From the NCBI GenBank assembly GCA_021018815.1, contig JAITYX010000025.1, positions 3,692,501 through 3,756,500 on the forward strand: a DNA stretch of 64,000 nt, read 5' to 3'. The stretch comes from Talinum fruticosum (taxonomy: Eukaryota > Streptophyta > Magnoliopsida > Caryophyllales > Talinaceae). A program made the position numbers and the translations under genes. Below the pieces are notes generated by a model that was given only the letters and a program-made list of their open reading frames with translations, was not told the DNA's origin and did not search any database. Shown piece after piece: positions 1-64,000 of this stretch; position 1 is the stretch's first letter, and every line of letters starts with the position of its first letter.

Positions 1-1320
1 ATGTATGCTCGGTTCACAGAGATTACTAATAATCTCAAGTCTCTGGGTAGAAAGATCTCACATGAGGAAATGGTCGGAAAAATTCTAAGAAGTCTATCAA
101 AGAGAAAATGAGGTCCCAAGATGACACCCATTGAAGAGACTTAGAATCTCTCTCTACCGAAGCCGGACGAGCTCATTGGGAAATTACTTACACATAGGAT
201 TCACTTGGAGGAAGAGGATGTCGGGGTCGGCACCAAAAAGACCATTGCACTCGAAGGCCTCGAAGCGAGACGACAAAGTCCGAGCTCCTCGGACTCGGAA
301 GAGGATCTCATGGCACTCATTGCCCGAGGCTTCAAAAAGATGATGAGGTACATGAAGTGGCAAAAAGGCCAAATGAAGAGTTCTACAAGAAAGCTAAGAA
401 GGATAAGATAGGTAAATACTCATCCCCTTCAAAGTTATATTTAACTAAGAATTCTTGTTACTTTGAATGTGGCGGCAAGGAGCACATAGTCAAAGACTAT
501 CCAAAGAGGAAGAAGGACAGAAAGAAGAAAAAGACTTTGATGGCAACCTAGAGTGATGATGACTCATCCGAAGAAGATGACTTTGATGACTCGAATTGTC
601 TTATGGCACTAACAAACTCGGAAGCTGAATCCGAGTCGGACGAGTGACAACTCGGATATTAAGGGGACAAGTCCTCGGGAGGTAATTGAATACTTGCTTA
701 AGTTTTCCAAAGCTAATTTAGCTAGATATATCTTTACTTTGGAGAAAAATTCCAATTCTAACTCTTCTAATTTTAAAGAACAACTTGAGTCTCTTACTCG
801 CTGAGAGCAATGTTTTAAAAAATGAGTTAGAAAACTTGAGATAAAATCTAAAAGTACTCGAGACTAGTGCCCAAGACAATGAGACTGAGTCCGAGTGACT
901 TAGAATAGAGAATGAGCAACTAAAAAGAAGCTCAATGAGTCTCAAGAGCTTATTTTAAAACTCATTCAAGGTCGGAAAAACCTCGATCTTTCACTAGGCT
1001 CTCAATGTGTCTCATTTAGGAAATACGGACTTGGTTTCAATCGTTGAAGAGGAATCAAATTCCTATTCTAGTCTTTTCAAAACTAATTCCATAACTGTAA
1101 AGTTTAGGAAGGTTGAGCATGGTCACATTCATACAAATGAAAAGAGGACTAAGCCCGGATCGGTTTACGGGAAAAAGTTCTCTCCACTGTTTACAAAAGA
1201 AAGGATTTTCAAAGAAAAGAGACACGAGACTTAGTTTTCTAGAAAAAGACTCGGAATCGGACTAAACCCAAAATTATTCAAATTTGGGTTCCCAAAAGTG
1301 CTCTTCCTCGAGAGAAATAT
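1..1320 (+). pseudogene. Ty1-copia gag remnant
   Basis: The opening bases encode the C-terminal part of a UBN2-type gag domain (MYARFTEITNNLKSLG...), closely matching the gag of the second element at 14901-15254. A decayed zinc knuckle lies near 447-506; it reads YFECGGKEHIVKDY, with outer cysteines of the CX2CX4HX4C motif replaced by tyrosine. Beyond about 640 the product is Lys/Glu/Ser-rich and coiled-coil-like, ending near 1320 in a segment reading IWVPKSALP, typical of the gag-pol linker in these elements. Stops occur at about 110 and often after 540. Confidence 0.8.
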
Positions 1321-1383
1321 CACGAGTAAAGGCAATTACTTGGGTTAGTTTGTTTCTGTTTTGTAGGTGATTTAAAAACAAAA

Positions 1384-1735
1384 GGGTCACTGGTACTTAA
1401 ATAGTGGTTGCTCACGCCATATGTCGGAGATTCAAGAATCTTCTCGAGTTAGAAGATCTAAAAGGAGGTAAAGTCCCATTTGGGGACAATAACAAAGGTA
1501 GGATAGTAGGGATTGGCAAGATTGGTGAAGGAAACAACTCGGTCAGTCCAGTCTACCTTGTCAAAGGGCTTAAATACAATCTCCTTGGCATTTCTCAAAC
1601 TATACGACAAAGGTCAAGAGGTAAGGTTCACTCGGACCAAGCTGCAACATTTCGATGCAGTCACCAAAGAGACAAAGCTCTCGGGTCCGAGGTTAGGTAA
1701 CACTTATACTATCCTTCTTTTTGATTCTAGTTAGA
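1384..1735 (+). pseudogene. Ty1-copia protease (retropepsin) remnant
   Basis: The segment reads HWYLNSGCSRHM and continues, after frame changes, into GGKVPFGDNNKGRIVGIGK and KGLKYNLLGIS, the standard copia protease succession. The catalytic Asp expected in D-S-G-C is Asn here, so the enzyme would be inactive even without the frameshifts. The equivalent site in the second element (13208-13465) is Glu. Confidence 0.8.
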
Positions 1736-1746
1736 ATTTATCAAGC

Positions 1747-2660
1747 TTGAAAGCATCTTTGAATGATGATTCATGGACATGTCATCATAGACTAGGTCAT
1801 ATTAGCATGCATACTATCAAGAAACTTGCATCTAATGGACTGGTTAGGGGTTTACCTAACTGTGCATTTAAGAAAGATAAAATCTATGAAGCATGCACAA
1901 AGGGAAGTAAGTCGGATCATCTTTCAAACCACTCAAAGCTGTGTCTACATCCAAAGTGCTTGAATTAGTTCATATAGATTTGTGTGGTGAAATTCCTGTG
2001 AAAAGCCTAGGAGGTAAATCATATGTACTTATTATTGTTGATCATTATTCACGATTTAGCTGGGTGTGTTTTCTGAAGAATATGAATGAAGCCTTCAAAG
2101 AGTTCACTAAGATCTGCAGGAAAATTCAAGTGGACTCTTAGACTCATATTAGAAGGATTCGAATTGACCATGTAAGGGAGTTCGACTACTTAGAATTTCC
2201 AGATTTCGTGACAAGAATGACATCTCCCACAACTTCTCTCGCACCAAGAACTCATTAACAGATTGGAGTACTGGAGAGAAAGAACAAAACTCTTAAAGAA
2301 ATAGGAAGGACCATGATGATTGAAAATGATCTACCTTACTATTTCGGGTCGAGTTACTCAACACAGACAAACTATACACTCAACAGATGCCTCACCCTAT
2401 GAGCTATACAATGGAAAGAAGTCAAATATTTCCTACTTCGGGCCATTTGGATGTAAATGCTTTATGCATAACAATGGTAAGGAACATCTTACTAAGTTTG
2501 ATGATAGATCGAGATGAAGGTATATTTACGGGTTACTCATCTCATAGTAAAGCTTATAGTGTGTTTAACAAAAGGACTAACAAAGTGGAACAAACTATCT
2601 ACGTTGTCTTTGATGAGATTGATCTTGGTAGGATAAGTAAATTCACCTTCTCGGATCTCA
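1747..2660 (+). pseudogene. Ty1-copia integrase remnant
   Basis: A GAG-pre-integrase / HHCC zinc-binding part comes first (WTCHHRLGHISMHTIKKL, then Cys residues near 1890). The catalytic core follows: LVHIDLCGEIPVKSLGG with the first Asp, VDHYSRFSWVCFL, a degraded second Asp region near 2160, and GVLERKNKTLKEIGR near 2265 with the Glu. C-terminal copia-type sequence (SPYELYNGKKSNISYFGPFG) extends to about 2660. Stops and frame changes near 1968, 2141 and 2220 break it. Confidence 0.82.
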
Positions 2661-3109
2661 AGTTTAACTGAGATGAACATGACATTGCTGAAGCTGAGCT
2701 TAGAAAGAGTCAAAGCGGAAGAATTGAGGCAACTCAAAATAAGCCAACTCGGAATGATGAGACTTAGAATGAACAAGCTCAAGAGCTAGCTCGGAATGCT
2801 TGAAGAACAGGCCAATACAGAGGCTCGAGCAAGATCAACCAACCGAAGATCAACCTATTCAACTAACAAATTTGGTAATCATAGGACAAGTAGAGCATTC
2901 AAATATGCATCTAGTTACCCATCCGAGAACATACTTTCTAATATCAACGAGTGGGGTAAGAACTCATTATTCTTTGCAAAATCTGTGTGCATTTTCCGCA
3001 TTCATATCATTAACGGAACCCAAAAAGACACTAGAGGCCCTAAATGAACCTGAAAGGGTAGAGGCCATACAAGAAGAGCTTAATCAATTTGAAAGAAACC
3101 AAGTCTAGA

Positions 3110-3960
3110 CTCTTACTAAATGACCTTCGACCACCCAGTAATAGGAACCAAATGGGTTTTCAAGAACAAACTGGATGAGGAAGGGTTGGTAGTAAAAAAT
3201 AAGGCTAGACTAGATGCTTAGGGATACAACCAAGAAGATGGAATTGATTATGGAGAAACCTTTGCACCTGTTGCTAGGATTGAGGAAATCGGAATTCTTT
3301 TAGCATTTGCATCTAGCATGAACATCAAACTTTATCAAATGATTGTTAAATGTGTTTCTCTCAATGGTTTTATCCAAAGAAGAAGTTTATGTTGAGCAAC
3401 CCCTTGGATTTGAAAACTTAAAATTTCTAAATCATGTTTTCAAATTGCAAAAGGCTTTATATGGTCTTAAACAAGCTCCTGGAGCTTGGTATAAAAGACT
3501 AAGCAATTTCTTGGTTGAAAATGATTTCAAAAGAGGTCAGATTGACAAAGCTCTTTTTACCAAAACCAAGGGGAATGATTTTCTTATCATTCGGATATAT
3601 GTTGATGATATCAAAGAGTTTTCGAGTTGATGACACAGGAGTCTAAATGAGTATGATGGGAGAACTCAATTTCTTTCTTGGCTGCAAATCAAACAAGATA
3701 AGGATGGCATTTATATCCATCTACCTAAGTACACCAAGGAGTTATTGAAGAAGTACAAGCTACAACATGTGAAGCATGTATCAACACCTATAAGTAGCGA
3801 TCAGACTGGACTCGGACGAGAAAGGTAAAGTTGTAGATTAGAAAATCTACGAGAGATGTGGTTGGATCTCTACTTTATCTCACATTTAATAGGCCAGATA
3901 TCATGTTCAGTGTCCGGCTTTGTGTAAGATTTTAAGCTAATCCTAAAAAATCACATCTCA
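3110..3960 (+). pseudogene. Ty1-copia reverse transcriptase remnant
   Basis: Copia RT motifs occur in order: IGTKWVFKNKLDEEG near 3140, ETFAPVAR near 3258, VEQPLGFE, KLQKALYGLKQAPGAWYK and the active-site motif YVDD near 3600. There is an in-frame stop at 3220 and frame changes near 3345 and 3630. The 2660-3110 stretch upstream is the usual divergent integrase-RT linker. Confidence 0.85.
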
Positions 3961-4508
3961 CTACGGTGAAGAGAATTTTCGAGATATCTTGTAGGGACTC
4001 GGAGTCTTGGTCTATGGTTTTCAAAGAACTCATAACTAACTCTCACTTGATACTTAGATGTTGATTATGCTGGTTACAAGGTTGATAGAAAGAGCACATA
4101 AGGAGCATGCCAATTTCTGGGTTAATCCCTTATTTCCTAGCATTCAAAGAAGCGAGAACTTAGTTGCTCTATCAATTGCTGAGGCTGAGGACATTACGAG
4201 TTGGAGCTTCGTTGTTCTCATATTCTTTGGATCAAGCAACACTTGAAGGATCTTGGATTATCATTTACTTCTATCCCAATCAAGTGTGACAATCAAAGTG
4301 CAATCAACATCACTAAGAATCCAATTAGCACTTAAACACTAAGCATATTGAGGTCGGGTATCATTTTTCGAGAGACCATTTTGATAAATGTGATATTGAG
4401 CTTGAATTTATTCCTACTAAGTTTCAGCTAGCTGATATTTTCACTAAGCCTCTTAGTGAGGATTAGTTTTGCTTTATTAGGAATGAACTCGGCATAATTA
4501 ATGCATGA
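3961..4508 (+). pseudogene. Ty1-copia RNase H remnant and pol C-terminus
   Basis: Broken RNase H pieces can be read: an Asp-containing start near 4060 (DYAGYKVDRKS), IKQHLKDLGL near 4240, CDNQSAINITKNP near 4290, and the typical pol C-terminal LADIFTKPLSED at about 4430-4466, running to a stop at about 4508. Several frames are needed. Confidence 0.75.
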
Positions 4509-5049
4509 TTATGTGATTCATTGAATGAATTATTCTCTAATGATTGAGTGATATATGCCTGGAGTAGATAACGAATAGATCGGTTGACTCATAATGAGAT
4601 TGAGCTATGCATTATAGATTTTCTAAGTGTTACGAGTCACTCGGACACTTTATTGAGTCGAGACTAAGATTATGAGCAAAATGGACATTAAAATTCTGAG
4701 GTCATCTCTAGATAAATGGAGAATCTTAGAAATGTTTTCGAAAACTCTTTCTTTCCTCTATCTCTCTCTCGTCACGCGAACAGTCAGCGAAACTAGCTAT
4801 TGCAAGAAAGTTGTTGGAGAAACTAGCAGTTACAATGCAGAGTGACTCAACGGTCCGAGAACCGTTGCTTGGTATTCGAGTCGAAAGTCGGTTGGAAGCC
4901 ATCTCTTGCTATAAATAGCACCGCTTCACTTTCTTTTCTTCACTTTACTCACTTATTGCTCGCACTTTTGCTCTCTTTGCTCTCAAACTCTATCTCGCTC
5001 ACTTGTGCTCTCTCTCTCTCTCGATTCTCAAGTCTCTTTGTTCTCTATT
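4509..5049 (+). promoter_or_regulatory. Promoter-like segment between pol and the env-position ORF
   Basis: No protein is visible here. The last 200 bases look like a plant core promoter: TATAAATA at 4910-4917, then a long CT-rich leader (4920-5049). The leader resumes after the solo LTR at 7904 and reaches the ATG of the env-position ORF at 7941. Without the insertion the TATA-to-ATG distance is about 180 bp. The LTRs of this family carry a similar TATAAATA followed by the same kind of leader (11598-11605). Confidence 0.4.
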
Positions 5050-6342
5050 CTCTCCGTAACGCCCCTAATCACCATTACTTAGTAATCCCTTAATTAGATA
5101 ATGTTAGGTATGGTCGCAGCGGAAGTTGACGATCGAAGGCGTTATAGCCGCCCTAATAATAGAACCAGGCTAAAATAAAATACAATAAAAACATGTGTCC
5201 ATCGGTTATGCTCTAGTAAGTCCTAATAGCACTAATATCATGTCCCAATGGCTAAACCATACAACATAATTAAACCAACCCCAAAATACGGTTCGATACA
5301 TTTATACTATACAAACCCATATAATTGTGCTGTGGTAAGAAACAAGCAACATGTAATACATTCCAGGGTCAAACCCAAAATCGAGATAAGGAGATAATCA
5401 CTGTAAGCGTCTAGACCCATCATAGATCTTATGGAAATGACACATCCAGCTAGGTCTTGCTTCCGTCAGGCGTCTTAGGCAATGGGCTGTTGACAAAACC
5501 TTTTCCTAAAAATAAAATAGTAAAATAATTCAAAGAATGAGTCAAAACTCAGTACGAACATTCCTGTATAGTCAAATATCTTTGAAAATATTTTCATTGA
5601 GCGCACACATTTCAATTCATTTTAGTTCGAAATCAAAGGGAGAGAATATGAGTAAAACTTGCTTGCCGGTTATTATCCGAAAGTGGAACCCCTTGTATAA
5701 TTGATGCGATCTTTGAATAAGGTGCACACCTCCCGGCCGACCGAGAACCCGAGTTGAAGCCGCTCGGGTGGAATTGAAGGGTGTAAGTCCCGATAATTGA
5801 TAATTGATAATTGATCGCGGACCACTTAATTAGGTGACAAAACTTGATTTGCAAATGATTCATTATTAGTTATTTATAGAAGAAATGTTGAGATTTCGTT
5901 GAAATTCGTGAATTTTCGAAAGGTATAGGCAATGAACGTACCTAGATTGAAAATCTTTGTTTCTCCCCCTTATAGAAATTCAAGTTACTAGCTAGTCGGC
6001 AACGGAAGTGGCCTCAATACTGTTTCAAGGAGATTTACGTGGTTAATAATGTTTCTCTTGAGTTTCAATAACCGAATCGTACAAGTGTTTGCAATTTATT
6101 TCATCTTCTTTATTTATTACGTAATCGATAGATTTAAGATTTTCATTACTCGACTTTATTGTGTTATTTTCGTCTAAAATTTTGTTCACAACACATAATT
6201 TGCGCAAGAGATTTGTTTAAGCTAATTATTGACGTTTTACACAATTTAATCTGTTACTCCGCTTAGATCGAAAGACTTTTATTTTGGACTTCTAATTATC
6301 CCTTAGCTATTGTAATTTGTTTAGCATACAAAATATATGCTC

Positions 6343-6344
6343 TA

Positions 6345-6430
<86 letters not shown>
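6343..6430. repeat. (ATT)n microsatellite
   Basis: About 29 uninterrupted copies of ATT inside the solo LTR. Confidence 0.95.
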
Positions 6431-6432
<2 letters not shown>

Positions 6433-7443
6433 ACCCCCAATTCGATTAGCTTTGCCAAGCCTAATATCACTTCGAATCCTTGCCACTAACTCACTTTTCA
6501 CCTCATTACCTCCTATAAATTAATTTAATTTGCTCAAATTACACATATGCCACAATACACTACTTTAATTTAAGGATATACGCATCGTTACCTCAACAAA
6601 GTCCACATCTACACATACAATTAAGTACACTAAATTTATCAAAGTTTTACATACATTCAACTCCACTTCTTATCTAACTTCAATCTCTATATATATACCT
6701 TCTTTTTCTTTTCCTTAAATATATCCAATTCCAACTACAATGAAAACCATCACATTCACCCAAAATCTATATCAAAACATCCCCAATTAAATTCACTAAC
6801 TCATAATTTTACAAATTCACCAACTCACAATTTCACAAGAGCAATCTATTCATTAACTTTCACAACAATCATTCCACCAAAATCCCAAATCACAATTATT
6901 CACAATAACTCAAAATTTTCTAATTCAACCTTTAGATTCATACCATAAATATCCTTCTAACCCATATAGTTCAATTAACAATTATAATCAATAAGTAAAT
7001 AATGAAGTGTGATAATATAGGGCTTAGGTTTTTACCTTCAAAACCCAAAGAGTGGAAGCCAAGAAGGGGAGGGAGTCGTGGTGGTGCACAGCTGGGCTCC
7101 GGCGGCCAAGCTGCTGCCGGTGGCTAGCCTACGAGTGGGCGGCAGCAAGGATGGCAAGGCAAGAGAGAGAGGGCGCAGAGGGAGAGAGCGAGAACGACAG
7201 ATAGAGAGAGGAGGGAGAAGGCCGGTGTCGGTTTTCGGTCGGCGTCGGTTGGGCTGGTGGCCGGAGGAGAGGCAGCAGCGAGGATGGAGAAGCGAGGGAG
7301 AGGGACGCAAGGCACGAGTGAGAGAGAGAGATGAAGGAATGAAGATTGAATTTTCTTGGTGCTCGATTAACTTGAAGCCGATATTTTTATCAACATTAAT
7401 TTATTTTTTTTCTTTGTTTCCAGTTATCTCTAGCACATTATGA

Positions 7444-7535
<92 letters not shown>
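7444..7535. repeat. (ATT)n microsatellite, second tract
   Basis: About 30 copies of ATT in the same solo LTR, 1 kb from the first tract. The sister LTR at 55221 lacks both and has a (TA)n tract instead. Confidence 0.95.
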
Positions 7536-7940
7536 TGTTATATATTGTTATTTCATTCCTATTTTATTTCATTTAAATAGTATTGCATATAAATTATACA
7601 ATTCATTATTAAATATAATGATTCCTTTAAAATATAATCTTTAATGGCCTTTTAAATATGTACCTTCGCATTTATGTGTATTATATATTAATACAATTTT
7701 TAAATTTTCTTTTAAACATATGCATAAATTTATGATCATTATTATGAAATTTCATTGGAGGCCACTTCGTCGCCTTAGCTGCATAACACACATAAAAATG
7801 ATTTAAATATAAAATATCGAATTGAAGTGCACGCGCTCGATTATGTAAATTTTGTAATCAGTAAAATAAATAATGTGGTTTAGGGTCGGGTTGTTACACT
7901 CTCTTTACTTTCTTAATCTCTTTCTAATATCTTTGCGAAC

Positions 7941-9460
7941 ATGCTTAAGAGAGGAACTGCTCAAGAAGGAGGTTCGGCCACTAAGAGGGCCGAACAAAGT
8001 CAACTCGGTATAAGGTTTCATAAGGAAAAGGCAAAGAGCCTACCTAGATCCACCAAAGCACTTTGTCATCCAACACTTCATCCTAGACGATAAGTTTTTC
8101 CCTACCACTTCGTTTTCCTGGTTGAAACCCATCGTCAAAACCGGTGTGTTCAACTATCTTTGCTTCTGCGAGTACATTTATCTAGACCTAGTGTCCGAGT
8201 TCTACACTCACATGATCGCTTCCGAAGGGATCATTATCTCTCGGGTCTAAGGTAAAACCGTTCGCATCAACCTTCACTTACTTCACACACTTTTTAATGT
8301 GAAGGCTCTCTTCCTCAATTCTAATCATGTTCCATTCAATGAGGTCGCTGATGACTTCTTTGAAAAATTTTCTAAAGAGGTTCCTAAGTCCGGAAAGAAC
8401 TTTTACGTGACTCGGATGAAGTCGAAGCAAGACTTATTTGCTTCATTCGATGAGAACTTTCTTCTCTCAACATTCCTATAAAGAGAACCCCAACTCAAAA
8501 GTTCTCAAGGTTCTCTACAATATTCTTGAGGGCTACGAAGTAGACCTCTTTTCTTTATTCTAGAGCAGATGGCAACTGTACCTGCTAGCTCTAAGAAGTC
8601 AGCTCCATTTCCTTACGGGGCACTTCGATTGCTTGTTTTCAAACAGTTTTAGGTCCCTCTTCCCTCGACCCCAAAGTTGCTTAGAGCTCTGCTGTTTGTT
8701 TTGGCAAGCCTAAGCTTTAGGGTCTAGGATACCGGGAAGTCAAACCTGGTGTCTGGATTTATGTGTATGAGTTACCTCCTCCTCCACCTTAGGCTTAGCC
8801 CACTCTAGAGGTACCACTTCTACCTGTTGGACCTTCCGCTTCTCAGCCCATTCCTTCTATTAAGCTTCTTGCTTAATTAGCCAACAAGTTTTCTTCTCCG
8901 GCTTCGAGTTGCAATCAACTCGAAGTCATTAAAGGGCTTCATTCCGACCTTGGTTCTAATGCGAAACAAGCACAATCTCATCTCGAGAGAGAACCAAGAG
9001 CTAATTTCGAGCTCAAGGAGATCATCAAGGAACAATGAGAACAAATCGGACATCTCCAAGAGTGCGGGTCTAAGGCAACTAAGGACTTAGAATCTTCTAA
9101 GACTTCGAGGAGTCCTCCAACCCTTCTAATTCCAAATCGGTAGAAGCTGAAATAGCAGCAGAAGAAGCGGAACAAGGAACTATTGAAGGAAGAGAAGAAA
9201 AAGCTGCACCAAAAGAAGAAGCAGCCCAAGAAGAAGCAGTTGGTCGACTGAGGACCAGGGCAACGAGAGAACCTGAGGTGATCTCCTCATATCACACTTA
9301 GAGTGCCTCGAAGAGGCTGGTGAAGTTGGACAATCCAAGGCCCCTGCCTCGGAACCTCTGCCAGCACTCTGTCTTTAAAGAAGAGCCGGAAGAAGAAGAG
9401 CAAGATATGCCTTTGGTTCCTAGAACCAGGATATCTCTACTTCCCGATGTACCAGTCTGC
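7941..9460 (+). pseudogene. Env-position ORF of the SIRE-type element (plant transposon-protein-like), decayed
   Basis: The ATG at 7941 follows the CT-rich leader. After one frame change near 8045 the product reads HFVIQHFILDDKFFPTTSFS, then VSEFYTHMIASEGI and an open stretch to 8481. From about 8880 it is charged and coiled-coil-like (Glu/Lys/Gln-rich, with KKK and EEE runs near 9170-9240). This resembles the 'putative plant transposon protein' region often found downstream of pol in such elements; that match is recalled, not searched. Stops at about 8250, 8481, 8580 and later make it non-functional. No clear signal peptide or membrane segment was seen. Confidence 0.55.
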
Positions 9461-9993
9461 AGCCACCCCGCCTAACCGAGTCTACACAAGCTTATAGGCG
9501 TAGGCACACCGCACGCCCTTCAAGATAAACCGCTCCTCCCTCTTAATTCTTCTTGACTCGGATTTATTTTTTGTCCAACATCCTTTGTACTTACTTGTCG
9601 TTTCCTCCATCCTTTTGATATTTTTGCTTGAAATGCATAGGGGAGAGAAAAGATAGAAAATTAGATGTTTGGTTGAGTGGGAGTTTCCTTTTTCTTTTCG
9701 AGTTAAGTATTTTTTTTCTCTTACTTTTGTATATATGTTTCTTGCAATCACTAAAATATCCGTTTTCGAGTTATAATTATTTTTTATACTTTGGTACATG
9801 ACTCTTTAACATATCTCGCTCTAGTTTCAAGAACATGTTTTGAGTTACATTTTGATCCGAGCTGCACTTATGAATATCTTATGCTCGATTGAGATTTCCT
9901 CTTGCTACGATCAATTTTTCATGAAAATTTAACTATTTGAACCGACAAGTTTCTATCTTAAGTATGGAATGTCTTTCATCAAAAGAGGGAGAT
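9461..9993 (+). other. 3' untranslated region and polypurine tract of the SIRE-type element
   Basis: There is no convincing gene. The sequence is T-rich up to the polypurine tract AAAAGAGGGAGA at 9981-9992, which sits directly before the LTR and would prime plus-strand DNA synthesis. Confidence 0.65.
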
Positions 9994-11440
9994 TGAAGAC
10001 TCGGGTATAACTCTCTATCTCTCTTAGGTTTTGATTCTAAGTCATTTTGAGCTCCATAGAAACATTTATCTAAGTTTTTATTATGTTTTGACCCACTCGA
10101 AACCAATTTATTTTCATATCACTTTGATCTATTTCGACCCACTCGGACATCACTTAGAACTATCGCATGTGTAAATAATTTCTCTAACATGTTTATTCCG
10201 AGCATTGACTTCTTGTTTCAAGTAGAAATGAATTACGGCATTAATTCTAAATTCTAAGTCGGTTTATTTGTGGATAATTATTTACTTGATCAAGTTTATG
10301 ATATTTTACTATCTCTAACTTAATCATCTTTAAGGATTCACTAAGGATGGAATTTGAATCTAATGGATATTAGACTCAGAAAATTTCACTCTTTTAGGCC
10401 AAAGGTAATTCGAGTGCTTAATTACTTTGATTTATTTATTATATGTGCCTAATCGTGGACCAAAGTATTTTAATACTTTGAGTACCACTTTGCTTTGCTT
10501 TTGTAGGTTGTGTAAACATGCCTAATCTACTTTTCAAGTACAAAAGCAACCAATTTCTAGCCGTTAAACACCAATAAACAGAGATTAACCATTTGTGGAC
10601 ATGGCTCGGACACCGTGTCGGGGTTGTTTGTTTCCAAAGCTGGAAAACTACAACTTCGAGTCTAATGGTTGTTTCCACCTTAGATTTCACTCACCACCAA
10701 ATGAAGACTCAGATCTTAACTCTAAGTATTTTATGAAAGACTCGGGTGTAAACTTCTATCTCTCTTAAGTTTTGATTGCAAGTCATTACGAGCTACATAG
10801 AAACTCCTATCTAAGTTTTCATCATTGTTACGAGTGACTCGAGATAGCACTTTGTTTTATATCTTCTATACTCGAGGTATTCGACCTACTCAAAATCTAC
10901 TCGGAACCATCGCGTTATCAAATAATTCTTTTAACGCACTTTTTCTAAGTACTGACTGTGCTTGCTAAGGTAAAATGAATTACAGCGCTAATTCAATCTT
11001 CTAAGTTAGTTTATTTCTTAGAGAATTATTTGATAGATCAAGTTCACTCACTCTAATGTTTATACTTTAACTTGAACTTTTTATTATTTATTTTGAGCTG
11101 ACTTTGAACTTATGTGATATTAGACTCGAGTATATTCCACTCGTTTAGGGCTAAGATAATTAAGTTCTTAATTACTCGGATTTAATTGTTATCTTTGCCT
11201 AATCTTGGACCAAAGTATTTTATATTTTGAGAACCAATGTGGTTTGCTTTTGTAGGTTATTCAAACAAGGCTAATCTATTTTTGAATCTCAAAAGCAAGC
11301 GGCTTCTAGCCGTTTGACACCGATGAGACGGCTTTTAGCCAATTCGGACAGGACTCGGACACCGTGTCGGGGTTGTCTGTTTCGAAAATTGGAAAACTTC
11401 AGCGCTAGGCTCAATGGTGGTTTCCACCTTACTTTTTAGA
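9994..11440 (+). repeat. Tandem duplication inside the LTR (2 x about 0.72 kb)
   Basis: The block starting at 9994 (GACTCGGGTATAAC...) is repeated from about 10734 (GACTCGGGTGTAAAC...). Shared landmarks in order are a TCTATCTCTCTTA box, a GACCAAAGTATTTTA box, a TTGCTTTTGTAGGTT box, a CTAGCCGTT box and an ACACCGTGTCGGGGTTG box. The two copies have diverged noticeably, so the duplication is not recent. Confidence 0.85.
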
Positions 11441-12175
11441 CAACACCGGTTGATTGGAACACCTTTTTGGAGCAAATAGTCGTTGGCCAACGTTCACACT
11501 CCAACGAATCTTTTCGAGTGACTCGGAAAAGCCTCCACAACGACTAGTAAAGACTTTAATCCGAAATCGGACTCAATGGCTACTCTGCTTGGTCATTTAT
11601 AAATAGAAGCTACTTCACAAGACTTAAAGATTGTTGTTTTTTATTGATCAATACATTGCCCAATTCTCTTAGTGCATTACTTACTCAATCTTCTACTTAC
11701 AACTCCAAGTCCGTATTTAATATTTTTTGAGTTGTAAAGCAAGTCTTGTAATCAATTACTTTCTTTGTAAGTCCCTTAACTGAGTTGTAAAGCTTATCTC
11801 AGCTTAGTTGCCCCTGATTGTAAAGGTTACTTCGGTCAGGAAGTACTAGATCGGATAAGGGATCTTCCGAGTCTAGGAAAACATTGTAAGGAATTATCTA
11901 AGGGAGCAATTCTGGTAGAGTCGAGTCATTTGTATTTTGAGGATTCAAAATAGTGGATTTGACTTGGTGCTTGGATTAGCACTGTCCAAGGTTTTACGCC
12001 CCGGGAGGGTTTCCACGTATTTTTGAGTGTTTGTATTTACGAGTCCAATCTAGACTCAAACTCAATTGTTGATTTCTTTCTTAGCAAAAATTGTCCAAGT
12101 TCTTTTAAATTTCCTCATCACCCTATTCACCCCCTCCCTCTAGGGTAACGTAGACTCTCCAAGAGCAAACCTTCA
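9994..12175 (+). repeat. 3' LTR of the SIRE-type element, with internal duplication
   Basis: It starts TGAAGACTCGGG after the polypurine tract and ends GCAAACCTTCA, so the LTR ends mirror each other (TGAAG/CTTCA). TATAAATA lies at 11598-11605. The matching LTR of the - strand element sums to about 1.43 kb, so this 2.18 kb copy is about 0.74 kb too long, explained by the tandem duplication annotated separately. Confidence 0.85.
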
Positions 12176-12893
12176 GGTTTGGACTACTTTGGAGCCAAGA
12201 GCCATTACCCAATGTTCACATTTACAATGGATCTTTTACGAGCGATCCGGACTAGTCGTTAGAACGACTAATGAAGCTTACCAATCCAGAACAAGTCTCA
12301 ACGGTCATTCTTCTTGGGTGGTTATAAATAGAAGCCACTTCACAAGACTTGAAGATTGCTGAACACATTGTCTAACACACACTTAGTGCATTCTTGCTCA
12401 ATCTTCAAGTTACTGACTCCTAATCTGTAATCTTTTACTTTACGAGTTGTAAAGAAAGTCTTGTAATCACTTGCATTCTTTTCTTACTTTCCTTATAAGT
12501 CCTTTGACAGAGCTGTAAGGGCTAACTCAGCTCGGTTGCACTGACTGTAAGGGGTAACTCGGTCAAGAAATACTAGATCGAGATAAGGGAACTTCGAGTC
12601 TAGGAAAAACTTGTAAGAGAATTGTTTAAGGGAGCAATTCTGGTTAGAGTCAGTCCTTTGTAATTGAGGATTCAATTGGTGGATTTGACTTGGTGCTTGG
12701 ATTAGCACCGTCCGTGGTTTTACGCCCAGGAGGGTTTTCACGTACTTACGTGTGTATCTTTACGAGTCCAATCTAGACTCAAAATCTATTTCTGCTCAAT
12801 TATGTGCAAAAAGAGTTTGATTTTATTTAAAATCTTTCATCACCCTATTCACCCCCTCTAGGGTGACTTAGTCTCTCCAAGAGCAAACATTCA
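12176..12893 (+). repeat. Truncated second LTR (3' half)
   Basis: Directly after the CTTCA end of the first LTR, a second copy of the LTR 3' half begins, matching 11454 onward. It has its own TATAAATA (12323-12330) and ends GCAAACATTCA. Its 5' half is missing. Immediately downstream, the - strand RT fragment begins. Confidence 0.8.
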
Positions 12894-12894
12894 G

Positions 12895-13080
12895 TAGCTC
12901 CAAAAATAATGTCATTAACATAAAATTAGATAATGAGAAAATCATTCCCCTTAGTTTTTTTGAAAAGAGTTTTGTCAATAAAACCTTTTTTGAAACCATT
13001 TTCCATAAAAAGCTACCTAACCTTTCATACGCCAAGCTCTTAAAGCTTGTTTCAATCCATACAAAGCTTTTAAGCATGAT
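12895..13080 (-). pseudogene. RT fragment of the - strand copia element
   Basis: The reverse strand reads KALYGLKQALRAW and, in another frame, a broken counterpart of the YVDD motif region, ending at the GAT residues where it meets the LTR fragment. On the upstream side it joins directly to protease-linker sequence near 13075-13085, so a deletion removed integrase and the first half of RT. Confidence 0.75.
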
Positions 13081-13104
13081 AGATCTTGATTAGAATCGAG
13101 AAAA

Positions 13105-13500
13105 GGAACAGTGTAAGTGTTACCTAACCTCGAGACTAGAGAGCTTTACTTCTTTAGTAGATGCATAAAAAATGAAGCGAGTTGGTCGAGTGAATCTTAC
13201 CTCTTGCTTAACCTTTGTCAAATAGTTGAGAGATACTTAGTAGATTGTACATAAGTCCCTTGATAAGATAAACCGGACTAACTGAGTTGTCTCCTTGTCC
13301 AATTCTACCAATGCAAACAATCTTTCCTTTGTTGTTATCTCCAAATGTGACCTTTCCTCCTTTCATATCTTCAAGTTCTAAAAAGAGTCTTGAATCGCCA
13401 AACATGTGCCAAGAACATCCACTTTCTAAATACCAGTGACCTTTTTGTTTATGAGTCACTTGCAAAACAGAAACAAACTAACCCTTCTCACTTCTTCTTA
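13105..13500 (-). pseudogene. Protease domain of the - strand copia element
   Basis: It reads GHWYLESGCSWHMFGDSR followed by GGKVTFGDNNKGKIV and KGLMYNLLSISQLFDKG, an open copia protease segment. The catalytic Asp is Glu (E-S-G-C). A short linker continues to 13105, matching 1660-1745 of the first element. Confidence 0.85.
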
Positions 13501-15300
13501 CAAACCTAGTAACTGTTTTTACTGTGGTCATTTTCTGAGGAAGAGCACTTTTGGGAACCCGGATTTAAATGATTTTGGGTTTTGTCCGATTCTCGAGTCT
13601 TCTTCTTTGAAAACCGAGTTTGTGTCTCTTTCTTTTGGAAAGCTCTCTTTTTGTAAACTAGTTGAGAAGACTTGTGCTCAAAAGCTGGTCCAGAGCTTAG
13701 TCCCTTTCTTCTTTGGATGAATAGGATCATGCTCAGCCTTTCTAAACTTAATTGTTCGGAATCGGTTTTGAAAAGATTTTTGTAGGAAATATGTTCTGTT
13801 CAGCATTGTAACCAAGTCTTTCTTTTCGAAAAGAGACACACTAAGAACCAAGTAATAAGTCAAGGTTTTTCTAACCTTGAGTAAGTTTCAAGACCAACTC
13901 TTGATATTCGGTGAGCTTTTCTTTCAATTGCTCATTCTCTGTTCTAAGTCACTTAGACTCGGTCTCATTGTCTTTGAGTACTAGTCTTAAGTACTCTTTA
14001 GGTTTTGTCTCGGTTTTTCTAAATCATTTTCTAAAGATTTGTTCTCAACACCGAGAGACTTTAATTTTTCTTTAAATTGAGAAGAACCAGAATTCGACTT
14101 TTCCTCCAAAGTAAAAATATATCTAGCTAGATCATACTTGGAAAATTCGAGAAAGTAATTTATTACCTCCCGAGGATTTGTTTCCTCGGTATCTTATACT
14201 TTATTTTCTTACTCGGATCCGACCTATGAGTCCGTCGAGCCATGAGGCACTTTGACTCGTTATCGGTGTCATCATTTTCTTCGATTCATCATCGCTCCAG
14301 GAGGTTACCATAGTCGTTTTCTTCTTTCTTTCCTTTCTCCTCTTTGGACAGGCTTTAACTATGTGCTCTTTCTTGCCACGCTCAAAACAGCCGAGTTCTT
14401 AGTTAAAGTTAAATTTGAAGGAGATAAGAATTACCTTTTGAAGAACTCTTGCTTAGGCTTCTTCTACCTATTTTTGTGTTTCATCATTTTCTTGAATCCT
14501 CAAGCCAAAGGTGCCATGCGGTCTTCTTCGAATATGAGGAGCTCATACTAGGACCAGGTTCTTCTAAGCTAGAATAGGGGTTTTGGGGCCAAACCTATTA
14601 CTACGGTTCTTAATGAAGAACCATAGTGATATGTTATCCTATTACTACGGTTGTCGATTTATAACCATGGTAATAGGTACTCTATTACTACATTTGTTTT
14701 GAACAACCGTAGTAATAGGTTGTCTTTTACAATTACGGTTGCATACACGATGCCGAATAATCGTAATTAAAGGTCTTTCGAACCGTACTTAAAAGTGACT
14801 CTTGTAGCGATGTCCGGCTTCAATTGAGTAAGGTCCTAAGCTTCTTCAATTGCGGTAACCTTGGGATCCCATCTTCTCTTCGATAGAATCCTCGGAATTT
14901 TTATGACATCTCTTCATGGGATATCTTCCTTCCAAGGGACTTGAGATTGTTGACAATCTTAGTGAAGCGGATGTACATATGAGTTATGTTCTCATCAACC
15001 TCCATCTTGAACATCTCGTACTTGTGGAGATACCGACTTATCTTTGCTTGCTTTACTTGACTAGTACCTTTATAAGTAGTGACCAATGTGTCCCAAAATT
15101 CCTTGGCAGTATCACGAGCGAGATACTCGTTGTATTCGGTTGAATCAATGGCACACATCAAAGTGTTCATTACCTTTAAGTTCATTCTATACCTCTCGTT
15201 CTCTTCGGTAGTGAATCCTGATTTCACCTTGGCTACTATACGAGTGTCATCCATCTTGGTAGGAATATAGTTGCCATTACAAATTATATTTCAGACTTCT
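13501..15300 (-). pseudogene. Gag of the - strand copia element, interrupted
   Basis: The UBN2-type gag domain is well kept at 14901-15254 (MDDTRIVAKVKSGFTTEENE, then DTAKEFWDTLVTTYKGTSQ). A zinc knuckle at about 14341-14384 reads CFERGKKEHIVKAC; its second Cys is Arg. The Lys/Ser-rich C-terminal part runs to about 13510. A foreign hairpin-rich segment (14552-14809) interrupts it. Confidence 0.85.
14552..14809. mobile_element. Hairpin-rich insertion, possibly a CACTA-type end fragment
   Basis: Compared with gag of the first element, about 250 bases are extra here. They contain three successive stem-loops built from one arm, ATTACTACGGTT, and its complement (about 14594-14632, 14638-14678, 14681-14722). 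One border reads CTCTTGTAGCG (14799-14809), one base from a CACTA terminus (…TTGTAGTG). Subterminal inverted motifs are typical of CACTA elements, but the opposite terminus was not found. Confidence 0.35.
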
Positions 15301-15464
15301 TCATCATAGTCTTGGATGAAACAATCCGTGATCTTCTTCCAATGAGAAAAGTTTGATCCTTTGAACTTGGGTGGTGCGGTGAATGATCTTCCTTCATCGA
15401 ACTCTCCATAGTTAAGAGTCATTTAATCTTTAAACCTTGGATTGTTAGATCCTTTGAGAAGGCT

Positions 15465-15480
15465 AGGCTCTTATACCAAT
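15465..15480 (-). other. Primer-binding site (initiator Met tRNA type)
   Basis: On the - strand TTGGTATAAGAGCC follows the LTR end. It is close to TGGTATCAGAGC, the complement of the initiator Met tRNA 3' end used by most copia elements. Confidence 0.75.
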
Positions 15481-16389
15481 TGAAGGTTTGCTCTTGAGAG
15501 TCTAAATCACCCTAGAGAGGAGTGAATAGGATGAGAAGGAAATTTTGCGGAATTTAAATTTTCAATGCAAGGCATAACTCATAAAAGAGATTTTGAGTCT
15601 AGAATGAACTCGGAAAAGTGTAGACACAAAAATATACGTGGAAACCCTCCTGGGGCATAAAAACACGAACAGTGTCAATTCGGACACCAAGTCAAATCCA
15701 CTATTTTGAATCCATAAAGAACAAGGAGTGACTCTTACAGAATTGCCCCTTAGACAATTCAATACAAGTTTTCTAGACACGAAGTTCCCTTATCCGCCCT
15801 AGTACTTCCTAACTAAGTTAACCCTTACGAGTTAGATACAATTGAGCTGAGTTACCCCTTATAACTCGGTCAAGGGATATTACAGAGAAATGAAGAAAGT
15901 AATAGTAAGGCCGATTACAAGACTTCTTTTGTTTTCAACTTAGAAGTTGAGAAAACTAAGTACATAGTTAAAAGCTGGAAAAGATTGAGAGAATAAGTTT
16001 AGAGTTTAGTTTCAACAATCTCATCAATCCTTTAAGTCTTGTAGAATCACTTCTATTTATAATCGGTAGAGCGAGATAGCCCTTGTGATCGATTCTAGAC
16101 TAAGAAGCTTCGCTAGCCGTTGTAACGAATAGTCCGAATTCCTCGAAAGAGAACCATTGTAAAGATGAATGTTGTGCATGGATCCTTGGCTCAAAAGGTG
16201 GTCTATCCCACCTTTTGTGACTCAAATCTAGGGTGGAAACAACCATTAGACTTAAAGTTAAATTTTATCGGAAATGGAAATAAATAACCCTAACACGGTG
16301 TCTAAGCTCTGTCTCGAAACAGTTGACTTTTCTGTCTGCTGGTGTTTAACGGTTAGAAGCCGGTAGCTTTTGCTTTTCAAATTGAGATT
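15481..16389 (-). repeat. 5' LTR piece 1 of the - strand copia element
   Basis: It begins TGAAGGTTTGCTC on the + strand, i.e. the CTTCA end of the LTR in reverse, and carries TATTTATA (TATAAATA in reverse) near 16055-16062. It is cut at 16389 by the element starting at 16390; AGATT at 16385-16389 is the target duplication. Confidence 0.85.
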
Positions 16390-16690
16390 TGTAGGAACAG
16401 CGGCCGAGCCGGGCCCGCCGAGCTTCCCCACCTACATGTCGGGTCTCTCTTTTTTAAGGATTGATTTTGAAGATGGTTTTAGAAAGTCAATTTTTAAATG
16501 TGGGGATGAACCTTTTATTAAAATTTCTGAATTTTATTAAATCTACTTAGTCAAAGTTTGAATGGAGGGTTTATTAATTATTTTAGTTTAGAAATTATTT
16601 TTAGAATTTCCGGGATCTTATTTTCTAATTAAGGAATAAATAACATTAAGTTTTGGTTACGTCGCGAGGCTTTATGGTCAGATTGGTGTA
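16390..16690 (-). repeat. Truncated 3' LTR of the LARD-like element
   Basis: About 300 bases match 24890-25190 with scattered substitutions (shared blocks such as ATGGTTTTAGAAAGTCAATT and TTAATTATTTTA). Homology ends abruptly near 16690. Confidence 0.75.
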
Positions 16691-17227
16691 AAAACAAAAG
16701 ATTAAATAGCAACTACTTAGGCTATTAGGAGGATAATTTTAGGATGACACAGAAAGTGCGGACAATGGACCAACTCTAATAGGAAAAAAGTATTTTGACT
16801 TTTGCTTAAATGCACATAACGGACCGACTCTAGGAAATTCTTTAAAGTGTTTTATTTTCACCCATGCAAGGGTCTAATTAGTTCTCCTCACCTATTCCTA
16901 AAGGCTCACAAACATAAGATTAAATCTAAAACACACACATTCATTCAAGCACACACATGAAGTCCGGGTGACACCTAAAAGTCCAAAAGTTATATGGCCC
17001 GAGAGTTTTAAGAGTCTCGGATATATGGTGACACGTAGTCCAAGAATTTGGTCCCCTATGGGTTGCACGGATAAGGATACTAACCAGAATTCTCGGTGAC
17101 TCTCGGTGAACCAAAAGGTTTAGCCCAAAATGACGTGCTACGAGGGAGGATGTACTTGTTTCCTCGGGCAATCAAGCCTAGTTGGGCCCACCTAAAGGAA
17201 CCAAGTGGGAGCCTCTCTCTAGAAATG
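16691..17227. other. Internal non-coding part of the LARD-like element
   Basis: No open frame of note and no domain recognised. The stretch ends at 17227, where the Athila LTR begins; the last five bases, AAATG, are its probable target duplication. Confidence 0.5.
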
Positions 17228-18709
17228 TGTTAAGAGAAATATTATACCACAAGTGCACGGTGTAGCTGTAGTTAGGAACCGGCAAGTACGAGTCGTGTCC
17301 ACAAGGAACTCGCTTTCAAATACTAAATCCACCTAAAAACTCTAATCTAGGTAAAAACTCAATTCGACAATGATTTGGTTATTGGATTCAACTACTAAAA
17401 TAACTAAGAAAGATCAATGAATAACAAGCCTTAGATTGGGATTAATCACACTACTATGCCTGAAATCAACATCAAATACCGCTTGAGGCTTGCCTATGCT
17501 AGCAATTTGGAAGGGGAGACACCAAATTAAACCTGTCTTCGCCTACTTTCGAAGGTCAAAGACTAATCTTGCACAATCTAATCACCTATTTTCATGGGAC
17601 TAATAAAGAGCAAAAATCACAAAGAATGCATCTCACAACCCCGATTAAAACCTTAATTATTTTCATATTAAAGTTCTAATCGTTCACAACGTCATTCTAT
17701 GTAAATTTTCATCTTTCGATGTTCACAAAACCCTAATAAAAGAAAAAGAGTCCTCTCTCGAGGCAATCAATGGAAAAGTGATGAACGAAGTGAATTCTAA
17801 CCTAACAAGCATAGAACAATTCAATTGGTACTCAATCCATGATTATCAAGGCATAATAGGGATCAATCCCAACCTAAGTAGAGAAATTAGCCCCTAAACA
17901 TGATACTAAAAAATTGACAAGATTCAACGAGTATAAACATGAAAACTATAGAGAAATTGCAAAGAGCAAACATAAAGAGAGAGAATTAATGAATTACCGA
18001 ACAGAACTCCGAATGCTTGAATTCAAATTAATCTTCAAAACTTAAAAATAGTAAACTTCAATCTAAAGGGATTTGACTGCTGGAAACTAGCCTAGAAACC
18101 CTAAAATTTGATGGAGAAAAGAACTGTCAAAAAAACTAAATAAAAATCGCTTATAAAGCCGCCGAAACATTGTCGCACGGCCGTGCGGAATTGTCGCACG
18201 TCCGTGCGGGTTCCGCACGGTAGGCCGTGCGAAATTCCTAAACCGCACGGTAGGCCGTGCGAAATGCCTGAACTTTCGCCTCTTTTGCACGGGCCGTGCA
18301 ACGTTAGCACCGGGTACCGTGCACGACTTCAACTTCCGTAACTTCTCGCACGGCCGTGCAAGATGCGCACGGGGGCCGTGCGTCCTTCCTTAACTTCGAA
18401 CCCTTCGCTCGATGATCCGCACAGTATGTGCGGTTTCGCACGATAGGTCGTGCAACTTCTCTTAATGTGTTTTAGGCTTCTTTCTTGCCTCCTCTTGGGC
18501 TCGGACTCTTCTCTTCATCGTTTTTCATCAAATTTACCTCGAATCTATCAAATTTAAGCCCAAAACCTGTAATAAAGAGATTTACGAGTTTAGGTGACGA
18601 TAAAGAGAAAATGAGCAAAATCTAACCCAAAACTAAATAAATATCATTGAAATCATCACGGAATTGGGTTAAATAATGCCTTAAAAACCGATAAAAACGA
18701 GGTTTAACA
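17228..18709 (-). repeat. 3' LTR of the Athila-like element
   Basis: On the - strand it begins TGTTAAACCTCG after the polypurine tract and ends TCTCTTAACA. A TATA box (CTTTATAAG in reverse) lies at 18150-18158, with the palindrome array just upstream of it in transcription direction. Confidence 0.9.
18173..18454. repeat. Array of about ten GC-rich palindromes in the Athila LTR
   Basis: Units such as CGCACGGCCGTGCGG, CGCACGGTAGGCCGTGCG and CGCACGGGGGCCGTGCG recur every 25-35 bases. Each is a self-complementary GCACGG...CCGTGC pair with a 0-4 base centre. The array stands out from the AT-rich surroundings and lies just upstream of the LTR TATA box. Confidence 0.85.
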
Positions 18710-20640
18710 ACTCCCCATTCTTAGCTCTTGCTTGTCCCCAAGCAAGACTATCAATGAACAATCCTAGGGTTAAAACTTCGCATTCACCCTCTTCGGTGAC
18801 GAGTTAACAGTTCAATCAATGGGGATGACCGTGCACAAAGACAACCTTTTCAAAGTGTCATACTTCCATGAAAACTTGCCTGAAAACTTCAATGACTACA
18901 ATGCTTGGTTACAATACACAATTGTCTCATATTGAACTACAATAACATTCATGACGCCCTCAAACAAATGGCGAATTAGCTTGACCGGGTGAAACCTCAC
19001 TTTAGGAAATGTGGATCACTCCATCTCTTTTGAAATTTCTTTTGAGGTTTCTCTCAACATCTCTTTCCAAAACACAACCTACCATAGGCTTGGTCATATT
19101 CTCATTCTCCACCACTATACAGCAAAAATGCAAGTGCAATCAAGAGGTTTTTCAAAGCTTGTAACGTGGCCAAGGTTCATTGGTAGAAAGGGGAACCAAT
19201 TTGGGATATGTGGAGCTAAATAGCCGAGGCCTAATAGCTAAGGAGCAAAAACACTTCCAAACATGACTAAAACCTTTCTCCCAATTCACTTCTTTAAGCA
19301 CAACATGCTTTAAGACAACTTTTGGAATGAGCATATAACTTTTTGAACTTTCCACATGCCAACCACTTATTTCTTCACTTCTTTTCCCTTTTTTTCTTTT
19401 TTTTTCTTCAATTTTTCTTCTTTTTTTTTCATTCTTTTTCAAATATTTAAAATTTTCAGGAATAGATATAATTGTCATGGGAATCATAAACACTACTCAA
19501 TTCCAAAAGAGTCAAAAAGGGGAACTTATTATTTTATTTTTTTCAACATGGATCCCCAAATCAAACTACAAACTAAATGAGACACTCCATCATTCAAACC
19601 AAAACTACCCAATAAGTATTGCTCCACTAGACCCGGCTTTGGTGTAGGAAATGTATAAAGGCCAAAGGTAAAGTGGGTGTAGGTGTATCAAGAAACAGGT
19701 TAAAGCTCAAAGGGGTAGCAAAATGGTATAAATAAATGGGATGGCTTGTTGGCTCATGTAGCTTGAAAACAAACGAATGCCTCTATCATATTACACAATG
19801 CATATGCCAAGTGTAGTCTTAAAGAGAAACAAAGCAAGTTCTAAAGGTATGCATCAAGGAAGAGTCACACAAAGAACAAAACATGAGACTAAAACCGATG
19901 AATTAGTCTATAAGGCTCAAAGTCTCACGGGCTTATCCACCACAAGTCAACAACTAGCTCAAAGATTTACCACATGCTCAAGTTTGACCAATCATGTAAA
20001 GTAATTCTCAAAGATACCAGCAAGTAACTCAAGACATCATAATCAAATCATTCGCAAGTTCATTTCCATACAAAGTTTCTACCAAGAATGGGCAATCAAA
20101 TCATGCATAATCATGCCCAAAGATCAACTATCACAATTCACATCATCATCACGAGAGGGGTTTTCAAAACTGTTTTTGGGATTTTTTTAAAGGAATAAAA
20201 GCTAACTAACAAAGATGCCTCACATAGAAGAGAATGAAAGAAGGGATGGAGCGTGTTTACCTCAAAAGTTTATGAATTTCTCTCCTCCATAATTCCTCAA
20301 ATGAGCCAAGATAAAAAGGAAGAACAAAAATGTAAGTAATGCAAAGATTCTCACCTATATGCTTAGGACAATATGATAAACGAAAAGATGGAAAAAAAAT
20401 GAAAAGTAATCCTAAGAAACTACATGAATGCAACCTAAGTGAATGCAAATCCATCCCTACCATCCTTAAAAATCATCAAAAAGCTGCAAGCTACTCCCCA
20501 TGCTTAACTCTTGCATTGTCCTCAATGAAAAAGGGCAAGAAAAGAAAGGAAATAGAAGAAAACCTACAAACAACGGGAAATTGTAATAAGGGTGGGAAGG
20601 AGGGATATATTTTTTATTTTTTTTGTTTTTTATTTTTATT
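18710..20640 (-). other. 3' non-coding region and polypurine tract of the Athila-like element
   Basis: The polypurine tract AAGAATGGGGAGT is read in reverse at about 18710-18724, next to the LTR. A second copy of the same neighbourhood (GCAAGAGTTAAGCATGGGGA in reverse) lies at about 20494-20516. Between them there is no convincing gene; poly-T/C runs occur at 19375-19440. Confidence 0.6.
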
Positions 20641-20780
20641 TTTTTAGAAAGCAATAAAAATGCTTGGGTTGCCTCCCAAGAAGCGCTTGTTTAAGGTCCT
20701 TAAGCTTGACCCTTACCTCAAACAGTAGATAGGGAGGACCGAGGATGAGGATAAAGTGAAAAATGGTCTTGTGACATGAA
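20641..20780 (-). pseudogene. C-terminal end of Athila pol
   Basis: The reverse strand reads FEVRVKLKDLKQALLGRQPK, ending in a stop near 20645. The ALLGRQP end is characteristic of plant Athila/Tat pol. It shows that the deletion removed the middle of pol and left its end. Confidence 0.6.
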
Positions 20781-21061
20781 ATTCATTACCTCCTCATCAT
20801 GATCAACACTCGAGCAAACCGAATATCCGCTTCGATGGGCAAGTCCGGTGGAGCAGGTCGGCGTGGGTGGCTCATCCCATGTGTGGATATCAAATCAACT
20901 GCAGGGTTGGGAATAGGAGCCAAGGGTACAGGTGGTGGTGGGAGGAAGAAATCAACACTTTCACCACAGTATGTGAAAGGAGATCTTCCCTGCAGTACAT
21001 CAATCACAGCTCTTGCAGTTGCAGAAATGGTCTCCCTAAGATAATAGGGACTCGGATGCTC

Positions 21062-21640
21062 TCATCCATATCCATCACCACAAAATCGCAGGGAACAACA
21101 AACTTCCCTACTTGAATAGGTACATCCTCCAAAATACCCACTGGGCATTAAACGGATCGGTCTCGCAAGCTGAATTGAGATATTTTTAGGTTGTAGGTCA
21201 CCTAGTCGAAGCTTCCTATAGAGTGGAAGTGGCATTATGCTCACACTTGCTCCGAGATCACAAAGGGCTCTATCAATCTGCACTCCCTTGATTTAGCAAG
21301 TAATAGAGAAACTTCCCGGATCCTGTAGCTTAGAAGGTGACTTGTTCTGCGAACCGCACCGCACACCTCCTCCATACTTACTACGTAAACATCCTCCAAC
21401 CTAGTCTTCTTGGAGAGAATCTCCCTTAAAAACTTAAGATAGAAAGGTGTCTCCTTGATAGCCTCCAAGAATGGCATGTTGATGTAGACCTTCTTCAACA
21501 TATCAACAAATTTCAAAAACCGAAGCTCTAATAATCTCCGAGGATATGGTACGGATGGCTGGTATGGGCGTATAGGAGGTGTTTTGGGCGCATGCTCATC
21601 TCGAACTCCGAATTGGGCTATGCTGATCAACCTTAGTAGT
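21062..21640 (-). pseudogene. Athila protease region
   Basis: On the - strand the linker reads RPYQPSVPYPRRLLELRFLK, then VYINMPFLEAIKETPFYLKF, followed after a frame change by the retropepsin core (RALCDLGASVSIMPLPLYRK). The active-site triad is D-L-G, which is normal for Athila. Frame changes near 21290 and 21130 break it. Confidence 0.85.
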
Positions 21641-21892
21641 ATTGTGCTTGTCTTCCCGCAAAATCATAACAGGGCTCTCTACTAACTCTGCGCTATAGGT
21701 TTGAACAACGATTGACATGGGCCCTAGGATTAATCTCTCGGCTGGCCCGGCAAATGCCCTTGTGGTCTAGAAAGATGGCTCACTTGTTGGGCTATTTGGG
21801 ACATTTGGGTCTCCATGATCTTATGGTGGGTAGACATGCCCTCAAACTTAGAAGTCAATTGCTTGATAGATTCACCCAAGGCCTCATTTGTT

Positions 21893-22993
21893 CTAGACTC
21901 GTGTTTGAATGAAGCTTTCCATGAGGCTCTCTAGATGTGACTTCGAGGTGGGGGTTGAGGTGCTCGGATTGAAGGATGCTCTAGGCTGAAAACCAGGTGG
22001 CAAAGGATTGTTATTCCTGTAGGAAAAATTGGGGTGATTCTTCAATCCAGGGTTGTATGTTTGAGAGTATGGGTCATTTTGTGGTCTAGAATTGAAGTTC
22101 CGTAGAGCATTGACTTGTTCAACAGTTTGGAAGTCAACTTGGCACTCAGCGGCCACATGCCATGGTCCTCCACATATCTCACACAATACATATCCCTCAT
22201 TTGCAGCACTTGAGGAACCACTGGAAGTAGACACCGCACTCACTCGCTCTAACTTCCGACCGAGGGCCTCCACTTTGCTAGCTAGGAGGGCTATAGAATC
22301 AATCTCATGCATCCCTCCTTTCTTTGAAATTGCCTTCTCACTGCCCTAATGATAGCTGTTGGAAGCCATGTTCTCAATAAGTGCCTTGGCTTCACCTTCA
22401 CCCTTAGCCATTAGAGCACCTCCTGCAGCTGCATCTATAGAAATCCGAATCTGGGAGGTAGACCATTGTAAAAAGTCTGCAAGAGCATCCATTCGGGAAT
22501 GCCGTGGTGAGGACACTTCTTTTGGAGATCCTTGTAGCGCTCCCAAGCCTCATAGAGTGACTCTCCATCCTCCAAGCAAAAGGTGGAGATAGCATTCCTC
22601 AATTTCGTTGTCTTGCTTGGGGAAAGAACTTTGTCATAAATGCTTTAGACAAAGCCTCCCAAGTAGCATACTTGTTAGGATCCTCATTTAGTAACCAATC
22701 CTTGGTTCTATCCTTTAAGGAGAAATGAAAGAGCTTAAGGCGGAGGGCTTCATCGGTGAAGTTGTTGATCTTCATAGTTCCACACTTCTCCAAGAAAGAG
22801 TTGATGTGTCGGATGGCATTTTCGCTAGGAAGCCCTCCAAAAGCATCTTCGCCGTACAAAGTGAATGAGTGACATCTTCACCTCAAAGTCCTCTCGAGGC
22901 GACATTTGGCCCAACGATGGCCGAAATTGCCCCGGACGCACTAGGGATGGCATAGTCCCCTAGCGGTCTCGGTTGTGGTCCTTGCTCCGCCAT
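21893..22993 (-). pseudogene. Athila gag
   Basis: The ATG is at 22993 (MAEQGPQPRPLGDYAIPSAS). A gag domain at 22859-22599 reads INNFTDEALRLKLFHFSLKD and TWEALSKAFMTKFFPQ. The zinc knuckle CEICGGPWHVAAEC (CX2CX4HX4C, intact) is near 22180, followed by a Pro/Asn/Ser-rich tail. Frame changes occur near 22885, 22600 and 22350. Confidence 0.85.
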
Positions 22994-23234
22994 CCTTTCC
23001 TCTCTTCTCCGCCTTCTCGCAGCTGCGCTTATTGATCTTGCTCGTTGTTTCGATTTCGGGGTCAAATGGGACAATTTCTCTCCCTCTTCGACTCCTCCTA
23101 TGCATGCAAAAACAAAAACTATACCGAGCATAAATAGGTTCAAGCGTAAATCAAGAAAAGATAGGATCCGAGACAAGAACACACGACCTAGTTTCAAGTC
23201 TAAAAGTAAATTTAGTACTCAAAAGAACAAAGTT

Positions 23235-23253
23235 CCCCGACAACGGCGCCAAA
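23235..23253 (-). other. Primer-binding site (Asp tRNA type)
   Basis: On the - strand TTGGCGCCGTTGTCGGGGA follows the LTR end. It is the tRNA-Asp complement typical of Athila/Tat elements, with one difference from the common GTTGCCGGGGA form. Confidence 0.8.
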
Positions 23254-23257
23254 AACT

Positions 23258-24715
23258 TGTTGAGAGAAATATTATACCGCAAGTGCACGGTGTAGCTGTA
23301 GCTAGGAACCGGCAAGTACGGGTCGTGTCCACAAGGAACTCGCTTTCAAATACTAAATCCACCTAAAAACTCTAATCTAGGTAAAAACTCAATTCGACAA
23401 TGATTTGGTTTTTGGATTCAACTAATAAACTAACTAAGAAAGATCAATGAATAACAAGCATTAGAGTGGGATTAATCACACCACTATGCCTGAAATCAAC
23501 ATCAAATACCGCTTGAGGCTTGCCTATGCTAGCAATTTAGAAGGGGAGACACCAAATTAAACCTGTCTTCGCCTACTTTCAAAGGTCAAAGACTAATCTT
23601 GCACAATCTAATCACCTATTTTCATGGGATTAATAAAGAGCAAAAATCACAAAGAATGCATCTCACAACCCCGATTAAAACCTTAATTATTTTCATATTA
23701 AAGTTCTAATTGTTCACAACGTCAGTCTAGGTAAGTTTTCATCTTTCGATGTTCACAAAACCCTAATAAAAGAAAAAGAGTCCTCTCTCGAGGCAATCAA
23801 TGGAAAAGTGATGAACGAAGTGAATTCTAACCTAACAAGCATAGAACAATTCAATTGGTACTCAATCCATGATTATCAAGGCATAATAGGGATCAATCCC
23901 AACCTAAATAGAGAAATTAGCCCCTAAACATGATACTAAAAATTGACAAGATTCAACGAATATAAACATGAAAACTATAGAAAAATTGCAAAGAGCAAAC
24001 ATAAAGAGAGAGAATTAATGAATTACCGAATAGAAATCGAATGCTTGAATTCAAATTAATCTTCAAAACTTGAAAATATTAAACTTCAATCTAAAGGGAT
24101 TTGACAGCTGGAAACTAGCCTAGAAACCCTAAAATTTGATGGAGAAAAGAACTGTCAAAAAAACTAAACAAAAATCGCTTATAAAGCCGCCGAAACATTA
24201 TCGCACGGCCGTGCAGGGTTCCGCACGGTAGACCGTGCGAAATTCTCGAACCGCACAGTAGGCCGTGCGAAATGCCCGAACATTCTGCCTCTTTTGCACA
24301 GGCTGTGCAACTTTGGCACGGGGTACCTTGCACGACTTCAACTTCCGTAACTTCTCGCACGGCCGTGCAAGATGCGCACGGGGGCCGTGCGTCCTTCCTT
24401 GACTTCAAACCCTTCGCTTGATGATCCGCACGATCGTGCGGCTTCGCACAGTAAGCCGTGCAACTTCTCTTGATGTGTTTTAGACTTCTTTCTTGCCTCC
24501 TCTTGGGCCCGTACTCTTCTCTTCATCGCTTTTCATCAAATTTACCTCAAATCTATCAAATTTAAGCCCAAAACCCGTAATAAAGAGATTTACGAGTTAG
24601 GTGACGATAAAGAGAAAATGAGCAAAATCTAACCCAAAACTAAATAAACATCATTGAATCATCACGGAATTGGGTTAAATAATGCCTTAAAAATCGATAA
24701 AAACGAGATTTAACA
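23258..24715 (-). repeat. 5' LTR of the Athila-like element
   Basis: Nearly the same as 17228-18709, including the palindrome array (24201-24462). It lacks one palindrome unit present in the other LTR, which accounts for most of the 24 base length difference. Confidence 0.9.
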
Positions 24716-24889
24716 AAAGGGTAAGCAAGAGGTACAATAAAGTTTTCCGGGGGTCCAAATAGTATTTAAACTAATTCAAAGGTTGCTAAATGTGGGATGC
24801 CTAATGCAAGCACATCATGAAAAACACACTACTCAAATTTTCAAGTTTCACCCTCTTAATAAATGATTATCCCCAGTAGAGTCATCACT
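24716..24889 (-). other. Primer-site side of the LARD-like element's interior
   Basis: Directly after the LTR the - strand reads AGTGATGACTCTACTGGGGA, a motif often seen next to plant LTRs and taken here as the primer-binding site. The remaining bases up to the Athila insertion are non-coding. Confidence 0.45.
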
Positions 24890-26826
24890 CGTAGGAATCG
24901 CGACCGGCCGGGGCCCACCGAGCTCCCCACCTGCATGTCAAGTCTCTCTTTTTTAAAGATTGATTTTTAAGATGGTTTTAGAAAGTCAATTTTCGAATAT
25001 GGGGATGAACCTTTTTTAAAATTTCCGAATTTTATTAAATCCGCTTAATCAAAGTTTGAATGGCGGTTTTATTAATTATTTTATTTTATAAACTATTTCC
25101 TGAATTTTTGGGATCTTATTTTCTAATTATGGAATAAATAACATTAGGGCTTTGGTTCTGCTGTGAAGCTTTAGGGCCATATTGATGTAACACCGAAGCC
25201 TTATTGGCCGACTCCATGGTGCCTGGCAGTGGCCGGCGCCGACCAGAGGTCGTGGTTGGTGGAACCAGCCTCGGTCTCCGCCCAGTGGCCAGATCCAAAA
25301 CCTAACATTACCATTCCCGCAATCGAAAAACACCGAGAAGCAAATTTGAATAGAACAAAGTATAAAATAAAGGAGTCGCCAGTCGGTTTTAGGAAAGAAA
25401 AACTAACAAAAACTAAATTTGCTCTTCCAATCTTAGTATGAGAAAACTAAGACTAAAAGATTCTAAAATGGCTCCATCGGTCTTTGAACCAAGAATCGAA
25501 TTCGGGGCAAGGGTATGAAACATAGGGAAAACCTTTCCGTTCCGCCCGTCTCGAAGACGGCCATTACTAGTTCAAGTAATGTATTAGAATGATGCGGAAA
25601 ACACAAGCACACAACATTCTAAGCAAAATTAAAACAACCAAAACATAATAAAGAAAGTAATAAAGAAAAGCGATAAAGAAAAGAAAAACGGAAATGAAAG
25701 AATTACATCGGTCGGGAGGAATTTAAAGTGGCGATTACATCTCTTAAACCACAATATGGAAAGCAATAAAAACATAAATAAATAGAACCATCTGAAGGCT
25801 GAATAATTGCCCTCAAGTTGTCCCACCTTGTTGATCTAGATCTCCACACTGGATCTCTTGATACAACGACGACAATCCAAAGAAAAGGGCTTATTTTGTG
25901 AATTGTGTATAGGATGTAGTAATGATCAATTGAATGAGGGCCAAAGATCAGAATAACTTAATGTTCTTTATCTCTTTGCACGGATTCAACGGTACTTAGT
26001 AAAAGATGAATGTCTTATAGAAATTTCAACCGAGTAACGTTTAGATGAGAGTACTCGGGTTAGCTTTCAGCGAGTGTGATGCTAAGGCAGGAAGTCGTCT
26101 CTAGAATGAGAGCCAAGGCTCTCTATTTATAGGAGAGGACCTAGGTCACAAATGACCTAGGGTTTGCCTCCATCCAGCTGTCCAAGCAGCAGGAAATAAA
26201 CCGGGCCAAATCCTAAGAGATATAATTCGATCGTAAAGGGATAAAATCGGATAGAACCAGGCAGCGGCGCGCCGGCCAACCGGACGCCCTAGGGTTTCAT
26301 GCCCTAGTTGTGTCTCCAAGGACTCTCCAAGCCAAAACGCAGGTGTTCCACTTAGTGCTTCTAGATGGCGAGCACCGGCCACAAACGTCGTTTTGAGAGG
26401 AGAAGCTTCTAGCGCTGTGTGAGTTGTCTTATGAAGCTTAAACGCAGCACTTTTATGCTCCCGATCATGAAATGCAACGCTTTAACACCGTCTTCATATC
26501 TTCGACTCCTTGTCTTATTTGGACAAAAGTAGAATGCGATATTCTAAACTCGGAATTTCCCGCACACCGCATAGGACTCTACAATCTCTAAAGGCTCGGC
26601 TCGGTTCTTGGACGATTTGAAAGAAAAGAGGATTTGTGGACCGACCCAAGGCAAAAGGCTATTTTTGGTGTTGGGGTTTTTGTGGTTTACTCGACTTATG
26701 TTACACCAATCGATCACGAGTACAAGATCCAAATCCACAAACAGGACTCGGGATTATCATCATCGGGCCAACAAAACGAAACACGTAAATAAAGAGATAA
26801 GAAACGCCACTTTTTAGGTGTCTACA
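24890..26826 (-). repeat. 5' LTR of the LARD-like element
   Basis: On the - strand it runs from TGTAGACACC to CGATTCCTACG, 1937 bases. A segment GGAGTCGCCAGTCGG (25371-25385) is of a type common in plant LTRs. No protein-coding potential was recognised. Confidence 0.7.
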
Positions 26827-26831
26827 AGATT

Positions 26832-26943
26832 AAAATACTTTAATAAGTCTACAAAAGCAAATCAAAGTGGTATTCAAAGTATAAAAATACTTTGATCTAA
26901 AATTAGTTGATGATAAAAATATATTCAGTTAATTAAGCACTTA
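26832..26943 (-). repeat. 5' LTR piece 2 of the - strand copia element
   Basis: The copia LTR resumes after the AGATT duplication. It matches the reverse complement of about 10430-10520, including the CTACAAAAGCAAA and ATACTTTGATC blocks. It is cut again at TTA (26941-26943). Confidence 0.8.
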
Positions 26944-29644
26944 GGTCCTGTTTAGACCTAGGAAAATAGCTTGGAAAGTAAATTTAGAGGAAAAAATGAG
27001 GAAAGAAAAAAGGTTGAGAGAAACTTTTTTTCCCCTTCTTTGGATTAGAGAAAGAACACAAGGAAAAAATTGATTTTTCAACTAATATTTTTTCCATTGT
27101 TTGGAAATAGGAAAATTGATTGGAAAAATTAAAAAAAAAAAACTAATGTAGTGAGTTTCTAACTTCATTCAACTATTGTATGCAAGCTCTCATATCGGTG
27201 ATGTAAGTTAGATATGACTAAATCAATCACTTGTAGCATAATAATCAATAAGAAATTACCATCACATTGAAAAATCAAAAATCAAAAATCAAATTTTACA
27301 AAGAGCTCATAAGTGTTTTTAATATTGTCAATCGAAAACCAAATTTGACAAGAAGTTCATAACCGTTTTTAACATTATCGACAATTCTAAAGTTGAATGC
27401 TTTGAATTTAATTATCATCAAAAACTTTAAACAACAATTCTCGACCCAACAACAACTCTATTTAATTGGGTTTCTATTAGGTTCATAATCAACAAATAAG
27501 ATCACACATTCTTTCTTAGGCTATTTACACTTTTTAAAATTATTCATTGCTTATTAGCCATTAAACTAATATAAGCAGGAGTTTATTATTTTTCGATAAT
27601 ACATTTCAAAAATTAGAGTTAGGGGGACTAGTCATGCAGTTCTAGTCCAATTGTAGTCCTCGTTGAATTGGGGTCGGGAATGACAAAGAGAAGCATTTGG
27701 CTTCAGTGTGGCTTCAGAAAAGTAATGTAAACCAAGATTTATCAAAAATTAGAGTTTGGGGGGGCTAGTCATGCAAGTTCTAGTCTAGTTGTCCATGTAT
27801 TTTTTTGTACTTCAAGGCAATCTATAATTTGCTATATTAGGTACTCTTTCCTTCTAAAAATTTATTTTCATTTGATGCAGTGAAGCTCAACATTTTTCTG
27901 TGAAGCTCCCTCGGTATAAGAGATTGCTCAGCTATCATATTCATATTACAATTAGCAATTCATATATATCTATCCAATATATAATTAGTCACTTATTTTT
28001 TTCCTTCAATAACTGATTGCTCAATATATGAGAGTAAAGTCTTAATACAAAAATAATTTAATAATAAAGACCCTCCAAAAGCCTATCAAAGTTCACAAAA
28101 ACAAAAAAATTTGGTGCCAACCAATATACAAAAAATACAAGACCACAGTGAAAAATGTCCTAGAAAAACTAGATTCAGAATATGTATCTTTATAGAAGTT
28201 CTCCCCTTCCCCATTGCGATATGTGCAAGGTATCCCTCATCGCATATGTTTATACAGCTGCAAAACTAAGAATCTCACATAGATTTGGATTAATTACCCC
28301 AAAAGAGAAGAGAAGACAAGAAGTTATAATCACTTGAGTCTGATACTTGCTGCTGATATTTGGTTGAGAACTTCTTAGTAGTCTCTCCTAGGAGCTAGAA
28401 TTACATGATCTTTTCTGCTAGTTAGAGTTCAAGCAGTAACACCTTTACCAACTAACTAGCTATCACTCACGTGAAGCCTTGATAAAAAAATTAGAAATCA
28501 CAGTACAACTTTGCAACTCCATTAGAGCCACCAGAAACAAATGTTTACATAAATGTGTAAGGGCAAGCTCTCAATCCCTAGACTAATACATGAGTTACAG
28601 GAACCCCCAACACCCAAAAAACCCAAAAAGAAGGTGTTCTAAACTGTAATCTAAGTTGGTGCCTAGAGAAGGCAAGATTCTCAGCACCAAGTAACTCTAT
28701 TACAAAACATCATCAGATATAGGAGACATGTTAAGTAGTCCAAAAATATCAAGCAGTGAAAGTGATACATCAAATTTGAGGTCAAGCACTGAAAGTGATT
28801 TATATTCCAGGTCAAGAAGCCTTTTCGTCATGTGCAATCTCATATACATCTTCTAGTTTATACATCAATAACATGTGTTTTTCACAGCAAGTACTCAACT
28901 AATTGTTTGTAAATCTTGACTCCCATAGAAACTAAATCATAAAACAGCCAAATCAACAAACCATGAAACAGCCAAATTAAGAAAGAACAACACTTGATCC
29001 AAAAGTTCCAAATCTAGATGGATAAATCCACTCAATCACAAACACACAACTTAAGTGCGCACAAATTTACATAATTTGTCCAAATGAACCTAGAAATGTT
29101 CGAATCCATATTGAACCCTTAAACCCTAGTTTGTGACATATAAAAGGGGATGGGTTACCGGAGGAGAAAGAGAGAGATATAGATAGATTTACCGAGAGGA
29201 AAGAAATTGTTGCTGAAGGAGAGAGTTTGATGGTAGAGAAGAACACTGGCGAGAGAATAGCGCAAGGAGAGCGAGGAGAGGAGAGCTTGAGGAAAGCGAA
29301 AAGTGAGAGAGGCAAGGGGCTCGGGGAGGCCATCCTTAACGTCGGCAAAGAAGAACGCTGGCAGAGAAGAACGCCGGTGGAGTGAGATGAGGAGAAGCCC
29401 GGATGAGCGCTGGTGGAGGTGAGTTGAGCGAAGAGTGAGAGGCAAGGGCTCGGGAGGAGGCCCTCGTTTTATTTTCCAACCATTTTCCTTATGTTTTTTG
29501 GAGAATATTTTCCTAAATTTTTTCCATATTTTCCTTTCAAGTGTTTTTTTCGTCTCTTTTTCTTTAATCCAAACAAAGGAAAAAAAAAGTAATTTTTTAA
29601 CTTTTTTTCTTTTCTAAGCTATTTTTCTAGTTCCAAACACACCC
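26944..29644. mobile_element. Non-autonomous PIF/Harbinger-like DNA transposon
   Basis: The ends are inverted repeats: GGTCCTGTTTAGACCTAGGA and GGGTGTGTTTGGAACTAGAA, both continuing into AAATAGCTT, about 28 of 36 positions matching. They are flanked by TTA on both sides (26941-26943, 29645-29647), the target preference of PIF/Harbinger. There is no transposase ORF in 2.7 kb. Two direct repeats lie inside (27608-27660 with 27737-27790, and 29296-29340 with 29429-29466). The insertion splits the copia LTR. Confidence 0.7.
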
Positions 29645-29647
29645 TTA

Positions 29648-30057
29648 ATAATCCTTTACTTGAATGAATGAAATTTTGTGAGTCTAATATTCAATATGTT
29701 TTAATTCTATTTTGTGTCTATCTTTAAAAGAATGGAGAGTTAAAGTATATATAGACACAATGTATCAAATTGCTAGATAAATAATTTCAGTTAAATCAAT
29801 CTGGCTTAAGATTAGAATTAACGTAGTAATTTCATTTTAACATTTGTAAAGAGTCAAAGTTCAGAATAAATTAAGCATATGAAATTATTTAGGTAAAATA
29901 ACCGTGTGAATTATATCCGAGTGGGTTACATACCCAGAGATAAGCATTTCACTCAAGAAATGGTTTTTGAGTGGTTCGGACATAATTGAAAACTTAAAGA
30001 TGAGTGAATGACTTGAATTCAAAACCTTAAAGAGAGAGAGTTATACCTTAGTCTTCA
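29648..30057 (-). repeat. 5' LTR piece 3 (outer end) of the - strand copia element
   Basis: It matches the reverse complement of the LTR start: GTGAGTCTAATATTCAATA near 29679 and AGAGAGAGAGTTATACC near 30031, ending GTCTTCA at 30057. It proves that pieces at 15481, 26832 and 29648 were one LTR. Confidence 0.85.
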
Positions 30058-31746
30058 ATTATTATAATTAATAGGTAGCGTTATTGAAATTGTTCGTATC
30101 ATCTGTTCATACCCTCAATAGGTAGCATTTAAAATTTTAAAACCAAAGATTCAATATATCTATTCATGATGTGATATTCTATTATAAATTATTATTTGTC
30201 AAAGACAATATCAACCAACAAAACTATAATCCATCAAACTATAATTAATTATTATATAATCAAGACCTCAGGCAATAAAATGAAAATGTGAAGTGAAACG
30301 TGTGCAGCGAATTGGAAAGTGTGCAATGAAACTAAAATCTATTAAATTTTAAATTGTCAATGTGCAAAAAGTCAAACTAATTAATATCCCATTAAATGAG
30401 TAAAATTTTAGTAATATGTGGCAAAAAAAATTAAAATGTGCTAAAAGTTATTTGATTGAATATAAATAAATTAATTATTATTCCATAAAATGTTAAAAAA
30501 ACTTGTAACGGTTAAATTTCAATATTAATCCCAATTAATTTCGCATTGATTTATATTCAATTCACAATTGTCTAATATCATATGTATTCTAATATCATAT
30601 CTATATTTTATCTCCTTTTAAATAATTTTAGTTTTTAATAATTTCAGTTTATGCTGAATTTTATATTTCCTTAATTAACGTAAGTGGTCAGCATTTTTAA
30701 AAAAGAAATTTGTAACTGTCAAATATCAATATTAATTTCCATTAATTGCTCATTGACTTACATTCAATACATAATTGTCTAATATCCTACATATTCTAAT
30801 ATCATATATATATTATATCCTTTTAAATGTTTTGCAACTGTTATTAGTGTAATGATAAATCAAATTGAAAAGGGACTAGATATCCAACGTCTTAAATCGT
30901 AATATTTAAGTATCCACAAGATCTACAATTAAATCACATATAAAATTGTAATACTTAAATGTCTACTAGTTTCTAAGTTAAGAATTAAGAACTTTGAACC
31001 TGAGCCAATAATTTTTCTTTCAAGGCACAAAATTGTGCCACATCAGCTAAGTATTAATTATCAAATCTACCCATTCAACCTCCCTCTTTCTCCTCCACTT
31101 CCCCACAACCACGAACCACCACCGCCGATGGTGCCACGACCTCCTCTCGTTTCCCAAAAACCGGCGAACCTTAGTTGAAGCTTTCGATGCCGTCGACTAC
31201 GGTCATGGATGGTGTTCCGGTGGCTAAGCCACGGTCACGAAACCTCCTCCATTTCCCGGACAACGGATTGCCAGTGAAATTTCACTAATTTATGATTTTT
31301 CGGCGGCTAAGCTATCGGAAATTTAGAAAACCCTATGAAAAAACAAGTAAAATTAGGCAACATCAACCCATCTAGTTAGAAAGAATGAAATTTCTAGGTA
31401 ATTTGAAACTTTTGGCAGTAAAAATCGCACAATTGAGGCCATATGTTCATGAACCGGCCGACGACAGCCACCACGGGCTTTGCCAGCAGACGACGACCCT
31501 CTATTTGGGCTTGGTGTCCGCCAGTGAGTCGTGGCCGGTGGTTCCGACCATTAGCCCCGACGGTTGTTAGTTGTGTTGGTGGTGGCATTTGGGAGATGTG
31601 TGCTTTGGGTGGATGGTTAGGAAAGATAATGATGTGACAAATTTTAAATTTTAAAATTAAATTTTAATGGTGTACATTTATAGTTGGTTGTAAAATCTAG
31701 TTTTTATTCCATATTTAATTCTCCTGGCAAATTATATATATATATA
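30058..31746. other. AT-rich intergenic sequence with a direct repeat
   Basis: No gene is supported. About 130 bases at 30505-30625 recur at 30705-30830 with substitutions (shared boxes AATATTAAT, CAATTGTCTAATATC and ATTCTAATATCATAT). A more GC-rich part at 31080-31600 has short open frames but no recognisable domain. Confidence 0.5.
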
Positions 31747-31925
31747 GGTAAGGGTTCAAGTAAGCACCCCTCTATAGGTAAGCACCATTCATTAGGTAAG
31801 CACCACAGATCTCGAACTGTCCAATTTTCATCAAACGGTTGAAATTAATACGCATATATTTCGTTTAAAAAAATAAAAATTCAGAGAGGAGGGGGTCTTC
31901 CGGACCACGTTCATTCTCCAGACTT
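31747..31925 (+). repeat. Left terminal inverted repeat of element A
   Basis: About 180 bases pair with 35060-35254 read in reverse; the last shared part is GGAGGGGGTCTTCCGGACCA. Confidence 0.85.
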
Positions 31926-32639
31926 CCATCCAACCCTTCTCTTCCTTCTCTCTCTCTTCCTCTACCTCCTAGCTTGCGTTATCTCTCTCTCTCTCTCTCT
32001 CTCTTTCTTTCTCTCTCTCTCTCTCGCACCGGTCCCCTTTCTATCTCTATGACCAACCCCTCTCTCTAATGCCGAACCCCTCTCTATCTAGCCCCAACTC
32101 AACTTTGTTGAGAACACGACCCACCGACCAACCGACCACTCGTCATCTCTACCACCAGCTACTCCGCTTCCCTCGCTAGAAAGCACTCGTTGGATTTTCG
32201 AGCAGTCGGCCTCCCATGCCCAAACACCACCACGTCGAGAAGTCGGGTTCTCTGTCGCCCTCCACCCACTAAAACACATCTAGGGTTTGAATCGGATTCA
32301 AACTTTCTCGCTTTCCAAATCAAATCTGGGATTTTAATTTCTTTTTTAGTTGAATGGTAGTTATTTCTCATATTTGACATTCTTTGGTTTGATTTTTTTA
32401 ATTCGGGTGATTTGGTTGGATATTTGAGATCTTGATTAGAAAGTTTTTAAGCGTTTATTTTTTTGAGCTTTGGAAGTTCCTGGAAGTTTAAATTTTGGAT
32501 AGTTTAACTATATTGGCAAATTGAATTGAGTTGTATTGGGGATGTTCAAATTGAGTTGTATTGGAAATGTTCAAATTGACTTGTGGAAGTTCCCGGAAGT
32601 TTAAATGGTAGAGAAATGATCTTGTTGCTTGCTTATTAA

Positions 32640-32930
32640 TTAAAGTTGTATTGGAGATGTTCAAATTGAGAAGTATGTTGTCGTTGTGCCTTCCGGTTTT
32701 GAACGTGGTGACCTCCGAAGGGAGCTAAGTTTGCTTTAGCTCTGCATTTGGCAGTTAATACACTTGGTTTGACACTGTTTACCCTGGATGATTTCATGCT
32801 CAATTGAAGCCCAAGTACTTTGGACTCACTTTCCCAAATGAAACTGCATATATATTGAGGCATGTCAACCATGAGGGTATTCTTGATGTACGTACAAGCT
32901 TCACCCTTTAGTACAAGCTCGGTGCAATTG
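32640..32930 (+). other. Protein-like segment in element A, origin unknown
   Basis: Short open pieces look coding rather than random: KFALALHLAVNTLGLTLFTL, then, one frame over, KPKYFGLTFPNETAYILRHV. By analogy with element B this could be a captured host-gene fragment. I do not recognise the source. Confidence 0.3.
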
Positions 32931-33153
32931 TGGAAAGCTTGACCATTTGTGTAATCAACTCCACTATAAGAGGCATACCTCTTTCATTCTTTATTTCAGT
33001 TTTTGTAGTCTACTTAACACAAAGAATAGTGCAGTTATCTTTTGGCATCGTTGTGGCGAAGTGCAAAGATATAGCCCAATTTCCACAAATAAGACCAAGA
33101 ATGTACTAGTTAGTCCCTATAGCCCTTTGATAATCGCACCGCATAGATGTGCA

Positions 33154-33222
33154 AGCCTATTAGCTCAAAGGTAGAGCAATGTGTAATAACACAAAGATGT
33201 GGGTTCGAATCCCACATAGGCC
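33154..33222 (+). other. tRNA-Ile-like sequence, element A left
   Basis: It folds as a cloverleaf: acceptor GCCTAT/ATAGGC, D arm GCTC/GAGC, anticodon arm TGTG/CACA with loop TAATAA, and T arm GTGGG/CCCAC with loop TTCGAAT. The B box GGTTCGAATCC (33202-33212) is intact and TAGCTCAAAGGT is A-box-like. The loop is one base short of the CTAATAA loop of plant tRNA-Ile(AAU) as I recall it. The short loop and D arm suggest a tRNA-derived sequence rather than a working tRNA gene. Confidence 0.7.
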
Positions 33223-33697
33223 GTTTGCAACTAAGAATTCGCTTTAGACGTCGAATAAAAATGCAAAAATTGTTTGTTTCTTTATTTCTATGCGGCAGTA
33301 ACATTTTTCTAAATCAAATGCCATTTTAGGCCCTTCGTGTGTACTTAAGTGATCTTTGCATGGAGATAATGTTGTTTAACTATCCTTAGTAACAAGGACA
33401 TACTACACTGCCACCACCATACTACTCAGAGCGAGATATTGCAAGAGCTAGGAATATACATCCGTAGGCGAGCTAACTTATATTCTTTATCCTTAACAGT
33501 ACCAGGATGCCATAAAATTACTTTACTCGAAGCTCTTGTTGGAAGTTTTACATTTGATGGAAGAATGTATTTTATGTTCTATTTCCATTTCCAGGGAATT
33601 AGGGATGTTGTGGTCAGTGGGATGCTAAATGTATTTTATTTCAGGCCATATTTTTGTGTAGATGGAGATTTTGCTTTACTATATTTTAAAATCAAGA

Positions 33698-33766
33698 AGC
33701 CCATATAGGATTTGAACCGACATCTTTGTGCTGATGCACAATGCTCTACCATTGAGCTAATGGGCT
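33698..33766 (-). other. tRNA-Ile-like sequence, element A right
   Basis: The acceptor AGCCCAT/ATGGGCT is perfect over 7 pairs; it has D arm GCTC/GAGC and anticodon arm TTGTG/CACAA with loop CATCAG. The T arm has one mismatch (GTCGG/CCTAT). The acceptor has C-G where the left copy has T-A, a paired change. Confidence 0.65.
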
Positions 33767-35059
33767 TTCAAAAAATAATAACTAATTGGTGACACTGTGC
33801 ATAATGTGCAACCATATGAATTTTAGGAACCCTAAATTCCCTATGTACAACAATTTTAAACAAAGTCTCTTACAACCTCAACTCTTCCATATTTCTCATA
33901 CAAATTCAAGCATTCAAATAAATATTCAGCACACTAAAACATATCTAAGCTAAATTCTTCTTATTAACCACCATAATTCATTTGCTTATATGTTTGTAAG
34001 AAAATGCAATCAAGAAAAGAGATCTCTCATATCCAATGTCCTATGTGTGTGCGAGATAAATGGTAACCGATAACCAAGTTCATATGACCAAAGGACACTA
34101 ATCAGCCACCCAAACACCATTATAGGTAAAGCCATCAAACAAATTGCCCATAACTTCAAGTGCACTAAAAGTTCGCCGAAGATGCAGATTCTACTACAAT
34201 TGCACGTAAGATGCAGATTCCACTACAAACAAGCATCCGCAAGGAAAAATTATTCAAAAAATCTAGAGTAATGGCAATCCAATGCAAGACACAAATCCAC
34301 ATAAAGGAAGCTGCATCTTACTCAAGAACTCATAATCCTATAAGCTGCATTTTACTCAAAGGAAATGACTAGAAGTGTAAAACAAATGTATAATCCACAC
34401 AAGGGCAGGAGCAGGGCAAGGTGAGACAAGCAACAAGAATAACGAAGCATTAAAACAGCGAAGCAATAACCAAGAATAACATAAGCATAACCATTTTCTC
34501 CACAAAATTTGAACTCAATTTCACTTTCAACTAATTTCAGCAATATTTCACCGCTTTATCCACAAAATTCCCAAATTCATCCACAAAACCTCAAAATTGA
34601 GTCAACAATCATCTCCCTAAAGCAATATATTGATAACAATCATCCCTAAAGCAACATAGCCAACAAAATTTTCCCAAACCCTAAGAGGAGGAAAATTGAG
34701 AATCTTACAAGGCGAGATGGACATTACTTTGTCCTGTTCAGCGTCCGAGTAGCGGATACGAGTGGGAGGCGACCGGCGAGAGAGACAGAGAGACAGCGCG
34801 ACCAGCGAGAGAGACAGAGAGACAGATTGGGGAGGCGACGATGGCAAACGGAGCGGGAGGCGACAAGTAGGGGGAGGCGACGAGATTGAGCGGCGAGATA
34901 TGTGGCAAGCGACGCAGTAGAGAGAAAGTGGCGACCGGCGAGACAGAGAGAGGCAGCCGGCAAGGAGGACGGAGAGAGGGGGAGGTGGTTTCTGCCGGCG
35001 AGAGATCGGAAGGGGAGGCGAGAGATCGAGAGAGAGAGAGAGAGAGAGGAAGCATACTG

Positions 35060-35254
35060 GCAAAAAAAATGACGAGGGTTGGAGAATGAACGTGGTCCGG
35101 AAGACCCCCTCCTCTCTCGAATTTTTGTTTTTTCTTTTTTAAATGAAATATATACGTTTTAATTTCAGCCGTTAAGATGAAAATTAGACGGTCCAGATTA
35201 AAAGTGCTTACCTATAAAGGGGTGCTTACTTGAACCCTATATATACTTGAACCC
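35060..35254 (-). repeat. Right terminal inverted repeat of element A
   Basis: Mirror of the left end. The terminal CTTGAACCC is duplicated around a short TATATA (35229-35254). Confidence 0.85.
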
Positions 35255-36455
35255 TATATATATATATATAGAGGGAAGGGTTCAAGTAAGCACCCCTCTA
35301 TAGGTAAGCACCATTCATTAGGTAAGCACTTTAAATCTGAACCGTTTAATCTTGATCTAACGGCTTCAATTAAAAGACGTTTTTATAATTTAAAAAAAAG
35401 AAAAATAAAAAAACAAAGTTTGGAGGGGTCGGTTTGAATGCCTCAACATTTCCAAACCCAAATTCCCTCAATGGCTTCCCCCTCTTTCTCTCTCTCCTCG
35501 TACATTGGCGAGTTGCCTACCGCCCGCCTCGTCGCCGACAGCCGCCCGAGCGGCCCAGCGGCCGCTTGTCCGACAATCGCCCACCTCGCTTCCGTCTTCT
35601 CTCTCTCTCAACTTAACAAACCCGAACAATCCATCTTCTCTCTCCAGACCTTTCTCGTCGCCTCCTCTCTTTCTCGCTCGCCATCGTCGACACCGGCACC
35701 TCTATCGCTCATCCATCATCGTCCGGCCGCCCCCTCTCACTCCCTATCGCCGGCATCTTGCTCTCTTCTCGGTCTCCTCCGTTCTCTCTCATTCCCTATC
35801 TCGCCGGCTACCACTCGCTATCTCGGCCACCACTTTTGCTATCTTCCGGCGATTCTATATCCACTGAAGCCGAGATTAGGGTTTTTGCCTAATTGCACAA
35901 TTTTGCTTGAGGTAATTTCTTTCTTGTCATCTTAAAATTGATCCGTTGTTCGGAGATTCGTTGCCTTAGAAATTGTACAATTCATTTATTCCGAGTATGA
36001 TACTTGAAATTTTTTTACCTAATGGTAAGAAGAGACAAAAGTCTGTCCTAGTTTTGCCAACCCATCTTCTTGTTATGTTTGTAAGGGATGATATAATGGT
36101 ATTTGCTAGGTTTTGTTATTGTGTTGTCAAATGTCAAGAAGAAAATATTGTTGCTTTGGATTTGGTGTAGAGAGATTGTAAGTGACCTTAGAGGATATAA
36201 TGGTGTTTGTAAGTGATCCGGGCTCTCATGAATTATGCTTTGCTCCATTGGGTTTGAAATGATAGCTTCAAACCGTTAAGATACATTATTAAACTGTAGA
36301 GAAATTGCAACGGTTAAGATACACTCGTTGTACTAAAATCATGTTATAGACAAAGCTCGAAGTTGTGTTCGAGAGAGAGAAAAGAGCTGGCAGTGATGGT
36401 GGCCGGGTAATTTAGGTTTAATTATTGTACCATTTGATGCAAATATACGTGCTCC

Positions 36456-37180
36456 GGTGGCAAAATTAGATGATCCGAAGATGGGTGAGGATGTTGATGT
36501 GCTTGAAGTTGTTAGACAATTGGATAAAGCTTGTACAGAGGCTGGATTTTTCTATGTGGTATTTGCAATTAATTACACTTGTTTTTGTTCACCAACCATA
36601 ATAATATTTCTAATTTTCTCGCCCTTACGGAGAATAAAATGAGTTGCTGGTTTCTTTATTAACAAACACCGAGGAGTTGGATTTGGGTTGGGTACATAGC
36701 TTTCCAACCTGTATTTCTCCTTTGTCATCACGCATCGTACATGTTCTATTGCACTACTATCCTTTGCACTTCCTGTACAACAAAAGAAGGTTTCATTTCC
36801 GCTTATCAAAGCCTCTAATTCTATTCCACTAGTTAAATGTCTTTGGCTTATAACTCTTATGCAAATCTTAAGTTCGGATTTGTTTTTGGCGGATTAGAAG
36901 GGACATGGAATCCCTGAATCCCTTTTAAAAGAAGTTAGAGACGTAACGTGCAATTTCTTTCACGTGCCTTATGAAGAAAAACTCAATATCAAGCTGTCTC
37001 GACTACTCGGATACCGGTGATTTCCTCTAACAAGCTTCATTCTAGCATTTCAGCAAGCAATCTCAATCTCAATTCTCGCATGGTATGCTAAGTAGGACTA
37101 ACTCTTAAAATGCGAGAGGATATCAAGAAGTTGGAGATAATATAATCAAGGGTGTTCATGATATGCATGAAGCCATTAAT
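36456..37180 (+). pseudogene. Captured fragment of a 2-oxoglutarate/Fe(II) oxygenase gene (three exons with introns)
   Basis: Exon a (about 36456-36558) reads KLDDPKMGEDVDVLEVVRQL then DKACTEAGFFYV. Exon b (36898-37016) reads KGHGIPESLLKEVRDVTCNF then PYEEKLNIKLSRLLGY. Exon c (about 37117-37180) reads GYQEVGDNIIKGVHDMHEAI. GT/AG borders and phases fit (exon b ends with two bases of a codon completed by exon c). This matches the N-terminal DIOX_N part of plant 2OG oxygenases. Retained introns mean genomic DNA was captured, not mRNA. The catalytic His/Asp domain is absent. Confidence 0.75.
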
Positions 37181-37366
37181 GTAGGTTATTTTCTTGTTTC
37201 CTAATGTTTTCATGTTGTTCTATGGTTTATTGGTTATAGTGGTCTATCAAAAAATGGGCATGTGATACCTCTTTTTCCTCTCACTCTTTTTTGCAGCTTC
37301 AAGTATCAATATGCTAGACAGGGAACAAGTAAAATATTCTATCTCCTGCCATTTATGTTCCCTAAA

Positions 37367-37439
37367 AGCCTATTAGCTCAATACGGGAGAGCATTTGTGT
37401 AATGACACAAACGATGTGGGTTCAAATCCCACATAGGCT
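37367..37439 (+). other. tRNA-Ile-like sequence, element B left
   Basis: Acceptor AGCCTAT/ATAGGCT is perfect; D arm GCTC/GAGC; anticodon arm TTTGTG/CACAAA with loop TAATGA; T arm GTGGG/CCCAC with loop TTCAAAT. B box is GGTTCAAATCC. Confidence 0.7.
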
Positions 37440-38115
37440 GTTTTTAACGCACTCACTTAATGTCCGAAAGGCATTTGTGCAAAAATTATTAATAAAAATA
37501 AAAAAATTCTGCTGCAACTAAGAACTTAATGTGTTAAATTTGGTGTTTAAGCCCGGACAATCATTCTCTTCATTAATTAGTATCCTTTGCTGCATATTAG
37601 ACTTGTCTAAGACCCCGACAGTCTCAAACCGCACTACCATCAACTTTTACGCACATCGTGAGTGGTTAATCCGACACGAGCATCCATTAGCAAATTCAAC
37701 AAACCAGTTCTAGACTTGACTTCCCACCCAAAAGATTTCTCCATTAGTAACTCGATAGAAAGTTTTGATCTTTGACTCATCTATCGATATCCGTAAAAGG
37801 GAACGATGTCGTCCAGTTCACATAGTTATGTGAGGCTAGTTATGTGAGGCTTTGCAGGAGATGTAAAAAGATACTGAATATTATATGGGGTTATGTTAGA
37901 GGTGATGGTTAGAATTGGAGGTTGTTTTATAGCATGGCAAAACAAGTCAAACAAAATAACAAGCGAGTTATGAATATTCCTTTGAAACCATCCGAGTGAA
38001 ACTAAGGAAAATATGGCCTTCGAGTGAAACCGTATCCTAATCGGATGGCATGTGTCCAAGGCTGGCAATAAGCTCCGGCGCTAAAGTCTGCAATTGCTAT
38101 TAGCAAAATTATACA

Positions 38116-38185
38116 AGCCTATGTGGGATTTGAACCCATATCTCCATGCATTGTTGCACGTTGCTCTACCTTGAGCTAATAGGCT
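38116..38185 (-). other. tRNA-Ile-like sequence, element B right
   Basis: Acceptor AGCCTAT/ATAGGCT is perfect; D arm GCTC/GAGC; anticodon arm short (GTGC/GCAT, loop AACAAT); T arm ATGGG/CCCAC with loop TTCAAAT. Confidence 0.65.
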
Positions 38186-38450
38186 AAAACAAAATAGTGA
38201 TGTCCGACATCAAAACTTGACGTTTGAGTTAATAGTTGCTTTCCAATCTACCCAACTAATGTTCACAATTATTCAGTGGAAGACTTAAAAAATTGTAGAA
38301 GTCTTAAAGCAATGAGTAGAATATAAAGCTAAATGGGGATACAAATGCTCGCTGAAACAACCAGAGAAAGTACATGCAGTGATCACCGCTCGTTGAAACA
38401 ACATGAACCCAAGATGGTTATAAACTATCCTATCTCGCTCATGCTAGCTC

Positions 38451-38690
38451 GAGACTATAGAGCACATCCTATTTGAATGTGCCTATGCTAGTGAGGTTAG
38501 ATAACATGTGACTGAATGGCTCCGGATCGGCTAAAGAATGCAAACATACGGACAGGTTCCGTATTGGCTCATGCACCTTCGGAAACCCGGACGGATTGCA
38601 TTTTTGCTAGAGTGACAATTGCAGGCATGATCTATGAAATTTGGAGAATAACGAAGCACTCGAAACAACAAGCAACAAGAATAATAGAAG
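38451..38690 (+). pseudogene. LINE fragment in element B (RT zinc-binding region)
   Basis: It reads ETIEHILFECAYASEV, then after a gap and frame changes RVTIAGMIYEIWR, the usual sequence of the zf-RVT region at the end of plant LINE reverse transcriptases. Element A lacks it, so it was gained by B or lost from A. Confidence 0.6.
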
Positions 38691-39477
38691 CAAAACCATT
38701 TTGTCCACAAAATTCGAACCAAATTTCACTTCCAACTAATTTCGACGAACATTTCACTGCTTCATCCACAAAATTCCCAAATTAATCCACAAAACTTCAA
38801 AATTGAGTCAACAATCATCTCCCTAAAGCAATACATTGATAACAATCATCCCCAAAGCAACATAGCCAACAAAATTTTTCCAAACCCTAATTTTCGTGTA
38901 AGCAAAATCGATATTGGAAGAGGAGGAAAATTGAGAATCTTACAAGGCGAGATAGACATTACTTTGTATGTTCGGCGTCCGAGTAGCGGATACGAGTGGG
39001 AGGTGACCCGTGAGAGAGACGGAGAGACAGAGCGACCGGCGAGAGAGACGGAGAGACAAATTGGGGAGACGAAGACGGCAGACGGAGCGGGAGGCGACAA
39101 GTGGGGAGGCGACGAGATAGAGCGACGAGATATGAGGCAAGCGGCGCAAGTAGAGAGAAAGTGGCCACCGATGAGACAAAGAGAGGCAGCCGGCGAGGTA
39201 GACGGAGAGCGGGGAGGTGGTTTCTGCCGGCGAGAGAGAGGAAGGGAAGGCGAGAGGTAGAGAGAGAGAGAAGCGAACCGGCAAAAAAAAAAATGACGAG
39301 AGCTGGAGAATGAACGTGCTCCGGAAGACCTCTTCTCTCTAAATTTTTGTTTTTCCTTTTTTTAAACAAAATATATGCGTTTTAATTTCAACCGTAAGAT
39401 AAAAATTGAACGGTTTAGATTAGAAGTCTGCTACCTATTATTGGTGCTACCTACGAGAGTGCTTACTTGAACCTCCC

Positions 39478-39480
<3 letters not shown>

Positions 39481-39511
<31 letters not shown>

Positions 39512-39622
39512 TATATATATCGTGCCGAGTAATTCTTCCCCGATTCAACCAATACAGTAGAGATCGTTGATTGCCCTCCTCAGTAACAACAAGAAGCAAA
39601 GATCCTCAAACAGGAGAGAGAA
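39481..39622 (+). promoter_or_regulatory. (TA)n tract and short upstream region of eIF4E
   Basis: A 40 base (TA)n tract (39481-39520) follows element B. Only 102 bases separate it from the eIF4E ATG, and these look like 5' UTR (purine-rich, ending GGAGAGAGAAATGGG). So the eIF4E core promoter must lie within the TA tract or within element B. The TA tract could supply the TATA function; this is inference. Confidence 0.45.
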
Positions 39623-42600
39623 ATGGGAGTCGAGGAAATCGAGAAATCAGCCATGGCGGAGCAGGAGCAGAAGAAGGCGGAGGAGGAATTCGAGGAAGGC
39701 GAGATCGTGGAGGACGACGACGCGAAGGAGAAGCCGAGCAAAGTCGTACCCACAACTCATCCTCTTGAGCATTCTTGGACCTTCTGGTTCGACAATCCTT
39801 CTGCCAAGTCGAAGCAAGCTGCTTGGGGTAGCTCCATTCGCCCCATCTACACCTTCTCCTCCGTCGAAGAGTTTTGGAGGTGAGAATTTTTATTGTTTTC
39901 TTGATTTGGGTTTGTGTGTATACTTTTCAATTCAATGCTCATCGTGTTGAGTAATCTGACATTGGGTTTTTTAGTGTTGTCGGATCTAATTTGTTTTTCC
40001 GTTGTTTCAATACGATGTGGTTATTCTGGTTTTTCTTTTAAGTGGCTGGTGGATTTTTGAGTGTTTAGTAATCTATTTTGGAAAATGTATGAAATTGATG
40101 AACAAGTCGATTTTGGAAATGGGATCATAAGCCTATTCCTATCGCTCTCGGAGCACAATTAGGAGCAAGAATCTGACTAATAATCCATGTGCTTGCTTTG
40201 AGTTTGTCATGCATCTGTGCTCTCGCATAATCTATGAGATGGAGGTCTTACCATTTGAAAATGCAAAAAAAGGCTCCATCCTCCCAAAATTTTCTGAGAA
40301 ATGGTTAGCTATATATCACGGGACGATAATTCACTCGAAATGGATTCCCGTGCGGCACTAGCAAACTATACTCGAAAGCCTTTTTAGAGCTTGTTAGTAA
40401 GCTTTAACAATGCTTGACTTAAGCTTGAGAGAGCTAAGTAAGCAAAGACACTTAGAGAGAGAAAGTTTGGGAGAATGCTTTGTGTATTGAACTTTTGGAA
40501 TGGATGGTTGGATCTCTCTTGGATGATTCACAAATGAACCCCTCGGGGTATTTATACTTGTCCACCTCCTTAATGGACGGTGGAGATTTATTTAATCTTA
40601 CGGCCTATATTAATTCTCTAGAATCCTCCATACAAGTATCTAAGCTTCCATACAAGTGTGGAAAATTATGGAACATTGTGGAGTAGTAGAGAGAAATCTA
40701 GAAAATTTTGGAATGTTCCGGAGCGGCCCGTGACATATAACATTAGCTCCTTGCAATTTTAGAACATTAATAAGGTGCTCACAAGATTCCTCATTTTGCG
40801 TCTTTCTTATGGTAATTGGGGAAGATTTGACCTGGTAGTCAAATCCAAATGTGTACCTGAGATTCTCACGTAGGATGTTGGAAGATTTCTGCCTAGTTTT
40901 CCAAATGTCGCCAATAGCTGTGGTCCTAGATTTGTTCAATTTCTCAATCTTCGTTTGCATATGATCCTTTTCTTTTCTTCTTTTTTTTTTTTTTTTGGGG
41001 GGGTTACGTAGTGCAATTAGGGCCCCCGTATCTCTTTGGGATATTGGAGTGGTGAAGACACTTGAGGAGAATCCCGGGGGGCTCTCCCATGCTTGTAGAC
41101 GGGGATTGAATCCAGACATTTTTACAGTAGGTGGGTTGAAACTGACTATCCCTTTAGTGTTTTAATCATAACATTCCCGTGCTGTTGCCTTTTCAGTGTG
41201 TACAACAACATACATCATCCAAGCAAGTTGGGTGCGGGAGCAGATTTTCACTGTTTCAAGTTTAAAATTGAGCCAAAATGGGAGGATGCAGTTTGTGCTA
41301 ATGGGGGCAAATGGACTGTTACCTTTTCAAGGGGGAAATCTGATACTTGCTGGCTCTACACGGTATGCTTTGATGGTATTGTCAGTATAACGCAATTGTT
41401 AATGTGTGAAGGCTACATTGGCTCTAACCTACATGCATCATTTGCAGTTGCTGGCAATGATTGGAGAACAATTTGATCATGGAGATGAAGTATGTGGGGC
41501 AGTTGTGAACGTGAGGGCTAGGCAAGAAAAGATTGCCTTGTGGACCAAGAATGCTGCTAATGAATCTGCTCAGGTAATAGCACATGCTGGCATCTAACTC
41601 CGTATTATCCCTGGTAATATGTTTTGCTCATAGGTTAGTACCCCCCCACAAAGCGAAGTGTGTGGTTGTGCCGAAAGCAACAGCAATAACCTATGGATGA
41701 TTCATGGAGAGATTGCTGCTATTAAATGTTCCCTGATGATGTAACACTATTCTGTTTTGCAGATAATTAACTATTTTACCTTTTTCCTGAGATACTCTGT
41801 TTATCCTATTTTACTCTTAGACACACAAATGTGATGTCTCTCTTATTTGTTGTGTTTGGGGTTGCTAAAAATTATAGTATGAAAGCCTAGGTTTTGATGT
41901 TCCAGGTATGTTTCCTCAATTTTTCAGTTCTTCCCTCTTGTAGGCCTTTTCTTCCTCCCACCTATATATCAACCTCTAGCCTTCCTTTCTTGACTAGGCC
42001 AAACACTACCCAGAATAACATGTATCATAATGTGGGGTTGGATGTGTGTGACCATGTCAGTGCAACTGTATAAAATGCTACAGCTTGTTGTTCTATGGGT
42101 TCCCCTACACATCTTGTTCACTAACTTAGAAAGAGTTGTTTGGTGCTTACAAAGGTGCTTTGCATATAATCTGCAATTAGCCATTTGCATCGCATCCTAT
42201 TGTGTTCTTCCTAGTGCCTCGGGTGGTATTGCATATATGAATTCCATTGGAAATGAATCAATCAATCATCTTGTTATTTTAACAATTTACTATTGACTAA
42301 GTGATGTAGGATGCTATGAGAGCAATTCCTACGAGAGGGATAAATGTAGGAAGCTCTAAGATTAATTCCTACGGGAAAGGGTGGCTCACACAGAACCAAA
42401 CAATCTCACATAGAGAAACTCAAAATTTAATATCAATTCTCATTCATGATCTCCCTTCTCCAATTACTTAAAGAGGTTTATATAATTGAGAGATTACCTA
42501 ATATTATCGTAATGGACTAGACTAGAAAACTAAATCTCGATAAAATACTACTAAATATTTTTATTTTACCTATCTTAAAATATGTCAATAATAAACCTAT

Positions 42601-44905
42601 GAAAATAATAAAAATAACAAAATATACTTCACATCTGCTAATGTAGATATACATCCATATCTTCTTATCTCTCCTTTATTCTTATCTTGCATCTTTCTCC
42701 CCTGGTTGCAAAAAACTCGACCTCTTGTTTTGAAATGAACTAAAATTGGAAACAAGAAGATAGAATTGATTCAACTTCATGATAGATTCTCTTAAATTAA
42801 ATCCTTAAAATATGTTCCCATGCTAGTAACCTTGTAAACATTGAATGAAGTTCAATTCGAAGAAGTCTTTACGAATGAAGGAGTTAACATGTTCAATAAC
42901 TCCTTGGGTCAAACTAATGTCTTCCGGTAACTCGTCCCGAAGAGTCTCTATTAGCACTTCCTTTTCAACTTGTTGCACATCCTCTTCAATGTCTTCACTT
43001 GAAAAAGTTTCATCATCAATATCTAGAGTGGCTGCTTCCGTTTCAATTGCCTCATCCACAAAATACTAAGAGTCAATTTGAAGAACATCACTGTTTGAAA
43101 CATTGACATTGTTATCTACAATTTGTTTCTTTGTCATTTGGAAATCTTCTTTGCAATACTCCTCAAAGGTGTCCCTATTATCCTCAATGAAGGCTCGCCT
43201 ATAGTTTGCATCATGATAGAATGGATGTTCCTCTAAATAATAAACTTGTGGTTCCCTAGGAAACCTGTAAGCGGAATCTACATAATCATTTGTCGGAATT
43301 CGCCAAGGTATCAAAGGAGCTCTAGGAGGTTTATAGTCCAACATATATCTAGGAATGTAAGGTCTAAGACCACATATAAGCTCACTAGCAAAATAGAGAT
43401 CCAATTCAGAACAACCTTCATAAATTTGACGCCCATGCCATCTTCATGGGAATAAAAATTCACTAGAGCTTGAAAATCACCCATCGTTTGAAATGTAGCT
43501 ATGTTTTTTACATCCCTGTAAGGAGAGAAAACGAGGTACAAAACATTCTTTGTGATAGGAACTTCGTTGTCAAGAATGATTACACATAAAGCTTGGGTGA
43601 TGTTTTTCACACCAATCCATTGTTGCTTTAAGCAATGGAAAAACTACCAAACAGTTGGCATCTATCCGGCAAAAACAGACGTGAAAGTGACTTTGAAAAT
43701 TGGGCAAGAAAATCAATGTGGGTAGGAGCTCGTGATCGGGATTTTTTTTTCTTTTGGGAAATTTGGAAATCAAAAGAGAGTGAAAAAAATGTAACCGTAT
43801 CAAGGATAAAAAGGCTCGATACCAATTTGATATAGGATACTCGAGAGCAATTCTTACGGGAAGGGGTGGCTCGCACGGATATCGCACAAAGAAACTCAAA
43901 ATTTAATATCAATTGTCATTCATGATCTCCCTTTTCCAATTACATAAAGAGGTTTATATAATTAAGAGATTAGCTAATATTAGAAAACCTGAACATAAGA
44001 TATAATATATGAAAGGATAGAAATATATAGCGTAGTATTATCTTAATGCACTAGGAAACTAAATCTCGATAAAATACTGCTAAATATTTTATTTTGTATG
44101 TCTTAAAATATGTCAATAATAAACCTACGAAAATAATAAAAATAACAGAATATATTCCACATCTGCCAATGTAGAGATATATCTATATCTTTTTATCTCT
44201 CCTTTATTCTTATCTAGCATCACCAAGTTTTTCATTATCTTGTTTCCCTGCTTTACATTGTCATCTGCTGATGGGGTTTCTGTCTTCTTTTTTATTATTG
44301 GGTGAGGATACATAGCCGTGTTCTTGATCATATTTCTTGTACGGTGTCTATGTATCAACAACCAGACTCCGTACATGAACTATATAGCAGTCCAAGGGAC
44401 ACATGCTTGGACAAAAGTAACATGAAAAATAAGAGAGCAGTGCTGTAATGTCTATGAAATTCTTGAAAGAATTAAGTAAGAATCTAAGCAACTAGGCAAT
44501 ATTCCATGAATGCACCTCACATTTCTGTAACTAATAATTTTCGTGGCCTCGTTCTTGGTCTCACCCCATCTGTGTAAGAACTAGCTGTAATTCCTGTCTC
44601 CATGTCATGTCATTTTCTCCTCGACTAATATCATGTTTGCTGAGTCCGTCTCTTTGCCTAACCTTAATATTCTGTTTTTATCCTGCAGCTGAGCATTGGA
44701 CGGCAGTGGAAAAAGTTCCTGGATTATAATGACACCATAGGCTTCATATTTCACGTAAGCACTTTTCACATTGTACCATCTTTTTCATTCACTTCTTGTC
44801 TTTTATTGACCCATTTAGAATTTCAGAGTAATGATCTACACTGTTGATATTCAGGAGGACGCAAAGAAACATGACAGGGCAGCCAAGAATCGCTACACTT
44901 GTTGA
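39623..44905 (+). CDS. eIF4E: Eukaryotic translation initiation factor 4E (cap-binding protein)
   Basis: Five exons: 39623-39879, 41197-41362, 41448-41573, 44689-44754 and 44855-44905, all with GT/AG borders and joining in frame to 221 residues, normal for plant eIF4E. It binds the mRNA 5' cap and, with eIF4G, forms eIF4F in the cytoplasm. An acidic N-terminus (about 1-45) precedes the core [20 protein letters not shown]. Cap-stacking Trp68 (AAWGSS) and Trp114 with Glu115 (EPKWED) are present, as are [23 protein letters not shown] and the C-terminal AKNRYTC. The sequence is of eIF4E rather than eIF(iso)4E type. The start is the first ATG, with a second Met at residue 11. Intron 1 holds a solo LTR and intron 3 an LTR element; neither disturbs the splice sites. 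Plant eIF4E is also a known susceptibility factor for potyviruses. Confidence 0.95.
40314..40735 (-). repeat. Small solo LTR in eIF4E intron 1
   Basis: On the - strand it starts TGTCACGGGCCGC and ends CGTCCCGTGATA. TATA flanks both sides, and TATAAATA (reverse of 40549-40556) is internal. At 422 bases with no coding sequence it fits a solo LTR of a small element. Confidence 0.5.
42302..44222 (-). mobile_element. Non-autonomous LTR element in eIF4E intron 3
   Basis: LTRs of about 400 bases (42302-42704, 43828-44222) align well. On the - strand they run TGATG...TATCA. The primer site TTGGTATCGAGCC (43813-43826, initiator Met type) follows the 5' LTR and a purine tract GGGGAGAAA precedes the 3' LTR. 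Flanks CTAAG and CCAAG differ by one base. The 1.1 kb interior encodes one non-pol ORF and no retrotransposon enzyme. It is antisense to eIF4E. Confidence 0.75.
42823..43650 (-). pseudogene. Unrecognised ORF inside the intronic LTR element
   Basis: Two overlapping open frames and a third join to about 260 residues with one frame change near 43410 and a stop near 43062. Recognisable texture: [20 protein letters not shown]; a Pro/Tyr-rich middle ([20 protein letters not shown]); then [16 protein letters not shown]; and an acidic C-terminus ([20 protein letters not shown]). It matches no gag, protease, RT or integrase motif known to me. It may be a captured host sequence or a divergent gag. Confidence 0.45.
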
Positions 44906-45452
44906 GTTGTACAGTGCCTGCCATCATTCTTAGAAGACTTCGCTGAAAAGTTTGGTCTTTAGACTAAATGGAAACATGAACTATTGATCTTTTCTGATGG
45001 TTTTTCTTAGGCTGACGGTTTTTCTTAGGCTAATGATAATGAATATATGATGCTCTCTTGATCAGTCTGCGATGTCTGTATACACATGGGCAATTCGAAA
45101 CTTCATTTTTAAGTTAGTGTATCCCATCAATTTTGAATGAAATGTTCTTGCCACAAGCGTAAAAACGCAATTATCATGTCAATTTGGTCAGGGTACACGA
45201 AAGAAGAGTAATCACTTTTCATTGCTAACATCATACTTACAACAGTGGCGTATGTTCATTGCAGTATTTCTAGTGGTGCTCTGTCATCGCACTTCATCCT
45301 CTAATTACAAAAGAATATTTCTACTTACAGTAACAGCTACTTTCCCACCATTCTTTCCGAGGAATAAACATAATAGCTGGAAAGAGCGCAACTAAATCAG
45401 CTCAAGAGCTCCACCCATAAATAACTTCAAAGCTCTCTCTCTACACACCTGT
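44906..45452. other. 3' regions of two convergent genes
   Basis: This 547 base gap holds the eIF4E 3' UTR from the left and the bromodomain gene's from the right. A tandem CTGACGGTTTTTCTTAGG-type repeat lies at 44998-45030. Nothing else is seen. Confidence 0.6.
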
Positions 45453-48432
45453 CTAAAATACTACCTCCCCTTCCTCCCATTCCCCCTCTTCTTCCACGGC
45501 TTCATCATCATCCCCAGCCAAGTACTCGGCCTTGATGAACAAACCCAGTTGCTCCAAAGGGCTTCTCAATTCGTCGGGCTCAATCTGATCCCACAAGTAA
45601 GCTGCTTGAGATCTCCCATCGCGGCACTTGCACAAGACAAACAAAGGTCTACCGATCAGAGCTTCCAGTTCTCGTAGAACATGGAAGTTGTCATCCAGGT
45701 CAACAGACTGCTCCATCTGCATAGTAAACAAAAAAAAAGAGAAATCAAGAATTTATAAAAGAAGATAGCCTTCCACAACTTCCAAAATTATTAAATTTCT
45801 GGAAGATTATGAAGCTACCTTCTCTAGTGCGATTCGCTCTTGCTTCCGTCGCTTTTTGAGCTCAGATTCTGCTTTAATTCGTGCAGCTGATTCTGCAGCT
45901 CTGATTTGTGCTTCAATCTTAGCTTTCTCTGCGAAATGAGAAGCATGACCAGGAAAGGATGAAAGTTAGATCATTTGGTTCCTTACTTTCAGACACAGAT
46001 CCCAGGTGAATCTGTGAAAGTACAAGCTGATCAAACATTATTGGCCATTCAGATTCACAGATTTTTATCACTTAGGTGAACAAATAATCAGTGAACGCAG
46101 ATACACAACATTTTGCTTATTGTTGTACTACAATTCCACTCAGCCACACCGTTTTCAGTAAAATTGATTTCTGAGTCAACCAAAGGGATTTTTCCTTTGT
46201 TGGGGTTCGTGGTGCATATGAGAAATTGCTTCAAATCAAGATACGCATTCCTAGAAAGAGTAACTCACCTTGCCGCTGCTTCCTTTCCAGCCTCTCCTTC
46301 TCTTGCTGCAACTTCACTGAATCAGTTCCACCACCCTGAAAATGCAGATTGTGTGAAGTTGAATTCCCAACGAGTATCACTTAAACAGACACTGAAATAC
46401 TTGAAAATTTCGATGCACAACTTACAGATTGCAAGAGAGTCTTATGTTGGGCCTTCAAGATAGTGTCCGCAAGCGGCTCTTCAACATTGCAGCACGCAAG
46501 GCTTTTGTTGGAGAGAGTTGGATGTCTAACACAGTCTCCAAACCTAAAAATAAAATAAATTAAAATTTGAGAATTCGTGAGAACCCGATTTAGGTCAATC
46601 AAACTGGTGCAATTTAGGTCAATGAAAATGGTCCAATTCTGCTTTTTCAGGAAACTAACCTTCAATAGTCGCATCACCAGAAGTACTACAAGCATGCTCT
46701 TCATCCAAACAAACCATATGCCCTTCAGAAAATTCAGTTCATGTCAATAGATAACTCACTTGTAGAAGAAAGCCAATTGCAAATGGTTGAAGTGAAACAC
46801 ATACACACCATAACAATTTTGATCAGATATGCTCGGTTGTGGCAGTGAACTTTTTCAACCTGCCATTCAAAGAGTTAACTAACAAGACATGAAGAATACC
46901 AAGGAGGAAAATATCAAGATAAAGGGATTCCAGCAAATTTCCAGACCACAAAACATACATTGTCAAAGCAACTCATGTACTCACCTCTACAACTTTGAGC
47001 TCATTATGTGGGACCTTCCTTTCCTCCATTGACTCTTTTGCATTTACGCACTTCATCTTCACCACAGAATACACTGGCCTGGCATGCAAACTTTCTGAAT
47101 TTTCACTACCATTATCTGTCACAGATCTACAAATCTGTGCTGATGCAGAGCCTTTAGCCTTCGCATCCTAGGAGATCAGGTAGGAATTTACATACTGTCA
47201 ATAGAGTAAATGTCAATAACACAGAGGGAATTTACAAAAACGATAGAACTTACTTTTACGTCTTTCTTGCCTCCCATGTCCACTTTCTTTTTCATAGAGG
47301 CCTCCATCAGCTCCTGAGAATCTTCGACACTGGATAATATAGTTTTTGCTGGCAACTTATTCACATGAGAAACAGAGCTTTTCGGACATTTTCTGCTTGC
47401 ATTATGCATTGTCTCGTCAACGATTTTTTGAGAATTCAGTTGCTTCATGCTTCCACAGTGTCTTTGCTCCCTTTTAACAGTCAACTCTTCACAATGTTTC
47501 CCATTGGATAACATTGTTTGGCCAGGCAACTTGTGCACATGGGAAGAAAGGCCTTTCAGATAATTTTGGCTTACATCATGTGTAGATTCCTCAATCTTCT
47601 GCAAATTCAATTGCTTCATGTTTTCACAGTGTTTGACTGCTTTTTTTACCTTCTTTTTAATTGAGACTTCTGTCCGCTCCCCAGGATCTCTCTCATTATA
47701 AAATATTGTTTGCCTAGCTAACTTGACAGCATGAGAAGAAAAGTTTTCCAGACACTTTCTGTTAGCATTATGAGTAGTTTCATCAGTGATCTTCTGAGAA
47801 CCCGGTTGCTCTATACCTCCAAATTGTCGATTCATTTTGACCTTCACAGGTTTCCAGAGGTGATCAAAGAATGTCATAAGTTCATTTGCATGCTTATGAA
47901 CAAAATTCTCAGGAGGATTGTACATCATGGCATTGGAGAAGGTCAGTCTGACATCAGATTCAAATGCTTCAGCATCCCTATACTTGTTATCATCCAATTT
48001 CTGCTTAATTGTTCCCAGATCCATTGGGTTTTTTATTATGTCAAAATAGTCAGGGATGCGCAGCTCAACAGGATCCACAGGCCTTTTGAATGGAAAAGAA
48101 AATCTATGCTTCAGCAGCTTACCAAGAATGACTTTGCAGTTCGATGTTGCATAGCGATCCATTTTCAACCTCTTCTCTTTCACACATTCTACTCCACCCT
48201 CGAGTTTACGCTTGGTTCCCAGAATAGAAGAATTGAGCTTTTTATTACCAGAAACATTAATGGTCGTATTGCCTGTTGACACCAATTTCTCCATGCTATT
48301 CATCACATGCACTTGCTTCGAGAATTCACAGGCACTGATCACAGGTTTCTTTGTAAGAATTTTTATCCTCAGTGGCTTGCTCGTCAAGGCCTTTTCATCA
48401 ACAGCTGCCGCTGCTTCAGAAACTACACCCAT
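45453..48432 (-). CDS. GTE-type bromodomain protein, with a C-terminal frameshift
   Basis: Exons on the - strand: 48464-47254 (ATG at 48432), 47167-46985, about 46722-46660, 46543-46426, 46335-46269, 45928-45819 and 45716-45453. Residues about 100-200 are a bromodomain that binds acetyl-lysine in histone tails, with the recognition Asn at 172 (MMYNPPEN). Basic stretches fit a nuclear protein. The C-terminal region has the GTE-family segment LSPTKALRAAMLKSR, a charged coiled coil (EKAKIEAQIRAAESAARIKA) and an acidic tail. Exon 46543-46426 lacks one base: the frame runs into TGA after KSRLRTLS, while the family sequence ADTILKAQHKTLL continues in the next frame. The 47167-46985 to 46722-46660 junction is also one base out of phase with the best splice sites. 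It may be a genome error or a damaged allele. Confidence 0.8.
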
Positions 48433-49972
48433 TTCTATCTTCAAACAGCAATCAGCTTCCAATTCTGAGAAGAAGCAAGTAAAAAAATATAGTGTACAGT
48501 ACAATTGCTCTAATAAGAAAACTGGATTATTGTATATATATATATAATCCAACAAATACAGAAGATATCAACAGCGAAGTCACAGAAGATATAAACAAAG
48601 ATACCTAAGATGACTACAATCAGACATACTATACAAGAAGGTAGCTGAACCACATTCAAGAAACCAATCACACTAACTTGTAAATATGAATTACATTTTG
48701 TTAGTGAACCACTTAGTTATCTAATAACTTTGCTAGACTTATATTATAGAGCATTAATTGGAAGGGATCATTTTGTTTCATGTGCCGGTGGGGATCTGAG
48801 ATCAAAACACCTTAACTAGAAACAGCCACAAGTCGATATTTTATAAAATGACGGGAAGTGAAGCAACCGCCTAAAACAACATGCAGGGTAAATCCAGGAA
48901 AACACTTACTAACAAGCATTGATTTGAGACCAAATCCATAAACAAACAGTAATCCTAGCCAAAAGACAACATTGAGGGATAAGAAATAATTAGGAAAAGG
49001 GATATATTTTCAATCCTCACATTAAACTACTTTTGCATAACTAAGGAATCACTGAACACAGTAGACAGCTGTTTCAAGAATGAAATTTATGTACTTGCTA
49101 TTCAACAGTAATTTTGAATAAAAAGACAAAACAACAGAGGTCATCCTCTTAAGATCACATGCTAATAAAAAAATTTCAGAGAAATTATAGTATTCCAAAC
49201 ACCCAAAAGTATTGACCTGGACAGAATCAAGGAATTCCCATCATTACTGCTTTCAGAGGGTGATTTACCCAGAATTTAGGACAGAAGATTTTTCCTTAAC
49301 AGGTTATATATGTTCCCATGACAAAAATAGGGAAAAGATAATTCAGGCAATGAAAATTTAAAAACTCCACCACACATAGATCAACTAAAGGAAAAAAGGA
49401 AACAAATTGCATAAAGCCTGGTCCCTCACCCTGAGGAATGTAGTGGAACCGCGAGAAGTGCCCTTTAGAGATTCTGTCCCTTATGAACGGCTACATGTAC
49501 TAAAACAGCAAGTTAAAATCAAATAACAAAAACGTACCTTTAATGAATCAAATGTCAACGAGAATTTTCATGTCCCAAAAGTTTGCGAAAAAACCCTAAA
49601 AGTACCCAACCAAAAATCAACTATTGGAATTAAATCAAACAGTTCTAGTAAGATCTAATACCCTTTAAAAAAACCAATCACGACTGAAAGGACACAAAAT
49701 TGAAGGAAGAGAACGCGAGAAAAGTTACACATGAAAGTCAATGAATCGATTGGCAACAATTTCGCAATGAAACATGAAATTAGGGAGAACTCTACTTCCA
49801 AAAGATGAATAGGGGAGAAAAACCCCAGAGGAGTTGCAAACATCAAAAACCCAAAAGTCTAAACAGCCAAATTGCGAAAAATTCGTCGTGGAATCAAAAA
49901 TCGAAAATCCAGAAAAGAGAATAGGTGTTCAAAAACTGTACTAACATGCAGAAAACAAAAGAAAAAACTCAC

Positions 49973-50190
49973 CTGAAGTGCAGAGAGAAAAAGAAGATGA
50001 GGGAGTTAGGATTTCGAAAAACGAATTGGGCGGCGGCGGCCGATTGGATGTCGGTGGAGAGAGATTGAGGGTTAAGCGTCGAGTAGAGAAGTGTGAGTGA
50101 GGGTTTAGGAGCTTCGACCCTTGGAGAGAGCGGAAGAAAAACCTCCCTTGGCCTTCGGCCTGATTACAAACAAGCGGCACGGAATTAAGT
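49973..50190 (-). promoter_or_regulatory. 5' untranslated exon of the bromodomain gene
   Basis: A CT-rich stretch with a good donor (CTTCAG|GTGAG on the - strand at 49973) lies 1.5 kb upstream of the coding exon, which has an acceptor TTCTTCTCAG at 48465. This fits a first non-coding exon plus a 5' UTR intron, 49972-48465. The transcription start is a guess. Confidence 0.5.
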
Positions 50191-50199
50191 ACGCATTTA

Positions 50200-50573
50200 G
50201 CCAAACGCGGTTTTTTTTAAAATAATAAAATCGAAATATGTATTTTCACTACTTGGGGTGGAGATGACACCTGGGCCGGGAAGGCCTGAATTACTGGCCC
50301 ATAACTGGTGAACACTAACAGGCCCGATCAATTATGAATCTCAGGCTGAACCAACGCGAACCGACGAATCATTTTCAAAGTTTGAATGGACTAAAGTATT
50401 GGTGGCGAATGGTGTCTAGGATAAATAAGCAACCCCATGAATAATACATAGCTAAATGATCTACTCAACTCAGACATCTTATGCAAGGATAAAAGATAAA
50501 GATTTCTAGGAGACTAGCAAGCTAAATTTCATACTTTCCATTCATTCACTTCAAAATTAACAATTCTCATTGA
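50200..50573. other. Upstream region of the bromodomain gene
   Basis: No gene is seen. The promoter would lie here, ahead of the hAT-like element; no clear TATA box was identified. Confidence 0.4.
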
Positions 50574-51002
50574 TAGAGATGGCAACAGGACAGGATGTCC
50601 CTGTTGGGGCCCCGCCCGAGGTGGGGAAAAATCCCGCCCCGAACGGGAACAGGGACGGGGCTGAATTTTGTCCTCGTCCCCTCTTTTATATATATATATA
50701 TATATATTAGTATAAGTTGTGAAGGTTATTTTCGTAATTATATAATTTCTAAAATCTAAATATAAAAGGAAGGCAATTGCCCCCATCCCCACCACCCCAT
50801 CTTTCCTCCAGCCGTCCCCCTCTCTCATTCCTCTCCTTCTCTCTCTCACCTCAACCGGCATTCTTCTATCGGCTTTTCTCTCTCGCCTCTCAAGCGGCAA
50901 TTCCTCTCCCTCTCTCTCCTCAATCGGCGTTCTTCTATTAGTTCTTTTTTCTCACCTCTCAAGCAGCGATTCCTTTCCCTCTCTCTCCTCAACCGGCGTT
51001 CG

Positions 51003-51036
<34 letters not shown>

Positions 51037-51498
51037 AAGTGGGTACATGGAGGCTCCCATGCTTTATATCTTGCTCGAGTAATCACTACCGAAACCTGGC
51101 TATCTTCGTCGCTCCGACCTCACCGCCAAACCTTCGAGCCTAGACATGGTTTCCGCCAACCATGGTTACTTTCTTTTCACTTTTTTTCCCTCCGATTATG
51201 TAATTTAGCGGTAGTTATTTAGATTGTGCAATGAATTACTTTTGAGATGATAAATTGTTTCGAATTATGGGTTTTGTTTGATTTCTTTTGGTAAAAAAAT
51301 TGTTCAATTTGTATTTCCTTGAACATTTATGCATAATTTCGGGGCCCTGTCGGGGATCGAGGACCCGCTGGGGTCGAGGCTGGGGACCAATCTCTCTCCC
51401 GAAGCCGGGATGGAGATGGGGACGAGGTAAGTGGTGGCCGGCGGGGACGGGGACGGGGAAGGCATTCCCTAGCCTTGATCCGCCCGTTGCCATCCCTA
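50574..51498. mobile_element. hAT-like non-autonomous element
   Basis: The ends are inverted: TAGAGATGGCAACAGG and TAGGGATGGCAACGGG, the latter close to the Ac-type TAGGGATG end. Flanks CTCATTGA and CTCCTTGG match at 6 of 8, a worn 8 bp duplication. GC-rich GGGGAC/GCCCCG-rich subterminal parts face each other. No transposase is present. Confidence 0.65.
50836..51010. repeat. Degenerate tandem repeat in the hAT-like element
   Basis: Two to three imperfect units of about 75 bases share CTCTCTC-CTCAA-CGGC-TTC and CTCTCAAGC-GCGATTCCT-type boxes. Confidence 0.55.
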
Positions 51499-51865
51499 CT
51501 CCTTGGATACAAGCACTACATGTTCATAAAGGGAAAATGACTTAACTCATATATATATATATATATATATGGGAGGGTTCAAGTGAGCCCTCCCTTTAGG
51601 TGAGCACTTTTAATATGAACCATTCAGCTAAAATTTAAAGGTTCGGATTAAAAGAAGTTTTTTAATTGAAAAAAAAGAAAAATAAAAAATACTTGGAAGG
51701 GGTCGAGAACCCCCTCATTTCTTTTGACCTGTTTGTAACCTCTCTTCATCCCCTCTTCTATCTCTCTGTCGTCCGCTAGTGCAGTCCTCCCGCCGGCGTC
51801 TCGTCCGTCGTCTCTCTCTCGTCGATCCTGTCCTTTGTCTCTCTCTGCTGTTTATCCTCGCTGGT

Positions 51866-51902
<37 letters not shown>

Positions 51903-53272
51903 GATCCTGTCCATCGTCTCGCCTGAATTGCTCCTCTTGCCTCGCCTCGATGAATCACTCACTCTCTCTCTCTCTCTCTCGACTCTCTCTCGGTCGCCAA
52001 CCCATCCAACCCCTTCCCTAACCGAATCCTTAGCTTCGTCATCTCCCCTCTTCCTCTATTATTCTTCAAAATTGTCTTGCCCCTCCTCTATTTTTCTCTC
52101 TCTCGCTCTCGATTCCCTCTCTGTCTCTCATTTTCTTGCTATCTCCCATTCCTCCTCGATCGCCACCGAATATCGCCTCGGTGAGTATGATTCTCGAGGT
52201 AATTTTCTTTTTCACTTTATGTATTTGGCAGTTCAAAATTTGGTTTTGTCCGATTCCCTGGGCAAGTGTTCTAATTGATTTTGGAGTCAATTTTTGATTT
52301 TTTTTTAATGATTGTGGACTCGAATATTTTGAATTTGTAGGTATGAATTTGGGATTTTGTGTGATGTTTTGGCTTCTTGAGGATATCTCGAGCTTTGTGA
52401 AATTTGGTTAGCTTATTGAGGATATCCGCCCCAACTGCCACCAAAGAACTTGCTTATTTTGTGAAATTTGGTTTGCTTATTTTGAGGATATCTCGAGCTT
52501 TGTGAAATTTGGTTAGCTTTATGAAATTTGGTTAGCTTCTTGAGTCTTTCTAGTTGGCATGGGTAACGTGGCAATGTTCGATTTCCCATGGAAATGATAC
52601 ATTTGCAATTTGTTAACTTAAAGTATCTCGTAGATGATAGTGACTAAACCGATCATCTTGCTAAATGTCTACTTCTATTGTCATGAGGGCTAGACACCGA
52701 ATTGATTCCTAATACATGATCCCATGGAAATGATACGTTTGCAATTTGTTTGTGGTTAGCATACCCATCTAGGTAGGATTTTGTGGTACTGTTTTGTTTG
52801 ATGCTAAATGTCTACTTCTCCGGATGAAGGATATCATTTTGAATACATGGACATATCAGCTCCACTAACCCGACATATATGTTAAATATCATTTAGCCAT
52901 TTCTCTCGAGTATTCATCGTTTCAACACCCCTAGTCTTCCTAATTAAGATGTCATTGCAATACTGAAACTAAGGAGAGGTATATCATTATCTGGGAAGAT
53001 AGAAACAGCTTTCATTATCATCTTTAATGTGGCATCAATGACATTTGTGTCAATCTTGCCAACATGGGAAATCCGAACATAGCAATCTTACCCTTGCCAA
53101 CTAGAGAGACTGCTTGGAATAATGGTTGTATTAAACCAAGTTAGATGGGACTTATTATGCCATATGAATGTCCCAAAATCGGCTTCGAATTGATTCTTGC
53201 CCTCTGTTATTATATCAAGCCATTGGTATTTCGTGTTTCTGTTCTCTTTATGTTCCAATCATTTTTTTCTTT

Positions 53273-53343
53273 AGCCTATTAGCTCAAAGATAGAGCAACG
53301 TGTAATTGTACACGGAGATATGAGTTTGAATCCCATATAGGCT
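53273..53343 (+). other. tRNA-Ile-like sequence, element C left
   Basis: Acceptor AGCCTAT/ATAGGCT is perfect; D arm GCTC/GAGC; anticodon arm GTGT/ACAC with loop AATTGT; T arm ATGAG/CCCAT with one weak pair, loop TTTGAAT. The B box is weakened (AGTTTGAATCC). Confidence 0.65.
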
Positions 53344-54275
53344 ATTTATGACGCTATTTGTGCAATCGATGAGTTGCTTCGCCCAACAAGGTGAGTTGCT
53401 ACTTGCGTTGCTACTGCTCGTTGTCACTTCCAAATATTAATCAGGTCCCATTCTTATTGACATACACAAGTCAAGATTTTCCTTTCTTTCTATCAACTGA
53501 ACTTTAGAGCAAACATGTATGACTACTCCTATTTCATTTGTTAATTAGTTTATTCTACCCTTTCTTGCTTTTGGTTAAATTTTTATGAACTCTTGTCCTT
53601 TGATGGCCTTTGTTGCAACCTATAGCTGCCATGGCATATTGATCAATGTCAAAGCGGATCTGCTTTATTGTAACGCCCCCAATACGTAACCACATAAATA
53701 AATAATTAACAGCGGAAGACTTGTAAATTGGGAGACGTTACCGCCATTTTTAGAATGAAAACAAGGTAAATTCATTTGAGCCAATTAATTATTCAAACAA
53801 TTTATGCAACAATCCAACCCAAAATTTTCCTCATAGAAAATGAAAATTTCGAAACACCGAGGATCAATTGGAGAGGAATCATGAGCCAAGAGACCGAGGA
53901 AGGGATTAACATGTATGGGGTCAAGACGAACAACCGAACATCACTTCTCCGACCAGCTTTATCTTTTCTTCCTCTTTAAACCTTGGGTGTGATTGTGAAT
54001 AGTCCGCCATGCGCTCAAGTCCCTAAAAATTTAAAAACATAAAACAATAGACGTGTGAGCTAGAAGCTCGATACGTTACCGTTATAAAATAAAATTATAA
54101 TTTAAGTGCTCTTAAATCATGCATATCTTAAATCATTCTTCTTGCATAATCGGTTTGCAAACTTGTCAATTACCGATTTGCTTTTCCGATTTAGCCAAAC
54201 TTAGGACCCGTACGAGTGGGACAATCAATCATGGAATCCGACTCCTAGGGTCATTGAACCCCGAGGCGATCGGTT

Positions 54276-54510
54276 GTGAACAATTGAACGATTAACAATT
54301 GCAGTGAACAATTGAACGATTAACGATTACGTGAACAATTGAGCGATTAACAATTCCGTGAACAATTGAACGATTGACAATTCCGTGAACAATTGGACAA
54401 TTAACGATTCGTGAACAATTGAACGATTAACGATTTTGTGAACAATTGAACGATTAACGATTACTGTGAACAATTGAACGATTTCGTGAACAATTGAACG
54501 ATTAACGGTT
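54276..54510. repeat. Tandem array of 25-28 base units
   Basis: About nine units of the form GTGAACAATTGAACGATTAA lie inside solo LTR X, each centred on CAATTG. A GATTAC-type hexamer run follows at 54560-54597. Confidence 0.85.
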
Positions 54511-55220
54511 AAATGCTCGCTAGTAGGCAACGTTGTCCGAGCGTCCCCGGATCAACCATTTACGATTACGATTACAATTACGATTACGATTACGATCACA
54601 TTCATTCATGGATCGTCATAACGGTTAATGGGTCCTTTGCATGGCCAAATCAATTAAATTATGAAAAGCTTATTTATAAGCGCAATGAATTGTAAGCACC
54701 ATCTATTAATCTGTAAAAATTTTATTTTTAGTATAAATGTAAAGGCAATAACGTACCTCGGCGTGCCGAACACCTCAATTGCTGATTGTTTTTGCAACAC
54801 AATTTCAATTCGATTTCTATTTCCAAAACGAATCTACTTTCGTAGATTACTAGTCTTTTAACAATATTTATATGTATTTACGATCACCAAACTTTTACTT
54901 TACGCGTACCTATCCATATTGTTTCCTTTTGATCTCGAAATTCATACATTTCCCGAAATAAGCTATTGATGATATAGTTCGAATTCGTATATAACAATTG
55001 ATGAGTTTAATTTCCCATTCTTTTAATAAAACTCAAGTTTGATCTTTTGCTTCTATCATTTCTAGTATGTGCTTAATGTAGCCTAACCTTAATTGTAACA
55101 CTTGTTTCATCTAGTATGCCTAGATGTCCTCTTATCTGTAAACCAAATATACTTCCTACTTAAGGTGTCGGTTTGGTTTTCCAATTTTCTAAAAATTTTG
55201 GCAGAGTTTCGTTTGAAACA

Positions 55221-56414
55221 TGTAACGCCCCCAATCACCATTACTTAATAATCCCCTCATTAGGGACTATTACGTAAGGTCGCAGCGGAAGGTAACGATC
55301 GAAGGCGCTACCGCCGTCCTAAAAATAGGACAAGGCTAAATAATTTGAAATAAAATGAAGTACGATTTGTGCATCCACTTGTTATATTTCTAATGATACT
55401 TGTTAGGAGTAACTACTTATTACCCAAGTAGCTAGGTCATCCCAAACACGAGTAACCTGGTTTAGCAACGTAATATTTATACAACCTAGACTTTTGTTTA
55501 ATCCACAAAATAATATGCAACGTACGGTAATTCCCAAGGTCATACCTAGACCCCGGTTGAGGGTAAAATCACTGTGAGCGTCTATGCACCTTCGAATTGC
55601 GGATGCAATGTGGCTGACTAAGGTTTGCCTTCGTCGGACTTGGTAAATGGTAGATTGTTCACCAATGCTTCTTTCTAAAACAAAAACAAGTAAAATATTT
55701 CGAAGAATGAGTCGAAACTCAGTACGAACATTCCTGCATCTGTAAAACAACTTTGAAAATATTTTAATTGAGCGCGCGCATTTCAATTCATTTTAGTTTG
55801 AAATCGGGGGAGAGAATATAAGTAAAACTTGCTTGCCTGGTTATTATCCGAAAGTGGAACCCCTTGGTAACCGATACGGTCCTTGAACAGTGCTCACCCC
55901 CGGCCGACCGAGAACCCGAGTTGACACCGCGCGGGTATAATTGGTGGGCCTAAGCCCCGATAATTGATAATTGGGCGGGGACCACTTAATTAGGTGGCAA
56001 AACTTGCCTTGTAAATGATTCATTGTTATTTGTATATATATAAGAAATGCTGAGATTTGATGAAACATGTGAGTTTTCGAAAGGTACGAGCAATGAACGT
56101 ACTCGAACCGAGAATATTTGTTTCTCCCCTTTTGCAGAAATTTGAGTCACCAGCTATTCGGCAACGGAAGTGGCCTCGATTCTGTTTAAAATGGATTTCT
56201 AGGGTTAATAATGTTTTCTTGAGTTTTAATGCTTGAGTTTGTATAAGCTTTAACAATTATTTCATTTTCTCGCATTTATTACGTAATCAATTAAACTATG
56301 TTTTGGTACATAACTTTATCGCATTAATTCCATTTCGAACACCGACTACAACGCATATTAAAGAAGTTAACGACATCTATGTAATTCAATTCATTAGTTA
56401 CTTGGATTGAAAAT

Positions 56415-56493
<79 letters not shown>

Positions 56494-57848
56494 GTACTTA
56501 TTTCTAGTTTACTCTTTACTTCTCCCTTCATTACATTTGAAATCCATAGTTAAGTAATCAGTTAACCCATCAATTGCCTTTCCCTAGAAAGGTTCCATAA
56601 TCTACTAAATTGCTCAAACTCATGCATACACCATTTTAAGGTCATAAGCGTTGTTCTCCCGACAAGCTTCACATTCACAACCACCATTAGGTATGCTTAA
56701 TGCTCAATTATTTTCCATGCCTGTACACTTGCACATTATCGAATTTCAACTTCTACGTACACATTCCCCTTTGTTTGCTCAATATAACGATTTTCAAAAT
56801 GTAACAATTCCACCAAATTGTTCAATTCGATAATAAAACATCCTTAATCTCATTCACTAGTTCATAATTTCCCAAAAGGAGTCGCATTCATTCTCATTCG
56901 CACAATCGGTTCATCAAAATACCAAACTTAAATCCTCTGTACCAATTCGAATTTTTCCCAAATTAATCTTTAAGTTCACTCCACAAACATGTCTATAAAT
57001 CCGATAATTCAATTTCACAACTACAATAACCGAGTAAATGACAAAGTGCAATAATCTAGGGTTTGAGGTTTTACCTTCGAATTCACGGAGGAGGAGTCAA
57101 GGAGAGGATGTTGGGGGTGCTCGGTTGCTCCGGCGACTGCGGGGCAGCACCGGCGTCGAGCTCCGATGGCCGTGTTGCGGGTGGTGGTTGGCGGCGAGTG
57201 GGTTGCCGCGGTGGGGAGGCAGGGCAACTGCCCGTGGGCGAGCGGCAGCGAGAGAGAGGGAGAGCGGTGGCCGGTGAGGTGTCGGCGTCTCCCCGACGAC
57301 ACCGGCGTCGGCTCTCGCCCGGCGTTAGCGGCGGCCGGTCGCCGGAACCGGCCCGACCGGGGAAGAAGGGCGTGGAGAGGCAGGGGAGATGCGAGAGGAG
57401 GCAGGGGAGGGGAGAACGAAGGAGCACGGGAGAGAGAGGACGAGCTCGAAATGTATTTTTAAGTCGTCTAACATTCCGGAGAATTCTCTCTCGGATTTTT
57501 CTTTCAAAATATCAACGTCACTATTTTTATTTTGTTTTCATTTATTTATTATCTTATTATCTGTCTGATTTTATGTAACTTGCTTATATTCTTACGGTTA
57601 TTTTATTTTGTTCGTGTTATTGCTAATAATGTTGTAAATAAGTTATACGATCTGTTTTCAAATGTAATGCTTCGTTTAAATTTACAATTGCTAATATGGA
57701 GTGTTATTGGAGGCCACTTCGTTACCTTAGCTGCATAACACACGGATAAAAATAAATTAAATATAGAATACCGAATTGAAATGCACGCGCTCAATGAGAT
57801 TTGTCTCGTAATTGATAAGATAATGTAATTTAAGGTCGGGCTATTACA
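55221..57848. mobile_element. Solo LTR Y, same family as the one at 5055
   Basis: The ends are TGTAACGCCCCC and GGTCGGGCTATTACA with the perfect duplication AAACA (55216-55220, 57849-57853). It aligns along its length with 5055-7898: shared start, the AATGAGTC-AAACTCAGTACGAACATTCCTG block, and the GGCAACGGAAGTGGCCTC block. It has a (TA)n tract at 56417-56490 and a GC-rich island at 57070-57440. Confidence 0.85.
56417..56490. repeat. (TA)n microsatellite
   Basis: About 37 copies of TA within solo LTR Y. Confidence 0.95.
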
Positions 57849-60403
57849 AAACATGATCTAAACATTAGGCTAAAAGCCTTAAAACCTGCATAAAATCCAC
57901 AATAAAACTCAACGAGCCATATGCGTGGAGTACACAACTCAATGGTCACGCGCCAAAGTATATTTACAACCATAAAAACCAAGTTTCACACCAGTATATA
58001 AACCAAGTTACAATCTCGTCAAGATTCTCATTTTTTGTGCTCATGAACTTTTCGATTTTTGACCACGACATATATATATATAGCTAAGGCTCTGGTTAAG
58101 CAATTTAATTGTAGAAATCCCGATTATCGGGAAATGGCTCCATACGATTAATTCCTTTATGAGTACTACCAATAATCAATTAATGATTTAACGCGTCGTA
58201 GACAAGATAGTGAAACTCATTAATATTTCAACCTGTTAACATTTAAATATTTTGAAAAGTGTAGACGATGAACGTACTCGAGGGGTTGTTCGTTTTTCTT
58301 TAAATATCGCTTTACGTTCTTTTCTTCGAACATGTCGTTTCCGTCGCTTTTCGTTTTCGTAAAGTAATTTTATTCAACATTCTACATTCTAAACTTCTTT
58401 CCAATCCAAAACTTACTTTAAATAGTATCATGAGCCTTCTTTAGAATTGTTGCACACTTAATTATTCACATCTCTTTATAATACAAGCACCTACCGACTT
58501 ATCTTCCGCTCCTTAGCAACTTACGTCAACAAAATCTTCAATAAGTTCAACAAACCCTTAATTTCATAGCCACTTACATTCTCCTTCATATCTCATTCCC
58601 AAAGTTAACATAACCCCTAATTTTTCAGTTAATTCATACCAATGAGTACTCCTCCATACTCCATCAAAGTTTCACATTTCAAATTCGTTCACTCTTGCTT
58701 GACTAAACCAATATTCAATCACATTAATTTGCTCAAGTTTAGCATATATATACACATAAATTCAATCTTCCATCAATCTCTAATTACACAGCTCTTGAAG
58801 GCAACTCACCACATTATATATATATGCTCTTATTTCAATCATCCTAAATATCTTTCTTCCACAACCAAATAACTCATTCATACTCATATAGAAGTTGAAC
58901 AAGGAAATTTATAATTATAACTAAACCCAAATTAATTTCCAATTCCATATCAACATATAATAAATCCTAAATCCAATTTTTTTTAATTTCTCCCAATATT
59001 CTTCCAATTCCACCATAAATTAATTCAATCCTCACATTTACTCGCCTAACTATTCAATTACAACATAAATTTAAGATAGAATTTACTTAGAATTGAGGAT
59101 TAGAGATATACCTCAAAATGGGTTAGAGGTGGAAATGGGTGGTAGTGGTTCGTTGGTGGAGATTCGATGTCCGGGCGGCGATGACGGACGTTGGTCGGCG
59201 GCGTCGGCGCCGGTCGACGACCGGGGACGACGGCCAGGGTGGCACGACCGAGCAGCAGCAGCGAGGGCGGCTTTGCCGCTGGCGCGAGACAGGGAGGAAA
59301 GAGAAGAAAAACTTCGTGCGGGAGCAGGGCAGCCAGTGTACACCGGCCGTGGCTTGCTGCGGCGGAAGAAGTCGGCGATCGATGGCCGGTGGCGCAGTAG
59401 CGGCCGGCGAGGCTCGTCACCGGTGGCAGCAATGGCGGGGAGGGGAAGGTGAGGAAGGAGAGATGAGAGGAAGAATGAAGCGGAGATGTTAGGCTTCCCC
59501 TTCACCGACTTATTATCCCCGATAATTCTAGCACCCTCCTCCCTCTTTTTTTTTTTTTTCTTTTGTATATCTTAATATTTCTTATATTTTTACTGTTTCT
59601 ATTACCACATGGTTAAATGTATAACTATACGTTTGGCTAAATTATATTTGCTATCATAATTAAAATACTATATATATTTTATTTTATTTTATTTTATTTT
59701 TGCTTGTCATTTTAATTTGTTCGGGTTTGGAATAAATTTTTCATTATCCAAAGATATATACATTCTGTTGTTATTCATGATTATCAAATTTGTTCGCATC
59801 TTTTATTTCAATTTCATATTGTGTGCATCTAACTCGCTCTTAAATAATATTAAGACGATAAAATGCAAATTTAAAATAACTAATTACGATTAAGTTTCGG
59901 GGTGTTACATTTATGAGGTAACTTTTCGGGGTGGCCTATGTTTGTCACACGAGAAGCATGAAACAACAGACTTATAGTTTCAGAGGATTTCATGTGTCGC
60001 CATCTTTGTACTAAAGGAAACTTCGTAATAGGAACTCAAATGAGTTTTCCGACAACAAAATTCGTTGCAGAAACTAGCTTTGAATATTAGAGATTCTTTT
60101 CTTTTCTTCTCGTGGATGTAATCTTTCTACTTCTAAAATCCGCCTGTTTTGTAGCCCGATCGTGTATTATTTGGCTGATCATATTTGACATTTGCTTTTC
60201 ATTAATGGAATCTACTTCATGTGCCAAACAAGAACATAGCAACGCAATTATGCAACATTTTTTCTAAGTGGAGGTAGTCTCGACTAAGAAAGATTCTTAG
60301 CAATTAGCACAATCAACTTGTTCTTAATATATGCATAATCACCTAATTTGAAATTAGTATTCGGAAGTCACAGCGAAGCAACGACTCACCAAATTCAACA
60401 AAT

Positions 60404-60475
60404 AGCCTATGTGGGATTCAAACCCATATCTCCATGTACAATTACATGTTGCTCTACCTTTTGAGCTAATAGGCC
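60404..60475 (-). other. tRNA-Ile-like sequence, element C right
   Basis: Acceptor GGCCTAT/ATAGGCT has one G-T pair; D arm GCTC/GAGC with the loop one base longer; anticodon arm CATGT/ACATG with loop AATTGT; T arm ATGGG/CCCAC. Against the left copy (GTGT/ACAC), the anticodon stem carries a paired G-C to A-T change. Confidence 0.65.
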
Positions 60476-60866
60476 GGCAAAAAAGGACTAAAACACAAAC
60501 AGAACATAAACAGAGAAACACAAATGGCTTGATAGAACAGAGGGCAAGAAACAACAGTTGAAAGTAGCATAGCTGAAAGAGTTAACAAGCCCAGCTCCTA
60601 AGGCAATTGAAAGAATACAAGGAAATTAGCATTAGACGTTAACAAGTATTGCTTTAGCAATATGTAGAAAGATACAATGTTCACACTCTTGAGCCAATTA
60701 ATACAGGCATGAAGACATATCACATACCCTAGCCATTGGTATTTAAGCAATGGCTATAGATACCACAATTTAAGATCACTTCACTATTATACCACAAGAT
60801 CTAGATTAGTTCTACGCACATTAACTTCCATAAGCAATCTGCTCTTTTTTGTTTTTGAAGTAAAAG

Positions 60867-61020
60867 CTAGCGTAAGCCTTCATTCAACCAATAAATTAAG
60901 TTTTTCAGCATAGATAGCAAGATCTCGGGGCAATTCCCGGACCAAGTTCTACTACTTCTCTCAACTAAAGCATGCTTGGCTAGCACATGGGCAACCTTAT
61001 TACAACTTCTATTTGCAAAT
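60867..61020 (-). pseudogene. LINE fragment in element C (RNase H C-terminus)
   Basis: The reverse strand is open to a stop at 60867 and reads NRSCNKVAHVLAKHALVERS, then CPEILLSMLKNLIYWLNEGL. The N-x-x-AH-x-LAK-A pattern is the end of the RNase H domain of plant LINEs. A T-rich run follows in the - strand complement direction, fitting a 3' end. Confidence 0.65.
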
Positions 61021-62023
61021 AAAAAGAAACAGACTCAAAAATAGAATAAGCAATCTACTATGAATAACTTCCAATTTACTTGTTTATGCTCCCCTCCCCC
61101 TCTCCTATGTCTCAATGGCAACAGGCCATCCTCACATATAATATTTCTAAAATATTCAAATAGACACAATTCATCACTAGTTTAGTGAGCTTGAAATCCA
61201 CAAAAATCATCATAAGTTTCATAATCCACAAAATCCAAAATCCACAAGATGAGCAAATTAATCACCAACTTCAAATGTCAATATATAAAAAAGCAATTAA
61301 AAGCATTTTAATCCACAAAATTAAGAGAAAATAGAAACAAGATGAGCAAGAAAACGTACTCGTAAAACATCTCCGAAGTGGCTTGATTCCGTTGTCTATT
61401 TCTCGGTGGCGGTAGGCTGCTGGGGGAGAGTGGGTGTGGCTAGAGATAAAGAGAGAGAGTGGGGGGGATCGAGAGAGAGACACAAAGAAGGGATTCGAGA
61501 GACAGAGGAATTGCAAACCTAGATTTAATTGAAACTCTTACTTGCGATTTCCGATGGGGTCGTCCTCCTCAACGAGGGAGGAGAGAGAGATAGACAAGGC
61601 AGGACGGAGGGTGGCCAAGAATGGGCTGGTGAGGTTGGCTTCCAGGCAGCCGGCGAGTTCGAGAGAGGGTAGCCACCGAGTAGAGAGGACGAATGAGCGA
61701 GCACAAACTAGCGAGCGCCGGGAGAGGAACGGAAGAGAGAGGGCTCGAGAACAAAGGCCGGCAGTGAGAGGAGGCCGGAAGGTAGATGCTAGCATCGGGG
61801 AGAGCTCCGACGAGAGAGGAGGAAAAACGTGAGAATGAGGGCTCAGCAAAAGCGTCGAGACCCTTCTTCTCCTTCTCCGATGAAAAAAAATATTTTTCCT
61901 TTTTTTTAAATTATAATTTTCCTTTTTAATCTCAACCTTTGATTGAAAGTTTAATGGTTTAGATTAAAAGTGCTCACCTAATGGGTGAGTTCCCCTAAAG
62001 GGGAGGGCTCACTTGAACCGTCC

Positions 62024-62025
<2 letters not shown>

Positions 62026-62075
<50 letters not shown>

Positions 62076-63183
62076 TAGTAGGGCACCACGCGCGATGCGC
62101 ACGACACATCATTATTAATTGTAAAAGTTAGTCTATAACAAATGTAAATATTGTGTTAAATTTAGTGTTGTGAAGTAAAATACACTTTGTATGATCAAAT
62201 TAAATTAGATATATATCAATATTGTTAAAAAAGAGATTTAACAATTGACATGTTGGTGTAGTGAGATGAAATTTATATTTTACATTGTTTAAAATTTGTT
62301 TAATATAGTGAATAAGAGAGTCTCATTGGTTTGAAGGTAGATTGTGTCCTTCATTATATTTTTTAAATCCATTTGTATTTTAACTTGATTCAACAAATAA
62401 TATTGTATGTGATTCAGGTTTATTAAAGATTATGTTAAATAGTTTTACACTATTGTGCCGCTTTATTTTGGAAAAAAAAATGTAAGCTAACTTTATGGGT
62501 CCTATGCATTATAAATCTCTTTGGTTCTTTCAAAAAGAACAATCTCTACAGGATAAAGGTTTGTGAGATTAATGTTCAAAGTTAAGTGAAATCACTAATT
62601 ATAATTGAAAGTAGATTTTAATAAAGTAAGTTATATAAAAATGTCAAAAAACAAGAATAGTTGGCATCTAGTTCAAGATTTTTTAAAATTGAGTTATGAC
62701 AATTATCAACATTAGGTAGTAACTAATTACAAAGGAATAAATGTATAAATCAAGAAATATAACTATCATAATATAATATAAACTGAAAGCATAGAATATG
62801 TGGAAATTAGTCATAAATTAGAACTAATAAAAAGTATGCATGGTTAATAAAAGCAAAGTACCACTGTTAATGTTCATAACCAAAATTACAATTTTAAAGT
62901 AAGCAAACGAAATAAGATTACTTACATCTATATTTGGTAGTACTTCGAGTTTACTCGCACCAAGAAGGTAGGTCTTATTCCATCACATTTAAACCTTGAG
63001 GGAGAGCACCTATTGAAAATATACATTTTAGATATATAAGGCAAATATTTAATTTTGTAAAATTAATTAATTAGACAAATTCAAACTTACAGAGAAGACC
63101 CAATCCTTAAGCAACTCCAGAAATTAAAAGCCAACATTTCAATCTGAAATTGATATCTCGCTTCCTATAAACATAGGCAAACC
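62026..63183. other. (TA)n tract and AT-rich sequence
   Basis: (TA)n at 62026-62070 is followed by CACTAGTAGGGCACC and a short GC-rich palindrome GCGCGATGCGC (62090-62100), then about 1.1 kb of AT-rich sequence without a credible gene. Confidence 0.5.
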
Positions 63184-63850
63184 TTGATCGATGCACTCAG
63201 CAAGATCGAAGTTTCTCCCGACACCACATCGGAGGAAGTAGTAGGATTGGTTAATAGTGGGAATGGAAGTATTAATTTTGATCGGAAGGATCTCCTGGAA
63301 GGTGTTGCAAACAACAATGCCCTTTATTTAATTGTAACTTGTATCAACAAGTTTGTTCCCCTAACCTTGGTAGACAATGGATCAGCGAGTAAACGTATGT
63401 CCCCGGAGAACTCGCTAAGAGGTTAGGAATTAGGGAGCAACAACTCTCTAAGCGGATCGTTAATCTCCGAGCCTATGATAATTCTAGGAGAACAGTCTTC
63501 GGAATAGTGACCTTGCCAATCAATATAGGGCCAATAGAGAGGAATATCGAATTCTAAGTCTTGGATATCCTCGCCAATTTCAATCTACTTCTAGGACAGC
63601 CTTGGTTGCACGATCATCGAGTAGTGCTCTCTACATTGCATCGAAGGTCAAAATGATCATTAAAGGTCATGTCATAACTGTCAATGGGGATAGTCTTTGT
63701 GTTACTATTACTTACAAAGAGTCCGTAGTGGAGATCAAACACAATGCTAATGATGAAGAACTTTACTGATTTGAAACCGTTGTCTGCCTTAGAAAAGGAT
63801 GAGGTAGTCTTGCATGGTCAAAGTCTAAAATTTTTAGGCCCAACAGAGTA
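63184..63850 (+). pseudogene. Ty3-gypsy retropepsin fragment
   Basis: It reads GLVNSGNGSINFDRKDLLEG, then LTLVDNGSAS with the D-N-G active-site motif. In other frames follow LRAYDNSRRTVFGIVTLPIN, NFNLLLGQPWLHDHRVVLST and a tail EIKHNANDEELY...FETVVCLEKDE. This is the retropepsin-like region of plant gypsy polyproteins. Frame changes near 63393, 63425 and 63555 break it. The LTRs and the rest of pol are not in the window. Confidence 0.7.
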
Positions 63851-64000
63851 AAATTGAAATAGTAAAAATAGCGATAGCAGAGGTCGGAATGAAAGTTAGG
63901 TTTTTTCGGTGTAAGTCGGAGGTTCCTCGGCCTCCGGCTGGAGCCGGACGACCTCCTTATGGCCGGCGCCACCCCCGGTTTACGGTTCTTTGCTTCCGTT
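63851..64000. other. Window end, GC-rich, unassigned
   Basis: No domain was recognised. The GC-rich CCTCCGGCTGGAGCCGG palindrome-like segment near 63928-63950 looks like LTR or transposon sequence, but nothing more can be said. Confidence 0.3.

Follow-up and report, generated by a model that had tools for sequence, protein, structure and literature searches.

How did tRNA-like sequences come to lie as opposed pairs inside DNA elements of Talinum fruticosum, and what could have kept them there? The window, by which we mean the whole stretch of DNA analysed here, comprises 64,000 nt (GCA_021018815.1, contig JAITYX010000025.1, positions 3,692,501 to 3,756,500) and contains the following features, given with the strand where one applies (TIR, terminal inverted repeat):

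31747..35238, element E1, non-autonomous, 3.5 kb, without a transposase match, TIR motif at either end
31747..31925, forward strand, E1 left TIR
33155..33221, forward strand, E1 left tRNA-like unit, apical loop AATA
33699..33765, reverse strand, E1 right tRNA-like unit, apical loop ATCA, acceptor pair compensated, one mismatch in the T stem
35060..35238, reverse strand, E1 right TIR
35255..35272, (TA)n microsatellite, in the sequence linking E1 and E2 head to tail
35273..39477, element E2, non-autonomous, 4.2 kb
35273..35410, forward strand, E2 left TIR
36397..37183, forward strand, captured 2-oxoglutarate-dependent dioxygenase gene fragment with introns, in E2
37368..37438, forward strand, E2 left tRNA-like unit, apical loop AATG
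38117..38184, reverse strand, E2 right tRNA-like unit, apical loop ACAA
39303..39477, reverse strand, E2 right TIR
51571..62025, element E3, own sequence about 4.2 kb, with a nested insertion of 6.24 kb
51571..51700, forward strand, E3 left TIR
53274..53342 (Rfam match 53273-53344), forward strand, E3 left tRNA-like unit, apical loop ATTG
53669..59909, nested TG...CA unit in E3 with the 5-bp direct repeat TTTAT, outside the family
55221-57848, second TG...CA unit within the first, repeat AAACA, solo-LTR-like, outside the family
60405..60474, reverse strand, E3 right tRNA-like unit, apical loop ATTG
61890..62025, reverse strand, E3 right TIR
31752 (forward), 35224 (reverse), 35278 (forward), 39461 (reverse), 51575 (forward) and 62007 (reverse), GGGTTCAAGTRAGC at the element ends

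E1 to E3 belong, as non-autonomous copies, to a Mutator-like (MULE) family of the FAR1 type that resides in (TA)n. Their TIRs are 120-180 bp long, those of E1 being 79% identical over 178 bp. An earlier note on this DNA had described terminal motifs common to the three elements, and indeed each of the six ends has GGGTTCAAGTRAGC with at most one mismatch; a scan of the window that tolerated three mismatches returned 12 occurrences versus 7.3 expected, and the remaining six differ at 2-3 positions. The (TA)n reported there on either side of the elements is directly observed in the sequence and borders both sides in all three. The proposed limits of E3 (51571-62025) are upheld, and those of the other two had to be corrected: E1 ends at 35238 on the right, with a truncated second copy of the TIR tip at 35241-35254 just past its right TIR, and E2 spans 35273-39477. 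As the nested TG...CA units of E3 total 6,241 bp, its own length is about 4.2 kb. Open reading frames of at least 60 aa number 25 in E1, 22 in E2 and 48 in E3; 8 of these were scanned against Pfam. With a Pfam cut-off of 27.3 bits, the E2 dioxygenase fragment matches DIOX_N positions 10-34 below threshold (20.2 bits) and positions 35-66 above it (28.4 bits). A third piece, recognised by eye, is without a Pfam match, and comparison of the first piece with solved structures returned nothing notable. E2 thus carries a host gene fragment between its TIRs and in this respect resembles the Pack-MULEs, which contain captured, intron-bearing fragments of this kind.

Six tRNA-like units are present, and the opposed arrangement of two per element described in the earlier note is borne out, since they are convergent in all three elements. 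In a scan of the whole window five of them exceed the gathering score of the Rfam tRNA model, and the sixth (E3 left), searched alone, reaches 42.6 bits. A model (R1) was built from the six window units and excludes the other 60. By construction it gives the six 78-94 bits, and nothing else in the window exceeds 13.4 bits. When the six arms were compared in all 15 pairs, the tRNA-like block aligned in 15 (in one partially) and the TIR in 13. The identity of the block is 67-91% with a mean of 77%, and that of the bases directly outside averages 35% and 31%. A third short block also recurs among some of the 15 arm pairs.

A genome search with the TIR yielded 41 matches, 4 of them within the window; 20 loci were fetched, 17 matches were left out, and at 3 of the 20 loci a single end was within reach. 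Units occur in 19 of these 20 loci, which establishes the defined family beyond the window that the earlier note had postulated. That note had also named tRNA-like blocks lying outside the elements as often as inside as the finding that would speak against it. All 35 units in this sample are inside elements and none is in the 95.9 kb of flank, a count made after removal of 9 of 44 model matches (13-18 bits), namely seven antisense to counted units and two in L042, one of them in flank. Starting from the units instead (for two types, 857 and 404 initial candidates, of which 40 each were scored), all 11 loci adjoin TIRs of the family. Six E1L-type loci of this set were picked from 100% matches, and four of the five E3-type loci were picked for two close matches facing each other, so that pairing in those four is no independent evidence. 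One TIR end was seen in L055, L058, L059, L061 and L070, and L070 has no (TA)n.

MULEs generate target site duplications of 9-11 bp, and as the flanks of the family copies are mostly (TA)n, a duplication of this length is not visible here. Both ends were located in 17 of the TIR-first loci; by our reading, (TA)n borders 10 of these on both sides and 16 on at least one side, the exception being L040; L046 has (CT)n on one side. The number of units varies as well: L041, L054, L066 and L067 have three each, L056 and L057 have one and L051 has none, and two units are therefore no requirement. Pairs in the same orientation were found in L049, L061 and L062. Segmental duplication in place of separate insertions was considered and rejected, because among 57 outer stretches there is no common flank beginning at the element; the dispersed repeats common to 18 pairs differ in orientation or in distance from the TIR. 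Separate insertions, as had been proposed, are thus the better account.

The earlier note had asked for a full-length copy with a transposase, and transposase domains do occur inside copies with the same TIRs. FAR1-type Mutator transposase sequence is present in 7 of the 20 TIR-first and in 3 of the 11 unit-first loci. Pfam detects the FAR1 domain in L049, L051, L055, L057 and L058, the MULE domain above the curated cut-off in L055, L057 and L058 and slightly below it in L051, and the SWIM domain in L056, L057 and L058; one piece of L049 has none of these. Tblastn adds transposase in L059, L060, L061 and L062, and the same type of search with three transposase pieces of the family gave no match in the window. 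Nine transposase loci bear units; in eight of them every unit found is located 3' of the transposase and antisense to it, and in L060 units flank it on both sides. A Helitron or retroelement identity of the family is ruled out by the TIRs together with the transposase. Long TIRs and a MULE-type transposase in same-ended copies mark the family as MULEs, whose TIRs typically measure 100-500 bp (PMC3310237).

The closest known systems share much of this anatomy. MuTAnT with AutoMuTAnT is a TA-targeting family of Medicago truncatula that is likewise Mutator-like, with long TIRs, (TA)n sites, a transposase copy resembling Jittery and mostly non-autonomous copies (PMC4486113). However, 90% of the MuTAnT copies measure 200-300 bp, the tip is GGGGTTTGCTAGAACA as opposed to GGGAAGGGTTCAAGTAAGC in the Talinum fruticosum family, and the accessible portion of that article mentions no tRNA-derived unit (PMC4486113). 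SaTar elements of guayule, rice, sorghum and citrus are non-autonomous MULEs flanked by TA or other microsatellites, and they show an un-nested head-to-tail joining like that of E1 and E2 (PMC5907723). A microsatellite on both sides, the trait of SaTar and MuTAnT, is found in all three window elements. In contrast, the non-autonomous SaTar families span about 0.2-1.9 kb, and the available main text, by whose description they are compared here, does not contain the word tRNA (PMC5907723). TAFT of maize and Micron of rice are TA-flanked as cited in PMC4486113 and PMC5907723, and the available parts of these citing papers do not mention a tRNA unit. With Jittery and other FAR1-type MULEs the family has the FAR1, MULE and SWIM domains in common, a likeness by domains. 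We know of no Jittery/FAR1-type MULEs or Pack-MULEs with resident tRNA-derived units. A text search of the literature with the TIR strings gave no match, and the accessible text of the literature consulted, including PMC4486113, PMC5907723, PMC3310237, PMC9168764, PMC2888827, PMC9526063 and PMC7385966, describes no MULE with such a resident unit. In viral contigs, a pattern search for the TIR tip gave 31 stretches, taken as chance, and one for the tRNA unit 0 matches. What appears to be new is the tRNA-derived module in TA-targeting MULEs, with known families compared by description. The novelty claimed for the family as a whole is therefore reduced to this module, since insertion in (TA)n and the superfamily itself are already known (PMC4486113, PMC5907723).

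Most sampled transposase-free copies are two arms around a short centre, and each arm begins with the TIR and ends with an inward-facing unit of about 68 nt. With the nearer end as reference, 42 of 46 units in complete elements face inward, and nine more were left out of this count, having an end beyond reach. The idea that the interval from TIR to tRNA-like block is a constant inverted repeat did not hold, as the arms vary among and within elements.

The units are 65-80% identical to the tRNA-Ile(AAU) gene of the Talinum fruticosum genome itself, with none above 80%. Judged by this similarity, tRNA-Ile(AAU) is their ancestor, and the isoleucine type assigned earlier was correct. A three-hairpin fold is predicted for 54 of 55 units. 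In the minimum-energy folds of the 41 distinct units the anticodon-arm loop has 4 nt in 31, 6 nt in 8, 5 nt in 1 and 7 nt in 1 (45, 8, 1 and 1 in all 55). With their anticodon arm closed by 4 nt, most units should be unable to decode. According to these models the cloverleaf, acceptor and T arm are retained, whereas decoding is lost in most units. In an alignment fitted to the model, changes on both sides of a pair were counted in 36 cells across the 41 distinct rows, versus 14.4 in shuffles, none of the 500 reaching 36; an unfitted alignment of six rows gave 7 further pair types versus 8.8 in shuffles (489 of 500 as high).

We think that these observations may be accounted for by an early capture of a tRNA-Ile gene by the transposon family. 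The units would then have been retained across many rounds of transposition, while the surrounding DNA turned over, because their fold was useful. Of the anatomy and the family membership as described we are highly confident, and the family probably has hundreds of copies. That the units were kept through selection on their fold is suggested by the sequence comparisons, and we incline slightly towards it; for the explanation overall, a MULE family whose tRNA-derived units were retained for a useful fold, we see even chances. An inward-facing unit would be sense to transcripts coming in from the nearest TIR, and its likeliest use would therefore be at the level of RNA or chromatin. Either RNase P and RNase Z, which process tRNA ends, could cut at the unit, or the unit could act as a TFIIIC-type roadblock. 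In both cases incoming transcripts would end before the centre, or before an antisense run through the transposase gene, which might result in less double-stranded RNA and less silencing. This putative mechanism in particular is doubtful. The wider proposal, that the family remade a tRNA gene into a selected non-coding cis or RNA module which either cuts or stops TIR transcripts or serves as exchange joints, is put forward tentatively.

Alternatively, an ancestral MULE could have captured the tRNA-Ile gene like any other gene piece and carried it in its arms as a functionless passenger. E2 demonstrates gene capture by this family, and L051 contains a transposase and no unit. Also, within subtypes the unit changes as fast as its flanks (0.948 versus 0.936 and 0.927 in nine E2R-type units, 0.961 versus 0.961 and 0.912 in three of the E1R type), so that single copies show no added constraint. 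However, across subtypes the unit is still alignable and the flanks are not, compensatory changes exceed those in shuffles, 31 of the 41 distinct units depart from tRNA in the same manner with their 4-nt loop, and the orientation is predominantly inward. We consider a mere passenger rather unlikely.

Retention for a useful fold also competes with the view that the units provide short stretches of homology for swapping arms and centres between elements, through template switching or homologous recombination in repair, which would make their conservation a by-product. Arm families are found in several combinations (family 0 with 2, 3 and 4; family 3 with 0, 7 and 14), and the junctions are often near the units: among 19 hand-picked pairs the common block begins at most 104 bp upstream of the unit in 10 and stops at most 91 bp beyond it in 10. 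In addition, identical copies of the E1L 67-mer were found at 10 further places in the genome, out of 40 scored, and E1L-type units are identical over 67-81 bp where the flanks differ, with which recent exchange fits too. But in the other 9 of the 19 pairs homology extends 184-526 bp beyond the unit, and exchange alone does not explain the compensatory changes and the 4-nt loop. As a full account, exchange at the units seems improbable to us.

A similarly low probability is given to transcription by Pol III from internal A and B boxes, yielding a small RNA or opened chromatin. The six window units agree with the consensus motifs at 10-12 of 12 positions (A-box) and 9-11 of 11 (B-box), and as a raw count, 15 of 55 units have CAA within 12 bases upstream. 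Terminators, on the other hand, are not enriched, as T4 follows within 30 nt in 11 of 55 units versus 12.7 in shuffles.

That the units are SINEs or separately inserted tRNA copies lying in the elements by chance is very improbable. Like tRNA-derived SINEs they are tRNA-derived, with A and B boxes, and have sharp ends. Yet they reside within TIR elements in both samples, no body or tail is common to the flanks of different subtypes, and independent dispersal was not seen. The search for an empty site with joined unit flanks also gave no match; where both flanks of a unit matched in one locus, with gaps from -30 to 400 bp admitted and self-matches counted, the gap was 67-90 bp. Functional tRNA-Ile genes spread by the transposon are scarcely conceivable despite the cloverleaf and the descent, since ARAGORN calls five window units and assigns an amino acid to none, the one 7-nt loop among 55 units is GACTAAT, unlike CTAATAA in the Talinum fruticosum gene, a readable anticodon is missing, and the divergence from that gene is too large.

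tRNA-derived sequences are classic in retroelements, as in SINEs, and not in cut-and-paste transposons. The units of this family are resident, frequently occur in pairs and are altered in the anticodon arm, and nearly all copies fetched by their TIRs carry them. Genome annotation should take into account that such units score above threshold with the Rfam tRNA model. For the MULEs themselves, the finding raises two questions: do plant DNA transposons employ tRNA processing or TFIIIC to keep convergent transcription and silencing under control, and are the arms and gene pieces of MULEs exchanged at defined internal joints?

Three elements with terminal inverted repeats (TIRs) are found in the window, and the layout that the earlier note had described for them is confirmed with slightly corrected boundaries:

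31747-35238, E1, TIRs at both ends
35273-39477, E2, TIRs at both ends
51571-62025, E3 (with a nested insertion), TIRs at both ends
41099-41476, Pfam IF4E domain, eIF4E gene
2330-2671 and 14901-15290, SH3_retrovirus and Retrotran_gag_2 domains, copia-type retroelement fragments
18213-18273 and 24221-24281, related 30-base tandem repeats (CCGCACRGTAGRCCGTGCG...) in two places, 6 kb apart

The claimed shared terminal motif, GGGTTCAAGTRAGC, is present at all six ends with at most one mismatch, and about 80-180 bp of the ends can be aligned, with 70-80% identity in most comparisons. (TA)n flanks E1, E2 and E3 on both sides, and each element contains two convergent tRNA-like units of about 68 nt, as had also been claimed. 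R1, a covariance model built from these six units, gave no further match above 13.4 bits in the window. In the 15 pairwise comparisons of the six arms, i.e. the stretches from TIR to unit, the tRNA-like block recurs in all 15 (one partial) and the TIR in 13, and some pairs also share a third short block, located at 630-800 bp from the end; TIR and tRNA-like block alone recur generally. The block is 67-91% identical among the six units, compared with mean identities of 35% and 31% in the bases that adjoin it.

E1 and E2 stand head to tail on one (TA)n, like the modular arrangement described for SaTar elements (PMC5907723). The stretch 35224-35262 contains the tip of the E1 right TIR and, behind it within this (TA)n, an additional short copy of that tip (CTTGAACCCT); the copy may reflect slippage or be a trace of a joining step like the one proposed for SaTar arrays. 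The eIF4E start codon, as assigned by eye, lies about 147 bp past the E2 end (39477-39624), which places the two-element array in the eIF4E promoter region. The E3 interior holds two nested, solo-LTR-like TG...CA units with common TGTAACGCCCC starts, at 53669-59909 (5-bp repeat TTTAT) and 55221-57848 (AAACA). Besides eIF4E, the window contains plant snoRNA R71 (Rfam) and a bromodomain, a content in keeping with plant DNA.

With a plant tRNA-Ile(AAU) sequence as query, 29 of 40 scored genome matches reached at least 93% over 73-74 bases, and ARAGORN assigned two inspected loci as tRNA-Ile(aat). The units are 65-80% identical to this gene, and many start with GCCTATTAGCTCA, the 13-mer that follows a single 5' G in the two loci, which bears out the isoleucine-type likeness noted earlier. 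With R1, the genuine tRNA-Ile genes reach 46.6 bits, less than any unit that was counted (60-94 bits). A three-hairpin fold is found in 54 of 55 units, and in the minimum-energy fold the anticodon-arm loop has 4 nt in 45, 6 nt in 8, and 5 and 7 nt in one each (31, 8, 1 and 1 of the 41 distinct sequences); the sole 7-nt loop, GACTAAT, belongs to the unit at 5067+ of genomic locus L040. Among the 41 distinct units, 94.3% of pair cells are standard, and two-sided changes occur in seven pairs and in 36 cells, the latter compared with 14.4 cells in shuffles (0/500 as high), in an alignment that was fitted to the model and whose row kinship inflates such counts. The unfitted six-row alignment gives five pairs (7/500 shuffles as high) and eight cells (3/500), with no excess of further pair types (489/500).

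A genome search with the E1 TIR yielded at least 41 matches among the best candidates scored, four of them inside the window, and the best 20 outside were fetched together with 7 kb on the inner and 2.5 kb on the outer side. R1 detects 35 strong units (61-91 bits; nine matches of 13-18 bits are left out) in 19 of these loci, all 35 inside elements (94.1 kb) and none in the 95.9 kb outside, where "inside" extends to the stretch end for L055, L058 and L059, which have one end within reach. Units as often outside TIR elements as inside, which the earlier note had named as an argument against the family, were thus not seen. Both ends were located in 17 loci, and left and right units face each other in 13 of them; L041 and L054 carry a third unit beyond the facing pair, L049 two units in the same orientation, L056 and L057 a single one each, and L051 none. 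Outer flanks have dispersed repeats in common in 18 pairs, never as a shared flank, and the loci therefore represent separate insertions, as had been proposed. The right flanks of L046 and L043 carry (CT)n or a TTG/ATT-rich repeat in place of (TA)n; a non-(TA)n side is likewise reported for SaTar elements. In L055, at about 7000-9290, one family end adjoins a further TIR, behind which comes FAR1/transposase sequence belonging to that TIR; this makes a second tandem array.

The reverse search used the left unit of E1 (857 candidates, 40 scored) and the right unit of E3 (404 candidates, 40 scored), and 11 loci were taken on the unit alone: six E1L-type, all 100% identical, and five E3-type, four of them selected because two hits faced each other. 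A family TIR stands at the expected place in ten; the ends of the remaining one, L060, were located in L073 and L074, giving 11/11 (one TIR end seen in L061 and L070). With 14 units in the E1L-type and 11 in the E3-type loci, the total is 66 (window 6, TIR search 35, unit search 25), all in or at TIR elements. L060 with L073 and L074 forms a palindromic family element: its inverted arms measure 2.7 kb and are 97% identical, it contains four tRNA-like units and a central transposase sequence, and family TIRs stand at both outer sides.

In complete elements, 42 of 46 units are oriented inward, as judged from the nearer end, and two of the other four sit almost at the element midpoint. Arm families combine differently between elements: among 19 elements having left and right units, family 0 pairs with 2 (8 elements), 3 and 4, family 3 with 0, 7 and 14, and family 4 with 0, 16 and 20. 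In 19 hand-picked unit pairs, the upstream limit of the shared block is no more than 104 bp from the unit in 10; on the far side, the block extends 0-91 bp beyond the unit in 10 pairs and 184-526 bp in 9.

Transposase sequence occurs in 7/20 loci of the TIR search (L049, L051, L055-L059) and 3/11 of the unit search (L060-L062). As its Pfam domains, FAR1, MULE and SWIM, stand in copies with family TIRs, the family is a FAR1-type MULE. Of the full-length copy with a transposase that had been sought, the part found is transposase sequence inside family copies; the family transposase pieces have no match in E1-E3. Units lie 3' of and antisense to the transposase in 8/9 transposase-bearing loci that have units. 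E2 contains pieces of a gene for a 2-oxoglutarate-dependent dioxygenase; they cover adjoining parts of the DIOX_N profile and have an intron between them (10-34, 20.2 bits, below the cut-off of 27.3; 35-66, 28.4 bits). A search with the first piece gives 14 relatives at E ≤1.2e-4, and three of these carry the name isopenicillin N synthase-like dioxygenase. The pieces represent host gene capture, of the same kind as in Pack-MULEs. On the claim that no described family has this combination: TA-targeting MULEs are already known, and the open-access literature searched yielded no description of a DNA transposon family in which tRNA-derived units are resident.

We hold it very probable that anatomy and family are as described, and that the unit fold is functional in whatever way we think somewhat favored. 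Four results count against selection as a simple account. Within subtypes, unit divergence is about that of the flanks. The sequence of the E1L unit is the same across contexts with differing flanks, a pattern that exchange explains no less well than constraint does. No enrichment of Pol III terminators is seen at the units. Units may also occur singly, in threes or with equal orientation.

RNase P and RNase Z cleave tRNA folds within transcripts, recognizing the acceptor and T arms independent of the anticodon. The loss of decoding, the retained acceptor and T arm and the inward sense fit such a role, or that of a TFIIIC roadblock. Long Mutator TIRs are reported to harbor promoters (PMC3310237). 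Transcripts would enter the element from the TIR, the unit being sense to each inward transcript, and its fold would be cleaved by RNase P/RNase Z, or the unit would act as a TFIIIC roadblock. That the unit cuts or blocks inward transcripts is a tentative and rather doubtful reading; in transposase-bearing copies, the unit would then halt transcripts that would otherwise enter the transposase in antisense direction.
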